From: Conexibacter sp. CPCC 206217
Lineage (GTDB): Bacteria > Actinomycetota > Thermoleophilia > Solirubrobacterales > Solirubrobacteraceae
Assembly (NCBI RefSeq): GCF_030646165.1
Contig: NZ_JAUTDO010000006.1
Span: 124,001-188,000 of the forward strand
Length of the DNA: 64,000 bases
Reading direction: 5' to 3'
Shown: positions 1 through 64,000 of the stretch, one piece after another
Numbering within the stretch: the first letter of the stretch is position 1
Layout: every line of letters begins with the position of its first letter
Made by a program: the position numbers and the translations under genes
The notes under the pieces: model-generated
Seen by the model: the letters and a program-made list of their open reading frames with translations, nothing else
Told to the model about the DNA's origin: nothing
Database searches by the model: none

Positions 1-101
1 TGGACGACGAGCGTGTGCCCGGCATCGAGCAGCCGCCCCGCCATCGGCGTGCCCATCGCGCCGAGCCCGACGAAGCCGATCGCGGTGGGGGAGGCGCTCA
101 T
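1..101 (-). CDS. NAD-binding beta-hydroxyacid dehydrogenase, N-terminal fragment
   Basis: Only the first 33 codons lie in the window; the gene runs off the left edge. The peptide begins with a beta strand followed by a GxGxxG-type dinucleotide loop (GFVGLGAMGTPMA, residues 9-21), the signature of the 3-hydroxyisobutyrate/6-phosphogluconate dehydrogenase family, which oxidises beta-hydroxyacids with NAD(P). The ATG (99-101) overlaps the TGA of the preceding carboxymuconolactone decarboxylase-like gene by 4 bp (ATGA), so the two are probably co-translated. Family assignment rests on the Rossmann motif alone; substrate cannot be told. Confidence 0.75.
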   Translation of the reverse strand, partial: MSASPTAIGFVGLGAMGTPMAGRLLDAGHTLVV

Positions 102-499
102 GCCTGCGGTCTCCCGATGTCGTGCCCCGCCGCTTCCAGCACGCTCTCGGCCGCGCGGAACGCCTCCAGGCCGGCCGGCACGCCGCAGTAGATCGACGCC
201 TGCAGCAGCACCTCCTGGATCTCCGTCGGCGTGACGCCGTTGGTGAGCGCGCCGCGGACGTGCAGCTCCAGCTCGTGGCGACGGTTGAGCGCCGTCAGCA
301 TCGCGAGGTTGAGCATGCTGCGCGTGCGGCGGTCAAGGCCGGGGCGCGACCACGAGGCGCCCCAGCAGTACTCCGTCACCAGCTCCTGCATCGGGCGCGA
401 GAAGTCGCTCGTGCGCGCGAGCGAGCGGTCGACGTGCTCGGCGCCGAGCACCTCGCGGCGGACCGCGAGCCCGCGGTCCAGCAACGGCCTGTCTGACAT
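98..499 (-). CDS. Carboxymuconolactone decarboxylase family protein
   Basis: A 133-residue protein, the usual length of the CMD/AhpD-like fold. It has the family pattern of a Cys-Trp-Gly (TEYCWGASW, Cys45), then LDRRTRSMLNLAML, a central HVRGALTNG helix and the EIQEVLLQ...YCGVPAGLEA end. 4-Carboxymuconolactone decarboxylase acts in the protocatechuate branch of the beta-ketoadipate pathway, but many members have other roles. I chose the ATG at 497-499 because GAGGAG sits just upstream and the upstream extension is Arg-rich non-family sequence. It overlaps the downstream dehydrogenase by 4 bp, suggesting an oxidative catabolic operon continuing left of the window. Confidence 0.85.
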   Translation of the reverse strand: MSDRPLLDRGLAVRREVLGAEHVDRSLARTSDFSRPMQELVTEYCWGASWSRPGLDRRTRSMLNLAMLTALNRRHELELHVRGALTNGVTPTEIQEVLLQASIYCGVPAGLEAFRAAESVLEAAGHDIGRPQA

Positions 500-706
500 C
501 GGTGCGCTCCTCAGGTCGGGTCGGGACACCGCGCACGGCGGTGCCGTGCGTCGGGCCGAGCCGACGGTACCCCGCGGCGGCCGGCGGCCAAAGCGGCCGA
601 CGGCGCGCGCGTCGTGGAGATCCACATGAGCGCGCCGCGGACGGCTTGCATCGCCGCGCGCGACGAGGAGCCGCGGGGCGAGGAGCGGCGCGGGGCGGCG
701 GCCGTC

Positions 707-2161
707 CTAGTGGACGACCGCCTCCTCCGCGGCGGGTGCGACCTCCGCGACTCTGTGCGCCTTGGGGCGCAGAGTCGCCACCGCGACCACGACGCCGACG
801 GCGACGACGGCTGCGGCGATCGCGATCGCCAGGTGATAGCCGCTCAGCAGCGCGTCCGCGGTCGCGTGGCCGTCGGCCAGCTGCGTCTTGCTGTGGCTGG
901 CGGCGATCGTGCCGAGCGCGGCGAGGCCGATCGCGGCCGAGATCTGCATCGAGACGTTGACGATGCCGGAGGCGAGGCCGGCGTCGCTTCTGGGGACCTC
1001 GGCCATCGCGAGCGTCAGCAGCGGCAGGAACGAGCTGCCGGCGCCGAAGCCCATCAGCAGGAAGGCGATCAGCGAGACCGGGAAGTAGGCGGCGTCGGCG
1101 CCCTGGGAGCCGAGCAGCAGCAGGCCGGCGATCATCGAGACGAGGCCGATCAACAGCGTGCGCAGCGCGCCGATCGATCTGACCATCCGCGCGGTCGTGC
1201 CGGTCGAGAGGAACGCGACGGTGACCGTCATCGGCAGGAACGCGAGGCCGGTTCTGACGGGCCCGTAGCCGTTGATGTTCTGCAGGTAGAGCGTGCCGAA
1301 GAAGAAGGACGAGTACATGCCCATCGCGACGAAGGCGCGCACGATGCTGGCGTCGATCAGCGAGCGCAGCTTGAGGATCCGCACCGGCATGATCGCGTTC
1401 TCCAAGCGCGACTCGAGCACGTAGAAGGCGATCAGCATCACGATCGCGAGCGCGCCGAGGCCGAGCGTGCGCGTCGAGGTCCAGCCGTGGTCGGCGGCAC
1501 CGACGATCGCGTAGACGCCGACCATCAGCGCGACGGTGACGAGCGCGGCGCCGGTCACGTCGAGGCCTCTTCCGAAGCCCTGGCCGCGGTCGGTCGAGAT
1601 CAGCGCGCGGCCGAGCATCAGCGCGGCGACGGCGATCGGCAGGTTGATGAAGAAGATCCAGTGCCAGGACAGCAGGTCGCTGACGACGCCGCCGACGAGC
1701 AGGCCGATCGAGCCGCCGGAGACGGCGACCAGCATGTAGAGGCCCATCGCTCTCGCGCGCTCGCGCGGGTTGGGGAACTCGGCGACGATGATCGCGAGCA
1801 CGGCGGCCGCGGCGAGCGCGCCGCCGACGCCCTGGATCAGGCGGGCCGCGACGAGCAGCCCGGGGGAGTTGGCGAATCCGCACAGTGCCGAAGCGATCGC
1901 AAAGGCGGTCACGCCCCAGAGGAAGACGCGGCGGCGGCCGATCAGGTCGCCGAGCCGGCCGGCGACGAGGAGGAAGGAGCCGAAGGTGATCAGGTACGCG
2001 TTGACGACCCACGTGAGGTCGGATGCGCTGAAGCCGAGGTCGTCCTGGATCGCGGGCAGTGCGACGTTCACGACCGTGGCGTCGAGCACGGTCATCATGA
2101 AGGCAAGGAGAACGACGCCGAGCATCGCCCAGCGTCGTCGGTCATCAGTCAAATGGGCCAT
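707..2161 (-). CDS. MFS drug/solute exporter, DHA2 (14-TM EmrB/QacA) family
   Basis: A 484-residue integral membrane protein with about 14 hydrophobic helices. The DHA2 family motif LDATVVNVALP is at residues 26-36 and motif A (GRLGDLIGRRRVF) follows helix 2; the helix-5 antiporter region is AARLIQGVGGALAAAA. These proteins expel drugs or metabolites using the proton gradient. The chosen ATG has a TACTTT hexamer exactly 6 nt upstream and no ribosome binding site, as expected for a leaderless mRNA; the longer reading adds an unsupported polar leader. A MarR regulator is divergently transcribed 68 bp away, with a dyad between them, so MarR probably represses the pump. Confidence 0.92.
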   Translation of the reverse strand: MAHLTDDRRRWAMLGVVLLAFMMTVLDATVVNVALPAIQDDLGFSASDLTWVVNAYLITFGSFLLVAGRLGDLIGRRRVFLWGVTAFAIASALCGFANSPGLLVAARLIQGVGGALAAAAVLAIIVAEFPNPRERARAMGLYMLVAVSGGSIGLLVGGVVSDLLSWHWIFFINLPIAVAALMLGRALISTDRGQGFGRGLDVTGAALVTVALMVGVYAIVGAADHGWTSTRTLGLGALAIVMLIAFYVLESRLENAIMPVRILKLRSLIDASIVRAFVAMGMYSSFFFGTLYLQNINGYGPVRTGLAFLPMTVTVAFLSTGTTARMVRSIGALRTLLIGLVSMIAGLLLLGSQGADAAYFPVSLIAFLLMGFGAGSSFLPLLTLAMAEVPRSDAGLASGIVNVSMQISAAIGLAALGTIAASHSKTQLADGHATADALLSGYHLAIAIAAAVVAVGVVVAVATLRPKAHRVAEVAPAAEEAVVH

Positions 2162-2184
2162 ACGATCAAAGTAGCAGTGATCGT
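2162..2184. promoter_or_regulatory. Candidate MarR operator dyad between pump and regulator
   Basis: ACGATCA (2162-2168) and TGATCGT (2178-2184) form a perfect 7-bp inverted repeat with a 9-bp spacer. It abuts the pump start codon and encloses the putative -10 of the pump promoter, so a bound repressor would block transcription. The link to the neighbouring MarR protein is inferred from position. Confidence 0.5.
2168..2173 (-). promoter_or_regulatory. -10 element TACTTT of the MFS gene (leaderless)
   Basis: TACTTT lies 6 nt before the ATG on the minus strand and inside the operator dyad. Confidence 0.5.
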
Positions 2185-2229
2185 CCCGGTTTCGTGATGA
2201 TCCTGTTAGGTGGTAGTGTGAACGCTGTA

Positions 2230-2685
2230 ATGAGCGATACATCGAGCCCCGGAGCGATCGTCCTGCTGACGCGTCTCTCGCGCCTCGTCTACCGCAGCGC
2301 GACCGGCGACGTCCTCGGCATGCGGATGAAGCAGTTCATGACGCTCAACCAGTTGCGCGACCACGGTCCGCTGACGCAGCAGGCGCTCAGCGAGGTGATG
2401 TGCGTCGACGCCAACACGTGCGTGCTGCTGTTGAACGAGGCCGAGGCCGCCGGGCACGCGCGCCGCGTGCGCGACCCGCGCGACCGCCGCCGTCACATCG
2501 TCGAGATCACCGACGAGGGGCGCACCGCGCTGAAGCGCGCGGAGCGCGGGATGGAGAGCGTCGAGGACGAGATCCTCGGCGAGCTCGACGCCGCCGACCG
2601 CGCCACGCTGCGGACCCTGCTCGCCCGCGCGCTGGAGGACGAAGACGTCGCTCCGCGCGACGAGGTGCTCACGCAGGCGAGCTAG
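2230..2685 (+). CDS. MarR-family transcriptional regulator
   Basis: A 151-residue winged-helix protein. The HTH is LTQQALSEVMCVDANTCVLL followed by a wing typical of MarR (RRVRDPRDRRRHIVEITDEG), with dimerisation helices at both ends. MarR proteins are usually dimeric repressors relieved by small phenolic ligands. The start chosen (MSDTSSP) removes a hydrophobic upstream tail; a TAGTGT hexamer at 2214-2219 lies 10 nt upstream. It is divergent from the MFS pump, the classical arrangement for a ligand-responsive efflux switch. Confidence 0.9.
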   Translation: MSDTSSPGAIVLLTRLSRLVYRSATGDVLGMRMKQFMTLNQLRDHGPLTQQALSEVMCVDANTCVLLLNEAEAAGHARRVRDPRDRRRHIVEITDEGRTALKRAERGMESVEDEILGELDAADRATLRTLLARALEDEDVAPRDEVLTQAS

Positions 2686-2801
2686 AGCGGCGCGCCGGCC
2701 GCCAAGGGACTCGGCCGCGTCACCAGATCGTTTCCAGTTGCGGCGGCGCCGAAGGTAAGGTGGCGCATTCCATCAAGCTGCCGTCGAGAGAGGTTCCTCA
2801 G

Positions 2802-3500
2802 ATGACCGCGTCGCCGAACATCGTCCTCGTCCATGGTGCCTGGGCCGACGGCTCGAGCTGGAGCGCCGTCGTCGGACGCCTGCAGGCAGCCGGCTACAGC
2901 GTCACCGCGCCGCAGTTCCCGCTCACCTCGCTGGCCGCCGACATCGCGCGGCTGCGACTGGCGCTCGGTCGTCAGGACGGCCCGACGGTCGTCGCCGGCC
3001 ACTCGTACGGCGGCCAGATCATGACCGCGCTCGGCACCGACGCGCCGAACGTCGCCGGCCTCGTCTACATCGCCGCGTTCGGCCTCGACGAGGGCGAGTC
3101 GATCGGCGGGCTGCTGCAGCAGGGACCGCCGACCCCGGCGCTGAGAAACCTCGACATCGACGCCGAGGGCTTCGCGTGGCTGCCGCAGGACGACTTCGTC
3201 AACCACTTCGCCGCCGACGTCGATCCGGCGCAGGCGAAGGTGATGCACGCCGTGCAGCAGCCGCTGCACACCTCCGCGCTCGCCGAGGTGATGGGCGCGC
3301 CGGCGTGGAAGTCGCTGCCGTCCTGGTACCTCGTCGCCGACGGCGACGAGGCGATCCCGCCCGACGCCGAGCGTCAGTTCGCTGCCCGCATGGGCGCCGA
3401 CACGATCGAGGTCGCGAGCAACCACGTCGCGATGGTCTCGCACCCCGACGAGGTCGTCGAGCGGATCGTGACCGCCGCCACCGCGGTCGCCGCCGGGTAG
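2802..3500 (+). CDS. Alpha/beta hydrolase (esterase-like)
   Basis: A 232-residue soluble single-domain hydrolase. The oxyanion HG motif is in VLVHGAWADGSSW (residues 8-20), the nucleophile elbow is GHSYGG with Ser68, an acid candidate is Asp180/Asp182 (VADGDEAIPPD) and the base is probably His208 (ASNHVAMVSHP). This pattern fits the AB_hydrolase_6 family, related to plant methyl-ester hydrolases; substrates vary and none can be named. AGAGG precedes the ATG. It stands alone between the MarR gene and a convergent TetR gene (25 bp between the stops). Confidence 0.88.
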   Translation: MTASPNIVLVHGAWADGSSWSAVVGRLQAAGYSVTAPQFPLTSLAADIARLRLALGRQDGPTVVAGHSYGGQIMTALGTDAPNVAGLVYIAAFGLDEGESIGGLLQQGPPTPALRNLDIDAEGFAWLPQDDFVNHFAADVDPAQAKVMHAVQQPLHTSALAEVMGAPAWKSLPSWYLVADGDEAIPPDAERQFAARMGADTIEVASNHVAMVSHPDEVVERIVTAATAVAAG

Positions 3501-3525
3501 CCGCGGCGACGGACTTCGCGCAGCG

Positions 3526-4176
3526 CTACGCCTGTGTCTGAAGCGGCGCCGTGAGCGCCCCGAGCTGATCCAGCGCCGCAAGCGCGAGACGAGCGAGCGG
3601 GCGCTCCTCGCCGTCGGCGATCCAGCGCTCGAAGGCGACGCGGAAGATCGCGATCGCGACCTCGGCCGTGAGGCGCGCGGCCGACGCGTCGAGCCGGCGT
3701 TCGTCGGGGGCGGTGGCCGACGTGTCGGGCCGGCGTTCGTCGGGGGCGGCGGCCGACCCGCCGAGGCCGCGCGCGGCGAGCGCTGCCGCGAGCGCGTCGA
3801 CCAGCGCGGCCTGCTTGCTGAGGTCGCGCTCACGCAGCTCCGGCTGCTCGGCGATCACGCGTGCGAACTGGCGCAGCTCGTCGCGGCGCGGCTGCAGCTG
3901 CTCGCCCATCGCCGCCAGGCCAGCCGCGACCGCCGCGCGCGCCGGCTCCTCGTCCGGCAGCTCGGTGACGGCGCGTACCAGCTCGGCCTTCAGCGCATCC
4001 TGGTTGCCGAACAGGACCTCGCGCTTGTCGGGGAAGTGACGGAAGAACGTCCGCTCGGTGAGGCCGGCGCGGGCGGCGATCTGCGCGGTGGTCGTGCGCT
4101 CGAAGCCGTCCGCTTCGAACAGCGTCAGCGCGGCGGCGCGAAGTCGGCCACGCGCGTCTGGCTGCCAGCGGCTCAT
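3526..4176 (-). CDS. TetR-family transcriptional regulator
   Basis: A 216-residue TetR protein. The N-terminal HTH spans about residues 27-57 (TTTAQIAARAGLTERTFFRHF) followed by the DKREVLF turn; the rest is a helical ligand domain. A 12-residue stretch (APDERRPDTSAT / APDERRLDASAA) is duplicated in the ligand domain because of a 36-bp tandem DNA repeat. A strong AGGAGGT (4188-4194) precedes the ATG, unlike many neighbours. The divergent SDR gene starts 50 bp away and two 17-bp palindromes lie between, so it very probably represses that SDR and perhaps itself. Confidence 0.93.
   Translation of the reverse strand: MSRWQPDARGRLRAAALTLFEADGFERTTTAQIAARAGLTERTFFRHFPDKREVLFGNQDALKAELVRAVTELPDEEPARAAVAAGLAAMGEQLQPRRDELRQFARVIAEQPELRERDLSKQAALVDALAAALAARGLGGSAAAPDERRPDTSATAPDERRLDASAARLTAEVAIAIFRVAFERWIADGEERPLARLALAALDQLGALTAPLQTQA
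3694..3757. repeat. 36-bp tandem duplication inside the TetR gene
   Basis: A 28-bp string beginning CCGGCGTTCGTCGGGGGCGG occurs at 3694-3721 and again at 3730-3757 with one mismatch. The 36-bp period keeps frame and duplicates 12 residues in a probable loop of the ligand domain. Confidence 0.85.
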
Positions 4177-4194
4177 GCGGGCATCGTACCTCCT

Positions 4195-4243
4195 ATGTCA
4201 GTCACTGTCATGCGAATGCTATGGTGATGTCTGTGACTGACAT
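4195..4243. promoter_or_regulatory. Two 17-bp TetR-type operator palindromes
   Basis: 4195-4211 reads ATGTCAGTCACTGTCAT and 4227-4243 reads ATGTCTGTGACTGACAT. Each is close to its own reverse complement, and the outer 11 bp (ATGTCAGTCAC and GTGACTGACAT) are perfect inverted copies of one another. The second palindrome covers the likely start of the SDR gene and the first its -35 region, so occupancy would silence the SDR promoter. Assignment to the adjacent TetR protein is positional. Confidence 0.7.
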
Positions 4244-4982
4244 GAGGAGTGACATCACCGGCAAGGTCGTCGCGATCGCCGGCGCCAGCAGCGGGATCGG
4301 CGAGGCGACCGCGCTGCTGCTGGCCGCACGGGGCGCCCGGCTCGTGCTCGGCGCACGGCGCGTCGACCGTCTGGAGGCGCTGGTCGAGCGGATCGAGCGA
4401 GCCGGCGGCGAGGCCGTCTGCGCGGCCGTCGACGTGACCGAGCGGGAAGGCCCGAAGCGCCTCGTGGAGCTGGCGCAGACCCGCTTCGGCCGCCTCGACG
4501 TGCTCGTCAACAACGCCGGCGTGGCGCCGATCTCGCCGCTGGAGGAACTGCGCGCCGACGAATGGGAGCTGATGGTCGACGTCAACTTCAAGGGCGTGCT
4601 GAACGGGATCGCCGCCGCGCTGCCCGTCTTCCGCGCGCAGAGATCCGGCCACATCGTCAACACCTCCTCGACGGCGGCTCACCGGATCGTGCCCAACCAG
4701 TCGGTCTATGCCGCGACCAAGACGGCCGTGCGGGTGCTGTCGGAGGGGCTGCGCCAGGAGGCGAGAGACGGGCTGCGCGTGACGGTGATCTCACCGGGCT
4801 ACACGCGGACCGAGTTGGGCGACGGCGTCACCAGCCCCGCGGTGAAGGCGCAGACCGGAGCCTCGATGGAGTCGCTTGCGATCTCCCCGGACGCGATCGC
4901 CCGCGCCATCGCCTTCGCGCTCGAGCAGCCCGCCGACGTCGAGGTCGGCGAGCTGATCGTGCGGCCGACGGCCCAGAGCTGA
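4227..4982 (+). CDS. Short-chain dehydrogenase/reductase (classical SDR)
   Basis: A 251-residue classical SDR: cofactor loop GASSGIG, NNAG strand (VLVNNAGVAPIS), catalytic Ser in NTSSTAAH and YAATK Tyr/Lys. It oxidises or reduces an alcohol/carbonyl with NAD(P); an Arg-rich segment after the second strand (GARRVDRLEALV) hints at NADP. Possible starts are 4221, 4227 and 4242; none has a ribosome binding site. I favour 4227 because AATGCT lies 6 nt before it, the spacing seen at other leaderless starts here. Control by the divergent TetR is likely. Confidence 0.9.
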   Translation: MSVTDMRSDITGKVVAIAGASSGIGEATALLLAARGARLVLGARRVDRLEALVERIERAGGEAVCAAVDVTEREGPKRLVELAQTRFGRLDVLVNNAGVAPISPLEELRADEWELMVDVNFKGVLNGIAAALPVFRAQRSGHIVNTSSTAAHRIVPNQSVYAATKTAVRVLSEGLRQEARDGLRVTVISPGYTRTELGDGVTSPAVKAQTGASMESLAISPDAIARAIAFALEQPADVEVGELIVRPTAQS

Positions 4983-4993
4983 GTCACGCCCTC

Positions 4994-5012
4994 GTTGCAT
5001 TTTGTTTGCAAC
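4994..5012. promoter_or_regulatory. AT-rich perfect dyad upstream of the 1271-aa surface protein
   Basis: GTTGCA and TGCAAC (4994-4999, 5007-5012) flank TTTTGTT. It lies just after the SDR stop and about 95 bp before the next start, in one of the few AT-rich spots of the region. It may be an operator for the surface-protein gene; a weak terminator is possible but the stem is short. Confidence 0.35.
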
Positions 5013-5105
5013 TTGATCTCACGTCGTTCACAACATCGGTGATCTCGCTCCATAGCGTCCGGCGCTCGCCGGCAGTCGTGCTCGGCGACGTCCAACAGGA
5101 GCCCG

Positions 5106-8100
5106 ATGATCGCCGTAACTGCCGCAGTTCCGCGACGCGCGAATCGGCGCGTCGTCCGCAACGCCGCGATTGGCCTCGCGACCGTCGCGACGACGCTTGC
5201 CGGCCTCGCCGCCTCGTCCGCGTCCGCGTCCGCCGCGCCGCTGACCGGTGTCGACCTGTCCACCTACGTGCGCGTAGGCCGCCACGACCTGCCGGAGCCG
5301 CTGCGCACCGCCGCGCCCTTCGGCAGCCTGCTGGCGCAGGAGGCCTCCGGGGTCACCTACGACTGGGACACCGACACGCTGTTCGTCGTCGGCGACGGCG
5401 GCACCTCGGTCGTGCAGGTGAGAAAGGACGGGACGTACGTCGACTCGATGACGCTGCCCTCCGGCGCCAGCGCGCAAGGCACGGAGTTCTACGACACCGA
5501 GGGCATCGCGTACGTCGGCGACGGCAGATTCGTGCTCGTCGAGGAGCGCTACCGGCAGGTCAACCTCTTCACCTACGTCGCGGGCGGCACGCTCGCGCGC
5601 GCCGACGTCAGAACGGTCAAGCTCGGCACGACGATCGACAACATCGGGATCGAGGGCATCACCAACGATCCGACCACGGGCGGGTTCATCGCCGTCAAGG
5701 AGAAGGACCCGAAGGGGATCTTCCAGACGGGGATCGACTTCACCACCGGGCTCGCCACCAACGGCTCGCCGACCACGGAGAACTCGGTCAACCTGTTCGA
5801 CCCGGCGCTGCTGCCCGGCCTGTCGGACTTCTCCGACGTCTACGCGCTCTCGAACGTGAGAACGCTGAGCGGGCCTGACAGCAGCCACCTGCTGATGATC
5901 AGCCAGGAGTCCGGCAAGGTCGTCAACGTCGACCGCTCCGGCAACGTCTCCAGCACGCTGACGCTGACCGATCCCGGCAGCCCGCTGTCGATCCCGGACC
6001 AGACGCACGAAGGCGTCACGATGGATCCGGACGGCAACATCTACACCGTCAACGAGCAGGGCGGCGGCGACAACTCGCACCCGCAGCTGTGGGTCTTCGC
6101 GCCGTCGAGCGCGCCCAACGCGGCCCCGACCGCGGTGACGCTCGCCAACAAGGTCGACACGCTCGCCGAGAACACCAGCACGGTCGGCCGCCTCAAGGTC
6201 GCCGACGTGAACGTCGAGGACGACGGCCTCGGCACCAACAACCTCACGCTCACGGGCCCGGACGCGTCCGCGTTCGAGGTCGACAGCACGGGCCTCTACA
6301 TCAAGGCCGGCACGACGCTCGACTACGAGACGAAGAGCAGCTACAGAGTCAGCGTCGTCGTCGACGACCCGAACGTCGGCACGACCCCTGACGCGACGAG
6401 CGACGAGTACACGCTGACGCTCACCGACATCGTCGACGAGACGCCGGTCACGCCGTCGGTGATCGTCTCCGAGGTGACGCCCTGGGGCAGCGGCGACTCC
6501 TCCTACGCGGCCGACTGGATCGAGCTGACGAACACCGGCTCCAGCGCCGTCGACCTGACCGGCTGGAAGATCGACGACTCCTCCAACTCGTTCTCCTCCG
6601 CCGTCGCGCTGACCGGCGTCAACAGCCTCGCGGCGGGCGAGTCCGCGGTCTTCCTCGAGGGCGACGCGACGACGATCAGCAGATTCAAGCTGTCGTGGTT
6701 CGGCGCGAGCGCGCCGAGCGGCCTCAAGGTTGGCACCTACAGCGGCTCCGGCATCGGCCTCAGCACCGACGGTGACGAGGTCAACGTCTTCAACGCGACC
6801 GGCACCCCGATCACGGGCGTCAGATTCGGCGTCCCGACGGTCGGCAAGACGTTCGACAACAGCGAGGGCATCGGCAGCACGATTCACCCGCTGCCGGCGA
6901 TCTCCAGACTGAGCGTGGCCGGCGTCAACGGCGCCTTCGTCGCGGAGGGCCAGACCGGCTCGCCGGGGACGATCGCCTCCGAGCCGACGACGCCGCCGGT
7001 GACCGTCTCCGAGGTCGCGCCGTGGGGCAGCGACGCGCCGTACGGAGCGGACTGGATCGAGCTGACGAACAACGGCACCAGCGCGGTCGACCTGACGGGC
7101 TGGAAGATCGACGACAGCAGCAACGACTTCCCCGCCTCCGTCGCGCTGACCGGCGTGAGCAGCCTCGCGGCGGGCGAGTCGGCCGTCTTCCTCGAGGGTG
7201 ACGCGACGAAGGCCGCGGCCTTCAAGACGTTCTGGTTCGGCTCCGACGTGCCGAGCGGCCTCCAGGTCGGCACCTACAGCGGTGGCGGCATCGGCCTCAG
7301 CGGCGGCGGCGACTCCGTCGTCGTCTTCGATCCGGCCGGGGACCGCGTGACCGCGGTCACCTTCGGCGCCTCGACGCCGAACGTCTCGTTCGACAACGCC
7401 GAGGGCGTCGGCGGCACGACGCAGCCGTTCCCGGCGATCACGAGACTGAGCGCGGCGGGCGTCAACGGCGCGTTCGTCGCCGGTGGCGCGACCGGTTCGC
7501 CCGGCACGATCGTGCAGTCGCCGGCGGAGCCCGAGCTGCCGCCGGTGACCGTCTCCGAGGTCGCGCCGTGGGGCAGCGACGAGTCGTACGGAGCGGATTG
7601 GATCGAGCTGACGAACACGGGTTCCAGCCCGGTCGATCTGACCGGCTGGAAGATCGACGACAACTCCAACCTGTTCAGCAGCGGCGTGGCGCTGACGGGC
7701 GTGAGCAGCCTCGCGGCCGGTCAGTCGGCCGTCTTCCTCGAGGGTGACGCGACGAAGGCCGCCGCGTTCAAGACGTTCTGGTTCGGCTCCGACGTGCCTG
7801 CCGGCCTGGCTGTCGGCACCTACAGCGGCAGCGGCATCGGCCTCGGCGGGGGCGGCGATTCCGTCAACGTCTTCAACGCGGCTGGCGACCGGGTCACGGG
7901 CGTCAGCTTCGGCGCTTCGACGCCGCGTGTCTCGTTCGACAACGCGGCGGGCGTCGGCGGCACGGAGTTGCCGCTGCCGGTGATCACGACAGTCAGCGTC
8001 GCGGGCGTCAACGGCGCGTTCGTGGCCGGTGGCGCGACGGGCTCTCCCGGCACGATCGTGCAACCGCTCGCGCCCGTCGCCACGTTCGACGTGCCGACGT

Positions 8101-8921
8101 TCGCGGATCAGGCGCAGGGAACGATCGGCGCCGGTCAGACGGTGACGGTCAGAAACACCGGTGACGCGCCGCTGAACGTGACGCGCGTGCGGATCAGAGA
8201 CGCCGACGGGCTCTCGAAGGGCGACTTCCTGCTCGCCGACGAGAGCTGCACCGACGGCGCGATCGCGCCGGATGCGACGTGCGAGGTGCTGGTGCGGTTC
8301 GCCCCGGGCCGCGCGAACGTCACCTCCCACGCGACGCTGGTGCTGAGCGACGACACGCTCGCGGGCACGAGCACGGTCGCGCTGAACGCCACCAGCACGG
8401 GCCTGCCCAGAGGCGACGACGGCGACGACGGACCGACAGGACCGACGGGCCCCACCGGCCCGACGGGTCCGACCGGTCCGATCGGACCCGCTGGCCCGAG
8501 CGGCGCGGACGGTGCCGCCGGTCCGAAGGGCGACACGGGCGCTGCGGGTCCCAAGGGCGACACCGGCGCGCCGGGTGCCAAGGGCGACGCCGGGGTGGGC
8601 ACGCCCGGGGCGAAGGGCGACACCGGCGAGCGGGGTCCCGCCGGCCCGAAGGGCGACAGAGGCGCGGCCGGCCGCGACGCGAAGGTCAGCTGCAGAATCG
8701 CGACGACGAGAGGCCGCCAGAAGGTGACGTGCTCGGTCACGCTCGTCAGAGGCGGCAGAGCGGCGAGACAGGCGAGAGGCGCGAGCGCGCGTCTGCTCCG
8801 CAACGGCCGCACCTACGCCAGCGGCCGTGTCGGCGCGCTGAAGACGACGCACCGCGTCAAGCGCGGCACGCGCTACACGCTGCGGGTGGCGGGGCTGTCG
8901 CTGAAGGTCCGGCTGGGCTAG
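5106..8921 (+). CDS. Giant secreted surface protein: SdiA-regulated-like propeller, cadherin-like, three lamin-tail domains, collagen repeats
   Basis: A 1271-residue exported protein. A signal peptide (residues 1 to about 44, cut near ASASAA) is followed by a beta-propeller of the SdiA-regulated/esterase-like phytase type (50-340; [34 protein letters not shown]), a cadherin-like domain (341-445), three near-identical lamin-tail domains starting at 450, 630 and 812 (SEVAPWGS...ADWIELTN...DLTGWKIDD), an Ig-like ASH/choice-of-anchor domain (992-1098), collagen Gly-X-Y triplets (1099-1190) and a basic 81-residue end domain (1191-1271). It has an AGGAG ribosome site. The last three domains recur in the rhamnosidase at 59.1-63.2 kb. 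The role is probably extracellular binding or hydrolysis at the cell surface; the enzymatic activity is unproven. About half its Arg codons are AGA. Confidence 0.9.
6454..8079 (+). repeat. Three tandem ~540-bp lamin-tail domain repeats
   Basis: Units begin near 6454, 6994 and 7540. The second and third share long identical stretches (for example the [17 protein letters not shown] coding segment), so duplication is recent or homogenised by gene conversion. Confidence 0.85.
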
Positions 8922-8931
8922 GTCGACGATC

Positions 8932-8961
8932 GCGGCGGCCGTGCCCTCGCGCGGCCGCCGC
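8932..8961. terminator. GC-rich hairpin after the surface-protein gene
   Basis: GCGGCGGCCG (8932-8941) pairs perfectly with CGGCCGCCGC (8952-8961) around a 10-nt loop, 10 bp past the stop codon. No T-run follows, as is common in such genomes. Confidence 0.65.
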
Positions 8962-9049
8962 ATCGCTTCACCCTCCGGCGGTCGCGCCCCGCGCGGCCGC
9001 CTCCGCGCCGGGCCCGGGTACCTTCAGTGCAACGACGACGGAGGTTCGC

Positions 9050-9547
9050 ATGACGACGAAGGCCGCCTTCAACGCAGAGGACTGGTCGGTGGTGACGACG
9101 GCGCCAGCGCTGACCGGACTGCTCGTGGTCGCCGCCGGGCGGGGCGGGACGATCAGAGAGACCGTCGCGATCTCGCGCGCGTACGCGGCGGCACGCGAGG
9201 CGCAGCCCGGCGAGTTGCTGCTCGAGGTGCTCGAGTCGCCGGCCTCGGCGGGACCGCCCGGCGGCGCACCGAGAGACGCGGAGGAGTTGCAGCGGATCGT
9301 GCTGAGGAGACTGCGCGAGGCGATCCGGATCCTCGACCTCGGCGCGACGCCGGAGGAGGTGGCGGAGTACAAGCGCTTCGTCTACGGCCTCGCGGAGGCG
9401 GTCGCCAACGCGCACAAGGAGGGCAGCTTCCTCGGCGTCGGCGGCACGCGCGTGAGCGAGAGAGAGCAGGCGATCCTCGATCGCGTCGCGGCGTTGTTCG
9501 ACGAACCGCCGACGGTGCCGGAGACGGAGGCAGCGAGCGAGTCGTAG
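9050..9547 (+). CDS. Hypothetical helical protein
   Basis: A 165-residue soluble, mostly helical protein that I do not recognise. It opens with FNAEDWSVVTTAPALTGLLVVAAG, has a central amphipathic stretch (EELQRIVLRRLREAIRILDL) and ends with a GSFLGVGG loop and an acidic tail. No signal peptide or membrane helix. GGAGG lies 6-10 nt before the ATG and TACCTT at 9019-9024 could be the promoter. The conserved-looking Gly-rich segment and clean codon use support a real gene. It is isolated between the surface-protein terminator and a convergent GNAT gene. Confidence 0.8.
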   Translation: MTTKAAFNAEDWSVVTTAPALTGLLVVAAGRGGTIRETVAISRAYAAAREAQPGELLLEVLESPASAGPPGGAPRDAEELQRIVLRRLREAIRILDLGATPEEVAEYKRFVYGLAEAVANAHKEGSFLGVGGTRVSEREQAILDRVAALFDEPPTVPETEAASES

Positions 9548-9559
9548 CGCCGCGGGCCG

Positions 9560-10096
9560 TCAGCCGCCGCGCGTGAGGAACGCCGCGACCGGGCGGTCGG
9601 CGTAAGCGAGGCGGGTCTCGCCGTCGTTGGCGTCGACGAACGCGCCGTAGTCGGTGAAGCCGAGGCGCTCGGCGACGCGGCGGGACGGGCCGTTGTGCTC
9701 GGCGACCCAGGCGATCACGGGGACGCCGGGGTCGATCTCGACGGCCGCGTCGCGGGCGGCGGTGGCCAGTTCGGTCGCGTAGCCGCGGCCCCACGCGCCG
9801 GTCGCGATCCGGTAGCTGAGGTTCCAGGCGCCGCTGGCATGGCGCTGCGCGCCGCCGATCCCGATCACGCGGCCGCCGTCGCGCTCGCGCACGGTCCAGT
9901 AGCTCATGCCCTCCGCCCAGCGCTCGGCCGCGCGTGCGACCCAGGCGCGCGTCTGCTCGACGTCGGCATGACACGCGGCCGGGTCGAACCACCACCCGTC
10001 CGGGTCGCTCATGATCGGATACAGCTCGTCGACGTCGGGCCCCGCTGCGGCCCGCAGATCGAGCCGCGCGGTGACGGCCGTACGCGGAAAGCTCAC
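9560..10096 (-). CDS. GNAT-family N-acetyltransferase (RimJ/RimL-like)
   Basis: A 178-residue GNAT domain. The acetyl-CoA pyrophosphate loop is IATGAWGRGYATELA, preceded by the VIGIGGAQRH beta strand and followed by VIAWVAEHNGPSRRVAERLGF, typical of the RimJ/RimL branch that acetylates protein N-termini or small amines. The start is GTG at 10094-10096 with TACCAT 7 nt upstream and no ribosome site. Stands alone; target unknown. Confidence 0.88.
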   Translation of the reverse strand: MSFPRTAVTARLDLRAAAGPDVDELYPIMSDPDGWWFDPAACHADVEQTRAWVARAAERWAEGMSYWTVRERDGGRVIGIGGAQRHASGAWNLSYRIATGAWGRGYATELATAARDAAVEIDPGVPVIAWVAEHNGPSRRVAERLGFTDYGAFVDANDGETRLAYADRPVAAFLTRGG

Positions 10097-10103
10097 GCGT
10101 CCG

Positions 10104-10109
10104 ATGGTA
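10104..10109 (-). promoter_or_regulatory. -10 element TACCAT of the GNAT gene (leaderless)
   Basis: TACCAT ends 7 nt before the GTG start on the minus strand. Confidence 0.45.
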
Positions 10110-10195
10110 ATGCGGGCAGCCGCGGCTCGGCGTCCGGCGCCGTCGTCCGCGACGCGCCGGCCGCAGCGACCGGCGTGCCGCGGAGCGCCGCTCGC

Positions 10196-12508
10196 TCAGA
10201 CGAGTCTGAGCGAGCGTCTGACGACGGAGCGGTTGCCCGCCGCGTCACGCGCCTCGATCGCGAGCGTCGCCGTCACGTCCTTGCCTCTGAGCGCGCGGAC
10301 CCGCAACTTGCCGGCCGCCGACAGTCTCACGGTGACGCTGTTGGCGCCGGGCTTCAGCGACTTCGTCGCTCTGCCGAGCGTCACGCGCTTCAGCTTGCGT
10401 CTCGCTCTTCTGCCTCTGCCGACCAGCGCCGGCACGCTCGCGCTGAGCGTGAACGTCGCGCGCGCGGCCTCGTCGGCGCTCAGCCCCAACGACAGCCCGC
10501 GGTTCAGCAGCTGTCTGTGCGTGCGCCGTCTCGGCAGCTCGATCGCGCTCAGGCGCGGCTTGGCGCCGTCTCTGGCGGCAGGCGGCGGTGCCGGTGTGTC
10601 GGTCGGCGGCGGCAGCTGTCTGTCGAGCGGCGGCGGGATGATGGTGCCCGGTCGTCTGTCATCGGGATCGGGATCGGGGTCGGGAGCCGCGGCCGGCGGC
10701 AGCTTCGTCACAGCGACGAGCGACGGCACCGGCGTCGAGGGATTCTGGCCCGTCGTCTTGTTGCCGTTGGGCCAGTACGAGGTGTAGGTCGAGAGGTCTC
10801 CGTAGACGCCTCTCGCGGCCGTTTCCTCGCCCGGGTGCTGAACGTTGACGAACAGCGTCTGCTCGTCGGGCGTGAAGTACGGGCCGGTTCCCTCCGACTC
10901 GGCCGGCATGTTCGCGAAGCGGAACGCGACACCGGCGTTCGGCCCCGAGCGCGGGATCATGAAGACCGCGTTGTTGAGGTGGTACTCGTACCACGTCTTT
11001 CTGCTGGCGGCACCGGACAGCGAACTGGACGAGATGTCGGTGACGACCCACAGGTTGCCGTGGTTGTCGAAGCAGAGGTTGTCGCAGCTGGAGAAGCCGC
11101 GCTCGCCAGCCGGCTTGTCGGTGCCGCGGTCGCCGCCGCCGGCGTAGTCGGTCCACGCGAATCTGTTGGACTCGCCGACCGCGGTCGGGTCGTCGCCGGC
11201 CTCGACGAGCTTGCGGATCGCGCCGTGCTGGTCCCTCACCGTCGAGTTGTTCGTGAACGAGACGTAGACGGTCCCGTCGCTGTCGACCTCGACGTCCTCG
11301 GGGCGGTTGGTCGCGAAGTGGGCGTTCCAGTCGCTGTCGCCGATCGCTCTTCTGATCAGGTTGTTGCAGTCCTCCAGTTCGCTGGTCAGCACCTCGCGCC
11401 AGAAGCCGGTCCCGCTCTGCGGCGTCGTCGGGATGCGATCGCCGTCGTTGGCGAACTCGCGGCGACCGTGGTCGAACGAGGCGATGTAGAGCGTTCCCTG
11501 CTCGAGGATCTTGAGGTTGTTGGAGCGCTGCCCCGGGAGGTACTGGCGTCTGGAGACGAACTTGTAGACGCCGGCGTTGGCGAGGTCGTCGCCCATGTAG
11601 AGCACGAAGGGCTTGCCGGCGACGGCGCGGAACGCGGTGTTCTCGTGCCGGAAGCGCCCGAGCGCCGTGTGCTTGCGCGGGGTCCACGACGGGTCGTAGG
11701 GATCGGTCTCGACGACCCAGCCGTACTTCGAGAGCTGGGTGTGGTCGTACTCGGCGTTCGTCGCGTCGGCGGCGAGGCCGTTCGCATTGGCCCAGCCGTA
11801 CGTGACGGCGTAGTCCTGGAAGTTCTCCTCGCACGACAGCGCCGTGCCCCACGGCGTGATCCCGCCGGAGCAGTTCGCCAGCGAGCCTCTGGCGCTCGTG
11901 CCGATTCTCGCGGCGCCGGCGAGCGGTCCGGTGAACTCGCACGCGGGGTCGGTGCCGGTGATGCGGCGGTTGTACGGCGACGGCGTGACGACCTGCCACA
12001 GCCCTTCGGCGTCCTTGCGCACGTGGAGGACCGAGTTGCCGACCGAGTACTGCTCCAGCGCGATCTGCGGCGCCGTCTTCGTCGCCCCGTCCGTGTTGCC
12101 GTGCTGGAAGAACGGCGCCGGGTACTCGTGGTTGACGAACAGCAGGCCCTCGTCCGGCTTGCCTTCGAGCGGGAAGAAGGCGAGGAAGTCGTTGTTGTAG
12201 CCGAACCTCAGCTGCGTTCCATCGCTGTTGTCGAAACGATCGTCGTAACCGATCACGACGTGCGCACGGTAGCCCGCGGGGACTTCGAACGCGTCCGCGC
12301 TGGATGCGGCGAGCGCTCTGAAGTCGGCGAACGGCGTGGGCGCGCCGGATGCCATCGCGTCGCTGTCGCCGAGCAGATCGGCGATGCCCGGCAGGTCGAA
12401 CAGCGCGCTCGCCGCGACCGTGCTGGCGCCGGCGGTCGCGACGCCGCGGATGAAGTGGCGGCGAGTCGTGCCTGCGGCCGCCTCGGAGGGGGTGGTGGGA
12501 TCAGCCAT
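10196..12508 (-). CDS. PhoX-family (DUF839) Tat-exported phosphatase with C-terminal Ig-like tail
   Basis: A 770-residue protein. The twin-arginine signal is TRRHFIRG (Arg16-Arg17) followed by a hydrophobic stretch, so it is exported folded. The DUF839 propeller (about 45-600) carries PhoX hallmarks: LLFVNHEYP, TPWGTALSCEENF, RPEDVEVDSDGTVYVSFTN and GFSSCDNLCFD. PhoX enzymes are calcium/iron phosphomonoesterases releasing phosphate outside the membrane. A Pro/Asp linker (PDPDPDPDD, then PPP runs) leads to an extra Arg-rich beta domain of about 125 residues ending VVRRSLRLV, not needed for catalysis and possibly for wall attachment. TACCGT 6 nt before the ATG fixes the start. Confidence 0.9.
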   Translation of the reverse strand: MADPTTPSEAAAGTTRRHFIRGVATAGASTVAASALFDLPGIADLLGDSDAMASGAPTPFADFRALAASSADAFEVPAGYRAHVVIGYDDRFDNSDGTQLRFGYNNDFLAFFPLEGKPDEGLLFVNHEYPAPFFQHGNTDGATKTAPQIALEQYSVGNSVLHVRKDAEGLWQVVTPSPYNRRITGTDPACEFTGPLAGAARIGTSARGSLANCSGGITPWGTALSCEENFQDYAVTYGWANANGLAADATNAEYDHTQLSKYGWVVETDPYDPSWTPRKHTALGRFRHENTAFRAVAGKPFVLYMGDDLANAGVYKFVSRRQYLPGQRSNNLKILEQGTLYIASFDHGRREFANDGDRIPTTPQSGTGFWREVLTSELEDCNNLIRRAIGDSDWNAHFATNRPEDVEVDSDGTVYVSFTNNSTVRDQHGAIRKLVEAGDDPTAVGESNRFAWTDYAGGGDRGTDKPAGERGFSSCDNLCFDNHGNLWVVTDISSSSLSGAASRKTWYEYHLNNAVFMIPRSGPNAGVAFRFANMPAESEGTGPYFTPDEQTLFVNVQHPGEETAARGVYGDLSTYTSYWPNGNKTTGQNPSTPVPSLVAVTKLPPAAAPDPDPDPDDRRPGTIIPPPLDRQLPPPTDTPAPPPAARDGAKPRLSAIELPRRRTHRQLLNRGLSLGLSADEAARATFTLSASVPALVGRGRRARRKLKRVTLGRATKSLKPGANSVTVRLSAAGKLRVRALRGKDVTATLAIEARDAAGNRSVVRRSLRLV

Positions 12509-12514
12509 GTGCGC

Positions 12515-12520
12515 ACGGTA
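12515..12520 (-). promoter_or_regulatory. -10 element TACCGT of the PhoX gene (leaderless)
   Basis: TACCGT ends exactly 6 nt before the ATG on the minus strand; no Shine-Dalgarno sequence is present. Confidence 0.5.
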
Positions 12521-12601
12521 TGGTTGCCGGTGATGGGACTCGTTATCGGAATGTGACGAGACTGGGTCCCTTTCTTCACACCGACCGCTTTCAGCCCGCC
12601 G

Positions 12602-13891
12602 ATGCCCCGCGCCGACAGACGAAGAGACGACGGCGCCCATGTCGAGGCATGGGCGGACGAGCGCGACGCGGCGGCGCGGGCGCGCGCCGAACGGCGGCGG
12701 GCGCGGCGGGGCGAGTCGCATGGCCTGCTCTCGACGCGCTGGGGACGCTGCCTGAGCGGCGCGGTGGCGCTGCTGGCGCTCGTGACGGCGGTCGGGCTGG
12801 TGGTGCTGTGGCCGCACGGCGACGGGCCGAGCGGCAGACAGCTCGCCTCCACGCCGACCGTCGAGGCGACGGTGACCGCGGTGAGAGAGCAGCAGTGCCC
12901 AGGGCCCTACAGGCAGACGTGCCGCTCGATCGTCGTGCGGATCGAGCAGGGGGCCGACCGCGGCAGACGCGAGCCGATCCTGCTCGGCCCGTCGAACGTC
13001 TCGCCGACGGTCGACGCCGGCGACGGCGTGCGGGTGCAGCGGGCGGCCGGCGATCCGAAGATGAACGTGCAGCGCTACGGCTTCACATCGGTCGACCGGC
13101 GCTCGACGATGGTGTGGCTCGCGCTCGTCTTCGTCGCGCTGGTCGTGCTGCTCGCGCGCTGGCGCGGCCTGCTGGCGCTCGCCGGCTTCGCGATCAGCCT
13201 GCTGCTGCTGACGCGCTTCCTCGTGCCGGCGGTCTCCGACGGCGGCCCGCCGTTCGCGGTCGCGATCGTCGGTGCGTTCGCGGTCATGTTCGTGACGGTC
13301 GGGCTCACGTACGGGATCGCCGCGCCGAGCCTGGCGGCGATCCTCGGGATCGCGACGAGCCTGCTGCTGGCCGGCGTGCTCGGCACGGTCGCGGTCCACG
13401 GCGCGCGCCTGGACGGCCGCGCGAGCGAGCTGTCGCAGGCGCTCGCGCAGCTCAACGCCGGCCTGTCGCTGCAGGGCGTCGTGCTCGCCGGGCTCGTCTT
13501 CGGCGCGCTCGGCGTGCTCGCCGACCAGGCCGTCACGCAGGCCTCGGCGGTGATGGCGCTGCGGCGCGCGAACCCGGCGCTGACGGTCCGCCAGGTCTAC
13601 AACGAGGCGCTCGCGGTCGGGCGCGACCACCTGATCGCGACGACCCACACGCTCGTGCTCGTCTACGTCGGCGCGACCTTCCCGCTGCTGCTGGTGCTCG
13701 ACGCGGGCGGCGTCGCCGGCGTCGACGCGCTCAACCGCGAGGACCTCGCCGAGCCGATCGTCGCGACGCTCGTCGGCGCGATCGCGCTGCTCGTCTCGGT
13801 CCCGCTGACGACCGCGCTGGCGGCGCTGATCGCGGCTCCGGCGCCCACGAGTGCGCTGCCGGCGTCTGCGCACGCGCATCACCACCACTGA
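12602..13891 (+). CDS. YibE/F-like multi-pass membrane protein
   Basis: A 429-residue protein. A charged cytoplasmic N-terminus (1-45) precedes one membrane helix, an extracytoplasmic domain with two Cys (QQCPGPYRQTCRS), then about seven more helices with the YibE/F-family segments (VFGALGVLADQAVTQASAV, YNEALAVGRDHLIATTHTLVLVYVGA, PLTTALAALIA). Function of the family is unknown; a transport role is often supposed. The C-terminus is naturally His-rich (AHAHHHH). Start is uncertain: no ribosome site or clear -10 precedes this ATG. It is divergent from the PhoX gene. Confidence 0.85.
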   Translation: MPRADRRRDDGAHVEAWADERDAAARARAERRRARRGESHGLLSTRWGRCLSGAVALLALVTAVGLVVLWPHGDGPSGRQLASTPTVEATVTAVREQQCPGPYRQTCRSIVVRIEQGADRGRREPILLGPSNVSPTVDAGDGVRVQRAAGDPKMNVQRYGFTSVDRRSTMVWLALVFVALVVLLARWRGLLALAGFAISLLLLTRFLVPAVSDGGPPFAVAIVGAFAVMFVTVGLTYGIAAPSLAAILGIATSLLLAGVLGTVAVHGARLDGRASELSQALAQLNAGLSLQGVVLAGLVFGALGVLADQAVTQASAVMALRRANPALTVRQVYNEALAVGRDHLIATTHTLVLVYVGATFPLLLVLDAGGVAGVDALNREDLAEPIVATLVGAIALLVSVPLTTALAALIAAPAPTSALPASAHAHHHH

Positions 13892-13915
13892 GCGGCGCGC
13901 GGCGAGCCCGACGCG

Positions 13916-14638
13916 TCAGCCGGCTGCCGCCGAGGTACCGGCCAGCTCCGGATACACCACGCTCGGATCCGCGGCCAGGTCCGCCTTCGCCTGCACCGTG
14001 TCCGCGTCGGCGAGCACCTCGAAGCGACCGGCCTCGATCCCGTCGAGCGCCGCGCGCACGACGTCGGCGGGGTCGTTCTTGGGGATGTCCCAGCCGGCCA
14101 TCATGTCGGTGTCGGTGGCGCTGAGGAAGAGGCCCGTGACGAGCGTCCCCTGCTCGGCCAGCTCCAGCCGCACCCCGTTGGTCATGCTCCACGCCGCGGC
14201 CTTGGCGACGGCGTACGCGTTGGCGCCGTTGAGCGAGAGCCATGACATGCGCGACAGCACGTTGAGGATCGCGCCGCCGCCGTTGGCCGCGAGCACCGGG
14301 GCGAATGCGCGAACGACGGCGAGCGTGCCGAAGAGGTTCGTGTCCAGCTCCAGCCTGATCTGCTCCAGATCGCCCCTCACGAGGTCCTGGTGGGTCGTGA
14401 CGCCGGCGTTGTTGACCAGCAGCGTCACGTCCTGCGCCGCGGCGGCCGCGGCGGCGACGGACGCCGGATCGGTGATGTCGAGTTGGAGGACGTCGGCGCC
14501 GGGGAGGTCGACCGACGCCGGGTTGCGCGCGGTCGCGTAGACCTTCGCCGCGCCCCGCTCCAGCAGCTGCTGGGCGAAGTGGCGGCCGATGCCGCGGTTG
14601 GCGCCGGTGACGAGGGCGGTGCTTGCGGAGATGTTCAT
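13916..14638 (-). CDS. Short-chain dehydrogenase/reductase
   Basis: A 240-residue SDR with GANRGIG cofactor loop, LLVNNAGVTT strand and YAVAKAA as the Tyr/Lys pair; the usual Ser region is NVLSRMSWLS. The PGDVLQLDITD segment resembles SDRs that reduce small carbonyls. TACGGT lies 7 nt before the ATG. Divergent from an AraC regulator 102 bp away, with a dyad between them. Confidence 0.9.
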   Translation of the reverse strand: MNISASTALVTGANRGIGRHFAQQLLERGAAKVYATARNPASVDLPGADVLQLDITDPASVAAAAAAAQDVTLLVNNAGVTTHQDLVRGDLEQIRLELDTNLFGTLAVVRAFAPVLAANGGGAILNVLSRMSWLSLNGANAYAVAKAAAWSMTNGVRLELAEQGTLVTGLFLSATDTDMMAGWDIPKNDPADVVRAALDGIEAGRFEVLADADTVQAKADLAADPSVVYPELAGTSAAAG

Positions 14639-14645
14639 GCGACTG

Positions 14646-14651
14646 ACCGTA
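14646..14651 (-). promoter_or_regulatory. -10 element TACGGT of the SDR gene (leaderless)
   Basis: TACGGT ends 7 nt before the ATG on the minus strand. Confidence 0.45.
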
Positions 14652-14669
14652 CGCCGCAGGACTGGATCA

Positions 14670-14715
14670 ATCGATGCGCATCTGAAGCAGATCAATAGCT
14701 TCTTGCTGCATCGAT
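14670..14715. promoter_or_regulatory. Inverted repeat between SDR and AraC genes
   Basis: ATCGATGC (14670-14677) and GCATCGAT (14708-14715) are perfect 8-bp inverted copies with a 30-bp spacer; AGATCAAT lies between. The half-sites are about 38 bp apart, nearly on one helix face if a dimer loops. Possible AraC sites; weak evidence. Confidence 0.35.
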
Positions 14716-14727
14716 GATTCGTGTCTG

Positions 14728-14733
14728 TACCAT
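14728..14733 (+). promoter_or_regulatory. -10 element TACCAT of the AraC gene (leaderless)
   Basis: TACCAT ends 7 nt before the ATG at 14741. Confidence 0.45.
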
Positions 14734-14740
14734 TCTGCGA

Positions 14741-15748
14741 ATGGACGTACTCGCCGACGTGCTTGCCGTCTCGGGCGTCCGCGGCACGCTGGGGGCGCGG
14801 ATCGAGGCCGGCAGCGACTGGGGCTGGTGGGCTGACCCGTCGCCCGCCGCCGCCTTTCATGCCGTCACCGCCGGCACCGCGTGGCTCGGACTGCCCGGGC
14901 AGGATCCGCTGCAGCTGATGCCGGGCGATGTCGTCCTGCTGCCGACCGGGACCGAGCACGTGCTGGGGAGCGACGCGGCTGCCGTCGCGCGCACCAGCGA
15001 GCAGGTCTTCAGCATGTGGGAGCGGGCCGGCAGCGGGGCCGTGAGGATCGGCGACGGTCCGGTGCAGACGCACATCCTCTGCGCTCACTACGGCCACGAC
15101 CCGGCCGTCGCGACGCAGGTCCTCACGCTGCTGCCGGATCTCGTCCACATCCGCGCCGAGAACGGCGGCGGCTGCCTGGAGGACACCGTCCGGCTGCTCG
15201 CGCGCGAGCTGGCGCATCCGCAGATCGCGACCGCCGTCGTGCTGGACAGCCTCGTCGACATCCTGCTGGTCCAGCTGTTGCGCGTCTGGCTGGAGGACCG
15301 GCCGGAGTCGTCGCAGGCGTCGTGGCTGGGCGTGCTCGGCGATCCGGTCGTCGGTGCGGCGGTGGCGCGGATCCACGCGGACCCCGCACGCGACTGGACG
15401 ACCGCGACGCTCGCGCACGAGCTGTCGGTCTCGCGCGCGACGCTGTCGCGGCGGTTCGACGCCGTCGTCGGCCAGAGCCCCGCCGCGTACCTGACGCGCT
15501 GGCGGATGGACCTCGCGGCGCGCCGCCTGCGCGACACCGACGACAGCCTGGAGGCGGTCGCGCAGGCGGTCGGCTACACGTCGGTCTACGCGTTCAGCCG
15601 TGCCTTCAGCCGCGCTCGTGCACAGCCACCGGGGCGCTACCGCGTCGAGGCGCGTGCGGCGCAGCGCGGCGGCCAGGCGGCCGCTGCAGCGGGCGGCTCA
15701 GCCGGGTCACCGGTTCGCGTCTGTCGCTCACAGGTGCAGCCCGCCTGA
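14741..15748 (+). CDS. AraC-family regulator with cupin sensor domain
   Basis: A 335-residue protein. The N-terminal half is a cupin-like (Cupin_6) effector domain (LMPGDVVLLPTGTEHVL), and the C-terminal half has two HTH motifs: ATLAHELSVSRATLSRRF and SLEAVAQAVGYTSVYAFSRAF followed by the GRYR end. Members of this type commonly activate divergent oxidoreductase genes, matching the SDR on the other strand. The last 21 bp overlap the end of the convergent SDR at 15728-16498. An Ala/Gly-rich 35-residue tail past the HTH is poorly conserved-looking. Confidence 0.92.
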   Translation: MDVLADVLAVSGVRGTLGARIEAGSDWGWWADPSPAAAFHAVTAGTAWLGLPGQDPLQLMPGDVVLLPTGTEHVLGSDAAAVARTSEQVFSMWERAGSGAVRIGDGPVQTHILCAHYGHDPAVATQVLTLLPDLVHIRAENGGGCLEDTVRLLARELAHPQIATAVVLDSLVDILLVQLLRVWLEDRPESSQASWLGVLGDPVVGAAVARIHADPARDWTTATLAHELSVSRATLSRRFDAVVGQSPAAYLTRWRMDLAARRLRDTDDSLEAVAQAVGYTSVYAFSRAFSRARAQPPGRYRVEARAAQRGGQAAAAAGGSAGSPVRVCRSQVQPA

Positions 15749-16498
15749 GACCTCGATCCGCTGGCCGGTCACCCAGCGGTTGCCGTCGCCCAGCAGGGCG
15801 GCGATCGCGGGGCCGATGTCGTCGGCGACGGCGTGGCGGCCGAGCGCGGTGACCGACGCGAGCTGGTCCTGCAGGGCCGGCGTGTCGCGCACGACGCCGC
15901 CGCTGAAGTCCGTCGCGACGGCGCCCGGAGCGATCGTGTTGACGGTGATCCCGCGCGGGCCGAACTCGACCGCGAGGTAGCGCGTCAGCACCTCGACCGC
16001 CCCCTTCACCGACGCGTAGACCGCGCGGTCGGGACCGGTCAGGCGGGTCAGGCCGGTGGAGATGTTGACGATCGAGCCGTTGTCGGCCAGCAGCCCGGCG
16101 AGCTTCTGTGTGAGGAAGAAAACGCCCTTGTAGTGGACGTCGACGAGCCGGTCGAAGTCAGCCTCGGTGACCTCGGCGAACGGCGCGGTGATGTTCATCC
16201 CGCCGTTGTTGACGAGGAAGTCGAACGTGTCGCGATCCCAGCTCGTCCGCAGCGATTCGGTGACGGCGGCGACGAACGCGTCGAACGAGCCGACCTCGCC
16301 GGCGTCGAGTTGCAGCGCGACGGCGGTGCGGCCCAGCGCGGCGATCGACGCGACGACGGCGGCGGCCTCGTCGGCGTTGGAGCGGTAGGTGAGGATCACG
16401 TCGACGCCGTCGCGCGCGAGCGCCAGCGCGGCGCTGCGGCCGATGCCGCGGTTGCCGCCGGTGATCAGCGCGATGCGTGGGGAGGAGGTGGTGGTCAT
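15728..16498 (-). CDS. Short-chain dehydrogenase/reductase (FabG-like)
   Basis: A 256-residue SDR: GGNRGIG loop, FLVNNGGMN (the usual NNAG is NNGG), NISTGLTRL with catalytic Ser, YASVK Tyr/Lys, and the C-terminal GQRIEVSGG strand of FabG-like reductases. GGGAG precedes the ATG, so translation is by a ribosome site here. It is divergent from an XRE regulator, and two perfect 21-bp operators lie between them, so it is almost surely the regulated partner. Confidence 0.92.
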   Translation of the reverse strand: MTTTSSPRIALITGGNRGIGRSAALALARDGVDVILTYRSNADEAAAVVASIAALGRTAVALQLDAGEVGSFDAFVAAVTESLRTSWDRDTFDFLVNNGGMNITAPFAEVTEADFDRLVDVHYKGVFFLTQKLAGLLADNGSIVNISTGLTRLTGPDRAVYASVKGAVEVLTRYLAVEFGPRGITVNTIAPGAVATDFSGGVVRDTPALQDQLASVTALGRHAVADDIGPAIAALLGDGNRWVTGQRIEVSGGLHL

Positions 16499-16585
16499 GG
16501 TGACTCCCGGGTCTGTCTGTCCGTGTCGGTGGGCGACTGCTGGACTCGATCGTGGTGCTCGACTCTCACCGTGAAAAGGGGTCGT

Positions 16586-16616
16586 CTCATCCAGGGACAG
16601 CCGCTCCCTGGATGAG
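16586..16616. promoter_or_regulatory. Operator 1: 12-bp-arm palindrome
   Basis: CTCATCCAGGGA (16586-16597) and TCCCTGGATGAG (16605-16616) are perfect inverted copies around CAGCCGC. Its core is CCAGGGA-N7-TCCCTGG, exactly as in operator 2, 34 bp away. Confidence 0.8.
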
Positions 16617-16623
16617 CGCCGCA

Positions 16624-16646
16624 GCCAGGGACAGGGTGTCCCTGGC
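16624..16646. promoter_or_regulatory. Operator 2: 10-bp-arm palindrome
   Basis: GCCAGGGACA (16624-16633) and TGTCCCTGGC (16637-16646) are perfect inverted copies around GGG, with the same CCAGGGA-N7-TCCCTGG core. It ends 19 bp before the -10 of the XRE gene, so it covers the -35 region and suits autoregulation. Confidence 0.8.
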
Positions 16647-16665
16647 CAACACGCCGCGCGCGTCG

Positions 16666-16671
16666 CATACT
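16666..16671 (+). promoter_or_regulatory. -10 element CATACT of the XRE gene (leaderless)
   Basis: CATACT ends 6 nt before the ATG at 16678. Confidence 0.4.
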
Positions 16672-16677
16672 GGATGA

Positions 16678-17520
16678 ATGGATCGGGAAGGCCTCGCGGA
16701 CTTCCTCCGCCGGCGCCGCACGGCGCTGCAGCCCGCCGACGTCGGCCTGGCGCCGGGGCGCCGACGCCGCACCGCCGGCCTGCGGCGCGAGGAGGTCGCA
16801 GCGCTGGCGCACATGTCGACCGACTTCTACGCGCGGCTGGAGCAGGGCCGCGGCTCGCGCCCGTCGCAGCAGACGGTCGCCGCGCTCGCGCGCGCGATGC
16901 GCCTGACGCAGGACGAGCGCGACCACCTCTTCCAGCTCGCCGGCCACGCCGCCCCGCCGCGCGGCTACCGCAGCGACCACGTCACGCCCGCGCTGATGCG
17001 GGTGCTGGACCGGCTCGACACGCCTGCGCAGATCGTCTCCGACCTCGGCGTGACGCTCGCGCAGAACCCGCTCGCGGAAGCGCTGCTGGGGGTCCACACC
17101 GAGCACACGGGCTTCGCGCGCAGCCTGATGTACCGCTGGTTCACCGACCCCGCCGAGCGCCGCATCTATCCGCCGGACGACCACGAGCTGCACTCGCGCA
17201 GCTACGTCGCGACGCTGCGCGCGGTGCACAGCCGCAATGCGGACGACGCCGAGGCGCAGGCGCTGGTCGAGCGGCTGCGCAGCGACAGCCGCGAGTTCGC
17301 CGAGCTGTGGGACGAGCACGAGGTCGCCGAGCGCCGCGACACGCGCAAGCGGATGGTCCACGCGGTCGTCGGCGAGCTGACGCTCGACTGCCAGATACTC
17401 ACGTCGCAGAACCAGACCGAGCGGCTCGTCGTCTTCACCGCGGCGCCCGGAACGGAGGACGCGGAGAGACTCGAGCTGCTGTCCGTGATCGGGGCGCAGA
17501 CGTTCGAAGCGACGGCGTGA
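16678..17520 (+). CDS. XRE-family regulator with MmyB-like ligand domain
   Basis: A 280-residue protein. The N-terminal HTH (TAGLRREEVAALAHMSTDFYARLEQ, about residues 32-56, split here by eye) is followed by the MmyB-like ligand-binding domain (about 100-275; MYRWFTDPAERRIYPPDDHE, GELTLDCQILTSQNQTERLVVFTAAPGT). Such proteins bind small hydrophobic ligands and repress divergent oxidoreductases, very often SDRs. It is a paralogue of the regulator at 33552-34535. Two identical operators in front support autorepression. Confidence 0.93.
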   Translation: MDREGLADFLRRRRTALQPADVGLAPGRRRRTAGLRREEVAALAHMSTDFYARLEQGRGSRPSQQTVAALARAMRLTQDERDHLFQLAGHAAPPRGYRSDHVTPALMRVLDRLDTPAQIVSDLGVTLAQNPLAEALLGVHTEHTGFARSLMYRWFTDPAERRIYPPDDHELHSRSYVATLRAVHSRNADDAEAQALVERLRSDSREFAELWDEHEVAERRDTRKRMVHAVVGELTLDCQILTSQNQTERLVVFTAAPGTEDAERLELLSVIGAQTFEATA

Positions 17521-17589
17521 CGCGGGCGCTGATCGACGCCGCGATCGTGCCCGCGCGCAATCGTTCCCCTTTTTATCCAGAAAGAGGCC

Positions 17590-17595
17590 TACAGT
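17590..17595 (+). promoter_or_regulatory. -10 element TACAGT of the sigma-factor gene (leaderless)
   Basis: TACAGT ends 7 nt before the GTG start at 17603. Confidence 0.5.
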
Positions 17596-17602
17596 TGTCG
17601 AC

Positions 17603-18370
17603 GTGATCGAGCAGCGCAAGCCCGTCGTCCTGAGCGAACGGTGGCGCCACTACAAGACGAGCGGTGACAGCGGCGGGCGGGACGAGCTGGTGCTCGCGTA
17701 CGCCCCGATCGTCAAGTACGTCGTCGGGCGGGTCGCGTCGCGGCTGCCCGCGCACGTCGACAGCGCCGAGCTGATGTCGGACGGCTTCGTCGGCCTGATC
17801 GACGCCGTCGAGCGGTTCGATCCCAAGAGAGGCGTGCCGTTCGAGTCGTTCGCCGACCGTCGCATCCGCGGCGCGATCCTCGACGGGCTGCGCTCGATGG
17901 ACTGGGTGCCGCGCGCCGTCCGCGAGGAGGCGCGCGCGATTTCCCGCGCGACCACCGAGCTGACGGCGCGGCTGCACCGCGCGCCGACCGACGACGAGCT
18001 CGCGCGCGAGCTGACGCTGAGCGAGGAGGAGCTGGAGAAGTCGTTGCAGCGCGTCGCGCTGTCGCGGATGGTCGCGCTCGACGAGCCGATGCGCTTCGCG
18101 CACACCGACGGCAGCATGACGCTGGTCGAGACGCTCGCCGACCCGCAGGCGGACGACCCGGCCGAGGTCGCGGGCGGCGACGACGACCGGCGCGAGCGGA
18201 TCGCCGCCGCCGTCAAGCGGCTGCCGGAGCGCGATCAGGTGATCCTCGCGCTCCACTACCACCAGGACCTTCCGCTCGCCCAGATCGGCGAGGTGCTCGA
18301 CCTGTCCGAGTCCCGCGTCGGCGTGCTGCACGCGAAGGCGCTGCTGCAGCTGAGAGCTGAGCTGAGCTGA
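17603..18370 (+). CDS. Sigma-70 family factor of the FliA/WhiG type
   Basis: A 255-residue alternative sigma factor. Region 2 has the FliA/WhiG pattern (LMSDGFVGLIDAVERFDPKRG, FESFADRRIRGAILDGLR, MDWVPR), region 3 is PTDDELARELTLSEEELEK and region 4 is RLPERDQVILALHYHQDLPLAQIGEVL with HTH DLSESRVGVLHAKAL. This group directs flagellar or sporulation/stress genes, controlled by anti-sigma factors. No flagellar gene or anti-sigma factor is adjacent. Start is GTG with a -10 7 nt upstream. The last codons and the stop lie in an AGCTG pentanucleotide repeat, so slippage would alter the C-terminus. Confidence 0.9.
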   Translation: MIEQRKPVVLSERWRHYKTSGDSGGRDELVLAYAPIVKYVVGRVASRLPAHVDSAELMSDGFVGLIDAVERFDPKRGVPFESFADRRIRGAILDGLRSMDWVPRAVREEARAISRATTELTARLHRAPTDDELARELTLSEEELEKSLQRVALSRMVALDEPMRFAHTDGSMTLVETLADPQADDPAEVAGGDDDRRERIAAAVKRLPERDQVILALHYHQDLPLAQIGEVLDLSESRVGVLHAKALLQLRAELS

Positions 18371-18374
18371 GCTG
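18355..18374. repeat. (AGCTG)4 across the sigma-factor stop codon
   Basis: Four perfect AGCTG units span 18355-18374, and another AGCTG lies at 18348-18352. A one-unit change would shift the frame and remove the TGA at 18368-18370. Confidence 0.7.
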
Positions 18375-18461
18375 CTGCGCTGCGCGCCTGCGCGAGCGCC
18401 GCGCGGGCCGGTTGCGACGAGGAGACGACGAGACCACGCGGCCGGCGGCGGGCCGCGGCGT

Positions 18462-18467
18462 TAGCCT
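18462..18467 (+). promoter_or_regulatory. -10 element TAGCCT of the amidotransferase gene
   Basis: TAGCCT ends 8 nt before the ATG at 18476; a TTG start three codons earlier would overlap it. Confidence 0.4.
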
Positions 18468-18475
18468 TGGCCGCC

Positions 18476-19195
18476 ATGTCGTCAGACCTGCCGCTGCTCG
18501 TCGTGCGCCACGTCCCGTGGGAGGGACCGCACCGGATCCTCGACGCGTTCGACGGCGTGCCCGTCCACGTGCACGACGCGTTCTCGCCGGGGGCGAAGCT
18601 GCCGCCGGTCGGCGGCGTGCGCGGCGCGGTCTTCATGGGCGGGCCGATGAGCGTCAACGACGTCCACAGGCTGCCGTGGCTGGCCGACGAGGTGCGCTGG
18701 CTGCGCGACGCGCTCGACGCCGAGCTGCCGGTGCTCGGGATCTGCCTCGGGTCGCAGCTGCTCGCCGTCGCGCGCGGCGGCCGCGTCGCGCCCGGGCCCG
18801 CGCTGGAGCTGGGCTTCTCGCCGGTCGAGGTGCTCGACGACGAGGATCCGCTGCTGCGCGCGCTCGCGCCGGCGACGACCGTCCTGCATTGGCACGGCGA
18901 ACTGATCGAGCTGCCCGTCGGCACGTCCGCGCTGGCGCGCTCGGAACCCACCGCTGTGCAGGCGTTTCGCGCCGGCAGATCGGCGTGGGGCCTGCTCTTC
19001 CACCCCGAGGCCGACGCCGCCCTGCTGGACCTCTGGCTGGCAGAGCCGTCGATGGCCGGCGAGGCTCGCGAGCAGCTCGGCGACGGCTGCGAGCGGATCC
19101 TGCGCGCGGCCGTCGAGGCTGTCGACCTCGCTCGCGGCCGGCGCCTGTTCGAGGCGTTCGCGCAGCGCTGCGCGGCGGTCGCCGCCGGCGCCTGA
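18476..19195 (+). CDS. Class I glutamine amidotransferase-like protein
   Basis: A 239-residue stand-alone GATase. The nucleophile elbow is GICLGSQLLA (Cys90) and the His/Glu pair is LLFHPEAD (His176, Glu178), with the usual FMGGPMSVND oxyanion region. Such proteins hydrolyse glutamine or gamma-glutamyl bonds (GMP-synthase-like or PuuD-like relatives). No synthetase partner is nearby. A roughly 50-residue C-terminal helical extension (SMAGEAREQLGDGCERIL) follows the catalytic domain, as in YfeJ-like members. Confidence 0.88.
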   Translation: MSSDLPLLVVRHVPWEGPHRILDAFDGVPVHVHDAFSPGAKLPPVGGVRGAVFMGGPMSVNDVHRLPWLADEVRWLRDALDAELPVLGICLGSQLLAVARGGRVAPGPALELGFSPVEVLDDEDPLLRALAPATTVLHWHGELIELPVGTSALARSEPTAVQAFRAGRSAWGLLFHPEADAALLDLWLAEPSMAGEAREQLGDGCERILRAAVEAVDLARGRRLFEAFAQRCAAVAAGA

Positions 19196-19283
19196 GCGCA
19201 CGCGCCGCGCGGCTGACGTTCGCGCCGCGCCCGCTGGTGTCGTGCGGCGCCCGCTGCTGCCGCCGAATCTCTGACTCACGACG

Positions 19284-20042
19284 CTAGATCGGCGGCACCT
19301 CCCGCAGTCGCTCACCCGGCTCGGTGACCGTCCGGACGATCAGCTGGGAGACGATCAGCGCCGCGAGCAGCTCGACGGCGAGCAGGGCGAGCAGCACGAC
19401 GAGCTGGGTGCGCGCCGCGGTTGCGGGGGAGGCGCCGCCGAGCATCAGGCCGACGAACGTGCCGGGCAGCGCGACGAGGCCGACGCTGCGGGTCTGGTCG
19501 ATCGCGGGCACGAGACCGGTGGTGATCGCGCGGCGCGCGACGGGCCAGACGGCGGTTCGCACGTCGTCGCCGAGCGCCAGCCGCGTCTCGATCTCGCCGG
19601 CGTCGTCGTGCAGGCCTTCGAGCAGGCGCCGGCCGGTCAGCGTCGTCGCGGCCATCGCGCCGCCGATCAGGATCCCGGCGGTCGGGATCGTCGCGCGCGG
19701 GGTCGCGGCGAACGCGCCGACCGCCAGCAGCAGCCCGGTCGCGAGCACGGACGGGACGCCGATCGCGATCGCCGCGCGCCGTCGCGCACCGGGCAGCACC
19801 CGCAGCCGCCCGCCCGAGGTCAACGCGGCGGCAAGCACCATCGTCGCGACGAACACGACCGCGAGCGCTGGCACGCGGAAGATCAGCGCGATCAGCGCGC
19901 CGACCGCCGCCAACTGCACCGCCGCCCGCACCCCCGCGATCACGAGCGCCCGCTCGAACCCCAGCCGCAGCCACGCCGCGAGCCCGGCCGCGAGCGCGAG
20001 GAAGCCGAACGCCGCGAGGACCTGGATCGTGCCGCGATCCAT
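19284..20042 (-). CDS. fetB: FetB/YbbM-type ABC permease (UPF0014)
   Basis: A 252-residue membrane protein with about seven helices. It matches the FetB pattern: VRAAVQLAAVGALIALIF near the N-terminus, the conserved TIPTAGILIGGAMAATTL segment, RLALGDDVRTAVWPVARRAIT cytoplasmic coupling region and VALPGTFVGLMLGGASPATAARTQLVV. In E. coli FetAB exports iron under oxidative stress. It lies downstream of a FetA-like ATPase on the same strand, separated by a GC-rich tandem repeat. Confidence 0.85.
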   Translation of the reverse strand: MDRGTIQVLAAFGFLALAAGLAAWLRLGFERALVIAGVRAAVQLAAVGALIALIFRVPALAVVFVATMVLAAALTSGGRLRVLPGARRRAAIAIGVPSVLATGLLLAVGAFAATPRATIPTAGILIGGAMAATTLTGRRLLEGLHDDAGEIETRLALGDDVRTAVWPVARRAITTGLVPAIDQTRSVGLVALPGTFVGLMLGGASPATAARTQLVVLLALLAVELLAALIVSQLIVRTVTEPGERLREVPPI

Positions 20043-20066
20043 CAGCGCGGCTCCCCCGAGCGAGCC

Positions 20067-20126
20067 CGCGCCGCGCCCGCCAGCGCCGCGCCCGCCCGCG
20101 CCGCGCCCGCCAGCGCCGCGCCGGCC
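20067..20126. repeat. 15-bp tandem repeat between fetA and fetB
   Basis: Four 15-bp units, (C/A)GCGCCGCGCCCGCC, follow one another from 20067 to 20126; the first base alternates C/A, giving a 30-bp higher period, and the last unit has one change. It fills most of the 103-bp spacer between the two genes. Confidence 0.85.
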
Positions 20127-20145
20127 CGTATCGCGCGCCGCTCGA

Positions 20146-20823
20146 TCACGCCGCGTCCAACCCCACCGAACGGTCCGCGATCCGTTCGGCGAGCGCGAGG
20201 TCGTGGGTGGCGAGGCAGATGCCGAGGCCCTCGCGCGCGAGCCGGACGAGCGTCGCGGCGACGACCTCGGCGGCGTCGCCGTCGAGCGCGGCGGTCGGCT
20301 CGTCGAGCAGCAGCAACTCCGGTTCACGGGCGATCGCACGGGCGATCGCGACGCGGGCGCGCTCGCCGCCCGACAGCGCGTCGGCGCGACGCGGCGCGAA
20401 GGAGGCGTCGAGCCCGGCCGCCGCCAACGCGGCCTGCACGCGCTCGCGGGGCAGCGCGTCGAGTCCGTAGCCGACGTTGGCGGCGACGTCGCCGGGCAGC
20501 ATCACCGGCTCCTGCGCGACGAGCCCGACGCGCCGCCGCAGCGCGCACGGCTCCAGCGTCCTGACGTCTGCGCCGTCGAGCAGGATCGTCCCGCGATCGG
20601 GTTCGAGCAGTCGGTTGAGACAGCGCAGCAGCGTGCTCTTGCCCGCGCCCGACGGCGCCAGCAGCGCCGTGATGGCACCGCGCGGCACGTCGATCGAGGC
20701 GCCGCGCAGCACGTGGCGACGATCGCCGCGATCGTCTGCGGTCGCCGCGCGCTGCTCCCCGCGCACGAGCCAAAGGTCGCGCGCGACGAGTCCGGCCCCT
20801 GCGGCGGTGCGGCTCACGTCCAC
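20146..20823 (-). CDS. fetA: FetA/YbbL-type ABC transporter ATPase
   Basis: A 225-residue nucleotide-binding protein: Walker A APSGAGKST, Q-loop VAQEP, signature LSGGERARV, Walker B LLLLDEPTA and H-loop ATHD. The short size and the YbbM-type permease next door identify it as the ATPase of a FetAB-like exporter. Start is uncertain: GTG at 20823 gives the usual family length; an in-frame GTG at 20886 would add 21 Arg-rich residues. It follows uppP on the same strand. Confidence 0.85.
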   Translation of the reverse strand: MDVSRTAAGAGLVARDLWLVRGEQRAATADDRGDRRHVLRGASIDVPRGAITALLAPSGAGKSTLLRCLNRLLEPDRGTILLDGADVRTLEPCALRRRVGLVAQEPVMLPGDVAANVGYGLDALPRERVQAALAAAGLDASFAPRRADALSGGERARVAIARAIAREPELLLLDEPTAALDGDAAEVVAATLVRLAREGLGICLATHDLALAERIADRSVGLDAA

Positions 20824-20927
20824 CGCTGCATCCTCGCACCGCCGACGGTCCGCACGGGACTGCGCGTCGCGACGCGGCCGCTCCACGCGTCACGCCGCCG
20901 CGCGCGGTCACGGCTCATCGCGCCCGC

Positions 20928-21806
20928 TCAGATCGCCAGCAGCACGGTCGAGAGCAGGCCGGCGGCGATGCAGTAGATCCCGAACGGGGTGAGGCGGTTG
21001 GTCTCGAAGAAGCGCAGCAGGAACTTGATCGCGAGCAACGAGGTGACGGCCGCGGCGAGCGCGCCCGCGAGCGCCGCGCCGCGCACGCCGTCGCCGGCGC
21101 CGCCGAACAGGTCCGGCAGCTTGTAGAGCGCGGCGAGGCCGATGATCGGCGTCGCGAGCAGGAAGCCGTAGCGGGCGGCGTCCTCGTTGGAGAGGCCGGC
21201 GAGCAGGCCGCCGCCCATCGTCATGCCCGAGCGCGAGATGCCCGGGATCAGCGCCGCGGCCTGCGCGGTCCCGATCCCGATCGCCTGGCGCCACGTCAGC
21301 GCGCTCGCGATCCGGGCGTCGCCGTCGGCGGCGGGGCGGACGTCGCCTGGCGCCGGCGCACGCCGGCGCCAGCGCTCGAACGCCAGCAGCAGCACGCCGT
21401 TGAGCGTCAGGAAGAGCGCGGCGGAGGTCGGCGAGGCGAACAGGTCGCGCAGCTCGTGCTCCAACGCGAGGCCGAGGATCCCGGCCGGGAGCGTGCCGGC
21501 GACCAGCAGCCAGCCGAGCCGTGCGTCGGTGTCCTGCGGGTCGATGCGGCGGTCGCGCAGCGAGCGGCCGAGGCCGCGCGCGATCCGGATCCAATCCTTC
21601 AGGAAGAAGAGGAACAGGACGATCGCGGTCGCGAGGTGAGTCGCGACGAGGAAGCTGAGGAAGTAGTCGTCGTTCTGATGGATGTCCCAGCCCAGCAGCG
21701 ACGGGAGGATCACGCCATGCCCGAGGCTGGAGACCGGGAACGGCTCGGCGACACCCTGCAGCGCGCCGAGCACGATTCCCTGGACGATCGAGATCGGATC
21801 GCTCAT
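20928..21806 (-). CDS. uppP: Undecaprenyl-diphosphatase UppP/BacA
   Basis: A 292-residue protein with about eight membrane helices that dephosphorylates undecaprenyl pyrophosphate, recycling the peptidoglycan lipid carrier. The first active-site motif is QGVAEPFPVSSLGH (residues 17-30; Glu21, Ser27, His30) and the second is IPGISRSGMT. The first motif differs from the usual TEFLPVSSSGHL (Phe to Pro, third Ser to Leu), though Glu, paired Ser and His are kept. The ATG overlaps the upstream dedA stop (ATGA), so the two are coupled. Confidence 0.92.
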   Translation of the reverse strand: MSDPISIVQGIVLGALQGVAEPFPVSSLGHGVILPSLLGWDIHQNDDYFLSFLVATHLATAIVLFLFFLKDWIRIARGLGRSLRDRRIDPQDTDARLGWLLVAGTLPAGILGLALEHELRDLFASPTSAALFLTLNGVLLLAFERWRRRAPAPGDVRPAADGDARIASALTWRQAIGIGTAQAAALIPGISRSGMTMGGGLLAGLSNEDAARYGFLLATPIIGLAALYKLPDLFGGAGDGVRGAALAGALAAAVTSLLAIKFLLRFFETNRLTPFGIYCIAAGLLSTVLLAI

Positions 21807-22492
21807 CGTCGCCCGGCTCCCGCGCCCGCGGCCGCGGGCTTGCGACGGGAGCGGACGGCGACGTACGCGACCGCGCCGACCACGGCGAGGACGACGGCGT
21901 AGTCGGCGAAGCGGAAGGCGTGGTGGACCTGCTCCCAGTTGTCGCTGACCGCCCAGCCGACGCCGGCGAACAGCGCGCACCAGATCGCGCTGCCGGCCGC
22001 GGTCAGCAGCGTGTAGGCGGGCAGCGGGCTGCCGAAGACGCCGGCCGGGATCGAGATGAACGAGCGCACCAGCGGCGTCAGGCGGCCGAGGAAGACGGCG
22101 CGCGCGCCGAAGCGGTCGAACCAGCGCTGGGCTCTGGCGACGCGGTGCGGCGGCAGGTGCAGCCAGCGGCCGTGGCGCTCCAGCAGCGGGTGGCCGCCGC
22201 GCGCGCCGATCAGCCAGCCGGCGAGCGCACCGAGCAGGTAGCCGAGCGTGCCGGCGGCGACCATCACGAGATAGGACTCGAGGCCGGCGTGCGGGTGCAG
22301 GCCGAGCACGGAGACGTCGGCGCCGGCGACGACGCCGGCCGCGATCACGCCGGCGTACAGCATCGTCAGCTCGCCGCCGACCGGCAGCAGCGCGTCGACG
22401 GCCATCAGCACGATCACGGCGACGACGCCGTGACGGGCGACGAGGTCGACGAGCTGGCCGGAGATCGATGCGAGGGGAGGGGTCGTGAACAC
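21803..22492 (-). CDS. DedA-family (VTT/SNARE-associated) membrane protein
   Basis: A 229-residue polytopic protein. Family marks are the re-entrant segment LPVGGELTMLYAGVIAAG, GYLLGALAGWLIGARGG and FLGRLTPLVRSFISIPAGVFG with its conserved Arg residues. Members of this family flip undecaprenyl phosphate or phospholipids. The GTG at 22492 is preferred over GTG 22501 because CATCGT lies 7 nt upstream and the spacing to the TCAGGT repeats then matches that at the COG4705 gene. It overlaps uppP by 4 bp. Confidence 0.88.
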   Translation of the reverse strand: MFTTPPLASISGQLVDLVARHGVVAVIVLMAVDALLPVGGELTMLYAGVIAAGVVAGADVSVLGLHPHAGLESYLVMVAAGTLGYLLGALAGWLIGARGGHPLLERHGRWLHLPPHRVARAQRWFDRFGARAVFLGRLTPLVRSFISIPAGVFGSPLPAYTLLTAAGSAIWCALFAGVGWAVSDNWEQVHHAFRFADYAVVLAVVGAVAYVAVRSRRKPAAAGAGAGRR

Positions 22493-22499
22493 GATGGTC

Positions 22500-22505
22500 A
22501 CGATG
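22500..22505 (-). promoter_or_regulatory. -10-like CATCGT of the dedA gene
   Basis: CATCGT ends 7 nt before the GTG at 22492 and lies 8 bp downstream of the TCAGGT repeat block, consistent with an activator-dependent promoter with a poor -35. Confidence 0.35.
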
Positions 22506-22513
22506 GCGTCGCG

Positions 22514-22541
22514 ACCTGAATGCAACCTGACTGAAACCTGA
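22514..22541 (-). promoter_or_regulatory. Three TCAGGT direct repeats, 11-bp spacing
   Basis: On the minus strand TCAGGT occurs at 22541-22536, 22530-22525 and 22519-22514, each start exactly 11 bp apart. Direct repeats with 11-bp period are the hallmark of OmpR/PhoB-type response-regulator sites. They point toward dedA and lie 160 bp before the response-regulator gene on the other strand. Confidence 0.7.
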
Positions 22542-22707
22542 CGATCGGCCCGGCACCCGCCATGATCAAGGCGATGACGGCGGTTTTGCGACGGGTCCGG
22601 AGCAGGTGGCGCAGCGTGATGGTGGCGGTGCAGATCCGGTCGTGCGACGGCGGCGCGAGCGCGATGGCGGCGGGGCGGATCGGGCCGTCGACGGGCGGCG
22701 CGACGCG

Positions 22708-23376
22708 ATGAGCGCGGCGCGGATCGGGCTGTGCGAGGACGACGCCGACCTGCGCTCGGTGCTCGTGCGGACCCTGCGCGGCGAGGGCTTCGAGGTGCGC
22801 GCGACGATGACGGGACACGAGGCGGTCGAGGCGTTCAGCAGCGCGCCGCCGGACCTGCTCGTGCTCGACGTCGGCCTGCCCGACGCCGACGGCCGCGACG
22901 TCTGCCAGGCCCTGCGCGGCCACGGTGTCGGCGCGCCGGTGATCTTCCTGACCGCCCGCGACGCGCTGACCGACCGCCTCGCCGGCTTCCACGCGGGCGG
23001 CGACGACTACCTGACGAAGCCGTTCGCCCTCGCCGAGTTGATCGTGCGGGTGCGGGCGCTGCTGAGACGGAGCGGGGCGGGGGAGATGGTCGACACCGCC
23101 GGACTTCGGCTCGACCCCGCCGCGCACGCCGCGCGCGTCGGCGAGCGGAGCGCGCAGCTGACGCCCACCGAGTTCCGCCTCCTCGCCGCGCTCGTCGCAC
23201 GACCGCGTGAGGTGCTGCGCCGCCGCGAGCTGGTCGCCGCCGCGTGGCCCGACGGCGCGATCGTCCACGACAACACGCTCGATGCCTACACCGCCCGCCT
23301 GCGCCGCAAGCTCGCCGTGCTGGAGGCGGTGCAGCGGATCGAGACCGTGCGCGGCGTGGGGTACGTGCTGCGGTGA
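22708..23376 (+). CDS. OmpR/PhoB-family response regulator
   Basis: A 222-residue regulator. The receiver has the acidic pair CEDD (Asp11/Asp12), phospho-acceptor Asp54 (LLVLDVGLPDADG) and Lys104 (DYLTKPFA); the C-terminal winged helix has LTPTEFRLLAALVARP, VHDNTLDAYTARLRRKL and RGVGYVLR. The TGA overlaps the GTG start of the kinase gene (GTGA), so kinase and regulator are translationally coupled. No ribosome site is evident at its own ATG. Confidence 0.94.
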   Translation: MSAARIGLCEDDADLRSVLVRTLRGEGFEVRATMTGHEAVEAFSSAPPDLLVLDVGLPDADGRDVCQALRGHGVGAPVIFLTARDALTDRLAGFHAGGDDYLTKPFALAELIVRVRALLRRSGAGEMVDTAGLRLDPAAHAARVGERSAQLTPTEFRLLAALVARPREVLRRRELVAAAWPDGAIVHDNTLDAYTARLRRKLAVLEAVQRIETVRGVGYVLR

Positions 23377-24809
23377 GCGGTGCGCCCGAGCGAGACCCCG
23401 AGGGCGCGGAGGACCGCGGCGCGGCCCGCGGTGGCGAGCGCGGCCTGCGCGCTCGTGCCGCCGCGCTGCTCGGCCGGCTCGACCTGCGCGATCGCGTCAC
23501 GCTCGCGACGGCGGCGGTGCTCGCCGGCGGGCTGGCGCTGCTGAGCGCCGGTGCGCTGCTGCTGCTGTTCGGCCAGCTCGACCACGACGTCACCTCGACG
23601 CTGAACGAACGCGCCGACGCGCAACAGGCCGCGGTCGCGCAGGTCGATGGGCGGACCGTCGTGCGCGGGACGCCGGACGACGTGCTCGACGAGCAGGCTT
23701 GGGTCTTCGACGCCGACGGGCGCGTCCTGCGACGCCCGCGCGCGAGCGCCGAGGTCGAGCGCACGGCCCGCTCGCTCGTGGGCGTCACACGTCCGACCGA
23801 GCGCGACGTCGGCGAGGAGCTGCGCCTGCGCGCGGAGCCGGTCCACGCGAGTTCCACCGCCGAACGGATCGGGACCGTCGTCGTCGGCGTCTCGCTGGAT
23901 CCGTACGAGCGGACCGAGCATCTCGCGCTGCTGGGGATCGCGTTCCTCGACCTCTGCATCGTCGTCTTCGGCGCGCTGCTGGCGCGGCGCGCGGTCGGCA
24001 AGGCGCTGCAGCCGGTCGCCGACATGACGGCGCAGGCGGCCGACTGGAGCGAGCACGACCTCGACCGGCGCTTCGACCTCGGGCCGCCGCGCGACGAGCT
24101 GACCGCGTTGTCGGCCACGCTCGACGGGCTGTTGGCGCGGATCGCCGCGAGCGTCCGACGCGAGCAGCGCTTCTCGGCCGAGATGGCGCATGAGCTGCGC
24201 ACTCCGCTGGCCGGCGTGCGCGCCGAGGCGGAGCTGGCGCTGCGGGCCCCCGACACGCCCGCGGATGTGCAGATCGCACTCGAACGGATGCTGCGCGGCA
24301 CGGATCGGATGCAATCGGTCATCGACGCGCTGCTGTCAGCCGCCCGCGGGGAAGGCGGCAACGGCGGCATCGGCGACGCGACGGCGGCCGCTCGAGAGGC
24401 GGTCGGCGCGGCAGCGACCGTCGCCGAGCGCGACGAAAGCTCGACCGCCGGACGCCAGCGCGTGCGCGTGGAGCTGGCCGGCCTCGCGACGCCGCTGCGC
24501 GTCGGTGCCGAGCAGCAGCTCGTCGTCCAGGCGCTCGCTCCGCTGCTGGACAACGCGATCCGCCATGCCCGCTCGCGCGTGCTGGTGCGGCTGGAGCGTG
24601 ACGGCGGTGATGTGCTGCTGCACGTCGAGGACGACGGCGACGGAATCGCGCCGGACCAGTCGGAGGCCGTCTTCGCACCGGGCGTCAGCAGCTCCGGTGG
24701 AGCGGGCCTCGGACTGCCGCTCGCGCGGCGTCTCGCACGCTCGGCCGGCGGCGATGTCACCACTGGGACCGGCGGCGACGTCGTGCTGCGACTGCCTGCC
24801 GTCGGCTGA
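23373..24809 (+). CDS. Sensor histidine kinase
   Basis: A 478-residue two-pass membrane kinase. TM1 is about 44-67, the extracytoplasmic sensor 68-183 (no family recognised) and TM2 184-205, followed by HAMP (to about 260), HisKA with phospho-His273 (AEMAHELRTPL), and an ATPase domain with N box LLDNAIRHA, G1 EDDGDGI and G2 GAGLGLPLARRLA. The GTG start overlaps the regulator's stop. It probably senses an envelope signal given the predicted targets dedA-uppP and the COG4705 membrane protein. Confidence 0.94.
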   Translation: MSGAPERDPEGAEDRGAARGGERGLRARAAALLGRLDLRDRVTLATAAVLAGGLALLSAGALLLLFGQLDHDVTSTLNERADAQQAAVAQVDGRTVVRGTPDDVLDEQAWVFDADGRVLRRPRASAEVERTARSLVGVTRPTERDVGEELRLRAEPVHASSTAERIGTVVVGVSLDPYERTEHLALLGIAFLDLCIVVFGALLARRAVGKALQPVADMTAQAADWSEHDLDRRFDLGPPRDELTALSATLDGLLARIAASVRREQRFSAEMAHELRTPLAGVRAEAELALRAPDTPADVQIALERMLRGTDRMQSVIDALLSAARGEGGNGGIGDATAAAREAVGAAATVAERDESSTAGRQRVRVELAGLATPLRVGAEQQLVVQALAPLLDNAIRHARSRVLVRLERDGGDVLLHVEDDGDGIAPDQSEAVFAPGVSSSGGAGLGLPLARRLARSAGGDVTTGTGGDVVLRLPAVG

Positions 24810-24828
24810 GTCGCCGGGCAGGCGCCTG

Positions 24829-24846
24829 TTCAGGCGGGATTCAGGT
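24829..24846 (+). promoter_or_regulatory. Response-regulator direct repeats before the COG4705 gene
   Basis: TTCAGG at 24829-24834 and 24840-24845 are 11 bp apart; the second copy, in context ATTCAGGT, matches the innermost copy before dedA. The block ends 9 bp before GACGGT (24856-24861), which lies 7 nt from the ATG. Confidence 0.65.
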
Positions 24847-24868
24847 GCGCCGTGCGACGGTCGCCGGC

Positions 24869-25681
24869 ATGTCCACCTTTGCCGAGCGAGGCGCCGCGAA
24901 CGGCCGTGCCCGCAAGCTGCTGAACAAGGTCCCGGAGGTCACGCTCGCCTTCTGGATCATCAAGATCCTTGCGACCACGGTCGGCGAGACCGCGGCCGAC
25001 AACCTCAACGAGCGGCTCGGCCTGGGGCTCACCGGCACCACGTACCTGATGGGCAGCCTGCTGGTCGTGGCACTCGTCTTCCAGTTCCGCGCGCGGCGCT
25101 ACGTCCCTGCGCTCTACTGGCTCGCCGTCGTGTTGCTGAGCATTGTCGGCACCCTCATCACCGACAACCTCGTCGACAACTACGGCGTCGCATTGCAGAC
25201 GACCACGATCGCCTTCTCGATTGCCCTGATCGTCACCTTTGCGGCTTGGTGGGGGAGCGAGCGGACGCTCTCGATCCACACGATCTCGACGACCCGCCGC
25301 GAGGCGTTCTACTGGCTCGCGATCCTCTTCACCTTCGCGCTCGGCACCGCCGCGGGCGACCTCGTCGCCGAGAGATTCAGCCTCGGCTACTTCCCTTCGG
25401 CGTCGATCTTCGCCGGGCTGGTCGGCGCGATCGCCTTCGCGCACTTCCAGTTGAGACTCGATCCGGTGTTGGCATTCTGGCTGGCCTACGTCCTCACCCG
25501 CCCGCTCGGCGCCTCGATCGGCGACTGGCTCTCCCAGCCGACGGCCGACGGCGGCCTCGGGCTCGGCTCGACCTGGACGAGCGTGCTGTTCCTGCTGACG
25601 ATCGTCGGCCTCGTCGCGGAGTTGACGGTGACCAGACGCGACCAACCGCGCGCGGAGCTGTCGCTCCAGGAGCACGGCTGA
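24869..25681 (+). CDS. COG4705-like multi-pass membrane protein
   Basis: A 270-residue protein with about eight hydrophobic helices arranged as two similar halves (LAFWIIKILATTVGETAADNL and FYWLAILFTFALGTAAGDLV share the KI/T-GE/GD-A pattern). This resembles the uncharacterised COG4705 membrane-anchored family, frequently found beside two-component systems; substrate unknown. It lies 59 bp after the kinase stop, behind its own direct-repeat operator, so it may be the main output of the adjacent two-component system. Confidence 0.82.
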   Translation: MSTFAERGAANGRARKLLNKVPEVTLAFWIIKILATTVGETAADNLNERLGLGLTGTTYLMGSLLVVALVFQFRARRYVPALYWLAVVLLSIVGTLITDNLVDNYGVALQTTTIAFSIALIVTFAAWWGSERTLSIHTISTTRREAFYWLAILFTFALGTAAGDLVAERFSLGYFPSASIFAGLVGAIAFAHFQLRLDPVLAFWLAYVLTRPLGASIGDWLSQPTADGGLGLGSTWTSVLFLLTIVGLVAELTVTRRDQPRAELSLQEHG

Positions 25682-25728
25682 GCTGCGACGAGACCGAGTA
25701 TAGCCTCGGAGTTAGAGCAATCGTTCGG

Positions 25729-25734
25729 TATTCT
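25729..25734 (+). promoter_or_regulatory. -10 element TATTCT of the HMG-CoA lyase gene (leaderless)
   Basis: TATTCT ends 6 nt before the ATG at 25741. Confidence 0.5.
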
Positions 25735-25740
25735 CATGCG

Positions 25741-26721
25741 ATGTCTCAGGTACATGCGATCAACACGACGGGCGATCGGGGAGGCCTGCCACAGCGGGTC
25801 CACCTGCGCGAGGTCGGCCCGCGCGACGGCTTCCAGAACGAGCCCGAGGTGCTCGCGACCGCGGACAAGGTCGCGCTGATCGAGGCGCTCGCGCGCAGCG
25901 GGATCACGCGGCTGGAGGTGACCTCTTTCGTGCGCGCCGAGGTGATCCCGCAGCTGGCGGACGCGGCGCAGGTGCTGCGCACGCTGGAGCTGCCGGACGC
26001 CGTCTCGGTCTCGGTGCTGATCCCGAACGAGCGCGGCTTGGAGCAGGCGCTGCTGGTGCGCGAGCGCTTCGACGAGGTCAACGTCTTCCTGTCGGCGTCG
26101 GAGGCGCACAACCGCCACAACGTCAACCGATCGGTCGATCAGTCGCTCGACGGCATCGGCCGCCTGCTCGCCCGGGCCGGGGATGCCGGGCTGCGCCGCC
26201 AGGGGACGATCGCGACCGCGTTCGGCTGCCCGTACGAGGGTCGCGTCGAGCCGCGGCGGGTGTTCGAGATCGCGCGCGCACTGCGCGACGCCGGCTGCGA
26301 GGAGATCGCCTTCGGCGACACGACCGGGATGGCGAACCCCCTGCAGGTGGCGGATTTCTTCGGCGGCGCACGGGCGGCGCTGGGGGAGCAGGTCGAGCTG
26401 ACCGCGCACTTCCACAACACGCGTGGGCAGGGCCTGGCGAACGTGTTCGCGGCGCTGCAGGCCGGCGTCACGTCGTTCGAGTCGAGCTTCGGCGAGCTGG
26501 GCGGCTGCCCGTCGGGCGGGCCGGACGGACAGCCAGCGACCGGCAACATCGCGACCGAGGACCTCGTCTCGATGCTGCACGAGATGGGCGTCGAGACCGG
26601 CATCGACCTCGACCGCCTGCTCGACGCGACGCGCACCGTGCGCGACCTGCTCGGCCGCCCGCTCGGCTCGCACGTGCTGACGGCGGGACCGGTCGCGTGG
26701 AGCGCCCCGCGACCGGCTTGA
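25741..26721 (+). CDS. mvaB: Hydroxymethylglutaryl-CoA lyase
   Basis: A 326-residue HMGL-like TIM-barrel enzyme cleaving HMG-CoA to acetoacetate and acetyl-CoA in leucine catabolism. Metal and catalytic motifs are EVGPRDGFQNE, FLSASEAHNRHN, FGDTTGMANP and HFHNTRGQG. The Cys loop is GELGGCPSGGPDGQPATGN, longer than the common GGCPYAPGASGN, so a related acyl-CoA substrate is possible. Single gene, convergent with the decarboxylase. Confidence 0.88.
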   Translation: MSQVHAINTTGDRGGLPQRVHLREVGPRDGFQNEPEVLATADKVALIEALARSGITRLEVTSFVRAEVIPQLADAAQVLRTLELPDAVSVSVLIPNERGLEQALLVRERFDEVNVFLSASEAHNRHNVNRSVDQSLDGIGRLLARAGDAGLRRQGTIATAFGCPYEGRVEPRRVFEIARALRDAGCEEIAFGDTTGMANPLQVADFFGGARAALGEQVELTAHFHNTRGQGLANVFAALQAGVTSFESSFGELGGCPSGGPDGQPATGNIATEDLVSMLHEMGVETGIDLDRLLDATRTVRDLLGRPLGSHVLTAGPVAWSAPRPA

Positions 26722-26742
26722 CCGCAGGCGCGGCCGCGCACA

Positions 26743-26771
26743 CCGGCGGGCGGGGACGAGCGCTCCGCCGG
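26743..26771. terminator. Possible hairpin between convergent genes
   Basis: CCGGCGG (26743-26749) pairs with CCGCCGG (26765-26771) around a 15-nt loop, between the stops of HMG-CoA lyase and the decarboxylase. Could serve both strands; no T-run. Confidence 0.4.
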
Positions 26772-26799
26772 CGGCGCATGCCGATCGAGCGGTGGCGCG

Positions 26800-28317
26800 T
26801 CAGGACTCCGCGGTCACCACAAGCGTGTTCAGGTCCGGATCGGACGCGCCGTGCAGGCGCAGGCCGGCGGCGTGCAGCGACAGCAGTTGGTCGAGCGCGC
26901 GGCGGGTGATCGGCTCGCCCGGCAGCAGCGCCGGAATGCCAGGGGGATAGGCGCTGATCGCCTCTGCGCTGAGGCGGCCGATCGCGGCGCTGCGGCGGAC
27001 GCGCTCGACGCGGCCGAGAAATGCCTCGCGCGGGGAGCAGCGCGGCCGCTCGGCGGACGGCGGCGCGGCGAGCACGGACTCCGGGATCGAGGAGCTGCCG
27101 CGCGCGCCGTCGGCGACCGCCTCGCGCAGCGCGTCGGCGACGTGCTCGGCGGTCGTCGCGGTCATCCCGAGCGGGATCACGAAGACGATGCTGGTGTGGG
27201 TGCTCAGCTCCGGCTGCACGTCGTGCACGTCGCGCAGCAGCGCCGCGACCGTCGTCGCCGGCACGCCCGTGCCGCGCACGTCGACGACGACCCGCAGCGG
27301 GTCCCACGCGTCGATCGCGGGGCCGTTCCAGGAGCGGTCGAGCACCTGGCAGCCGTCGATCTCCTCGACCCGCTCGCGCAGTCGCTCGCCGGCGACGATC
27401 GCGTCGCCGAGCACGCGCGCGCCGCGCACGACGAGCTGGCGGCGGGCGGCGTCGAGCGAGGCCAGCAGCAGCGAGCTGGGGGAGGTCGAGCGCAGCAGCC
27501 GCACGGCGCGGCCGATTCTCTCGGTCAGCTGCTCGCGGTCGGGCGCGACGTGCAGCATCGCGCTCTGCGTGAGGCTCCCGGCGTGCTTGTGGATCGACGT
27601 CAGCGCGACGTCGGCGCCGCGCCGCAGGGGGCTGTCGGGCAGCGCGGGGTGGAAGCCGAAGTGGGGGCCCCAGGCGCAGTCGACGACGAGCGTCACGCCG
27701 GCCTCGCGCGCGACCTCCGCGCAACCGGCGACGTCGGCGACCATGCCGAAGTAGGTCGGCGAGACGAGCATCGCGACGCGCGCGTCGGGCCGCTCGCGCA
27801 GCGCCGCGCGCAGGCTGTCGGGCGTCACGACGGTCGCCATCCCGAGGCCGGCGTCGTAGCCGGGCGTGACGTAGGTCGGCGAGCCGCCGCTGAGGACGAG
27901 GCCGTCGATCACGCTGCCGTGGCAGTTGCGCTGCACGACGGCGGCGGTGCCGGCGGGCGTCAGCGCGAGGCAGATCGCCTGGTTGCCCTGCGTAGCGCCG
28001 TTGGTCAGGAACCACGTGCGGCCGGCGCCGTAGGCGGCCGCCGCGAGCGTCTCGGCGCGCTCGTACGGGGTCGGGCGCGCGCCGATGTCGACGCCCTCGA
28101 TGTCCTGCGGTATGTCGAGCTGGAAGGTCGAGGCGCCGAGCGCGGCGAACAGGGCCGGGTCGGCGCCGGCGCCGCCGCCGTGGCCTGGGACGTGCAGCCG
28201 CTGCGGTGCGCGGTGCCCGTAGGCGAGCAGCGCTTCGACGTACGGGGCGTGGAGCTGCTCGGTGCTGCGGGCGGCGAGGGGCGCGCCCGCCGTACCGGGG
28301 GTCTGCGTGAGCGTCAT
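26800..28317 (-). CDS. Orn/Lys/Arg decarboxylase-family PLP enzyme
   Basis: A 505-residue fold-type I PLP enzyme. Motifs: RLHVPGHGGGAGADP at the entrance (residues 40-54), TNGATQGNQA phosphate loop, Asp213 (VVDCAWGPHFGFHP) for the pyridine nitrogen and Lys244 in SIHKHAGSLTQSA. The short class without an N-terminal wing domain includes SpeA-like and cyanobacterial arginine/lysine decarboxylases that make polyamines. The start was set at MTLTQTPG; TACCGT lies 10 nt upstream. A LysR regulator is divergent. Confidence 0.9.
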   Translation of the reverse strand: MTLTQTPGTAGAPLAARSTEQLHAPYVEALLAYGHRAPQRLHVPGHGGGAGADPALFAALGASTFQLDIPQDIEGVDIGARPTPYERAETLAAAAYGAGRTWFLTNGATQGNQAICLALTPAGTAAVVQRNCHGSVIDGLVLSGGSPTYVTPGYDAGLGMATVVTPDSLRAALRERPDARVAMLVSPTYFGMVADVAGCAEVAREAGVTLVVDCAWGPHFGFHPALPDSPLRRGADVALTSIHKHAGSLTQSAMLHVAPDREQLTERIGRAVRLLRSTSPSSLLLASLDAARRQLVVRGARVLGDAIVAGERLRERVEEIDGCQVLDRSWNGPAIDAWDPLRVVVDVRGTGVPATTVAALLRDVHDVQPELSTHTSIVFVIPLGMTATTAEHVADALREAVADGARGSSSIPESVLAAPPSAERPRCSPREAFLGRVERVRRSAAIGRLSAEAISAYPPGIPALLPGEPITRRALDQLLSLHAAGLRLHGASDPDLNTLVVTAES

Positions 28318-28327
28318 CGTGTCGCGG

Positions 28328-28333
28328 ACGGTA
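28328..28333 (-). promoter_or_regulatory. -10 candidate TACCGT of the decarboxylase gene
   Basis: TACCGT ends 10 nt before the ATG on the minus strand; TAGCTA immediately upstream is an alternative hexamer. Confidence 0.35.
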
Positions 28334-28379
28334 GCTATCGGCAACGCGCACAGGCAAGCGGAGATCAGGCCAACCGCTA

Positions 28380-28385
28380 TAGGCT
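28380..28385 (+). promoter_or_regulatory. -10 element TAGGCT of the LysR gene (leaderless)
   Basis: TAGGCT ends 6 nt before the ATG at 28392. Confidence 0.45.
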
Positions 28386-28391
28386 GAGCCG

Positions 28392-29288
28392 ATGGCACGA
28401 GAGTTGGATGCGCGCGACCTGCGCCTGATCGTCGCGATCGCGGCCGAGGGCTCGATCGCCGCGGCGGCGCGGCAGCTCGACTACAGCCAGCCGACCGCCT
28501 CCCAGCACCTCGCGGGGCTGGAGACGCGACTGGGCGCGCGGCTGGTCGAGCGTGACTCGCGCGGGGCGCGGCTGACCGAGCTGGGCGCGCTGCTCGCCGG
28601 CCACGCGGCGGAGCTGCTGGAGCAGCTCGACACCGTCGAGGCCGACGTCCGCCGCCGCGCCGAGCACGGCGTCTCGACGCTGCGGCTGGGCACCTTTCCC
28701 AGCGCCGGCTCGGAGTTGGCGCCGCGCGCGATGGCCGCGCTCGCGAAGTCGGGCCTGCTGGTCGAGGTGCTGGAGGCGGAGGTGCCTGAGCTGCTGGTCG
28801 CGCTGCAGCGCCGCAGCGTCCACGCGGCGCTCGTCTTCGCCTCGCCGGAGGAGCCGCTGGCGGCGCTGGCGGGCGTGCGCTTCCTGCACCTGTTCGACGA
28901 CGAGCACCTCGTCGTGCTGCCGGCCGGGCATCCGGCGACGGCGAAGGCGGCGGTCGCGCTCACCGACCTGCGCGACGAGCGCTGGATCGCCGCCCCCGAC
29001 GACGACGACCCGAGCTTCGCGGCGCTCGTGCGCGCCTGCCGCCGCGAGGGCTTCGAGCCGACCTTCGCCCATCGCGTCGACAGCTTCTCGATGACGCAGG
29101 GCTTCGTCGCCGCCGGCCTCGGCGTCTCGCTGCTGCCGCGCCTGGCGATGGTCCCGATCCGCGACGACATCGTCCTGCGCCCGCTCACCCGTGCCCGCGT
29201 CGTGCGCTCCGTCCAGGTCGCCTACCTGGAGTCGCTCGCGCCGGCGCTGCAGGACCGGCTGCTTGCGGCGCTGATGGCACAGGTGTGA
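28392..29288 (+). CDS. LysR-family transcriptional regulator
   Basis: A 298-residue LTTR. The HTH is GSIAAAARQLDYSQPTASQHLAGLE (about residues 25-49), followed by the linker helix and a periplasmic-binding-like effector domain (TLRLGTFPSAGSELAP, LFDDEHLVVLPAGHP, VAAGLGVSLLPRLA). Divergent from the decarboxylase across 74 bp, the normal layout for an LTTR and its target. Arginine is encoded only by CGN codons here, unlike the exported proteins in this window. Confidence 0.93.
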   Translation: MARELDARDLRLIVAIAAEGSIAAAARQLDYSQPTASQHLAGLETRLGARLVERDSRGARLTELGALLAGHAAELLEQLDTVEADVRRRAEHGVSTLRLGTFPSAGSELAPRAMAALAKSGLLVEVLEAEVPELLVALQRRSVHAALVFASPEEPLAALAGVRFLHLFDDEHLVVLPAGHPATAKAAVALTDLRDERWIAAPDDDDPSFAALVRACRREGFEPTFAHRVDSFSMTQGFVAAGLGVSLLPRLAMVPIRDDIVLRPLTRARVVRSVQVAYLESLAPALQDRLLAALMAQV

Positions 29289-29302
29289 GGGACGCTCACC
29301 GC

Positions 29303-29326
29303 CCGCCCGCCCGCCCGCCCGCCCGC
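29303..29326. repeat. (CCCG)6 simple repeat
   Basis: Six perfect CCCG units lie between the LysR stop and the following hairpin; intergenic and probably without function beyond spacing. Confidence 0.8.
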
Positions 29327-29353
29327 GGGCGGCCGCGCTCGCGGCCGCCCGCG
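29326..29353. terminator. Bidirectional hairpin between convergent genes
   Basis: GCGGGCGGCCGCG (29326-29338) and CGCGGCCGCCCGC (29341-29353) are perfect 13-bp arms separated by CT. It lies between the stops of LysR and the beta-propeller gene and can serve both. Confidence 0.7.
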
Positions 29354-29363
29354 CCAGCTCAGC

Positions 29364-30779
29364 TCAGCGTCTGACCGGTCTCGCTCTCGCGCGCGGCTTG
29401 ATCGTCAACGGCTTCGACGTGCGCGCGGTGCCGACCGCGTTGCCGGCGCTGATCGAGACGCGGTAGGAGCCCGCGCTCAGCCGCGCGCCGAATCTGCCGG
29501 TCGCGTTGCCCGTGCGCGAGACCGGCAGTCTCAGCGTCGCGCGTGTCACATACCGTGAGCACGCTCTCGCGCGGCGGTTTCTTCTCGTCGGCGCGACGCA
29601 GCGTCTGCCGCTGCGCCGCCCGGAGAGCTTGCGCTCGACGCGCACGAAGACCGTCCCCGCGCTCGTGACGGCGACTCTCAGCGTCGCCGATCTGCCCTGC
29701 GTGATCGTCCGTGTCAGCGAGACTCTCGCGAACACCGGCTGAGCACCGGGCGGGTTCGGTATCTGCGGCGGGTTCGGCGGGCTCGGGCCCGTCGGCGGCG
29801 TCACGGGTGGCACGACCGGCGGCGGCGCCTCCAGGCCGGTCACGAGCGCGATTCTTCTCGACGTCTCGAGCGAGACCCAGAGCGTGCCGTTGAGGCCGGC
29901 CGTGATCTGGCGCGGGCCGCTGTTGGCGCTCAGCCCGGTCAAGGTGGTGACGGTGCCGGTCGAGGTCAAGCGGGTCAGATCGCTCGAGAGGAAGTCGGCC
30001 GCCCAGTACGCCTGATCGAGACCGAAGGCGATGCCTGTCGCGTCGGTTCTCGGTGCGGGGACGCGGATCGCCGGATCCGGAGGGGTGATCAGTCCGACCT
30101 CGTCCGGGTCCAGGCCAGGCGCCGTGTAGCCGACCTGCGCGCCCAACCCTGCGACGACCTCCTGCGGGGCGCTGTTGACACCGGTGTCGTAGAACGTCGG
30201 GACGCCGGCGGTCGTCAGCTGCACGATGCGGTTGCCGCCGAAGTCGGCGATCCAGAGGTTGCCGCCACCGGTCGTGATCCCGCGCGCGTCCATGCCGGTG
30301 ACCGGGAAGCTTCTGATCTCTCTGCCGTCAGCTGGGTTGACCTGGACCGCCTGGTCGCCGGCGACGAACCAGATGTTCTGGTCGGGACCAGTGGTGATCC
30401 CACGTTTGCCGGCGACCGTGGGGATCGCGTAGGCGGTCGCTCTTCTGGGGTCCGACGGCGAGAATCTCGCGACCCCGTTCGCCTGCGAGACCCACAGGTC
30501 GCCGTTCGGCCCCAGCGTGATGTCGACCGGGTTGGCTATGTCGGTCGCGTCATACGTTCTCACCGTGCCGTCGGGCGTGACCTCCGCGACGTCGTCGGTG
30601 CCGCCGAGCACGACCCAGGCGTTGCCGGCGGGGTCGGTCGTGAGCTGGCCGGGCGTGTCGGCGAACCCGGCTGGCGGGAACTCGCCGCTGACGACCGGCA
30701 CGGCGCCGGCAGCCGCTGGCGCGAGCAACGCGGCGGCGAGGACGAGCAGGAGCAAAGGGATCAGGCGTTGGTGCGACAC
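29364..30779 (-). CDS. Secreted NHL/Vgb-like beta-propeller with basic C-terminal domain
   Basis: A 471-residue exported protein. A signal peptide (1 to about 26, LLLLVLAAALLAPAAAGA) precedes repeated blades like those of virginiamycin B lyase/SMP-30 relatives (LTTDPAGNAWVV, ITLGPNGDLWVS, ITTGPDQNIWFV, ITTGGGNLWIAD, ITAGLNGTLWVS). The lyase active-site residues cannot be confirmed, so a binding role is equally likely. A Pro-rich linker (PPVVPPVTPPTGPSPPNPP) leads to a 120-residue Arg/Ser/Thr-rich beta domain ending RARARPVRR. Start GTG is preceded by GGAGG. Many Arg codons are AGA. Confidence 0.85.
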   Translation of the reverse strand: MSHQRLIPLLLLVLAAALLAPAAAGAVPVVSGEFPPAGFADTPGQLTTDPAGNAWVVLGGTDDVAEVTPDGTVRTYDATDIANPVDITLGPNGDLWVSQANGVARFSPSDPRRATAYAIPTVAGKRGITTGPDQNIWFVAGDQAVQVNPADGREIRSFPVTGMDARGITTGGGNLWIADFGGNRIVQLTTAGVPTFYDTGVNSAPQEVVAGLGAQVGYTAPGLDPDEVGLITPPDPAIRVPAPRTDATGIAFGLDQAYWAADFLSSDLTRLTSTGTVTTLTGLSANSGPRQITAGLNGTLWVSLETSRRIALVTGLEAPPPVVPPVTPPTGPSPPNPPQIPNPPGAQPVFARVSLTRTITQGRSATLRVAVTSAGTVFVRVERKLSGRRSGRRCVAPTRRNRRARACSRYVTRATLRLPVSRTGNATGRFGARLSAGSYRVSISAGNAVGTARTSKPLTIKPRARARPVRR

Positions 30780-30938
30780 GGCGCCTCCGGAGTCGATCGA
30801 CCGCTTGCCGCGGTCCTGCGGCCAGGTCCTACCCCGGATGCTAACCCGCCCAATCGACCGAATCCAGGGGCACGAGAGCGCGTGGCCGCCGGGATCGGGA
30901 TTGCGTCCAGGTCGAACCGAACAGCGTTCGCAATGATC

Positions 30939-30944
30939 TACGCT
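30939..30944 (+). promoter_or_regulatory. -10 element TACGCT of the 886-aa gene (leaderless)
   Basis: TACGCT ends 7 nt before the ATG at 30952. Confidence 0.5.
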
Positions 30945-30951
30945 AGCGGGC

Positions 30952-33612
30952 ATGTCGCCGCGCTGCATCGCTTCCACCGTCCGCCGATCGGCAGCGCTGA
31001 CGGCGCTCGCCGCGGTGCTCTTCGCCGCCGTTGCGGCCATCGCCTTCGCCGATCCCGACCCCGGCCGCGCGCAGACGCGCGTCGACGCCGGCGACGACCT
31101 CTGGGTCCGCGCCCACCAGCCGGTCCGGCTCGGCGCCGGCGGCGGCGTGCAGGGCGACGACGACGCGCGCGTGCGCTGGCGCGTCGTCGACGCCCCGCGC
31201 GGCGCGCGCTTCGAGCTGAGGGGGAAGACGCGCGAGCGCCCGCTGCTCGCCGCCGACACCGTCGGCACGTACGTGCTGCGGCTGACGGCCGACGGGGACG
31301 GTCCCGACGGCCCGCTCGGCGCGGGGCGTGACACGCTCACCGTCACCGTCACGCCGGACGACCCGCCGATCGGGGTCGAGCTGGACACGCTGCACCCCGG
31401 CTCGCAAGCGATGCGGATCGACGGCAGAGGCGTGGAGGGGACCAGACGCAGCTCCGACGAGAGCGCGCTCTACTACCTCGTGTTGGAGCGCGCGACGCGC
31501 AGAGAGGTCGCCGCCGGCAACAGGCCGCGCAGCCGCGCCGGCCTCGGCGACCTGATCGCGCTCGCCGACAGATACAAGACCCGCGACAGATACCTGATGA
31601 TCGTCTCCGGCTACCGCGGCATCGAGCAAGCGAACCTCGACCTCGCCGAGAGACTGCTGAAGCTGCTCGGCGGCGCCGACCTGACCGCCTTCCAGAAGCG
31701 CGACCTCGGCCTCGGCGTGCCGTTCACGCTCGCCGGCGTGGCGGGCGGCGCGACCGGCTCGGCGTGGACGCGGATCAACCGCTACAACGAGTACGCCGTC
31801 GGCGCCTTCCGCGGGCTGCTGCAGCGCAACACCGCGACGCAGCAGTACGACCTCGTCAGCCCGGACATGCTCGCGTTCGACACCGACGTGCCGACCGGCA
31901 ACCCGCGCGCCAACAAGATGCGGATCGGCGGCAACGACTACACCGGCACGCTGCCGGCGGGCCGCACGGCCGGCTTCCACGTCGTCGCGATCAACCCGAT
32001 CAACGGTCTGCAGATCGCCGACGCCGTCTACCCGGTCGACGGGCAGATACAGGCGTACAGCGAGGTGCTGCTGGCGGCGGCGCTGGAGAAGGCGATCGAC
32101 GGGCCGGGGCAGCCGGTCGTGTTCGTGCAGACGATCGGCAGACCGGTCACCGGCACCGACGACTGGAACCACGTCATCAGAGAGCTGCTGCGGCTGGGCG
32201 CGACGCGCTCGCTGATCGCCTCCTTCGACGGCAGCAGCGAGTACGCGTTCGTCGGGCGGCTCGGCGGCGAGCGCCCGTCGGTGGAAGTCAGCTCGCTGCC
32301 CGGCACGCGCGACCCCGAGGACGTCGAGAAGGCGCAGCTGTCAGGCATCCTGACGCGCACGCACGCGTACGCCTACGAGCCGCTGATCGCCTCGCCGAAC
32401 GGCGGGCAGACGGCGGAGCTGCCGGCCATCGCCTACCAGGACGGCACGCCCTTCCCGGCCTTCTCGACGCCGGGCCAGCGCGCCGCCCAGACCGCGATCG
32501 GCGAGTACCTGCGCGTCTGCTCCTTCACCGCCGCGTCGTGCGACATCCGCCGCATGTACTACGAGAGCTACCGCGCGGCGTGGGGAGAGTTGGCGAGCGG
32601 CCTGCGCGCGATGACCTACCCGGGCGAGGGTCGCGGCTTCAGCGCCGCCGAGTTCAGCAGCGTCAAGGCTCAGCTGCTGGAGGAGATGTCGGACATCGTC
32701 CACATCAAGACCTACTTCGAGCAGCTGTCGTCGATCCTGCCGCGCGCCGAGAGCGACGGCCAGGTCGACGTCAGAAGAATCGCGAAGGAGATCTACGACG
32801 CGATCCAGCCGGCCGGCGAGAACAAGTCCGGCGCCTATCTGCCGGAGCTGTTCGAGCACGCGACCGAGGTCGCGGGGCTGTACTTCGGCGGCATCGGCTC
32901 GGCGATCCACGGGCTCAACGCCGTCATGGGGCTGATCTCGTTCCTGTCCGACGAGAAGGGCAAGCCGGTCGCGGGCTCCGAGCTGCCGGTGCGCGCCGAC
33001 GCGCTCGCCACGCAGCTGCGCGACAACCTCGTGCAGGCGCAGGAGGCGCTGATCGCCCAGCAGCAGCTGATCGTCAGCGACTGGGGCAAGATGCAGGCCG
33101 TCACGCGGCACATCCTGAGCGACTGGCGGCTGCCGGCCAGCGACGCGATCACGCTCAGAGCGATGCGTGTCGCGACCGGCCAGTGGGTCGCGGGCGAGCT
33201 GTTCGGCGCCGCCTTCCCGGACCTCGTGCACACGATGGCGGGCGAGACGCCGCGCCAGACCTCGTGCGGCTTCAACCCGCACCTGGGCACCTACAAGCAG
33301 CGCTACCCGTGGAGATACCTCGAGCCGCACCTGATGGTGAGAACGAACGTCGGCTACGCGGCCAGAGCGACGCAGCCGTACTGGGTCGTGCGCTTCGCGA
33401 CGCGCGGCGGCAGCCCACCGACGCGCAGACTCGGCAGACGGCTGTTCGACGCTCCGACCGACGAGACGCCGGGGCTCGGGATCGACCCGCTGCGCTTCTT
33501 CGACGCGAAGAACTTCGACGGCCGCGACCTCTACGCGAACCCGAACGCGCCCTACTGCGACCTGCCGTTCTCGCACGACTTCCCGGACTGGATGGCGAGA
33601 CCGGAGGACTGA
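30952..33612 (+). CDS. Large secreted protein with Ig-like and two ILEI/FAM3-like domains (function unknown)
   Basis: An 886-residue exported protein I do not recognise as a whole. A signal peptide (1 to about 33-40) is followed by a PKD/Ig-like domain (about 45-130; WRVVDAPRGARFEL, GTYVLRLTADG). Two segments resemble the interleukin-like EMT inducer fold: about 155-275 ([40 protein letters not shown]) and about 335-460 (FHVVAINPINGLQIADAVYP, VVFVQTIGRPVTGTDDWNH, ELLRLGATRSLIASFD, YAFVGRLGG). The remaining 420 residues are helical with several Cys and no known motif. Its 3' end overlaps the convergent XRE gene by 61 bp. AGA is frequent among Arg codons. Confidence 0.85.
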   Translation: MSPRCIASTVRRSAALTALAAVLFAAVAAIAFADPDPGRAQTRVDAGDDLWVRAHQPVRLGAGGGVQGDDDARVRWRVVDAPRGARFELRGKTRERPLLAADTVGTYVLRLTADGDGPDGPLGAGRDTLTVTVTPDDPPIGVELDTLHPGSQAMRIDGRGVEGTRRSSDESALYYLVLERATRREVAAGNRPRSRAGLGDLIALADRYKTRDRYLMIVSGYRGIEQANLDLAERLLKLLGGADLTAFQKRDLGLGVPFTLAGVAGGATGSAWTRINRYNEYAVGAFRGLLQRNTATQQYDLVSPDMLAFDTDVPTGNPRANKMRIGGNDYTGTLPAGRTAGFHVVAINPINGLQIADAVYPVDGQIQAYSEVLLAAALEKAIDGPGQPVVFVQTIGRPVTGTDDWNHVIRELLRLGATRSLIASFDGSSEYAFVGRLGGERPSVEVSSLPGTRDPEDVEKAQLSGILTRTHAYAYEPLIASPNGGQTAELPAIAYQDGTPFPAFSTPGQRAAQTAIGEYLRVCSFTAASCDIRRMYYESYRAAWGELASGLRAMTYPGEGRGFSAAEFSSVKAQLLEEMSDIVHIKTYFEQLSSILPRAESDGQVDVRRIAKEIYDAIQPAGENKSGAYLPELFEHATEVAGLYFGGIGSAIHGLNAVMGLISFLSDEKGKPVAGSELPVRADALATQLRDNLVQAQEALIAQQQLIVSDWGKMQAVTRHILSDWRLPASDAITLRAMRVATGQWVAGELFGAAFPDLVHTMAGETPRQTSCGFNPHLGTYKQRYPWRYLEPHLMVRTNVGYAARATQPYWVVRFATRGGSPPTRRLGRRLFDAPTDETPGLGIDPLRFFDAKNFDGRDLYANPNAPYCDLPFSHDFPDWMARPED

Positions 33613-34535
33613 GGCGCGGCGGCGCCCGCCGCCGCGCTGCGCGGCTCGGCGGCGAGCGTCGTCAGCAGCTTCAGCGAGCGCTCGGAGTCGCTGCCGGGCA
33701 TCGCGTGGAAGACGAGCAGCTGCTGGCGGTCGGCGCCGGTGACGGTGAACGCCTCGTAGTCGAGCGTCAGCTCGCCCAGCAGCGGGTGCAGGAAGCGCTT
33801 CGTGCCGGGTCCCTTGTCACGCACGTGGTGACGCGCCCACAGGCGGCGGAACTCGTCGCTCTTGAGCGACAGCTCGCCGACCAGCTCGGTCATGCGCGGG
33901 TCGTCCGCGTCGGCCGCGGCGAGCGAGCGCAGCATCGCGACGGCCTCGACCGCGATCTCCGCGCGCTCGGAGGGCAGGTACAGCGCGCGCGACTCCTCGT
34001 CGAGGAAGTAGTCGCGCACGAGGTTGCGACCCGGCTGGTAGCTGGGGTGCAGCAGCGCGGCGAGGCGGTTGCCGGCCAGCACCTCGCTGGTGGCGCCGTA
34101 GATGTAGGCGGGCACGTCCACGTGCCGCTCCAGCAGCCGCTGCAACGGCTCGCTGGCGCGCTCCGGGCGGCTGCTGCGCGGACGCCTGCCGGCTGGCGGG
34201 CGGATCGCGAGCGCGTGCAGGTGGCGCGTCTCGTCCGCGTCGAGTTGCAGCGCCCGCGCGAGCGCGTCGAGCACCTCGGCGGACGGGCGGCGGTCGCGGC
34301 CCTGCTCCAGCCGCGCGTAGTACGGCGCGCTGACGCCGGCCAGCAGCGCCAGCTCCTCGCGCCGCAGCCCCGGCACGCGCCGGCGGCGGTAGTCGTCGGC
34401 GAAGCCCGCCTGCTCCGGCGCGAGCTGCTCCCGCCGCGCGCGCAGGAAGGCGCCGAGGGGGTTGTCGGCGCTTGGCGCGGCACGCTCGTCACGCGCGGCC
34501 CCGGCTCGCAGCGGCCGGTCGTCGTCGGCTGACAT
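33552..34535 (-). CDS. XRE-family regulator with MmyB-like ligand domain
   Basis: A 327-residue regulator: HTH GLRREELALLAGVSAPYYARL (split by eye around residues 56-80) and an MmyB-like domain (VRDYFLDEESRALYLPSERA, GELTLDYEAFTVTG, LLVFHAMPGSDSE). It parallels the XRE protein at 16678. The ATG at 34535 is supported by TATCGT 7 nt upstream; a GTG at 34544 lies inside that hexamer. It is divergent from a zinc alcohol dehydrogenase, the likely target. The last 20 codons overlap the 886-residue gene tail to tail. Confidence 0.92.
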   Translation of the reverse strand: MSADDDRPLRAGAARDERAAPSADNPLGAFLRARREQLAPEQAGFADDYRRRRVPGLRREELALLAGVSAPYYARLEQGRDRRPSAEVLDALARALQLDADETRHLHALAIRPPAGRRPRSSRPERASEPLQRLLERHVDVPAYIYGATSEVLAGNRLAALLHPSYQPGRNLVRDYFLDEESRALYLPSERAEIAVEAVAMLRSLAAADADDPRMTELVGELSLKSDEFRRLWARHHVRDKGPGTKRFLHPLLGELTLDYEAFTVTGADRQQLLVFHAMPGSDSERSLKLLTTLAAEPRSAAAGAAAPQSSGLAIQSGKSCENGRSQ

Positions 34536-34542
34536 CCACCTC

Positions 34543-34548
34543 ACGATA
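34543..34548 (-). promoter_or_regulatory. -10 element TATCGT of the XRE gene (leaderless)
   Basis: TATCGT ends 7 nt before the ATG on the minus strand. Confidence 0.5.
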
Positions 34549-34623
34549 GCCGCCGCATCGAGCCCAGCCAGACCCTGCTGGAGCCACCCTCGACGGGGTC
34601 CGTTCGCGCACGCTGCACGCGAC

Positions 34624-34629
34624 TACGTT
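34624..34629 (+). promoter_or_regulatory. -10 element TACGTT of the alcohol dehydrogenase gene (leaderless)
   Basis: TACGTT ends 7 nt before the ATG at 34637. Confidence 0.5.
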
Positions 34630-34636
34630 CGGCGAC

Positions 34637-35683
34637 ATGTCCATTCCCACACCAGCGTTCGCAGCCCCGTCGGCCGGCGTGATCCCGCAGCCGACGACGA
34701 TCCAGCGGCGCGACGTCGGCGCGCACGACGTGCTGATCGACATCGCCTTCTGCGGCATCTGCCACACCGACATCCACCAGGTCCACGACGACTGGGGCGT
34801 CGGGATCTTCCCGATGGTGCCGGGCCACGAGATCGCCGGCACGGTCGCGCAGGTCGGCGCCGAGGTGAGGAAGTTCGCCGTCGGCGACCGCGTCGGCGTC
34901 GGTTGCTTCGTCGACTCCTGCGGCGCGTGCGAGTACTGCACGGCGGGCGAGGAGCAGTTCTGCGCGAGACTCGTGCTGACGTACAGCAGCCTCGACCACG
35001 ACGGCAACCCGACCGACGGCGGCTACAGCCAGCGGATCGTCGTCAGCGACAGATTCGTCGTCGCGATCCCGGACGCGCTGGAGCTGGCCGACGCGGCGCC
35101 GCTGCTGTGCGCGGGCATCACAACGTACACGCCGCTCGAGCGCGGCGAGATCGCCGGCAAGCAGGTCGCGATCGTCGGGATGGGCGGGCTCGGCCACGTC
35201 GGCGTGCAGCTCGCGAAGGCGATGGGCGCCGAGGTGACGGTGATCAGCCAGACGCTCTCCAAGCGCGACGATGGCCTCAGACTCGGCGCGTCGCACTACT
35301 ACGCCAGCTCCGACCCGCGGACGTTCGCGGAGCTCGCCGGCAGATTCGAGCTGATCCTCAACACGGTCGGGGCGAGCCTCGAACTCGATCCCTACCTGAC
35401 GCTGCTGCACGCCGACGGCGCGCTCGTCAACGTCGGGATCCCGCCCGAGCAGACGTCGTACACGCCGATGCTGCTGGCGCTGATGCGGCGCAGCATCACG
35501 GGCGCCAACACCGGCGGCATCCGCGACACGCAGGCGATGCTCGACTTCTGCGCCGAGCACGGCGTCCGCCCCTGGATCGAGCAGATCGGCGCTGACGGCA
35601 TCGCGGACGCGTACGAGCGGATCGCCGCCAGCAGAGCGCGCTACCGCGTCGTGATCGACGCCGCGACGTTCGCGCAGGCGTAG
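34637..35683 (+). CDS. Zinc-dependent alcohol dehydrogenase (CAD/YahK-like)
   Basis: A 348-residue MDR enzyme reducing aldehydes with NADPH. Catalytic zinc ligands are Cys39 (CGICHTD), His64-Glu65 (GHE) and a later Cys near residue 155 (LLCAGITTYTPL); the structural zinc is Cys95/98/101/109 (CGACEYCTAGEEQFC). The cofactor loop GMGGLGHVGVQLAKAMG marks the cinnamyl-alcohol-dehydrogenase branch. Divergent from an XRE/MmyB regulator across 101 bp, the usual partnership for such ADHs. Confidence 0.93.
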   Translation: MSIPTPAFAAPSAGVIPQPTTIQRRDVGAHDVLIDIAFCGICHTDIHQVHDDWGVGIFPMVPGHEIAGTVAQVGAEVRKFAVGDRVGVGCFVDSCGACEYCTAGEEQFCARLVLTYSSLDHDGNPTDGGYSQRIVVSDRFVVAIPDALELADAAPLLCAGITTYTPLERGEIAGKQVAIVGMGGLGHVGVQLAKAMGAEVTVISQTLSKRDDGLRLGASHYYASSDPRTFAELAGRFELILNTVGASLELDPYLTLLHADGALVNVGIPPEQTSYTPMLLALMRRSITGANTGGIRDTQAMLDFCAEHGVRPWIEQIGADGIADAYERIAASRARYRVVIDAATFAQA

Positions 35684-35748
35684 GCGCGCGTCGCACCGAA
35701 CGAGCAGCGGCACTCTCGGTACCGCAGCGGTTCGAAAAGCGGCGTTGC

Positions 35749-37197
35749 TCAGCGGCGCGGGCGCCAGGCGACTTCGGCTTCGCCCAACGGCGTCGCGGGC
35801 GGGGCGCCGTGGAGGTACTCCGCGGCTATCGCGCCCCAGTCGGCGCCGGCGCGCAGCTGGCCGAGCACGACGGCGACGATCCCGTGCATGCGGCGGATCA
35901 GCAGCGCGTCGGGCGGCAGCGTGAACTGGTTCATCTGCGTTCTGATCGCGGCGCGCTGCTCCGCGTCGGGACGCTCGCGCCCGCGTCCGTCGGCGCCCCC
36001 GGGGCCGCCCGGGCCGCCGCGCGCGTCGTCCGGCGTGAAGCGGCGCTCGCCCGGCACGGCGTACCACTTGATCGCCATCCGCATCAGTCTCAGCGCGAAG
36101 TCGGCGTCGACCGCGTCGGCGCGGTCGCGGGGGAGGTAGCCGCCGGTCCGCAGCGCCGTCTTCAGCGCCGCCGCGTCCTTGTCGCGCACGGCGCGGGCGA
36201 TCGCGCGCTCGTCGTCGACGCGGTTGGCGTCGACGTCGCGCAGCAGGCCGAAGTCGAGGAAGCAGACGCGGCCGTCGGCGCACAGCAGGTAGTTGCCGGG
36301 GTGAGGGTCGCCGAGCGCGATCCGCTCGCGGTACAGCAGCCCGAAGAAGAAGCGGAAGACGATCTCCGCGTAGCGGTCCCTGACCGGCTCCCCGGCGCGG
36401 CGGACCGCCTCGAAGCGCTCGCCCTCGACGTACTCGGAGACGAGCACGCGCCGCGTCGAGAGCTCGGTGTGGACGTGCGGGACGCGCACGAACGGGTGGC
36501 CGCGCAGCAGCCGCTCGATGCGGCGGTGGTTCTGCGCCTCCAGCTCGTAGTCGAGCTCCTCGCCGATCCGCTCGCGCATCTCGCCCGACAGCGCCTTCGC
36601 GTCGAGGCCGGGCGCGAGCCGCTTGACGAGCGGCAGCAGCAGCGTCGCGTTGCGCAGGTCGGTCTCGACCGCCTCCGCGACGCCGGGGTACTGGACCTTG
36701 ACGACCACGTCGTCGCCGTCGAGCGTCGTGGCGCGGTGGACCTGGCCGATCGAGGCGGCGGCGAACGCGCGCTCGTCGAAATCGGAGAAGACGCGGCTGA
36801 GCGGCCCGCCCAGCTCCTTGCGCAGCAGCTTCTCGAGGTCGGCGAAGGCGACCGGCGGCACGTCGTCGCGCAGCGCCGCGAGTCTGCGCTGCAGCTCGTC
36901 CTGCTGCTCCTCGGGCAGGCCGTCGAACTCGACCATCGAGATCATCTGGCCGACCTTCATCGCCGCGCCGCGCATCTGCCCGAGCTGCTCGACGAGCTGG
37001 TTGACGAGCGCCGCGGTGCGGTCGTTCTGCGCCTCCGCGGCGCGCTCGGGCGTGCGCATGCGATTCGCGGTCCGCATCCCCGCCCACCGCAGCCCCTGCC
37101 CGGCGACGAGCCCGCCGACCCGCGCCGTCCGCGCGACCCGGCCGGTCGGAAGTCTGCCGGCCTCGGGCTGTACGTCCTCGTCGGGCTCGGCACTCAC
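35749..37197 (-). CDS. ABC1/AarF (UbiB-like) atypical kinase
   Basis: A 482-residue UbiB-family protein. Hallmarks are the KxGQ helix (GAAMKVGQMIS), the Ala-rich nucleotide loop AAASIGQVHRA in place of a Gly loop, VVVKVQYPG with the Lys, GDPHPGN catalytic loop and LDFG metal-binding motif. Family members act as ATPases or kinases supporting isoprenoid lipid/quinone metabolism. A Gly/Pro insertion (GGPGGPGGADGRG) interrupts the C-terminal lobe. Start is GTG with TACCCT 6 nt upstream. Confidence 0.92.
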   Translation of the reverse strand: MSAEPDEDVQPEAGRLPTGRVARTARVGGLVAGQGLRWAGMRTANRMRTPERAAEAQNDRTAALVNQLVEQLGQMRGAAMKVGQMISMVEFDGLPEEQQDELQRRLAALRDDVPPVAFADLEKLLRKELGGPLSRVFSDFDERAFAAASIGQVHRATTLDGDDVVVKVQYPGVAEAVETDLRNATLLLPLVKRLAPGLDAKALSGEMRERIGEELDYELEAQNHRRIERLLRGHPFVRVPHVHTELSTRRVLVSEYVEGERFEAVRRAGEPVRDRYAEIVFRFFFGLLYRERIALGDPHPGNYLLCADGRVCFLDFGLLRDVDANRVDDERAIARAVRDKDAAALKTALRTGGYLPRDRADAVDADFALRLMRMAIKWYAVPGERRFTPDDARGGPGGPGGADGRGRERPDAEQRAAIRTQMNQFTLPPDALLIRRMHGIVAVVLGQLRAGADWGAIAAEYLHGAPPATPLGEAEVAWRPRR

Positions 37198-37203
37198 GCT
37201 TGG

Positions 37204-37209
37204 AGGGTA
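37204..37209 (-). promoter_or_regulatory. -10 element TACCCT of the ABC1 kinase gene (leaderless)
   Basis: TACCCT ends 6 nt before the GTG start on the minus strand. Confidence 0.5.
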
Positions 37210-37302
37210 GCGGGGCAGGCGCAGTAGCCTGTGGCCGACGCCGCCAGCGCAGGCGTGTCAGCGCCGCTCGTTCTTTCGTGTCTCACCTTCGAGGAGGTCC
37301 GC

Positions 37303-38847
37303 ATGTCTGAAGCTCAGCGTCCCAACATCCTGGTCATCTGGGGAGATGACATCGGGATCTCGAATCTGAGCTGCTACAGCGACGGGTTGATGGGCTATCG
37401 GACGCCGAACATCGACCGGATCGCGGACGAGGGGATGCGCTTCACGGACTCCTACGGCGAGCAGAGCTGCACGGCGGGCCGGTCGTCGTTCATCACCGGG
37501 CAGAGCGTGTTCCGAACCGGCCTGAGCAAGGTCGGGATGCCGGGCGCGGACGTCGGCCTGCAGGCGGAGGATCCGACGATCGCGGAGCTGCTGAAGCCGC
37601 TGGGGTACGCGACGGGGCAGTTCGGCAAGAACCACCTCGGCGATCTGAACAAGTACCTGCCGACGGTGCACGGCTTCGACGAGTTCTTCGGCAACCTCTA
37701 CCACCTCAACGCGGAAGAGGAGCCGGAGTCGCCGAACTGGCCGCCGGCCGACGACTTCCCGGGCTTCAACGAGCGCTTCCGACCGCGCGGCGTGATCCAT
37801 TCGTGGGCGACTGACGAGGACGATCCGGCCGAGGACCCGCGCTACGGGCGCGTCGGGCGTCAGCGGATCGAGGACACCGGGCCGCTGACGAGAAAGCGGA
37901 TGCAGACGATCGACGACGAGGTGCTCGACCACGCGATCGACTTCCTCGACCGCCAGGCCGCCGCGGACACCCCGTTCTTCTGCTGGTTCAACACCACGCA
38001 CATGCACTTCCGCACGCACCCGAAGCCGGAGAGCGTCGGACAGGCAGGACGGTGGCAGTCGCCCTACCACGACACGATGATCGACCACGACAAGGTCGTC
38101 GGAACGCTGCTCGACAAGCTCGACGCGCTTGGCCTGGCCGAAGACACGATCGTGATCTACAGCACCGACAACGGGCCGCACATGAACAGCTGGCCCGACG
38201 CCGGCATGACGCCGTTTCGCAGCGAGAAGAACACCAACTGGGAGGGCGCGTTCCGCGTCCCGCAGCTGATCCGCTGGCCGGGCCGGATCGCGCCGGGGTC
38301 GATCTCCAACGAGATCGTCCAGCACCATGACTGGCTGCCGACGTTCCTGTCGGCGGCCGGCGAGCCGGAGATCGTCGACAAGCTGAAGGCCGGCCACACG
38401 ATCGGCGACACCACCTACAGGGTCCACGTCGACGGGTACGACCTGCTGCCGCACCTGACCGGCGCGGCCGACAGATCGCCGCGCAAGGGGTTCATGTACT
38501 TCTCCGACGACGGCGACGTGCTCGCGCTGCGCTTCGACAACTGGAAGGTCGTCTTCATGGAGCAGCGCGCGCAGGGCACGCTGCAGGTCTGGGCCGAGCC
38601 GTTCGTCACGCTGCGCGTGCCCAAGCTCTACAACCTGCGGACCGACCCGTACGAGCGCGCCGACGTCACGTCGAACACCTACTACGACTGGCTGTTCGAC
38701 AACGACTACATCATCCTCGCGGCCTCGACGCTCGTCGCGCAGGTGCTGGAGACGTTCCAGGAGTTTCCGCCGCGTCAGAAGGCCGCGAGCTTCACGATCG
38801 ACCAGGTCGTCGCGAAGCTGGAGACCGTGCTGACCTCGGGACGATGA
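37303..38847 (+). CDS. Type I sulfatase (arylsulfatase family)
   Basis: A 514-residue sulfatase hydrolysing sulfate esters. Metal ligands lie in VIWGDDIG near the N-terminus and YSTDNGPH (about residues 285-292). The formylglycine site is SCTAGRSSFITGQ with Cys56, the C-x-A-x-R variant modified by FGE. No signal peptide is visible, so it appears cytoplasmic, implying the sulfate ester is imported first. GAGGAGGT (37291-37298) precedes the ATG. The stop overlaps the next gene, an FGE homologue, by 4 bp: the cell makes the enzyme and its activator together. Confidence 0.94.
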   Translation: MSEAQRPNILVIWGDDIGISNLSCYSDGLMGYRTPNIDRIADEGMRFTDSYGEQSCTAGRSSFITGQSVFRTGLSKVGMPGADVGLQAEDPTIAELLKPLGYATGQFGKNHLGDLNKYLPTVHGFDEFFGNLYHLNAEEEPESPNWPPADDFPGFNERFRPRGVIHSWATDEDDPAEDPRYGRVGRQRIEDTGPLTRKRMQTIDDEVLDHAIDFLDRQAAADTPFFCWFNTTHMHFRTHPKPESVGQAGRWQSPYHDTMIDHDKVVGTLLDKLDALGLAEDTIVIYSTDNGPHMNSWPDAGMTPFRSEKNTNWEGAFRVPQLIRWPGRIAPGSISNEIVQHHDWLPTFLSAAGEPEIVDKLKAGHTIGDTTYRVHVDGYDLLPHLTGAADRSPRKGFMYFSDDGDVLALRFDNWKVVFMEQRAQGTLQVWAEPFVTLRVPKLYNLRTDPYERADVTSNTYYDWLFDNDYIILAASTLVAQVLETFQEFPPRQKAASFTIDQVVAKLETVLTSGR

Positions 38848-39821
38848 GCGTGGCCGGGCCGGCCCCCGGCAGCGGTTCGGCGGCGGTCGCGGAGATGGCG
38901 TGGGTGCCGCAGGCGACCTTCCTGATGGGGTCCGACGCGCACTACCGCGAGGAGGCGCCGGCCCACTCCGTCACGGTCAGCGGGTTCTGGATCGACCGCC
39001 ACCAGGTCACCAACCGCGACTTCGCCGCCTTCGTCGCGCAGACCGGGTACGTGACCGTCGCCGAGCGGCCGCTGGACCCGGCGGACTTCCCGGGCGCGCC
39101 CGCCGAGAACCTCGTGCCCGGGTCGCTCGTCTTCCGGCGCACGCCCGGTCCGGTCGACCTGCGCCACCTGTCGCAGTGGTGGGCATGGGCCCCTGGGGCG
39201 TGCTGGCGGCGCCCGGAGGGACCGGGCTCGTCACTGGACGGGCGCGAGCGGCACCCGGTCGTGCATGTCGCGTACGAGGACGCCGAGCGGTTCGCCGCGT
39301 GGGCTGACAAGACGCTGCCGACGGAGGCGCAGTGGGAGCTGGCGGCTCGCGGCGGGCTGGACGGGACGACGTACACGTGGGGGAACGAGCCCGAGCCGCG
39401 CGGCGAGCGGCTGGCGAACTACTGGCACGGTGACTTTCCCTGGCGGCCGGCGCCCGGCTACGGCCGCACGACACCGGTCGGCTCGTTCCCCGCCAACGGC
39501 TCGGGCGTGTTCGACATGGCGGGCAACGTCTGGGAATGGACCGCGGACTGGTTCTCGTCGCGCCACCCTGAGCCGGCGGGGAGCCCGTGTTGCGTGCCGC
39601 GCGACCCGCGCGGCGGGCCGGAGCGCGACAGCCTCGACCCCGCCCAGCCGCAGTTCGAAGTGGCACGCAAGGTCATCAAGGGCGGTTCGTTCCTGTGCGC
39701 CGACAGCTACTGCCTGCGTTACCGCCCCGCCGCCCGCCGCCCCCAGATGGTCGACACCGGCATGAGTCACATCGGCTTCCGCTGCGCCTTGCATGGCGCA
39801 ATGTTGCAGTTGACGCACTAG
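38844..39821 (+). CDS. Formylglycine-generating enzyme (SUMF1/FGE)
   Basis: A 325-residue FGE-sulfatase domain protein that oxidises the sulfatase Cys to formylglycine. Family marks are WVPQATFLMGSD at the start, TLPTEAQWELAARGG, VFDMAGNVWEWTADWF and the copper/redox pair Cys285 and Cys290 in GSFLCADSYCLRYRPAAR, aligned with the human SUMF1 active site. ATGA overlap with the upstream sulfatase. Two IclR-like dyads begin in its last codons and continue past the stop. Confidence 0.95.
   Translation: MSVAGPAPGSGSAAVAEMAWVPQATFLMGSDAHYREEAPAHSVTVSGFWIDRHQVTNRDFAAFVAQTGYVTVAERPLDPADFPGAPAENLVPGSLVFRRTPGPVDLRHLSQWWAWAPGACWRRPEGPGSSLDGRERHPVVHVAYEDAERFAAWADKTLPTEAQWELAARGGLDGTTYTWGNEPEPRGERLANYWHGDFPWRPAPGYGRTTPVGSFPANGSGVFDMAGNVWEWTADWFSSRHPEPAGSPCCVPRDPRGGPERDSLDPAQPQFEVARKVIKGGSFLCADSYCLRYRPAARRPQMVDTGMSHIGFRCALHGAMLQLTH
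39804..39818. promoter_or_regulatory. IclR-type dyad S1 (TTGCA-GTTGA-CGCAC)
   Basis: Fits TTGCR-N5-YGCAN. It lies in the last codons of the FGE gene, 18 bp before S2 and upstream of the Usp-like gene. Confidence 0.45.
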
Positions 39822-39836
39822 TTGCGCTTGGCGCAG
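39822..39836. promoter_or_regulatory. IclR-type dyad S2 (TTGCG-CTTGG-CGCAG)
   Basis: Fits the same pattern; ends 5 bp before TACGGT (39842-39847), a probable -10 for the Usp-like gene, so it would sit at the -35. Confidence 0.5.
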
Positions 39837-39877
39837 CGTGGTACGGTGCTCTCTCGCGGTAGGAGAGAGGACCCACG

Positions 39878-40348
39878 ATGAACACCCTTGTGGTCGCGCT
39901 CGACGTCGATGGAGGCGTCGCGGCGCTGGAACTGGCGGCACGGCGCGCCTCGTCGGCGGAGGACCGCATCACGCTGCTCGCGTGCATGCGGCGTCCCCGG
40001 CTGCTGGCGCAGGCTGCCGGACTGCTGACCGGCGGCGGTGACGTGCTGGCCGACGAGCTGGACCGAGCAGCGCATGCGCGCCTGGCGGAGATCGATTCTG
40101 CCGTCCCGTGGGCGGGAGCGACTGAGCGCCTCGTGCGCCACGGACGCGCCGCCGACGCTGTTCGCGCAGCGCTGCGCGAGCGTGCGTTCGACATCGTCCT
40201 CGTGGGTGCGCCGGCCGATCCGGCCGCGGCCGCGGAGCTGCCCGCGCTGCGCACGCTCGTCGCGCGCAGCGGCGCCGTTCAGCTTGTCGGCGCGGCGGCG
40301 CGTGAGCGCGCCCGTCGGCCGGTCGCGACGGGCGTGCCGGTCGGCTAG
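39878..40348 (+). CDS. Small UspA-like protein
   Basis: A 156-residue protein with the alternating beta/alpha pattern of universal stress proteins (MNTLVVALDVDGG, AALELAARRAS, ITLLACMR, DIVLVGAPAD, SGAVQLVG). The ATP-binding G-2x-G-9x-G(S/T) motif is not seen, so it may be a non-nucleotide-binding member. AGGAGAGAGG precedes the ATG. Function unknown; its promoter region carries two of the six IclR-type dyads, linking it to the surrounding catabolic block. Confidence 0.75.
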   Translation: MNTLVVALDVDGGVAALELAARRASSAEDRITLLACMRRPRLLAQAAGLLTGGGDVLADELDRAAHARLAEIDSAVPWAGATERLVRHGRAADAVRAALRERAFDIVLVGAPADPAAAAELPALRTLVARSGAVQLVGAAARERARRPVATGVPVG

Positions 40349-40384
40349 TGGTGTGACCGGTTTCGTTTGCCGGGACCGGCGCTG

Positions 40385-41146
40385 TCATCGTCGCAGCCGG
40401 TCGATCGCGTCCTGCAGCAGGCGGCCGTTGCGCATCAGCGTCTCGTCGTCCATGCGGCCGGTGGGGGCGGAGATCGCGACGGCGCCGACGGGGACCTCGC
40501 CGATGTAGGCGGGGACCGCGACGCAGCTGACGCCCTCGACCGATTCGCCCCTCTCGGCCGCCCACCCGCGCTGGCGCGCGTCGCGGACCCTCTGGCGCAG
40601 CTCCAACGGCCCCGACGCCGCTCTGCGCGTGCCGCCGGAGTAGTCGATCCGGCCCAGCGCCGCGTCCAGCTCGGCCGCCGGCAGCGCCGACAGCCATGCG
40701 CGGCCGAGCGCCGAGGCGTGCATCGGGCGCACCGTCCCGAGCCGTTCGCGCACCGCGACGGTGTGGTCGCAGTCGAAGTAGCTGACGTAGACCATCACGT
40801 CGTTGGCCGGCGTCGCCAGCAGGGTCGACTCGCCGACCTCGTCGCGCAGCCGCTCGAGCACCGGGTTGATCGTCTCGTGCCAGTCGACGTGGCTCCCGTT
40901 CGCCATCCCGATGAAGCGCTCGGAGACGATTGCGTAGCGCTTGGAGCGGGGGTCGCGGCGGACGTAGCCGAGGTTCTCCAGCACCTGCAGCAGGCGCAGC
41001 GCGGTGCTGCGGTTGACGCTCAGCGCCGCCGCCGTCGCGGCCGCGGACTGCGGCCCGTGCGCGAGCAGTTCCAGCGCGTGCAGCCCGCGATCGAGCTGCG
41101 ACGCTCCGTTGCGCACCTCCCCAGTCTCCCTGTCCATCGCCGTCAT
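40385..41146 (-). CDS. IclR-family transcriptional regulator (first paralogue)
   Basis: A 253-residue IclR protein. N-terminal winged HTH (LELLAHGPQSAAATAAALSVNRSTALRL in outline) and a GAF-like effector domain (VLERLRDEVGESTLLATPAN, GTVRPMHASALGRAWLS, GVSCVAVPAYIGEVPVGAVAISAPTG by segments). It is strongly similar to the second IclR at 42994. TAATGT 7 nt before the ATG fits a leaderless start and sits inside dyad S3, so it should repress itself. Divergent from the GMC oxidoreductase. Confidence 0.93.
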   Translation of the reverse strand: MTAMDRETGEVRNGASQLDRGLHALELLAHGPQSAAATAAALSVNRSTALRLLQVLENLGYVRRDPRSKRYAIVSERFIGMANGSHVDWHETINPVLERLRDEVGESTLLATPANDVMVYVSYFDCDHTVAVRERLGTVRPMHASALGRAWLSALPAAELDAALGRIDYSGGTRRAASGPLELRQRVRDARQRGWAAERGESVEGVSCVAVPAYIGEVPVGAVAISAPTGRMDDETLMRNGRLLQDAIDRLRR

Positions 41147-41149
41147 CAG

Positions 41150-41164
41150 TTGCACATTATGCAA
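41150..41164. promoter_or_regulatory. IclR-type dyad S3 (TTGCA-CATTA-TGCAA)
   Basis: A perfect inverted repeat overlapping the -10 (41154-41159, minus strand, TAATGT) of the adjacent IclR gene. Confidence 0.6.
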
Positions 41165-41221
41165 CGTGATGCATGAGATCACCACCCGACCCGCCAAATA
41201 AGTTGCGTGAGGCGTTTGATG

Positions 41222-41236
41222 TTGCGTAAGATGCAC
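41222..41236. promoter_or_regulatory. IclR-type dyad S4 (TTGCG-TAAGA-TGCAC)
   Basis: Near-perfect dyad overlapping the GMC -10 hexamer TAAGAT (41227-41232), placed to control that gene. Confidence 0.55.
41227..41232 (+). promoter_or_regulatory. -10 element TAAGAT of the GMC gene (leaderless)
   Basis: TAAGAT ends 6 nt before the ATG at 41239. Confidence 0.5.
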
Positions 41237-41238
41237 AA

Positions 41239-42906
41239 ATGACCGATTTCCTCATCGTCGGCGGCGGGTCCGCCGGCTGCGTGCTCGCGAACCGGCTCAG
41301 CGCCACCGGCGCCGAGGTCCGGCTGGTCGAGTCCGGACGCGACACGCCTCCCGGCGCCGTGCCCGCCGACGTCGAGGACCTCTACCCGCGCTCCTACTAC
41401 AACAGCGCCTACATGTGGCGTGGCCTGCAGGCCGACCAGGGCGGCGACGGCAGCGGCGTCAAGAGCGACTTCCTGCAGGGCCGGGTGATGGGCGGCGGCT
41501 CGTCGGTGATGGGGATGATGGCCGTGCGCGGCCTGCCGGGCGACTACGACCGCTGGAACGTGCGCGGCTGGGCGTGGGACGACGTGCTGCCGTACTTTCG
41601 CCGGCTGGAGAGCGACCGCGACTTCGGCGGCCCGCTGCACGGCGCCGACGGGCCGGTCGCGATCCGCCGCCATCGCGTCGAGGAGTGGCCGCCGTTCTGC
41701 CGCGCCGTCGGCGCGGCGGCCGAGCGCCGCGGCTGGGCCCTCGTCGACGACATGAACGGCAGCTTCGAGGACGGCTACTGCCGGATCCCGATCAGCGGCA
41801 CGCTCGCCGGCCGCGTCTCGTCTGCCTCCGCCTACCTCGATGCGCACACGCGCGCGCGGCCGAACCTGACGATCGAGGCGCGGACGACCGTCGAGCGGCT
41901 GCTGTTCGAGGGCGATCGCTGCGTCGGCGTCACCGTCGTCACGCGCGACGGACGCCGCGAGGCGCGTCACGCGCAACACGTCGTGCTGTCCGCCGGGGCG
42001 ATCCACTCGCCGGTGCTGCTGCAGCGCTCGGGCGTCGGGCCGGCGGCGCTGCTGAAGCGGCTCGGCGTGACGCCGCTGCTGGCGCGCGAGGGGGTCGGCG
42101 CGAACCTGCAGAACCATCCGATCGCGTACCTCGCGACGCATCTGACCGAGCGGGCGCGCCAGTCGCCGCTGCTGCGCCCGCAGTTCAACGCCGGCCTGCG
42201 CTGGAGCTCGGCGCTGGACGGCGGCAGCGACGGCGACATGATGACGCTGGTGATCAACAAGTCCTCCTGGCACGGCCTCGGCGAGGCGGTCGCCAGCGTC
42301 GGGACCTGCCTCGTCGCGCCGCACTCGCGCGGCAGCGTGGCGGCGACCTCCGCGCATCACGACGGCGCCGCGCCGGACGTCCGCTTCCGCATGCTGACCG
42401 ATCCGCGCGACATGGAGCGGATGGTCGCGGGGCTGCAGCTGGCGGTCGAGCTGATGGGCGACGAGGCGGTGCGCGGGCTGCGCCACGAGCTGTTCGCGGC
42501 GGGCTTCTCGCGCGTCGTGCGGCGGCTGAACCAGCCGGGACTCGCGAACCTGCTCGTGACGCGCGCGATCGCTGGCCTGCTCGACGGCCCCGACCAGCTG
42601 CGGCGGCTGATGATCACGTACGGGATCGCCGAGCGCGACGTCGACGAGCAGCGGATGCGCACGCGCGAATGGGCGGCGGCGACGGTGCGCAGACGGACGT
42701 TCGGCACCTATCACCCGGCCGGCACGTGCCGGATGGGCGCGGCGTCCGACGACGGCGCGGTCGTCGATCCGCGCTGCGCCGTGCACGGCCTGCAGGGACT
42801 CAGCGTCGTCGACGCCTCGATCATGCCGGCGGTCCCGCGCGGCAACACGAACATCCCGGCGATCATGGTCGCCGAGCGCGCGGCAGAGCTGTTGGCGGCG
42901 GGCTGA
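41239..42906 (+). CDS. GMC-family FAD oxidoreductase (choline dehydrogenase-like)
   Basis: A 555-residue flavoprotein. The ADP-binding loop is [16 protein letters not shown] (residues 5-20), GMC signature 1 region [18 protein letters not shown], signature 2 [19 protein letters not shown], and the C-terminal active-site His/His or His/Asn pair [12 protein letters not shown] and [11 protein letters not shown]. These enzymes oxidise alcohols (choline, sugars, polyols) to carbonyls. Flanked by two IclR paralogues and upstream of the BKACE-ABC block, it is a candidate first oxidation step. Confidence 0.93.
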
Positions 42907-42993
42907 CGGCGGGTCGGTGCGAGCGTGGCCGGCAAGCGGCGGCGGGGCTGCGGCGATCGTGGGCGGCGTCCGCACGACGCGCGCGCCGACCGG

Positions 42994-43785
42994 CTAGCTG
43001 GCCGAGTCGTCCCGCAGCGGCGCGAACGCGTCGATCAGCAGCGCGCCGGTGCGCTCCAGGACGTCCTCGCCCATCCGCACGGCCGGGCCGGAGACGGCGA
43101 CGGAGCCGACCGGCGTGCGGCCGATCCAGGCCGGCACCGCGACGCACGAGACGCCGGGCAGCGACTCCTCGTAGTCGGTCGCGAAGCCGCGCTCGCGCGC
43201 CTCCTGCACGCGTGCACGCAGCTCCAGCGGGCCTCTCGGGGCGTGCTCGGTGCCGCCGGCGTAGTCGATCTCGCCGAGCGCCGCGTCCAGGCGCGCCTCC
43301 GGCAGCGACGACAGCCACGCCTTGCCGATCGCGGAGGCGTGCATCGGGCGCACCGTGCCGAGGTTCTCGCGCACGGCGACCGTCTGCGTCGAGCCGAAGA
43401 ACGTCACGTAGACCATCACGCCGGTCGCGGGCGTCGCCAGCAGGGTCGATTCGCCGACCTCGTCGCGGATCCGTTCGAGGATCGGGTTGATCGTCTCGTG
43501 CCAGTCCTTGTGATGGTCGGAGGAGGCGAGTGAGAGGAAGCGCTCGGCGACGACCTCGTAGCGCTTGGTGCGGAGGTTGCGCCGCACGTAGCCGAGGCTC
43601 TCGAGGTCCTGCAGCAGGCGCAGGCCGGTGCTGCGGTTGACGCCGAGCGTGGCGCCGATCTCGGCGGCGCTGCGGGGCTGCGCGGCGAGCAGCTCCAGCG
43701 TGCGCAGGCCGCGATCGAGCTGTGAGCCGCGCGGGCGCGGCTCCTCGGTGGGCGGTGATCTCTTCGCTGTCGGCACGGTTGGCAC
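42994..43785 (-). CDS. IclR-family transcriptional regulator (second paralogue)
   Basis: A 263-residue IclR protein very similar to the one at 40385-41146 (shared WHETINP, RDEVGESTLLATPA, GTVRPMHAS, DYAGGT/DYSGGT, GVSCVAVPA). Its HTH is SAAEIGATLGVNRSTGLRLL. Start GTG at 43785 with AAGGGG 5 nt upstream; GTG 43776 is possible. Divergent from the BKACE gene across 159 bp that hold dyads S5 and S6. The two paralogues probably read the same DNA site, perhaps with different effectors. Confidence 0.92.
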   Translation of the reverse strand: MPTVPTAKRSPPTEEPRPRGSQLDRGLRTLELLAAQPRSAAEIGATLGVNRSTGLRLLQDLESLGYVRRNLRTKRYEVVAERFLSLASSDHHKDWHETINPILERIRDEVGESTLLATPATGVMVYVTFFGSTQTVAVRENLGTVRPMHASAIGKAWLSSLPEARLDAALGEIDYAGGTEHAPRGPLELRARVQEARERGFATDYEESLPGVSCVAVPAWIGRTPVGSVAVSGPAVRMGEDVLERTGALLIDAFAPLRDDSAS

Positions 43786-43802
43786 AGTACCCCTTCTTGA
43801 TG

Positions 43803-43817
43803 TTGCGTATCGCGCAA
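43803..43817. promoter_or_regulatory. IclR-type dyad S5 (TTGCG-TATCG-CGCAA)
   Basis: A perfect dyad, extended to GTTGCG/CGCAAC (43802-43818), 17 bp from the IclR start. Confidence 0.65.
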
Positions 43818-43883
43818 CAGAGTAGCAAATTCCTACTTGACAACTGAGGGGCGTTGCGAGAATGTTGGGCTATACGCACCACG

Positions 43884-43898
43884 TTGCGTGTTGCGCAC
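43884..43898. promoter_or_regulatory. IclR-type dyad S6 (TTGCG-TGTTG-CGCAC)
   Basis: Near-perfect dyad 47 bp before the BKACE start; overlaps a second reading GTTGCGCACAAC. Confidence 0.55.
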
Positions 43899-43944
43899 AA
43901 CACTGTGGTGCGGGTGACGCAACCGCAGGGCTCTGAGGAGGGTC

Positions 43945-44850
43945 ATGGACAAGCTGGTCATCACCGTCACGGTCGACTCGACGATGTCGTATCCCGGCAA
44001 CCCGCTGATGCCGCCGATCGAGGACACGGACGCGATCGCGAAGCAGTACCTGGGCGCCGTCGAGGCAGGCGCGAGCATCTGTCACCACCACGGCATCCAC
44101 TACCTCGACGAGAAGATGCAGGACGACGGTCGCAAGCTGTCGCGGATCGACTTCGACGGCTGGCAGCGGATGACCGACGCGATCCGCGGCGGCTCCGACG
44201 CGATCGTCCAGTACGGGATCGCGAGCGCGCGGCTGCCCGACAAGATCGAGCTGATGAAGCAGGGCCCGGACATGATGTCCTACGCCTTCAACGTCCACGA
44301 CGAGTACTTCCAGCCCGACCCGTCGCTGCCGGCCAACGAGATGTACGCGCTGCACCCGCGCGACGAGCTGGAGGAGGCCAGCCGCGCGGCGCTGGAGCAC
44401 GGCGTGAAGCTCGAGGTCGAGTGCTTCTACACGGGCGCCTACTGGAACCTCGAGTTCATCCGCCGCATGGGCCTGCTCGAGGACCCGGTCTGGGCGACGC
44501 TGTTCTTCGACTGGGCCGGCGGCGCATGGACCCCGCCGACGGTCGAGGCGGTCACCTACATGAGGAACCACCTGCCGCCGAACGTGAACTGGAACACGAG
44601 CATCATGGACCCGGTCCACTCGTGGCGGCTGATCCCGACGATCGTCGCGCTCGGCGGCCACGTCCGCGTCGGCTGGGAGGACAACCCCTACCTGCCCAAC
44701 GGCGAGCTGGCGAAGACCAACGCCGAGCTGGTGCAGGAGGTCGTCCGCATCGCCGAGGGCATGGGCCGCGAGGTCGCGACGCCCGCCGAGGCGCGCGAGA
44801 TCACCGGCCTCAACGCCGTCAGAGCCCGCACGGCCGGCGCGGCGCGCTAG
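43945..44850 (+). CDS. BKACE (DUF849) beta-keto acid cleavage enzyme
   Basis: A 301-residue TIM-barrel enzyme of the 3-keto-5-aminohexanoate cleavage family, which uses zinc and acetyl-CoA to convert a beta-keto acid into acetoacetate and a new acyl-CoA. The zinc motif is ICHHHGIHYLDEK (His47-49, His52), where most members read HLHVRD; a distal Glu in GWEDNPYLPNGELA matches the GxED/N end motif. The altered first motif suggests an unusual beta-keto acid. GAGGAGG precedes the ATG. First gene of a long plus-strand run with the ABC importer 12 bp downstream. Confidence 0.88.
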   Translation: MDKLVITVTVDSTMSYPGNPLMPPIEDTDAIAKQYLGAVEAGASICHHHGIHYLDEKMQDDGRKLSRIDFDGWQRMTDAIRGGSDAIVQYGIASARLPDKIELMKQGPDMMSYAFNVHDEYFQPDPSLPANEMYALHPRDELEEASRAALEHGVKLEVECFYTGAYWNLEFIRRMGLLEDPVWATLFFDWAGGAWTPPTVEAVTYMRNHLPPNVNWNTSIMDPVHSWRLIPTIVALGGHVRVGWEDNPYLPNGELAKTNAELVQEVVRIAEGMGREVATPAEAREITGLNAVRARTAGAAR

Positions 44851-44862
44851 AGGAGCGAGACG

Positions 44863-46494
44863 ATGGCGGCAGCAGCGCACAGCGAGCATGCCGGCGGCGG
44901 ACGCGTGAGCGTCGCGCGCGCCGACGGCGGCGCGCGCCCCGCCGCGCTCGATCTGCGCGGCGTGACGAAGACCTACGGCGCCTTCCGCGCGCTCGACGAC
45001 GTCAGCGTGCGCGTCGGCGAGGGCGAGGTCGTCGGGCTGATCGGCGAGAACGGCGCGGGCAAGTCGACGCTGCTGAACGTGATCTGCGGCGCGGTCCGAC
45101 CCGACGCCGGCACGCTGACGGTGCACGGCGCCGACTACGCACCGCGCTCCTACCGCGACGCGATGCGCCGCGGCGTCTTCCGCGTCTACCAGGAGCCGGC
45201 GTTCGTGCCGGTCCTGAGCGTTCGCGAGAACATGGCGCTCGGCGTCGAGACGGCGTTCACACGCGGCGGGCTGATCCGCCGCGGCGCGCTGCAGAGGGCC
45301 GTCGAGCAGGCGCTGGAGCCGCTCGCCGGGCTCGTCTCGCCCAGCCAGCAGATGTCCAGCTGCGATCGCAACACGCAGCAGGCGATCGAGATCCTGCGGG
45401 CGCTGTTCGCCAGCCGCCTGCTCGGTGTCGAGCACCCGCTCGTGCTGCTCGACGAGCCGACCGCCGCGCTCGTCGGCGACGACCTCGCGATCCTCTTCGA
45501 GACGCTGCGGCGGCTGCGCGGCGAGGCCTCGTTCGTGTTCGTCTCGCACCGCCTCGCGGAGATCAACGACTACTGCGACCGCGCCTACGTGCTGAAGGAC
45601 GGCGGCGTCGTCGCGGAGGTCCCCGCCGGCACCGGCGAGGAGGAGCTGCACAGACTGATGGTCGGCCGCGAGCGGATCGCCGACTACTACCGCGAGGGCG
45701 AGCAGCGGACCGCCGCCGACGAGGTCCTGCTGCGCGTCGAGGACCTCGCCGGCAGCGGCTTCGAGGGCGTCGACCTGACCGTCCACGCGGGCGAGATCGT
45801 CGGCGTCGCGGGCGTCGTCGGCTCCGGCAAGGAGCAGCTCGGCCGCGCGATCGCGGGCGCCGCGAAGACCACGCGCGGGCGGGTGGAGGTGACGCGCGCC
45901 GGCGGCGGCAGCGACCGAGCGGGCGGGGACGGCGCGGGCGGCGACGGCGCAAGCGGCGGCGGCACGCCCGGCGCGCGCGCCGGCGCCGTCGGCTACGTCC
46001 CGAGCGACCGCCAGAACGAGGGCGCGGTCGAGCTGTTCTCGGTCGCCGAGAACGTCTCGCTGACCTCGCTGGCGCAGGCGCCGATCGCGCGCGGGCCGTT
46101 CGTCGACCGCCGTCGCGAGCGCGAGGTCGCGCAGGGCTGGGTGGAGCGCCTGACGATCCGCACCCGCTCGACCGACACGCCGATGGGCGACCTGTCGGGC
46201 GGCAACCAGCAGAAGGTCGTGCTCGGGCGCGTGCTGCAGACGGGCGTGCGCGCGATCGTGCTCGACAACCCCACGCGCGGCGTCGACGCCGGCGCGAAGG
46301 GCGAGATCTACGCGCTGCTGCGCGAGCTCGCCGCGGAGGGTCACGGGATCGTCCTGATCACCGACGACCTGGCGGAGGCGATCGGGCTCAGCTCCCGCAT
46401 CGTCGTGATGAAGGACGGCCGCAGCGGGCGCTGGTTCGACGCCGCGCCGCAGGCGAAGCCGTCCGAGGAACTTCTGATCGCGGAGATGGTCTAG
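44863..46494 (+). CDS. CUT2-type sugar ABC transporter ATPase (tandem, RbsA-like)
   Basis: A 543-residue two-domain ATPase. NBD1 has Walker A GENGAGKST (61-69) and Walker B LVLLDEPTAAL, but its signature is degenerate (MSSCDRNTQQAIEI instead of LSxGxxQ). NBD2 has a degenerate Walker A (GVVGSGKEQ) but an intact signature LSGGNQQKVVLGR and VLDNPTRGVD. The pairing leaves one complete composite ATP site, as in other CUT2 importers. A Gly/Asp/Ala-rich insertion (AGGDGAGGDGASGGG) sits between NBD2 strands. The permease starts right after its stop. Confidence 0.93.
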   Translation: MAAAAHSEHAGGGRVSVARADGGARPAALDLRGVTKTYGAFRALDDVSVRVGEGEVVGLIGENGAGKSTLLNVICGAVRPDAGTLTVHGADYAPRSYRDAMRRGVFRVYQEPAFVPVLSVRENMALGVETAFTRGGLIRRGALQRAVEQALEPLAGLVSPSQQMSSCDRNTQQAIEILRALFASRLLGVEHPLVLLDEPTAALVGDDLAILFETLRRLRGEASFVFVSHRLAEINDYCDRAYVLKDGGVVAEVPAGTGEEELHRLMVGRERIADYYREGEQRTAADEVLLRVEDLAGSGFEGVDLTVHAGEIVGVAGVVGSGKEQLGRAIAGAAKTTRGRVEVTRAGGGSDRAGGDGAGGDGASGGGTPGARAGAVGYVPSDRQNEGAVELFSVAENVSLTSLAQAPIARGPFVDRRREREVAQGWVERLTIRTRSTDTPMGDLSGGNQQKVVLGRVLQTGVRAIVLDNPTRGVDAGAKGEIYALLRELAAEGHGIVLITDDLAEAIGLSSRIVVMKDGRSGRWFDAAPQAKPSEELLIAEMV

Positions 46495-47484
46495 ATGAGC
46501 GCTGACGTACAGACCGCCAAGCCCGTGGGCGCGCCGCCACGGCCTCAGTGGAAGACGCTGGTGCCGAAGGCGGTGCCGTTCACGGCGCTGCTGCTGCTGG
46601 TGATCGTGTTCGCCGGCACGACCGGCTTCCTGACGAGTCGCAACCTCGACTCGATCATCAACGCGCTGCCGGTGCTGATGCTCGTCGGCGCGGGCGCGAC
46701 GCTGCCGATCCTGCTCGGCTCGATCGACCTCTCGCTGGCCGGCGTGGTCGTGCTCGCGGGCGGCGTCAGCGCGACGCTCGCCGCCAAGCACGGCGAGGCG
46801 TGGCTGCTGGTCGCGCCGCTGATCGGGATCGCGGCCGGCACGCTCAACGGGCTCGTGATCGCCGTCGGGCGCCTGCCCTCGTTCCTCGTCACGCTCGGCT
46901 CCTACTTCGCCTTCACGGGCCTGGCGCAGGTGATCATGGGCGGCGTCCCGCAGCCGTTCACCGGCGAGCTGGCGACGAAGATCGGCTCCAACCAGGTTGC
47001 GCTGCTGGGACAGAACGTTTCCTACCTGGTGCTGATCGGGATCGTCGTGCTGGCGCTGGTGATCGTCTTCACCGCGCGCACGCGCTATGGCCGCTACATG
47101 TACGCGATCGGCGGGGCGGAGCGGGTCTCGCGGCTGTCAGGGCTGCCGGTCACGCGCGTGAAGATCGCGGCGTTCGCGCTGTCGGGCCTGCTGGCGTCGA
47201 TCGCGGGTCTGATGCTGACGATGCGCGCCTCGGCGGCGACCCCGACGATGGGGGACCCGTTCCTGCTGACCTCGATCGCGGCGGTCGTCGTCGGCGGCAC
47301 GTCACTGTCGGGCGGCATCGGCGGCGTGCAGTGGACGCTGCTGGGCGCGCTCGTGATCACCGTGCTGGACAACGGGATGACGCTCGCGGGCGTCGACGCG
47401 CAGTACCAGATCATCATCCGCGGCCTCGTGATCATCGTCGCCTCGGCGCTGACGATCCGGCGCCTGTCGGATGTCGTCAAGTAG
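46495..47484 (+). CDS. CUT2-type ABC permease (RbsC-like)
   Basis: A 329-residue membrane protein with about nine helices. The family segments LPILLGSIDLSLAGVVVLAGG, LNGLVIAVGRLPSFLVTLGSYFAF and VVGGTSLSGGIGGVQWTLLGA mark the RbsC/BPD_transp_2 group. Its ATG follows the ATPase stop directly (TAGATG). Together with the ATPase and the binding protein it forms a complete importer. Confidence 0.93.
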   Translation: MSADVQTAKPVGAPPRPQWKTLVPKAVPFTALLLLVIVFAGTTGFLTSRNLDSIINALPVLMLVGAGATLPILLGSIDLSLAGVVVLAGGVSATLAAKHGEAWLLVAPLIGIAAGTLNGLVIAVGRLPSFLVTLGSYFAFTGLAQVIMGGVPQPFTGELATKIGSNQVALLGQNVSYLVLIGIVVLALVIVFTARTRYGRYMYAIGGAERVSRLSGLPVTRVKIAAFALSGLLASIAGLMLTMRASAATPTMGDPFLLTSIAAVVVGGTSLSGGIGGVQWTLLGALVITVLDNGMTLAGVDAQYQIIIRGLVIIVASALTIRRLSDVVK

Positions 47485-47525
47485 CACACGTCGCACGTAA
47501 TTCACCATCAACGGAGGAGGACGAG

Positions 47526-48890
47526 ATGTCGCACGAGCGAGCGGCGAAGTTGTCGCGCCGCAGTTTCATCACCCGCTCCGCCGCCACCGGCTTCACGGTG
47601 ATGGCCGGCGGCGGCCTGCTGGCGGCCTGCGGCAGCAGCAGCGAGAGCAGCCCGTCCGGCGGCGGCGCCGGCAACCCCGGCGGCAAGCTGAAGGGCCCGA
47701 TCGCCTACCAGGGCCCGCTCACCGCCTGGGTGATCGGCGACCAGCTGGAGGCGGCCGCCGGCGCCGTCTCCCAGCAGCTCGGGCTGGAGCTGAAGAAGGT
47801 CAACTACAACGGCGACTCCGACAAGCAGCTGGCGCAGATCGACCAGCTCGGCACGCTCGGCGTGACCGGCATCAACACGCTGATCCTCGACGGCGGCCTC
47901 GCGCGCCAGCTCGCGACGGCGTGCGTGCGCAACAGAACGTACCTCAGCTCGTGGGCGACGATGGGCCCGTGGGTCGTGCCGTGCGAGCCGGAGATCGCGT
48001 TCCACTACCAGGGTCTCGCCAACCCCGCCGACGGCGCGTACGTGATGTGCGTGAACATGTTCGAGGAGATGGGCGGCAGAGGCACGTTCGCGCACCTGTC
48101 GGGCTCCGGCGGCGTGTCGACCTCGCCGGCGAAGGACAAGGCGGTCGACAGAGCGCTGAAGCAGTACCCCGGCATCGAGCTGGTCGCGCGCGAGTACGGC
48201 GAGTACAACCGCGAGAAGTCGCGCCAGGTGATGACGAACATCCTCTCCAAGACGGGCGGCAGAGTCGACGCCGTCTACTGCCAGAGCGACGACGAGGCGG
48301 TCGGCGCGCTCGACGCGCTGCGCGAGCGCAACCTCGTCGGCAAGACGCTCGTCGCCGGCGCGGACGGGATCCCGGAGTTCATCGACGCGATCATCGACGG
48401 CCGCGCGTTCGGGACCGAGGGCGCGGCGCCGATCTTCGGCGGCGGCTACACGCTCGTGCAGGCGCTCGACGCGTCCGCCGGGCACAGACCGAAGCCGACC
48501 GAGACGCTGATGTACCAGGACCTGCTGATCATCGACAACAAGGCGTCGGCGACGGCGTTCAAGCAGCAGGCGCTGGCGAAGGGCGCCGCCGGCAGACTGT
48601 TCGACTACGGCCTGATGTCGCGCATCGAGCACCCCGACGACTGGGATCCGCAGTGGCCGTTGCGCACGTTCGACCCGGAGGAGTACTGGGGCGTCGCGCA
48701 GGGCGTCGCGAAGCCCAACGGCTACGAGCTGCCCGAGGAGTACACCAGAGCGGCCGCCGCGGGCCAGCGCAGAGAGGTCGACGCGGAGTACGCGCAGCAG
48801 CTCAGAAGATTCGCGCTTGCGGAGGTCGCGAGACTGAGTCGGACGAGAAAGACGCTGTTCGAGCAGCTCGACGCGGCGGCGGGCGCATGA
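47526..48890 (+). CDS. ABC substrate-binding lipoprotein (Tat signal, RbsB-like)
   Basis: A 454-residue periplasmic-binding-protein-like lipoprotein. Twin-arginine motif LSRRSFITRS (Arg11-12) and lipobox LLAAC with Cys35 put it outside the membrane, folded before export. The mature part has the type I fold (TGINTLILDGGLARQLATAC, DAVYCQSDDEAVGALDALRE, GADGIPEFIDAIIDG). It is about 100 residues longer than RbsB because of a charged C-terminal tail. GGAGGA precedes the start. Three Cys beyond the lipobox are unusual for the family. Confidence 0.92.
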   Translation: MSHERAAKLSRRSFITRSAATGFTVMAGGGLLAACGSSSESSPSGGGAGNPGGKLKGPIAYQGPLTAWVIGDQLEAAAGAVSQQLGLELKKVNYNGDSDKQLAQIDQLGTLGVTGINTLILDGGLARQLATACVRNRTYLSSWATMGPWVVPCEPEIAFHYQGLANPADGAYVMCVNMFEEMGGRGTFAHLSGSGGVSTSPAKDKAVDRALKQYPGIELVAREYGEYNREKSRQVMTNILSKTGGRVDAVYCQSDDEAVGALDALRERNLVGKTLVAGADGIPEFIDAIIDGRAFGTEGAAPIFGGGYTLVQALDASAGHRPKPTETLMYQDLLIIDNKASATAFKQQALAKGAAGRLFDYGLMSRIEHPDDWDPQWPLRTFDPEEYWGVAQGVAKPNGYELPEEYTRAAAAGQRREVDAEYAQQLRRFALAEVARLSRTRKTLFEQLDAAAGA

Positions 48891-48949
48891 GCGCCCGCAG
48901 TGCCGGCGGCGGGCGGGCCTGAGCGGCGGCGACGGAGGAGAGGACGCGG

Positions 48950-50779
48950 ATGCAAGGCTCGAAGGTTCCGGACGCGCAGGAGCGGCAGCTGCTGCGGGCA
49001 GTCGTCGAGGTCGCCCAGGGCCGCGCGCACGCCGACCTGATCGTCGCCGGCGGCACCGTCGCGAACGTCTTCACGGGCGAGCTGATCGAGGCCGACGTCG
49101 CGATCCGGGGACACCGGATCGCGGCGGTCGGCGACGTCGCGCGCACGCGCGGTCCGCGCACGCGGACGCTCGACGCGCGCGGGCGCGTGCTGGTGCCGGG
49201 GCTGATCGACCAGCACCTGCACGTGCACGAGTCGCAGCTGACGATCGGCGAGTTCGCGGCGGCCGCGCTGCCGCACGGGACCGCGGGCCTGGCGACCGAC
49301 TTCTACGGCGAGCTGGTCGTCGGCGGGATCGAGGCGGTGCGCGCGTCGGTCGAGCTGGCGCGCGGCTCGGCGCTGAAGGTGTGGCTGCTGGGCGGCGTGC
49401 CGGGCTACGTGCAGAACCGGCCGTTCGGCCACTCCGGCCGGCCGACGCGCGAGCAGTTCCACGAGCTGCTGCGCTGGCCCGAGACGTACGGGATCAGCGA
49501 CACGTTCGCGCTGCGGCTGACGGCCGGCGACGAGACGATGCTCGACGTCGTCGATGGCGCGCAGGCGGCCGGGATCAAGGTCTCCGGCCACGGCTCCGGC
49601 GTCAGCGAGGCGCAGGCGTCGGCGTGGGTCGGCTATGTGCGCGACCTCGACGACCACGAGTCGGTTACGGGCCTGGAGGCGGCGATGAAGGCGCGGCTCG
49701 GGATCCGCGTGGCCGTGCGCGAGGGTTCGGGCATCTACAACCTCGAGGCGGTCGTCGAGGCGATCACCAGACACGGCGCCGACCCGCGCCGCTTCTGCTT
49801 CTGCACCGACGTGCTGTCGGCCGAGCGGCTCGTCGAGGTCGGCCACATCGACCACCTCGTGCGCAAGGCGATCGCGTGCGGCGTGGCGCCGATGGCCGCG
49901 TTGCAGATGGCGACGCTGAACGCGGCCGAGTGCCTGCACGTCGACGCCGACCACGGCAGCATCGCGCCGGGCAAGTGGGCCGACGTGGCGCTGGTCGACT
50001 CGCTGGAGCGGTTCGAGGTCGTCGCGATGGTCGCGGACGGGAGACTCGTCGCGCAGGACGGCGCCCTGGTGTCGCCGCGCACCCCGCCGTCGTATCCGGC
50101 GTGGGCTCGCGCGACCGTGAAGCTGCCGCGCGACATGCGCGCCGAGGACTTCCGCGTCGCCGTCGACGCGCCCGACGGCCCCGCGCTCGCCCGCGTGATC
50201 GTCGCCTCGGGCACGACGGTGCTGAGCGAGGAGGCGCACGTGCGGATGGAGGTCGCGGGCGGCTCGATCGCCGCCGATCCGGCGCGCGACGTGCTGAAGG
50301 TCGCCGCGATCGAGCGCGTGCAGGGGACGGGTGCGACGGGCGTCGGGCTCGTGCGCGGCTTCGGCCTGCGCTCCGGCGCGATCGCGACGACGTTCAACTC
50401 CCAGCAGCAGAACATCGTCGCCGTGGGCGCCGGCGACGGCGACCTGGCGCTTGCGGCGAACACGCTGCGCTACTGCGGCGGCGGCTTCGTCGTGGTCGAC
50501 GGCGGGGAGGTGCGGGCGCTGCTGGAGCTGCCGCTGTTCGGGCTGCTGTCGGAGCTGCCGTTCGAGCAGGTCGTCGACGGCCTGCGCGCGGTCACCGCGG
50601 CGGCGACCGCGCTCGGCTGCGAGATGCCGGAGCCGTTCTCGACGCTCGGCTTCGTCGGCCTGCCGGTCGAGATCGGCGAGCTGCGGCTCGTGCCCGAGGG
50701 ACTCGTGCAGGTGGCGGCGCAGCGGATCGTGCCGTTGCTGGTGGAGGAGGACGGTGATCCCGATGCAGCTCGGTCTTGA
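48950..50779 (+). CDS. Adenine-deaminase-like amidohydrolase
   Basis: A 609-residue amidohydrolase resembling bacterial adenine deaminase (Ade): ADLIVAGGTVANVFTGEL start, metal site GLIDQHLHVHES (His89, His91), VSGHGSGVS, DLDDHESVTGLEAA, RLGIRVAVREGS, GHIDHLVRKAIACGV and the C-terminal FNSQQQNIVAVGA region. Differences are an extra His in the metal loop and TDV where Ade proteins usually have TDD. Neighbours are carbohydrate-type transport and redox genes, so the substrate may be another cyclic amidine or lactam-like ring. Overlaps the SDR by 17 bp. Confidence 0.85.
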   Translation: MQGSKVPDAQERQLLRAVVEVAQGRAHADLIVAGGTVANVFTGELIEADVAIRGHRIAAVGDVARTRGPRTRTLDARGRVLVPGLIDQHLHVHESQLTIGEFAAAALPHGTAGLATDFYGELVVGGIEAVRASVELARGSALKVWLLGGVPGYVQNRPFGHSGRPTREQFHELLRWPETYGISDTFALRLTAGDETMLDVVDGAQAAGIKVSGHGSGVSEAQASAWVGYVRDLDDHESVTGLEAAMKARLGIRVAVREGSGIYNLEAVVEAITRHGADPRRFCFCTDVLSAERLVEVGHIDHLVRKAIACGVAPMAALQMATLNAAECLHVDADHGSIAPGKWADVALVDSLERFEVVAMVADGRLVAQDGALVSPRTPPSYPAWARATVKLPRDMRAEDFRVAVDAPDGPALARVIVASGTTVLSEEAHVRMEVAGGSIAADPARDVLKVAAIERVQGTGATGVGLVRGFGLRSGAIATTFNSQQQNIVAVGAGDGDLALAANTLRYCGGGFVVVDGGEVRALLELPLFGLLSELPFEQVVDGLRAVTAAATALGCEMPEPFSTLGFVGLPVEIGELRLVPEGLVQVAAQRIVPLLVEEDGDPDAARS

Positions 50780-51608
50780 GGGCCGCGTCGTCGTCGTGAC
50801 CGGCGCCAGCGCCGGCATCGGCCTCGCGACCGCGGCGGCGTTCGTGCGCGAGGGGGCGCACGTGGTCGGCGGGGCGCGCGAGCCGGGGGCGGTGGATGCG
50901 CTCGGCGAGACGGTCGAGCGTGCGGCCGACCGGTCCTGTGCGCCGGGCGACGCAGCGGCTGCGAGCGGCTCCGCGGTCGGCGTCGCCGTCGACCTCTCCC
51001 GGCCCGACGGTCCCGCCGCGCTCGTCGACGCCGCGTTGGAGCGATTCGGCAGGGTCGACCTGCTCGTCAACAACGCCGGCGTCGGCAGCTTCCGCGACGG
51101 CTTCCTCTCGTTCGGCGACGACGAGTGGGAGCGCGTCTTCGCGCTCAACCTCTACGCCGCGGTGCGCGCCTGCCGCGCGGTGCTGCCGGCGATGGTGCGG
51201 GCCGGTCGCGGCGCGATCGTCAACGTCGGCTCCGAGGCGGGCCGCCAGCCAGATGCGTTCCTGGTCGACTACAGCGCCTCGAAGGCGGCGCTGCTGTCGC
51301 TGTCGAAGTCGCTCGCGAACGAGTTCGGCCCGGCCGGCGTGCGCGTCAACGTCGTCTCGCCCGGGCCGACGCGCACGCGCCTGTGGGATGAGCCGGGCGG
51401 CTTCCTCGACGCACTCGCGGACAGCTATGGGATGGGCCGCGAGGCGGCGGTCGAGCACTTCGCGAAGGAGGTCCGCAGACTCCCGCTCGGCCGCGTCGGC
51501 CGCCCCGAGGACGTCGCCGAGGCGATCGTCTTCCTCGCCTCCGACGCCGCCGGCCACGTGACCGGTTCGGAGTGGGGCGTCGACGGAGGGGTGGTGCGGG
51601 CGGCATGA
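50763..51608 (+). CDS. Short-chain dehydrogenase/reductase of the catabolic run
   Basis: A 281-residue SDR: GASAGIG loop, LLVNNAGVGSF, NVGSEAGRQ with Ser, YSASK Tyr/Lys and the WGVDGG end strand. An insertion after strand 3 (ERAADRSCAPGDAAAAS) lengthens it by about 25 residues. It begins inside the end of the amidohydrolase gene and ends in a 4-bp overlap (ATGA) with the flavoprotein gene, so the three are coupled. An in-frame GTG at 50754 is another possible start. Confidence 0.92.
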   Translation: MQLGLEGRVVVVTGASAGIGLATAAAFVREGAHVVGGAREPGAVDALGETVERAADRSCAPGDAAAASGSAVGVAVDLSRPDGPAALVDAALERFGRVDLLVNNAGVGSFRDGFLSFGDDEWERVFALNLYAAVRACRAVLPAMVRAGRGAIVNVGSEAGRQPDAFLVDYSASKAALLSLSKSLANEFGPAGVRVNVVSPGPTRTRLWDEPGGFLDALADSYGMGREAAVEHFAKEVRRLPLGRVGRPEDVAEAIVFLASDAAGHVTGSEWGVDGGVVRAA

Positions 51609-53749
51609 GCGGGTTCGATCCCGCTGCCGGCCCGCTCGACGCTGCCGGCGCCTCGGGCGGTGCCGCCGCGCCGGGCGACGCCGCTCCCTTCCCGCTGCTC
51701 GCCTCGCCGGTCGCGTTCGGGCCGATGCGGCTGCGCAACCGGATCGTGCTGCTGCCGCACGGGCTGCTGTACGCCGACCACGCGGCGCCGGTGCCGACCG
51801 ACCGTCACCGCGACTACTACGCCGCGCGGGCGCGTGGCGGCGTCGGGCTCGTCTGCGTCGAGTCGTCGGTCGTCTCGCTCGACGGACGCCAGCGCGGCCC
51901 GCTGATCGTCTCCAGCGACCCGCGCTGCATCGACGGCTACGGGCGGATCGCCGACGCGGTGCACGCGGCCGGCGCGGCGATCAGCGGGCAGCTGACCCAC
52001 TACGGCAACCAGGGCGACGCGCGCGTGACCGGGAAGGCGCTGCTCGGTCCGTCACGCCTGCCGGACCCGGGCACGCGCAACCCCTGCGTCGCGCTGAGCA
52101 CCGCGCAGGTCGACCGCATCGCCGACGACTTCGCCGCCGGCGCTGCGTCGTTCGCGGCCGCCGGCTTCGACGCGGTCGAGCTGAAGGCCGCCCACGACGG
52201 TCTCGTGCGCCAGTTCCTCTCGCCGCTCACCAACGATCGCGGCGACGCCTACGGCGGCACGCGCGAGAACCGCATGCGGCTGCTGCTGGAGCTGCTGGCA
52301 CGGATCCGCAGCGAGGTCGACCGGGGGATCGCGATCGGGGTGCGTCTGGTGCTCGACGAGTGCGTGCCCGGCGGCTACGGCCTCGACGACGGGATCGCCT
52401 TCGCGCGCGCGGTCGAGGCGAGCGGCCTCGCCGACTACATCTCCTCCGACGTCGGCATCAACGCCGTGATCGATCGCGTGACGGCGCCGATGTCGATCCC
52501 CGAAGGCTACGCGGAGCACGCGTTCGCGCGTCTGTCCGCGGAGGTGTCGCTGCCCGTGATCGCGTTCGGGCGGCTGCGCTCACCGGACTACGGCGAGCGG
52601 CTGATCGCGGAGGGCAAGGCGGCCGCGTTCGGGATGGCGCGCGAGCTGATCGCCGAGCCGCAGTGGGCGGCGAAGGCGCTGGGCGGCCGCGCGCAGGAGA
52701 TCCGGCCCTGCACCGCCTGCAACCAGCTGTGCCTCGGCAACCTGATCGACGCGCTGCCGGTCGGCTGCGCCGTCAACCCGTTCGTCGGGGACGGCGAGCT
52801 GCGGCGCTCGTCTGAGCGCGCCGGCCAGCGCGTCGTGGTGGTCGGCGGCGGCGTCGCCGGGATGGAGGCAGCGCGCGCGGCGGCGCTCGACGGCTGTGAC
52901 GTGACGCTGCTGGAGCGCGGCGCGGCCCTCGGCGGTCAGCTCGTGCTGGCCGCCGCGGTGCGCTGGCGCGAGGAGTGGGCGCGCTACGTCGCCTGGCTGG
53001 AGCGCGAGCTGCGCTGCGGCGAGGCGACCGTCGTGCTCGGCGCGCACGTCGATGCGGCCGCGCTCGTCGGTCTCGCACCCGACCTCGTGGTGGTGGCGAC
53101 GGGTTCGACACCGTCGGCGCCGTCGCTGCGCGGCGCGATCACGATCGATGCGTTCCTCGCGGGCGGCGCCGACGCGGGCGACGAGGGCGACGCGGGCGAC
53201 GCGGGCGACGAGGGCGACGCGGGCGACGAGGGCGACGCGGGCGACCCGGGTGGCGCGGGCGACGAGGGGGCGGCGCCGGTTCGGCGGGACGCTGCGCGCA
53301 TCGATCCGCGGGCGTGGCGGCCGATCGCGCTCGTCGACGACGGCTCAGCCGGCGCGCCGCTGTGGACGGCGGCGCTGGAGGCGACGGCGCGCGGGGCGGA
53401 GGTGACGGTCGTGACGCCGTCGCCCGCGATCGGCGCCGAGCTGGACCGCGCGACGTTCGCCGACCTCTACCGGCGGCTGCAGCGGGCCGGCGCCCGGCTC
53501 GTGCGAGACCATCGCGCGGTCTCGTTCGCGGACGGCGTGCTGCTGGTCGAGAACGTCTACGACGGCGTCGTGCGGCGGCTGGAAGCCGGCGTCGTCGTGG
53601 CCGCCACGCGACGTACGCCGGCCGGGATCGAACTGGCCGCCGCGCTCGAAGGGGAGCGCTGCGAGGTGGTCGTGGTCGGCGACGCGCTCGCCCCGCGCGA
53701 CGCCTCTGCCGCGGTGCGCGAGGGCGCGAGGGCGCTGCTGGCGCGCTGA
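51605..53749 (+). CDS. OYE/2,4-dienoyl-CoA reductase-like FMN/Fe-S/FAD oxidoreductase
   Basis: A 714-residue flavoprotein of the trimethylamine dehydrogenase/2,4-dienoyl-CoA reductase family. An FMN-binding TIM barrel (about 30-360; LTNDRGDAYGGTRENRMRLL) is followed by the 4Fe-4S Cys cluster from Cys369 (CTACNQLCLGNLID...VGC) and a FAD/NAD domain (VVVVGGGVAGMEAARAAAL; VVVATGSTPSAPSL). A 9-bp DNA repeat inserts an Asp/Ala/Gly/Glu stretch into the second domain. Such enzymes reduce activated C=C bonds or demethylate amines. Last gene of the run. Confidence 0.9.
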   Translation: MSGFDPAAGPLDAAGASGGAAAPGDAAPFPLLASPVAFGPMRLRNRIVLLPHGLLYADHAAPVPTDRHRDYYAARARGGVGLVCVESSVVSLDGRQRGPLIVSSDPRCIDGYGRIADAVHAAGAAISGQLTHYGNQGDARVTGKALLGPSRLPDPGTRNPCVALSTAQVDRIADDFAAGAASFAAAGFDAVELKAAHDGLVRQFLSPLTNDRGDAYGGTRENRMRLLLELLARIRSEVDRGIAIGVRLVLDECVPGGYGLDDGIAFARAVEASGLADYISSDVGINAVIDRVTAPMSIPEGYAEHAFARLSAEVSLPVIAFGRLRSPDYGERLIAEGKAAAFGMARELIAEPQWAAKALGGRAQEIRPCTACNQLCLGNLIDALPVGCAVNPFVGDGELRRSSERAGQRVVVVGGGVAGMEAARAAALDGCDVTLLERGAALGGQLVLAAAVRWREEWARYVAWLERELRCGEATVVLGAHVDAAALVGLAPDLVVVATGSTPSAPSLRGAITIDAFLAGGADAGDEGDAGDAGDEGDAGDEGDAGDPGGAGDEGAAPVRRDAARIDPRAWRPIALVDDGSAGAPLWTAALEATARGAEVTVVTPSPAIGAELDRATFADLYRRLQRAGARLVRDHRAVSFADGVLLVENVYDGVVRRLEAGVVVAATRRTPAGIELAAALEGERCEVVVVGDALAPRDASAAVREGARALLAR
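53171..53269 (+). repeat. 9-bp tandem repeat in the flavoprotein gene
   Basis: Eleven in-frame units, mainly GACGCGGGC alternating with GACGAGGGC, encode (D-A/E-G)n. The last three diverge. Unit number is likely variable between strains and keeps frame. Confidence 0.85.
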
Positions 53750-53803
53750 GCGGTCACGCGCTCAGGCGGTCCGCAGAGCTGCTCGAGCGGCGCGACGCGC
53801 TTG

Positions 53804-54349
53804 TCAGTCCGTCGCGCAGGCCACCTTCGCGCTTGTGCGCGTGACCGGGCCGAGCTGGCTCACCTCGTCGAAGGACTCGATCCCGACCTGCCATCTGCCC
53901 CCGCGCATCGCGACCGCGACCGCGAGGCCGCCGGGCGCGGTGACGATCGCGTCGAACCATCTGCCGCCCTGTCTGACGCGCGCGTTCTCGACCTGCCAGG
54001 TCATGCCTCTGGAGACGCCCGTGGAGCCGCCGCTGGTCGTGCCCAGGACGAAGCGGCCGGTGGCGCAGAAGGTCCAGTCGACCTCGGCGCCGTCGCCGCG
54101 GACCCCGATCAGCTCCGAGTCGAGCAGCTTCTTGAGGACCGTTCTGTTGGCCGCGTTGCGCACGTCGCACGCTCTCTTGGCGGAGCCCTTGAGGCGTCTG
54201 CAGCTCTCGACCTGCGCGCGCGGCGCCTTCGCGAGCGCCTGCGAGGCGGGGGCGGCGAGCGTGACCGCGGCGAGGACGGCGACGGCGAGCCCCGCTCGCG
54301 CGGGGCGGCACGCGGCGGCGCGAGAGGCGGCGGAGGCGAGTCGGATCAT
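53804..54349 (-). CDS. Small secreted protein of unknown function
   Basis: A 181-residue protein with a signal peptide (1 to about 40; AGLAVAVLAAVTLAAPASQALA) and four Cys in two pairs (ESCRRLKGSAKRAC and TFCATG...VACATD), suggesting disulfides outside the cell. The mature domain has beta strands (WQVENARVRQGGRWFDAIVTA by segments, VAVAMRGGRWQVGIESFD). I recognise no family. TAAGGT 8 nt before the ATG fixes the start. Several Arg codons are AGA. Confidence 0.75.
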   Translation of the reverse strand: MIRLASAASRAAACRPARAGLAVAVLAAVTLAAPASQALAKAPRAQVESCRRLKGSAKRACDVRNAANRTVLKKLLDSELIGVRGDGAEVDWTFCATGRFVLGTTSGGSTGVSRGMTWQVENARVRQGGRWFDAIVTAPGGLAVAVAMRGGRWQVGIESFDEVSQLGPVTRTSAKVACATD

Positions 54350-54357
54350 GGCTGGCG

Positions 54358-54363
54358 ACCTTA
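54358..54363 (-). promoter_or_regulatory. -10 element TAAGGT of the small secreted protein gene
   Basis: TAAGGT ends 8 nt before the ATG on the minus strand. Confidence 0.4.
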
Positions 54364-54473
54364 GAGCGTGCGCGCCGCGGGAGCGAGCGGTTGCCGGAAA
54401 GTCTGGAGGGGGTCCCAGGGTCGCGTGCAGCCGACGCGATCGCCGCCGGGCGTGGACCGCGTGCGGCGGCGGA

Positions 54474-54479
54474 TAGGGT
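54474..54479 (+). promoter_or_regulatory. -10 element TAGGGT of the M28 peptidase gene (leaderless)
   Basis: TAGGGT ends 6 nt before the ATG at 54486. Confidence 0.5.
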
Positions 54480-54485
54480 GCGCGC

Positions 54486-55655
54486 ATGACGGAGATCACC
54501 GAGGCGAGCGAGCAGGCGGCGCCCGACACCGCGCTGCGCGCCGACGTCGAGCAGCTGTCCGCGATGAGGCGCGACTCGGCTGGCGCCGGCGAGCGCGCCT
54601 CCGCCGCGTGGGTGGCGCAGCGGCTGCGCGGGGCCGGGGCGCAGGACGTGCGGATCGAGCCATTTCGCTACACCCCGACGTACACCCACGCCTACGCGCT
54701 GCATGCCGCTGCGATCGGCGCCGGCGCGGTGCTCGGCGGGCGTCGCGGCGGGGTGCTGGCGCTCGCCGCGCTCGCCTCCTACGAGCTGGACGTCAGCGGC
54801 CGCCTGCAGTGGCTGCGCCGCTGGCTGCCGCGGGGCGACGGCGCCAACGCGATCGGCCGGCTGCCGGCGCGCGGGCCCAAGCGCGCGACGCTCGTCGTCG
54901 TCGCCCACCACGACGCCGCGCACACCGGGCTGATCTGGAATCCGGCGCTGAGCGAGGGCGGCGCGGCGCTGCGGCTGCGGCGCCGGGCGATGGAGCCGAC
55001 CGGCTGGCCGTTCGCGCTGATGGCGCTCGCCGCCGCCAGCGACACCCGCGCTGGCCGCGTGCTCGGCGGGACGCTGGCCGCCACCGCGGTCGGGCTGATG
55101 GCGGACGTGAAGCGCTCGCCGACCGTTCCGGGCGCATCCGACAACGCGACCGGCGTCGCGGCGCTGCTGGCGCTCGCGGGACGGCTGTCGGCGGATCCGC
55201 CCGAGGGACTGGAGACGATCCTGCTCGCGCCCGGCTGCGAGGAGCCCGGGATGGGCGGGATGGCGGCCTTCCTCGCCGCGCACGGCGACGCGCTGGACCC
55301 CGCGACGACGTTCGTGCTCGGCCTCGACACGCTCGGCGCGGGTGAGCCGATCGTCGCGCGCGCCGAGGGCGTGCTGCTGCCGCACCGCTACGCCGCGCGC
55401 GACAACGACCTCGTCGACGCCGCCGCCCGCCGCGCCGGCCTGGAGCCGCCGCAGCGTTGGCGGATCGGCGCCTACACCGACCCGATCCTCGCCCGCTTCG
55501 CCGGCCTGCGCGCGGTCTCGCTGCTGTCGGTCGCTGCCGACGGCCGCTACAGCGACTACCACCTGCCGACCGACACCGCCGACCGCGTCGACTGGCGCTC
55601 GGTCGCCCGCTGCCTCGACCTGGCGGAGGCGACGGCGCGGGAACTCGTGGCCTAA
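54486..55655 (+). CDS. M28-family zinc peptidase
   Basis: A 389-residue protein with M28 metal ligands: VVAHHDAAHTG (His, Asp), GASDNATGVAALL (bridging Asp), GCEEPGMGG (catalytic Glu pair), LGLDTLGAG (Asp) and YSDYHLPTDTAD (His). A hydrophobic, possibly membrane-associated segment (about 75-100) is inserted before the catalytic core, but no signal peptide is seen. Likely an aminopeptidase-like enzyme. Its stop overlaps that of the convergent amine oxidase by 3 bp. Confidence 0.88.
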   Translation: MTEITEASEQAAPDTALRADVEQLSAMRRDSAGAGERASAAWVAQRLRGAGAQDVRIEPFRYTPTYTHAYALHAAAIGAGAVLGGRRGGVLALAALASYELDVSGRLQWLRRWLPRGDGANAIGRLPARGPKRATLVVVAHHDAAHTGLIWNPALSEGGAALRLRRRAMEPTGWPFALMALAAASDTRAGRVLGGTLAATAVGLMADVKRSPTVPGASDNATGVAALLALAGRLSADPPEGLETILLAPGCEEPGMGGMAAFLAAHGDALDPATTFVLGLDTLGAGEPIVARAEGVLLPHRYAARDNDLVDAAARRAGLEPPQRWRIGAYTDPILARFAGLRAVSLLSVAADGRYSDYHLPTDTADRVDWRSVARCLDLAEATARELVA

Positions 55656-57025
55656 CCCAGCGCGTCCGCGACCTCGCGGGCCGCGCGCTGGCCGGACTGG
55701 ATCGCGCCGTCCATGTAGCCGTTCCAGACCGTCGCGGTCTCGGTGCCGGCCCAGTGCAGCGGGCCGATCGCGGCGCGCAGAGCCGGGCCGTGGTCGGTCC
55801 AGGCGCCGGGCGGGAAGTAGCCGGCGTAGCCGCCGCCGCTGAACGGCTCGTCGCTCCACGCCTGCTCGACGTAGCGCTGCGGCGTGCGCGCGCGGGGGCC
55901 GAACAGACGGGCGATACCGTCGAGCACGAGCGCCTCGCGCGCGGCTGCGCTCAGCCGCAGCGTCGCGCGCGCGGCGCGGCCTTCGAGGAACGCGAGCAGC
56001 ACGCCGGGGCTGCCGCCGGGCGGCGAGTTGTCGTAGAAGATCGCGGCCGGCCCGGCCAGGCTCGTGGCGTGGCCGGAGAGTCCGTCAGCGCGCCAGAACG
56101 GCTCGTCGTAGATCGCCATGCACTTGACGACGGCGCCCATCGCCATCCGCTGCGTCAGCCCGTCGCGCACGGCCGGCAGCGCCGGCTCGTAGCGCAGCCG
56201 CCCGGCCAGGGTCGGCGGCAGTGCGACGATCACGCGCCGCGCGCGCACGCGCAGGCCGTCCGCGGCGATCACATCGAGCAGCTGAGCGGAATGCTCGATC
56301 CGCTCCGCCACAGCCCCCAGCCGCACCCGCTCCCCGAGCTGCTGCGCCAACCCCAGCGCGAGCAGTTGGGAGCCGCCGACGATGCGGTCCTGCTGGGCGC
56401 CGCCCTCGGTGTCGAGCAGGCGCTCGAACGAGCCGCCGGAGCGGATGTAGAAGAGCGCGTGCAGGAGCGAGACGTCGGCGGGGTCGGCGGCCCAGACGGC
56501 CTCGACCGCGATCCGCATCGCCTCGCGCGCGACGCGCGTGCGGACGTTGCGGCGGATCCAGGAGGCGACCGTCTGCTCGTCCGCCCGCGGCGCGATCCGC
56601 GCGGTCCACGGTGCGGCCGTGTCGATCCCGCGCGCGAGCCGGTTGAGCCGTGCCATCGCGATCCCGACCTCGGCGAGCGGCAGCAGTCCCAGCGACGGGA
56701 TCGTGCCGCTGTACCGATGAATGCTGCCGTCGCGCTCGAGCAGGTTCGCGCCTGTCGAGTACGTCGGGAAGGTCTCCAGTCCCAGCTCCGCCGCGAGCGC
56801 GAGCGCGCGGTGCTGCGTCGGCGCGAGCCATTCTCCGCCCAGCTCGACGACCTGCTCGAACGCCGGTCCGACCGCTTCGTTCAACGTCCGCCCACCGACG
56901 CGCTCGCGCGCCTCCAGCACGATCGCGTCGTGCCCGCCGCGCACCAGCTCGCGCGCCGCCGTCAGCCCCGCCAGGCCGGCGCCGACGACGACGACATCGG
57001 TCTCGAGTCGTTTCGTGTCCGACAT
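55652..57025 (-). CDS. Flavin monoamine oxidase-like protein
   Basis: A 457-residue amine oxidase. The FAD loop is VVVVGAGLAGLTAARELV and EARERVGGRTLNE (GG doublet), substrate-side LGGEWLAPTQH, and the C-terminal HWAGTETATVWNGYMDGAIQSG with the flavin-proximal motif. No Cys stands in the usual covalent-flavin position (SGGGYAGYFPPG there), so FAD is probably non-covalent. It oxidises amines to aldehydes with hydrogen peroxide. TATGCT 8 nt before the ATG supports the start. Confidence 0.92.
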   Translation of the reverse strand: MSDTKRLETDVVVVGAGLAGLTAARELVRGGHDAIVLEARERVGGRTLNEAVGPAFEQVVELGGEWLAPTQHRALALAAELGLETFPTYSTGANLLERDGSIHRYSGTIPSLGLLPLAEVGIAMARLNRLARGIDTAAPWTARIAPRADEQTVASWIRRNVRTRVAREAMRIAVEAVWAADPADVSLLHALFYIRSGGSFERLLDTEGGAQQDRIVGGSQLLALGLAQQLGERVRLGAVAERIEHSAQLLDVIAADGLRVRARRVIVALPPTLAGRLRYEPALPAVRDGLTQRMAMGAVVKCMAIYDEPFWRADGLSGHATSLAGPAAIFYDNSPPGGSPGVLLAFLEGRAARATLRLSAAAREALVLDGIARLFGPRARTPQRYVEQAWSDEPFSGGGYAGYFPPGAWTDHGPALRAAIGPLHWAGTETATVWNGYMDGAIQSGQRAAREVADALG

Positions 57026-57033
57026 CGTGCCGC

Positions 57034-57039
57034 AGCATA
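57034..57039 (-). promoter_or_regulatory. -10 element TATGCT of the amine oxidase gene
   Basis: TATGCT ends 8 nt before the ATG on the minus strand. Confidence 0.4.
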
Positions 57040-57076
57040 GTGCGCCAATGCGCCACGAACCGCCGTCCGACTGCTG

Positions 57077-58378
57077 TCAGAGGGCGTCCGCCGCCGGCTC
57101 GACCGCCTGCGCCCGCACCAGCGGCAGCTCGTGCGCCGCGCCCGGACGCGTCGCGAGCACCTGGAAGATGCTGATGTCGTCGTCCTCGAACGCCAGTGCG
57201 GAGCCGAGCATGTAGAGCCGCCAGACGCGCTCGCGCTCCTCGCCGACCTCCGCGACGATCCCGTCGCGCTCGGTGGTGAGGTTCGCCAGCCAGCGGCGCA
57301 GCGTCAGCGCGTAGTGCTCGCGCAGCGACTCGACGTCGCGCGGCTCCAGGCCGGCGGACTGCAGCGCGCCGATCACGACGCCGAGCTGCGGCAGCTCGCC
57401 GTCGGGGAAGACGTAGCGCTGGATCAGCGACTTCTCGCCGGCGGGCTGGGAGAACAGCTGCGCGATCCCGTGGTTCAGCAGCAGGCCGCCGGGCCGCAGC
57501 AGGCGCGCGAGCGTCGCGGCGTAGGTGTCGAGCTGCGCGAGCCCGACGTGCTCGACCATGCCGACGCTGGCGATCTTGTCGTACGGCCCGTCGTCGACCT
57601 CGCGGTAGTCGGCGACGCGGATCTCGATGCGGTCCTGCAGGCCGGCGTCGCGCACGCGCTCGCGCGCCAGCGCCGCCTGCTCCTCCGACAGCGTGATGCC
57701 GACGCCGCGCACGCCGTGGCGCTCGGCCGCGTGCAGCAGCAGCGAGCCCCAGCCGCAGCCGACGTCCAGCAGCCGCTCGCCCGGCTGCAGCCGCAGCTTG
57801 CGGCAGATCAGCTCCAGCTTGCGCTCCTGCGCCGCTTCGAGCGAGTCGTCGGGCGACTCGAAGTACGCGCACGAGTAGACGAGCGTGGGGCCGAGCAGGC
57901 GGCGGTAGAAGGCGTTGGAGACGTCGTAGTGGTGCTGGACGACGGTGCGGTCGCGCCGCAGCGAGTGCCGGTGACCCTCCGCGCGCAGCTCGGACGCGGG
58001 CGCTCGCGGCGGCCGCAGCGCGCCGCGCCCGCCCAGCAGCAGCGCGCCGGCCAGCCCCAGCGCGACGTCGCGGTGCGACATCTCGACGCCGCGAAAGCGC
58101 CCGCGCAGCGCCAGCAGCGCCTCGATGTCGCCGTCCAGGTCGAGGTCGCCGAGCACGAACGCGCGCACGAGCCCGAGCTGGTTGGGCTCGTGCAGCAGGT
58201 GCGCGATCGCGCGCCGCCGCACCCGCACGGTGCCGATCGACGGCGTCTCGCCCGCGGGCAGCACGGAGCCGTCCCAGAACGCGACCGCGAACGGGAGCCT
58301 TCTCATGCGTCCACCGGCGAGGCGAGCCAACACCGCCGAGGAGATCCGTGCAGCTGCAACCATCTCTTCGACCAGCAT
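57077..58378 (-). CDS. Cyclopropane-fatty-acid synthase-like methyltransferase
   Basis: A 433-residue CFAS-family enzyme that methylates or cyclopropanates unsaturated membrane lipids with SAM. Motifs: VVQHHYDVSNAFYRRLLGP, LVYSCAYFE, the SAM loop LLDVGCGWGSLLLHAAE, VGITLSEEQ, SVGMVEHVG and IQRYVFPDGELP. An N-terminal 120-residue extension (WDGSVLPAG..., DGDIEALLALRG) is the usual lipid-binding part. Starts at 58378 and 58402 are both possible; no ribosome site decides. Divergent from PAP2. Confidence 0.92.
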   Translation of the reverse strand: MLVEEMVAAARISSAVLARLAGGRMRRLPFAVAFWDGSVLPAGETPSIGTVRVRRRAIAHLLHEPNQLGLVRAFVLGDLDLDGDIEALLALRGRFRGVEMSHRDVALGLAGALLLGGRGALRPPRAPASELRAEGHRHSLRRDRTVVQHHYDVSNAFYRRLLGPTLVYSCAYFESPDDSLEAAQERKLELICRKLRLQPGERLLDVGCGWGSLLLHAAERHGVRGVGITLSEEQAALARERVRDAGLQDRIEIRVADYREVDDGPYDKIASVGMVEHVGLAQLDTYAATLARLLRPGGLLLNHGIAQLFSQPAGEKSLIQRYVFPDGELPQLGVVIGALQSAGLEPRDVESLREHYALTLRRWLANLTTERDGIVAEVGEERERVWRLYMLGSALAFEDDDISIFQVLATRPGAAHELPLVRAQAVEPAADAL

Positions 58379-58408
58379 AGTGCGCGGGGCTCGTAGGATC
58401 ATTCGCCG

Positions 58409-58984
58409 ATGGCTTCCGACTCCAAGGCCGGCTGGCTCCAGGACGCCGAGCGGATCGACGTCGCGCTGTACGCGGCGATCGCGCAGACGCCCACGCCGAC
58501 GCTCGACCGCGCGATGGCGCGGCTGTCAGACGCGGCCGACTACTCGCGTCTGTCGCTCACGGCGTCGGCGCTGCTCGCGACCGCGGGCGGTGCGCGCGGC
58601 CGTCGCGCCGCCGGCCGCGGCCTCGCGTCGATCGGCGTCACGGCGACGATCGTCAACGTCGTCGCGAAGCCGCTCGGCGGCCGCAGGCGCCCCGATCGCG
58701 TGGCGCGGCAGGTCCCCGTCGCGCGGCACGTGCGGATGCCGTCGTCGACCTCGTTCCCGTCCGGCCACTCCGCCGCCGCGTTCGCGTTCGCGACCGGCGT
58801 CGGCCACGTGCTCCCGCCCGCTGCGATCCCGTTGCGCGGACTCGCCGCGCTGGTCGCCTACTCGCGCGTGCACACAGGCGTCCACTATCCCGGCGACGTC
58901 GTCGCGGGCGCGCTGATCGGGACGGTGCTCGCCCAGCTCACCGCACACGCGCTCGACCGTCGCAGCGCGGCAAAGCACCAGTAA
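58409..58984 (+). CDS. PAP2-family phosphatase
   Basis: A 191-residue membrane phosphatase with the three PAP2 motifs: KPLGGRRRPD (KxxxxxxRP), SFPSGHSAAAFA (PSGH) and YSRVHTGVHYPGDVVAGAL (SRxxxxxHxxxD). Such enzymes dephosphorylate lipid phosphates such as phosphatidic acid or undecaprenyl pyrophosphate. TAGGAT at 58394-58399 lies 9 nt upstream. Its place beside a lipid-modifying CFAS fits membrane-lipid metabolism. Confidence 0.92.
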   Translation: MASDSKAGWLQDAERIDVALYAAIAQTPTPTLDRAMARLSDAADYSRLSLTASALLATAGGARGRRAAGRGLASIGVTATIVNVVAKPLGGRRRPDRVARQVPVARHVRMPSSTSFPSGHSAAAFAFATGVGHVLPPAAIPLRGLAALVAYSRVHTGVHYPGDVVAGALIGTVLAQLTAHALDRRSAAKHQ

Positions 58985-59136
58985 ATCGCTCATCGCTCTA
59001 ACAGTTCCGTCCTGATCGAAATGGAACGTTAGTGGTGGAAATCGACCGAATCTGACCGTAAGCTCTCGGCAAGATTGTTGGATCGGCGTCGCCAGCGCGT
59101 TCGCGTGGCGACCCGGCCGTGAGGAGAGGAGCAGGT

Positions 59137-62100
59137 TTGGTCGTCCCCCGTTTGCTGCGCGGCGCTGCCGTGGCAGCGACCGTTGTCGCGATCGTCGCGT
59201 TGCCCGTGGCCGCATCCGGCGAGGACCCCCCGTCCGCGCCGCCGCCGACGGCGCTGAACGTCGAGCTGCAGCCGAAGCCGATGGTGATCGAGGACCTGAC
59301 CGGGCCGAAGCTGGCCTGGCACGTCCGCTCCGACGCGGCCGACGTGGTCCAGCGCGCCTACCAGGTGCGCGTCGCCACGACGGCGGCCGACCTGGCTGAC
59401 GGCGGCACGCCGCTGTGGGACTCCGGCCGCGTCGAGTCGGCCGACTCGACCGGCGTCGCCTACGCCGGTCCCGCGCTCAGACCCGGCATGCGCTACCGCT
59501 GGTCGGTCCGCACCTGGACCGCCGCGCGCGGCGCCGACGCCGCCGAGCAGGGCACCCCCAGCGGCTGGTCCGCGCCGGCCCAGTTCGGCACCGGCCTGAC
59601 GAGCTGGAGCGCCGCGCCGATCTGGCTCGGCAGCAGCGACAGAAGCGCGAGCTGGAGCGACTACACCGTCAGCGCGAAGGTCAACATCAACGCCGTCGCC
59701 GGCGGCTTGCAACTGCGCGCGCGCGACGACCGCAACAGCCTCATGTGGCAGTTCCGCGCGGACAACACGATCGTCCCGCACACGCAGACCAACGGCACCT
59801 ACGCGACCAGCGGCGCCGCGATCAGAATGCCGGCTCCCATCAACCTCGGCGACGGGCAGACGCACACCGTTGCGGTCAACGCCACCGGCAGCACGTTCAC
59901 GACCACGGTCGACGGCACGCAGGTCGACCAGCGCACGATCAGCGGCTTCGCCAACGGCACGGTCGGCTTCCGCAACGGCCGCACCGAGATCGCCAGATGG
60001 GACGACCTGACGGTCACCGCGACCAACGGCGACGTGCTCTACGGCAACGACTTCAGCGGCTCCGCGGGCGACATCACCTGCGGCACCGTCAACGGCGGCG
60101 TGCTGACCGTCGGCTTCTCCGGCATCTGCATCCGCGGCGCCGCGGGCGACTGGGCGTTCATGCGCAGCGACCTGCAGCTCGCCGACAAGCCGATCGACTC
60201 CGCGACGCTGTACGCGACCGCGACCTCGCGCGACGACATCCGCCAGTTCGTCTACCGCGCCTGGATCAACGGCAGGCTCGTCGGCCTCGGCCCGACGGTC
60301 GCGCCCAGAAGCGGCACGACCGCCTACGCCGGCTACGACGTCACCGGCCTGCTGAGACAGGGCGCCGAGAACGTGATCGCCGCGCAGGCGTACACGAGAA
60401 AGGAGCAGCGCTTCCTCGGCCAGCTCGACGTCACCTACGCCGACGGCACGACGGCGACGTTCGGCACCGGTGCCGCCTCGTGGAGAGGCTGGGCCGGCTA
60501 CAGAGCGTTCAACGGCGGCGGCTCGATCGGCACGAGCTTCTTCGCCGCGCCGGCCGAGAACATCGACGCGCGCAGCTTCCCGTTCGGCTTCGAGGACGTC
60601 GGCTTCGACGACAGCACGTGGGAGCCGGTCGTCGAGAAGGATCCGATCAGCGGCCTCGTCGGCGCGCAGACGGTCAACCCGCAGCAGTACGACGAGCCGG
60701 TCGCGAGACTGACGACGCTCGAGGACGGCCGCGTCGTCGTCGACTTCGGCCGCGCGTGGATCGGCGGCATCAAGCTGCACATCCCCGACGGCACCGCCGG
60801 CGACCAGGTCGACGTCAGACTCGGCGAGGAGCTGGGCGGCGACGGCACGGTGCGCTGGCAGATGCGCACCGGCAACAACTACCGCGACACGTTCACCCTG
60901 CGCGACGGCGATCAGACGCTGCAGCAGTGGGGCTACCGCGTCTTCCGCTACGTCGAGCTGACCGGGCTGCCGGAGGGCGTGACCGCGGACGACATCGCAG
61001 CGACCTCGCTGCGCACGCCGTTCGACCGCGGCGAGTCGAGCTTCGAGTCCGACGACCCGCTGTTGGACGAGGTCTGGCAGTTCACGAAGAACTCGATCGA
61101 GGGCCTCGACTTCGACGCCTTCATGGACTCCGCGACGCGCGAGCGCAGCGCCGAGTACGGCGGCGACACCTACATCAACCTGATGGCCGAGCACGTACTC
61201 AGCTCCGACCGCGCGCTCGCGCGCTGGTCGACCGAGTACACGGCGTTCCGTCCGTCCTGGCCGAGCGAGTGGCGCTACGCGACGATCCTCGCCGCCTACG
61301 AGGACTGGATGCACACGGGCGACCTGACGTCGCTGCGGCGCCAGTACGACACGCTCAGAGGGTTCCTGCCGCTCAAATACATCACCGCCGACGGCCTCGT
61401 GAAGAAGCCGACGTCGGTGAGCGGCGTCGACGACCTCGTCGACTGGCCCGCGGGCGAGCGCGACGGCTACGTGATGACGCAGACCGACACCGTCATCAAC
61501 GCGTGGGCGTACAGAGCGTTCACCGACATGGCGCAGATCGCGGGCGCGCTCGGCGGCGGGGACGACGCGGCGACCTTCGCCGACGCGGCCGCGCGCCTGA
61601 AGCAGGGGATCAACGCGAGACTGTGGGACGACACGAGAGGCGCCTACCGCGACGGCCTCACCGACGACGGCAACCCGATCGACCACTTCGCCGTCCATGC
61701 GACGACGTTCGCGCTCGCGTTCGGCCTCGCCGACGCCGACAGAGCCGCGCGCGGCGCCGCCTACCTCGACAGCCGCGGGATGCAGTGCAGCGTCTTCTGC
61801 GCGCAGTTCGTGCTGCAGGGGCTGACGAACGCGGGCCGTGCGGACGCGTCGATCAGAATGATGACCTCGACCGCGCAGCGCTCCTGGCTGCACATGATCG
61901 ACCTCGGCGCGGGCGCCGTGATGGAGGCGTGGGATCCGGCGCTGAAGCCGAACACGTCGTTCTCGCACCCGTGGGCCTCGAGCCCCGTCGTGAACGTGAC
62001 GAGAGGCATCTTCGGGCTCGAGCCGACGGCGCCGGGCTGGGCGCGCTTCAAGGTCGCGCCGCAGCCGGGCACGCTCGGGCACGCGAGCCTGACGACGCCG

Positions 62101-63216
62101 ACGGTGCGCGGTCCGGTCACGGCCTCGTTCGACAGGAGCGCTGCGGACGGGCTCGTGCTGCAGCTGACCTCGCCGGCCAACACGGTCGCCGAGGTGACGC
62201 TGCCGCGCGTGGTCGGCGGCAGAGACGAGCTGCTGGTCGACGGCGTCGCGGTCGCGACCGAGGTCGACGGTGACCAGTTGCACGCAGACGTCGGATCCGG
62301 CAGCCACACGATCAGCGTGCCGCAGCCGGTCGACACCGCGCCGCACAGCGAATTCACCGTGCCGGCGTTCCCGGACCAGGCGGTCGGCACGACCGGGCCG
62401 GTGCAGCGGGTGACGGTGCAGAACAGCGGCGTCTCGCCGCTGACGGTCACGCGCGTGCGGATCAAGGACGCCGACGGTCTCTCGACCGGCGACTTCCTGC
62501 TCGCCGACGAGACCTGCGGCGACGGCCCGGTCGCACCGCGCGACACCTGCGACGTGATGATCCGCTTCGCACCGGGTCGCTCCGACGTGACCTCGCACGC
62601 GACGCTGACGCTGAGCGACAACACGCCGTCGGGGTCGAGCAGCGTCGTGCTGAGCGCGACCAGCACAGGGCTGCCGCAGGGGCCCAGAGGAGATGCCGGC
62701 GAGAGAGGCGAGACCGGCGACAGCGGGGCTGACGGGGCGAGAGGGGACACGGGTCCGACAGGGCCGGCGGGTCCCGCGGGTCCGACCGGCGCGGTCGGCC
62801 CTGCGGGTCCGAACGGCGACATCGGTCCGGCAGGTCCGATCGGCCCGGTGGGCGCTGGCGGCTCGAAGGGCGATGCCGGCGCCAAGGGCGACAAGGGCGA
62901 TACCGGCGCCAAGGGCGACCGGGGTGCCACGGGTCCCAAGGGCGACAGAGGCGCGCCCGGGCGCGACGCGAAGGTCACGTGCCGGATCATGGCGACGAGA
63001 GGCCGCCAGAAGGTCTCGTGCGCGGTCACGCTCGCGAGATCCGGCGGCAAGTCGGCGAGAAAGGCGCGCGCGACGACCAGCGCACGCCTCGTCCGCAACG
63101 GCCGCACCTACGCCAGCGGCCGCCTCGGCGCCCTGCGCACGACGCACCGCGTCACGCGCGGCGCCCGCTACACGCTGCGCGTCGGCACGCTCACGCTGCC
63201 GGTGCGACTGCGGTAG
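59137..63216 (+). CDS. Giant secreted GH78-like alpha-L-rhamnosidase with collagen-repeat C-terminal cassette
   Basis: A 1359-residue exported enzyme. After a signal peptide (1 to about 28) come an N-terminal rhamnosidase Fn3-like domain (KLAWHVRSD, MRYRWSVRTW), a LamG-like insert (about 165-310), the Bac_rhamnosid_N region (AWINGRLVGLGP), a beta-sandwich (VVVDFGRAWIGGIKLHIPDG), and the (alpha/alpha)6 core with DSATRERSAEYGGD near residue 663 and AVMEAWDP near 929 as catalytic candidates. It should release rhamnose from glycans. From 1071 an Ig-like domain, collagen triplets (1182-1276) and a basic end domain (1277-1359) repeat those of the 5.1-8.9 kb protein. TTG at 59137 is preferred over GTG 59119 because GAGGAGAGGAG lies 5 nt before it. 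Confidence 0.9.
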   Translation: MVVPRLLRGAAVAATVVAIVALPVAASGEDPPSAPPPTALNVELQPKPMVIEDLTGPKLAWHVRSDAADVVQRAYQVRVATTAADLADGGTPLWDSGRVESADSTGVAYAGPALRPGMRYRWSVRTWTAARGADAAEQGTPSGWSAPAQFGTGLTSWSAAPIWLGSSDRSASWSDYTVSAKVNINAVAGGLQLRARDDRNSLMWQFRADNTIVPHTQTNGTYATSGAAIRMPAPINLGDGQTHTVAVNATGSTFTTTVDGTQVDQRTISGFANGTVGFRNGRTEIARWDDLTVTATNGDVLYGNDFSGSAGDITCGTVNGGVLTVGFSGICIRGAAGDWAFMRSDLQLADKPIDSATLYATATSRDDIRQFVYRAWINGRLVGLGPTVAPRSGTTAYAGYDVTGLLRQGAENVIAAQAYTRKEQRFLGQLDVTYADGTTATFGTGAASWRGWAGYRAFNGGGSIGTSFFAAPAENIDARSFPFGFEDVGFDDSTWEPVVEKDPISGLVGAQTVNPQQYDEPVARLTTLEDGRVVVDFGRAWIGGIKLHIPDGTAGDQVDVRLGEELGGDGTVRWQMRTGNNYRDTFTLRDGDQTLQQWGYRVFRYVELTGLPEGVTADDIAATSLRTPFDRGESSFESDDPLLDEVWQFTKNSIEGLDFDAFMDSATRERSAEYGGDTYINLMAEHVLSSDRALARWSTEYTAFRPSWPSEWRYATILAAYEDWMHTGDLTSLRRQYDTLRGFLPLKYITADGLVKKPTSVSGVDDLVDWPAGERDGYVMTQTDTVINAWAYRAFTDMAQIAGALGGGDDAATFADAAARLKQGINARLWDDTRGAYRDGLTDDGNPIDHFAVHATTFALAFGLADADRAARGAAYLDSRGMQCSVFCAQFVLQGLTNAGRADASIRMMTSTAQRSWLHMIDLGAGAVMEAWDPALKPNTSFSHPWASSPVVNVTRGIFGLEPTAPGWARFKVAPQPGTLGHASLTTPTVRGPVTASFDRSAADGLVLQLTSPANTVAEVTLPRVVGGRDELLVDGVAVATEVDGDQLHADVGSGSHTISVPQPVDTAPHSEFTVPAFPDQAVGTTGPVQRVTVQNSGVSPLTVTRVRIKDADGLSTGDFLLADETCGDGPVAPRDTCDVMIRFAPGRSDVTSHATLTLSDNTPSGSSSVVLSATSTGLPQGPRGDAGERGETGDSGADGARGDTGPTGPAGPAGPTGAVGPAGPNGDIGPAGPIGPVGAGGSKGDAGAKGDKGDTGAKGDRGATGPKGDRGAPGRDAKVTCRIMATRGRQKVSCAVTLARSGGKSARKARATTSARLVRNGRTYASGRLGALRTTHRVTRGARYTLRVGTLTLPVRLR

Positions 63217-63231
63217 CGACGACGACGCGAA

Positions 63232-63264
63232 CGGCCGCCCCTCGGAGGTGTCGAGGGGCGGCCG
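63232..63264. terminator. Strong bidirectional hairpin
   Basis: CGGCCGCCCCTCG (63232-63244) and CGAGGGGCGGCCG (63252-63264) are perfect 13-bp arms with a 7-nt loop, between the stops of the rhamnosidase and the convergent SDR. Confidence 0.75.
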
Positions 63265-63270
63265 CGTCGC

Positions 63271-64000
63271 TCAGCCGAGCAGTCTCAGCGACAGCTCCCA
63301 CAGCCGCTCGGCGTTCGCCGGGTCGAGCGCGTAGCTCGCCACGCCGGGACCGGGAGCGTAGGGCTCGCTCGGTTCGATCGTCGCGGCCTCGTTGCAGTCC
63401 TCGAAGTAGCGCCCGCCGATGCCTTCCAGCTGGGGCGACGTCGCGACGAGGACGCTCGTCGAGGCGCCCTGCTGAAGCGTCTTGAAGGTGTAGGTCCCCG
63501 ACGCGCGCAGGTCGGCGAGGACTCTGGGATCCATGTGCCGCGAGAGGTTGCTGTCGAGGATCGCGCCGGGGTGGACCGCGTTGGCGAAGATCCGCTTGAC
63601 CGCCCAGCGGCGCGTCGCCTCGACGGCGAAGAGGATGTTGGCCGTCTTCGACTGCCCGTACGCGACCATCGTGTCGTAGGGCGTCGTCTCGAAGCCGGGA
63701 TCGTCGAACAGGACCGGCGAGCGCTGGTGGCCGACGGAGCTGAGCGAGACGATGCGGGCGCTCGTGCCGTCCGCGGCCCCGGCCGCGAGCGCGTCGTGCA
63801 GGCCGAGCGCGAGCGCGAAGTGGCCGAGGTGGTTGGTCGCGAACTGCAGCTCCCAGCCCTGCGGCGTTCTCTGCAGGTCCGGCAGCGCCATCACGCCGGC
63901 GTTGTTGACGAGCAGGTGCAGCGGGCCGTCCCACGCCGCGACGAAGTCGGCGACCGAGGCCTGGTCGGCGAGGTCGAGCCGGCCGACGCGGACCGCGTCG
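63271..64000 (-). CDS. Short-chain dehydrogenase/reductase, partial (5' end outside window)
   Basis: The coding frame stays open to the right edge: before the internal Met the sequence reads through VGRLDLADQASV and LLVNNAGVMALPD, so the start lies beyond 64000. Catalytic residues are SLSSVGHQ (Ser), YGQSKTAN (Tyr/Lys), and FATNHLGHFAL is the usual Asn helix. The pattern matches retinol-dehydrogenase/WWOX-like SDRs, which are about 300 residues long. No substrate can be inferred. Confidence 0.9.
   Translation of the reverse strand, partial: DAVRVGRLDLADQASVADFVAAWDGPLHLLVNNAGVMALPDLQRTPQGWELQFATNHLGHFALALGLHDALAAGAADGTSARIVSLSSVGHQRSPVLFDDPGFETTPYDTMVAYGQSKTANILFAVEATRRWAVKRIFANAVHPGAILDSNLSRHMDPRVLADLRASGTYTFKTLQQGASTSVLVATSPQLEGIGGRYFEDCNEAATIEPSEPYAPGPGVASYALDPANAERLWELSLRLLG

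What the first reader, a model, noticed from the sequence alone, without database searches (positions are those of the whole stretch)
8080..63213. Shared C-terminal cassette on two unrelated giant exported proteins
Seen directly: residues 992-1271 of the 5.1-8.9 kb protein and 1071-1359 of the rhamnosidase carry the same three-part end. It consists of an Ig-like domain ([33 protein letters not shown] shared), a block of Gly-X-Y collagen triplets rich in GPKGD/GAKGD, and an 81-83 residue basic domain beginning DAKV(S/T)CRI and sharing [20 protein letters not shown](K/R)TTHRV and RG(T/A)RYTLRV. The catalytic parts have nothing in common. This looks like a reusable stalk-plus-anchor for surface display, with the terminal domain possibly an undescribed attachment module (no LPXTG, no membrane anchor).
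Basis: partly seen in the sequence, partly recalled or inferred. Interest (0 to 1): 0.72.

Follow-up and report, generated by a model that had tools for sequence, protein, structure and literature searches.

The report
Collagen stalks with +20-charge tails
In the soil bacterium Conexibacter many exported enzymes end in a collagen rod followed by a small, strongly positively charged domain that probably ties them to the negatively charged cell surface, and quite different domains seem to serve the same purpose as long as the charge is about +20.

Summary
In detail: the C-terminal ~290-300 residues of the two giant proteins are 65% identical (E 2e-104), the rest unrelated. The 81-83 residue terminal domain matches no Pfam or NCBIfam model. 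It is a real family: 17 copies in this Conexibacter genome, all after collagen, 0-12 residues from the stop codon, on phosphatases, GDPD, rhamnosidase and others. Of 43 strong hits in related genomes, 42 end within 8 residues of the stop and 41 follow collagen. Profile hits occurred only in its own class. AlphaFold gives seven beta strands. The new point is charge. All 17 domains carry net +19 to +23, with less variation in K+R count than independent positions would give. The genome's collagen proteins split into 28 with tails of +18 to +24 and 12 with -10 to +1; a second species repeats this. Eleven of the 28 have tails the profile misses, including cationic NEW3 domains and a Lys/Ala-rich tail. 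Some exported enzymes without collagen, among them a PhoX in this window, carry similar tails on proline-rich linkers. Best reading: interchangeable polycationic C-terminal modules that tether exported enzymes to an anionic envelope polymer, with collagen as stalk. Attachment itself is untested.

The parts
5106..8921 (+). P0001: exported SdiA-regulated/phytase-like protein with 3 lamin-tail domains, choice-of-anchor-D-like Ig, collagen and cationic C-terminal domain
8079..8405 (+). Ig-like (choice-of-anchor D / HYDIN-like) domain of P0001, about residues 992-1100
   Evidence: NCBIfam NF012200 E 7.9e-10, 39.2 bits (cut-off 45); PF22544 20.0 bits (cut-off 25.5)
8412..8675 (+). collagen stalk of P0001, about 29 Gly-X-Y triplets (about 25 nm if triple-helical)
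   Evidence: PF01391 40.2 bits over cut-off; tract measured
8676..8918 (+). cationic C-terminal domain of P0001 (81 aa, net about +20 to +21)
10196..13888 (-). PhoX alkaline phosphatase frame (true start well inside it, Tat-like RRHFIRG signal by eye) with proline-rich linker and another +19 C-terminal tail (last 85 aa): similar architecture without collagen
   Evidence: PF05787 E 6.4e-100; tail charge and signal
59119..63216 (+). P0002: exported GH78 alpha-L-rhamnosidase with Ig, collagen and cationic C-terminal domain
62329..62673 (+). Ig-like (choice-of-anchor D-like) domain of P0002, about residues 1071-1185
   Evidence: NCBIfam NF012200 E 4.4e-9, 36.8 bits (cut-off 45)
62680..62964 (+). 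collagen stalk of P0002, about 32 triplets (about 27 nm if triple-helical)
   Evidence: PF01391 50.4 bits; tract measured
62965..63213 (+). cationic C-terminal domain of P0002 (83 aa, net about +20 to +21), the sequence modelled by AlphaFold2

Best explanation
The terminal domain is one of several interchangeable polycationic C-terminal modules with which Conexibacter and relatives keep exported enzymes at the cell surface. The protein is exported through an N-terminal signal (predicted). Collagen triplets, or in other proteins a proline-rich linker, form a stalk; the own collagen tracts are 54-120 residues, roughly 15-34 nm (tract length measured; triple helix inferred from Gly-X-Y and the excess of K/R-G-D/E pairs). 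The C-terminal ~60-125 residues carry about +20 net charge and bind non-covalently, by charge, to an anionic envelope polymer (inferred). If the collagen trimerises, three modules act together at about +60 and give strong avidity (inferred). Selection acts on total charge more than on fold or on the position of each basic residue (supported by the statistics). The enzyme head is held outside the wall so that phosphate or sugar is released beside the cell (inferred).
For: Position: 17 of 17 own copies directly follow collagen and end 0-12 residues before the stop; relatives with E <= 1e-9: 42 of 43 end within 8 aa of the stop and 41 of 43 follow collagen. Export: signal-like start in 34 of 39 frames against 3 of 37 controls. 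Charge: 17 own domains +19 to +23; 69 domains 18.6 +/- 2.4; K 7.8% and D+E 1.4% in the domain against 1.9% and 10.3% in the N-terminal parts of relatives; K+R count variance 0.26 (own) and 0.47 (all) of the column-shuffled value in well-aligned columns, while hydrophobic, S+T and A counts give 0.88-1.36 for all 69. Bimodality: own collagen genes 28 at +18 to +24 and 12 at -10 to +1; G003 18 at +16 to +24 and 16 at -5 to +4. Interchangeability: four own NEW3-type tails (hhalign against the family 2.1%; PF10633 in 6 of 6 members), and the tails of L028, L030, L039 and L052 (0.03-0.9%) show no relation to the family; GDPD occurs with collagen + domain (L038), collagen + other tail (L052) and proline linker + domain (L143). 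Tails >= +15 in unselected 400-kb samples: exported-like 4 of 26 and 3 of 28, cytosol-like 0 of 121 and 1 of 128. Real stalk: K/R-G-D/E pairs 74 against 33 +/- 3.6 shuffled in own tracts and 101 against 39 +/- 4.6 in relatives.
Against: No localisation, binding or structural experiment exists. The anionic partner is unknown: the genome has two LytR-CpsA-Psr proteins but no CDP-glycerol glycerophosphotransferase match. Many collagen proteins lack a cationic tail (12 own, 16 in G003). Most exported-like genes also lack one (22 of 26 and 25 of 28), and a few TM-containing frames have >= +15 (3 of 55 and 1 of 39). In the variance test the count of Gly is also reduced (0.62 over 69), and VILMF in the 17 own ones (0.47), so charge is the strongest but not the only conserved count. 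Three of the eleven other tails may be distant relatives of the family (L041 81%, L040 14%, L037 7%; a five-member group with L041 and L040 41% over 22 columns). The gap between the two charge classes depends on measuring the whole part after the collagen: with a fixed last-85 window L025 reads +10. The signal-peptide and gene-finding rules were simple ones of my own. The HMM used to collect relatives may favour basic sequences.
Confidence: 0.58

Rival explanations
1. The terminal domain is mainly a trimerisation and registration module that nucleates folding of the collagen from its C-terminus, like the C-propeptide of animal collagens or the trimeric C-terminal domain of Lcl.
For: It abuts collagen in 17 of 17 own and 41 of 43 strong relative copies; the part N-terminal to the collagen is an enzyme or Ig-like domain with no obvious trimer (inference); the Lcl CTD is a stable trimer and its authors suggest it may start folding of the collagen region (PMC11162425, passages).
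Against: The domain also occurs after proline-rich linkers without collagen (L120 and L143). Other +20 tails, including a Lys/Ala-rich one, take its place after collagen. A charge of +20 per chain should oppose trimer packing (inference). A second role beside tethering is not excluded.
Confidence: 0.2
2. The cationic module binds acidic matter outside the cell (pectin or other acidic polysaccharide, extracellular DNA, clay), so that enzymes are held on substrate or in the biofilm matrix instead of on the cell envelope.
For: Glycosidase cargo such as GH78; charge-driven GAG binding by the Lcl CTD (PMC11162425, passages); soil lifestyle of the genus (recalled).
Against: The commonest cargo domains are phosphate-related (Metallophos 14, NAGPA 7, alkaline phosphatase 5, GDPD 4, phytase-like 4 of 55, some in one protein) and have no common polymer substrate. 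The stalk between enzyme and module fits display from a wall better than substrate binding (inference). Not decisive.
Confidence: 0.17
3. The charged C-termini are a by-product of high-GC composition or of loosely constrained C-terminal ends and have no shared function.
For: Arg-rich shadow frames are common in this GC-rich genome; some unselected proteins have >= +15 ends.
Against: Lys, which has AT-rich codons, is fourfold enriched and acidic residues are almost absent; bimodality in two species; basic ends nearly absent from cytosol-like genes (1 of 249 over both samples); reduced variance of total charge.
Confidence: 0.05

Closest known systems
Legionella collagen-like adhesin Lcl, C-terminal domain (PMC11162425, passages seen, part of the abstract among them)
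   Same: Collagen-like stalk followed by a C-terminal domain with a positively charged surface that binds anionic polysaccharide
   Different: Lcl-CTD is a C-type-lectin-like trimer with DUF1566, no disulfide, and the protein is held to the bacterium by its N-terminus; here an ~80-aa all-beta domain with two invariant Cys, on enzymes, with C-terminal tethering proposed; no Pfam DUF1566 match
Lactobacillus SlpA teichoic-acid-binding domain and Listeria GW modules (PMC11181022 and PMC4010754, passages seen)
   Same: Non-covalent C-terminal modules that hold exported proteins on wall or lipoteichoic acid; SlpA with a strongly positive surface
   Different: Different families (no Pfam or NCBIfam match to either at E <= 1); those are dedicated folds, whereas here different folds share a charge
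Scl1/Scl2 LPXTG-anchored streptococcal collagen-like proteins (NF038329, NF038330; review PMC8968730, passages seen)
   Same: N-terminal functional head, collagen rod, C-terminal attachment
   Different: Wall anchoring by an LPXTG-type signal there; no LPXTG or hydrophobic segment here; matches cover the collagen tract, with at most a few residues to a short stretch beyond, and lie far below the cut-offs
Choice-of-anchor D domain, NCBIfam NF012200
   Same: The Ig-like part of the cassette resembles it (E 8e-10 and 4e-9; 22 of 55 relatives)
   Different: Below the curated cut-off in both window proteins; that the name refers to neighbouring sorting signals of several kinds is recalled
Type IX secretion C-terminal domain (RgpB CTD)

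Membership tests
Bacterial collagen-like proteins (PF01391) | Gly-X-Y tract over the family cut-off | tested here: met
   40.2 and 50.4 bits against 27.2
Bacterial collagen-like proteins (PF01391) | stable triple helix | not testable with these tools
   indirect only: K/R-G-D/E pairs 74 against 33 +/- 3.6 shuffled
LPXTG / sortase substrates | C-terminal LPXTG-like motif, hydrophobic segment, basic tail | tested here: not met
   read from the sequence of both C-termini; the genome has one sortase
Choice-of-anchor D (NF012200) | score over the curated cut-off | tested here: inconclusive
   39.2 and 36.8 bits against cut-off 45, E 8e-10 and 4e-9
Lcl C-terminal domain | DUF1566 / C-type-lectin-like fold | tested here: not met
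   no DUF1566 match at E <= 1; model has seven strands and no helix
Lcl C-terminal domain | cationic surface binding anionic glycans | not testable with these tools
   net about +21 here; binding needs an experiment
GW modules / SlpA teichoic-acid-binding domain | match to the family model | tested here: not met
   no such match to either terminal domain in Pfam or NCBIfam at E <= 1
T9SS C-terminal domain | CTD fold | tested here: inconclusive
T9SS C-terminal domain | T9SS machinery in the genome | not tested
   not searched
NEW3 / NPCBM_assoc (PF10633), for the second tail type only | score over the cut-off | tested here: met
   29.5 bits against 24.4 in the first member; 6 of 6 members match at E <= 1, scores of the other five not shown

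The most novel reading that the evidence does not exclude
A charge-coded surface-retention system: exported enzymes are kept at the cell surface by any C-terminal module, whatever its fold, with net charge near +20. Domain families unrelated to each other (the undescribed two-cysteine domain, NEW3 domains, a Lys/Ala-rich tail and others) have converged on that value, and stalk (collagen or proline-rich) and tail are mixed freely across phosphatases, glycosidases, proteases and other cargo.
Probability: 0.42. Interest if true: 0.8.

Novelty: new variant of a known kind. Interest (0 to 1): 0.62.

Why it matters
How exported enzymes of Thermoleophilia, soil bacteria for the most part (recalled), stay with the cell appears undescribed in what I could search. 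If right, it means sorting by net charge instead of by motif or fold, a type of signal that motif and family searches miss. It would also give a natural fusion tag for surface display and a natural use of bacterial collagen as an enzyme stalk. It makes a direct test possible: transplant any +20 tail and see whether it holds the cargo.

Tried and rejected

Sortase anchoring: rejected for lack of LPXTG and hydrophobic segment, although one sortase gene exists. Classical teichoic acid as partner: no PF04464 match, so the polymer is left open. Collagen as an obligatory partner: rejected (L120, L143 and tails on proline linkers).

Early tables were replaced: charges; signal rule (45 of 56 relatives). 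In one search the collagen genes were scored on a fixed last-85 window: 24 of 28 at +17 to +25, and -2, -1, 0 and +10; the +10 is L025, whose whole 437-residue part after the collagen is neutral. In one search four of 44 frames were set aside as shadow or non-collagen frames (L030+ 134 aa, L030+ 187 aa, L037- 251 aa, L045- 66 aa); none had a tail above +5. One of the 12 counted as neutral (L047) has only a 16-residue tail, and some tail lengths there still hold a few collagen triplets. In one search the 42 rows are 18 basic, 16 neutral, 3 frames open at a locus edge, 1 shadow frame at +13 and 4 repeats; 5 of the 18 and 3 of the 16 rest on collagen matches below the Pfam cut-off. The shorter neutral list typed (14) is wrong and not used. 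(collagen in three more genomes) was fetched but not analysed. One search also holds weak hits that are unlikely members (L169, L173) and an odd one with non-coding-looking sequence before it (L127). Papers: searches; no listed title or abstract start described the cassette, and most subscription journals and all preprints are not held.
Full report
Where it is. The window is 64 kb of contig C25 of a 5.94-Mb genome. The genus is Conexibacter (Thermoleophilia, Solirubrobacterales): the same-genus genome G005 has three contigs of exactly the lengths of named Conexibacter sp. CPCC 205762 records that hold the same loci. G003, a single 6,359,369-base contig, is from memory the size of C. woesei.

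The observation. The two proteins are as described, and their shared part is the C-terminal ~290-300 residues only, 65% identical with E 2e-104. The Ig-like part belongs near the choice-of-anchor D / HYDIN group and the rod is ordinary collagen repeat. The terminal 81-83 residues match nothing in Pfam (best E 0.14) or NCBIfam.

A family of its own. A profile of 16 own-genome copies finds 17 copies at E <= 1.6e-17 in this genome, and three weak hits (best E 1.5e-4) below that. All 17 follow collagen and their profile match ends 0-12 residues before the stop. Among 151 searched genomes (own included) 36 have a hit at E <= 1e-3. I fetched all 73 hits outside the own genome. At E <= 1e-9, 42 of 43 end within 8 residues of the stop and 41 of 43 have collagen just upstream; at E <= 1e-3 it is 59 and 62 of 73. 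Exceptions include L120 and L143, where the domain follows a proline-rich stretch. In a draw of 399 genomes of the class 42 have it, 34 of them in the same family; in a draw of 396 genomes of the phylum only 3 have it, all of the family and one being the own genome (both calls scored at most 14 candidates a genome, and give 14 instead of 17 for the own genome, so they are lower bounds). A pattern scan of genome contigs gave three Conexibacter loci and a 21-residue match in a contig labelled Acidobacteria. The 69-sequence alignment has two invariant cysteines and an invariant glycine, and AlphaFold2 gives seven strands at pLDDT 84. No solved structure stands out.

Cargo. In this genome: alkaline phosphatase, GDPD, metallophosphoesterase with a sub-threshold purple-acid-phosphatase N domain, NAGPA plus metallophosphoesterase, exo/endo-phosphatase family, RCC1, LRR, beta-helix, DUF5107, several without a recognised cargo domain, and the two window proteins. 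In 55 of the 73 relatives (those ending within 8 residues of the stop with more than 150 residues before the hit): Metallophos 14, NAGPA 7, alkaline phosphatase 5, phytase-like 4, GDPD 4; collagen in 44, choice-of-anchor D in 22. Phosphate-related domains are the commonest.

Charge is the constant. Net charge is +19 to +23 in all 17 own domains and 18.6 +/- 2.4 in 69. If basic residues varied independently by column the own-genome variance of K+R should be about 6.7 in well-aligned columns; it is 1.7. For all 69 it is 3.2 against 6.7. Hydrophobic, S+T and A counts do not show this over the 69 (0.88-1.36 of shuffled), but Gly does to a lesser degree (0.62), and hydrophobics do in the 17 own ones (0.47). 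Lys is 7.8% in the domain and 1.9% in the N-terminal parts, Asp+Glu 1.4% and 10.3%, so this is not a GC effect alone.

Different folds, same charge. I took all 61 collagen matches of the genome; they fall in 44 frames. Four are shadow or non-collagen frames. Of the other 40, 28 have a tail of +18 to +24 after the last collagen run and 12 have -10 to +1. Of the 28, 17 have the domain and 11 do not. Of those 11, four are NEW3-type (PF10633 matches all 6 members of an alignment that adds two from G003; hhalign probability against the family 2.1%; AlphaFold2 model mostly strand); L028 (61 residues, Lys/Ala-rich, +23), L030, L039 and L052 give 0.03-0.9%; L037, L040 and L041 give 7%, 14% and 81%, so L041 and perhaps its neighbours may be distant relatives. 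In G003, 18 of 34 closed collagen frames have +16 to +24 and 16 have -5 to +4 (8 of the 34 are below the Pfam cut-off). So the same split holds in a second species.

Beyond collagen. In the window and 30 own loci, 137 non-collagen genes (by a rule of ten unbroken triplets) have a mean C-terminal charge of -0.1; eight reach +15. All eight look exported by eye, and seven have a proline- or TP-rich linker; the eighth is a short-collagen gene already counted. One is a PhoX phosphatase in this very window, with a Tat-like signal and a +19 tail. Those loci were chosen for collagen, so I drew 400 kb each from two genomes without regard to it (about 7% and 6% of them): tails of +15 or more occur in 4 of 26 and 3 of 28 exported-like genes and in 0 of 121 and 1 of 128 cytosol-like genes, the one exception having a signal-like start. 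TM-containing frames: 3 of 55 and 1 of 39.

Mechanism. Shown: architecture, position, charge constancy, exchange of tails, and restriction of such tails in the samples to exported-like or TM-containing genes with one exception. Inferred: that the tails bind something anionic, that this is in the envelope, and that collagen forms a trimeric stalk. The stalk tracts are 54-120 residues, 15-34 nm as a triple helix, and hold 74 K/R-G-D/E neighbours against 33 +/- 3.6 shuffled (relatives 101 against 39 +/- 4.6), a pattern known (recalled) to stabilise collagen without hydroxyproline. GDPD with collagen + domain (L038), collagen + another tail (L052) and proline linker + domain (L143, another genus) suggests that stalk and tail are exchangeable parts. 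The partner is unknown: two LytR-CpsA-Psr proteins suggest a wall glycopolymer, while the teichoic acid polymerase family PF04464 has no match.

Against known systems. It would work like SlpA or GW modules (non-covalent C-terminal wall binding) and resembles Lcl (collagen then cationic domain), but fails the membership tests for the GW/SlpA models, DUF1566 and LPXTG. Hence: a new domain family, used in a new variant of a known kind of surface attachment, with the charge rule as the surprising part.

Limits. Gene calling and signal prediction were simple rules of mine; the whole genome was not available as a file; no experiment bears on localisation. Of the papers, I saw passages of PMC11162425, PMC8968730, PMC11181022, PMC4010754 and PMC10454023, and only listings of the rest.

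Noticed in passing
window 10196-13888 (-): PhoX alkaline phosphatase with proline-rich linker and another +19 tail lies between the two giant genes; its real start is far inside the listed frame.
   Followed up: yes
L032:1-1024 (contig C13 start) and L033:1-1030 (contig C5 start): Two contigs begin inside very similar Ig-collagen-CTD ends, so repeated copies of the cassette may have broken the assembly here.
   Followed up: no
L034:4800-10529 (-): Two adjacent large genes (one with DUF5107) both end in collagen plus the domain, each with another Ig-like-looking stretch in place of choice-of-anchor D.
   Followed up: partly
L028:10921-14183 (-): A collagen protein ends in a 61-residue Lys/Ala-rich, histone-H1-like tail of net +23 and lies next to a second PhoX gene whose last 85 residues carry +19.
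   Followed up: partly
L026, L029, L031, L042 (2219-2995), L044, L048, L050, L054: A second class of collagen proteins, most of them small, has neutral or slightly acidic C-terminal parts of about 80-170 residues; their function is unknown.
   Followed up: no
window 57077-58402 (-): Cyclopropane-fatty-acid synthase family (CMAS) gene a short way upstream of the rhamnosidase, on the other strand.
   Followed up: no
L195:6001-6063: A 21-residue match to the domain core in a contig labelled Acidobacteria MAG; could be chance, binning error or transfer.
   Followed up: no
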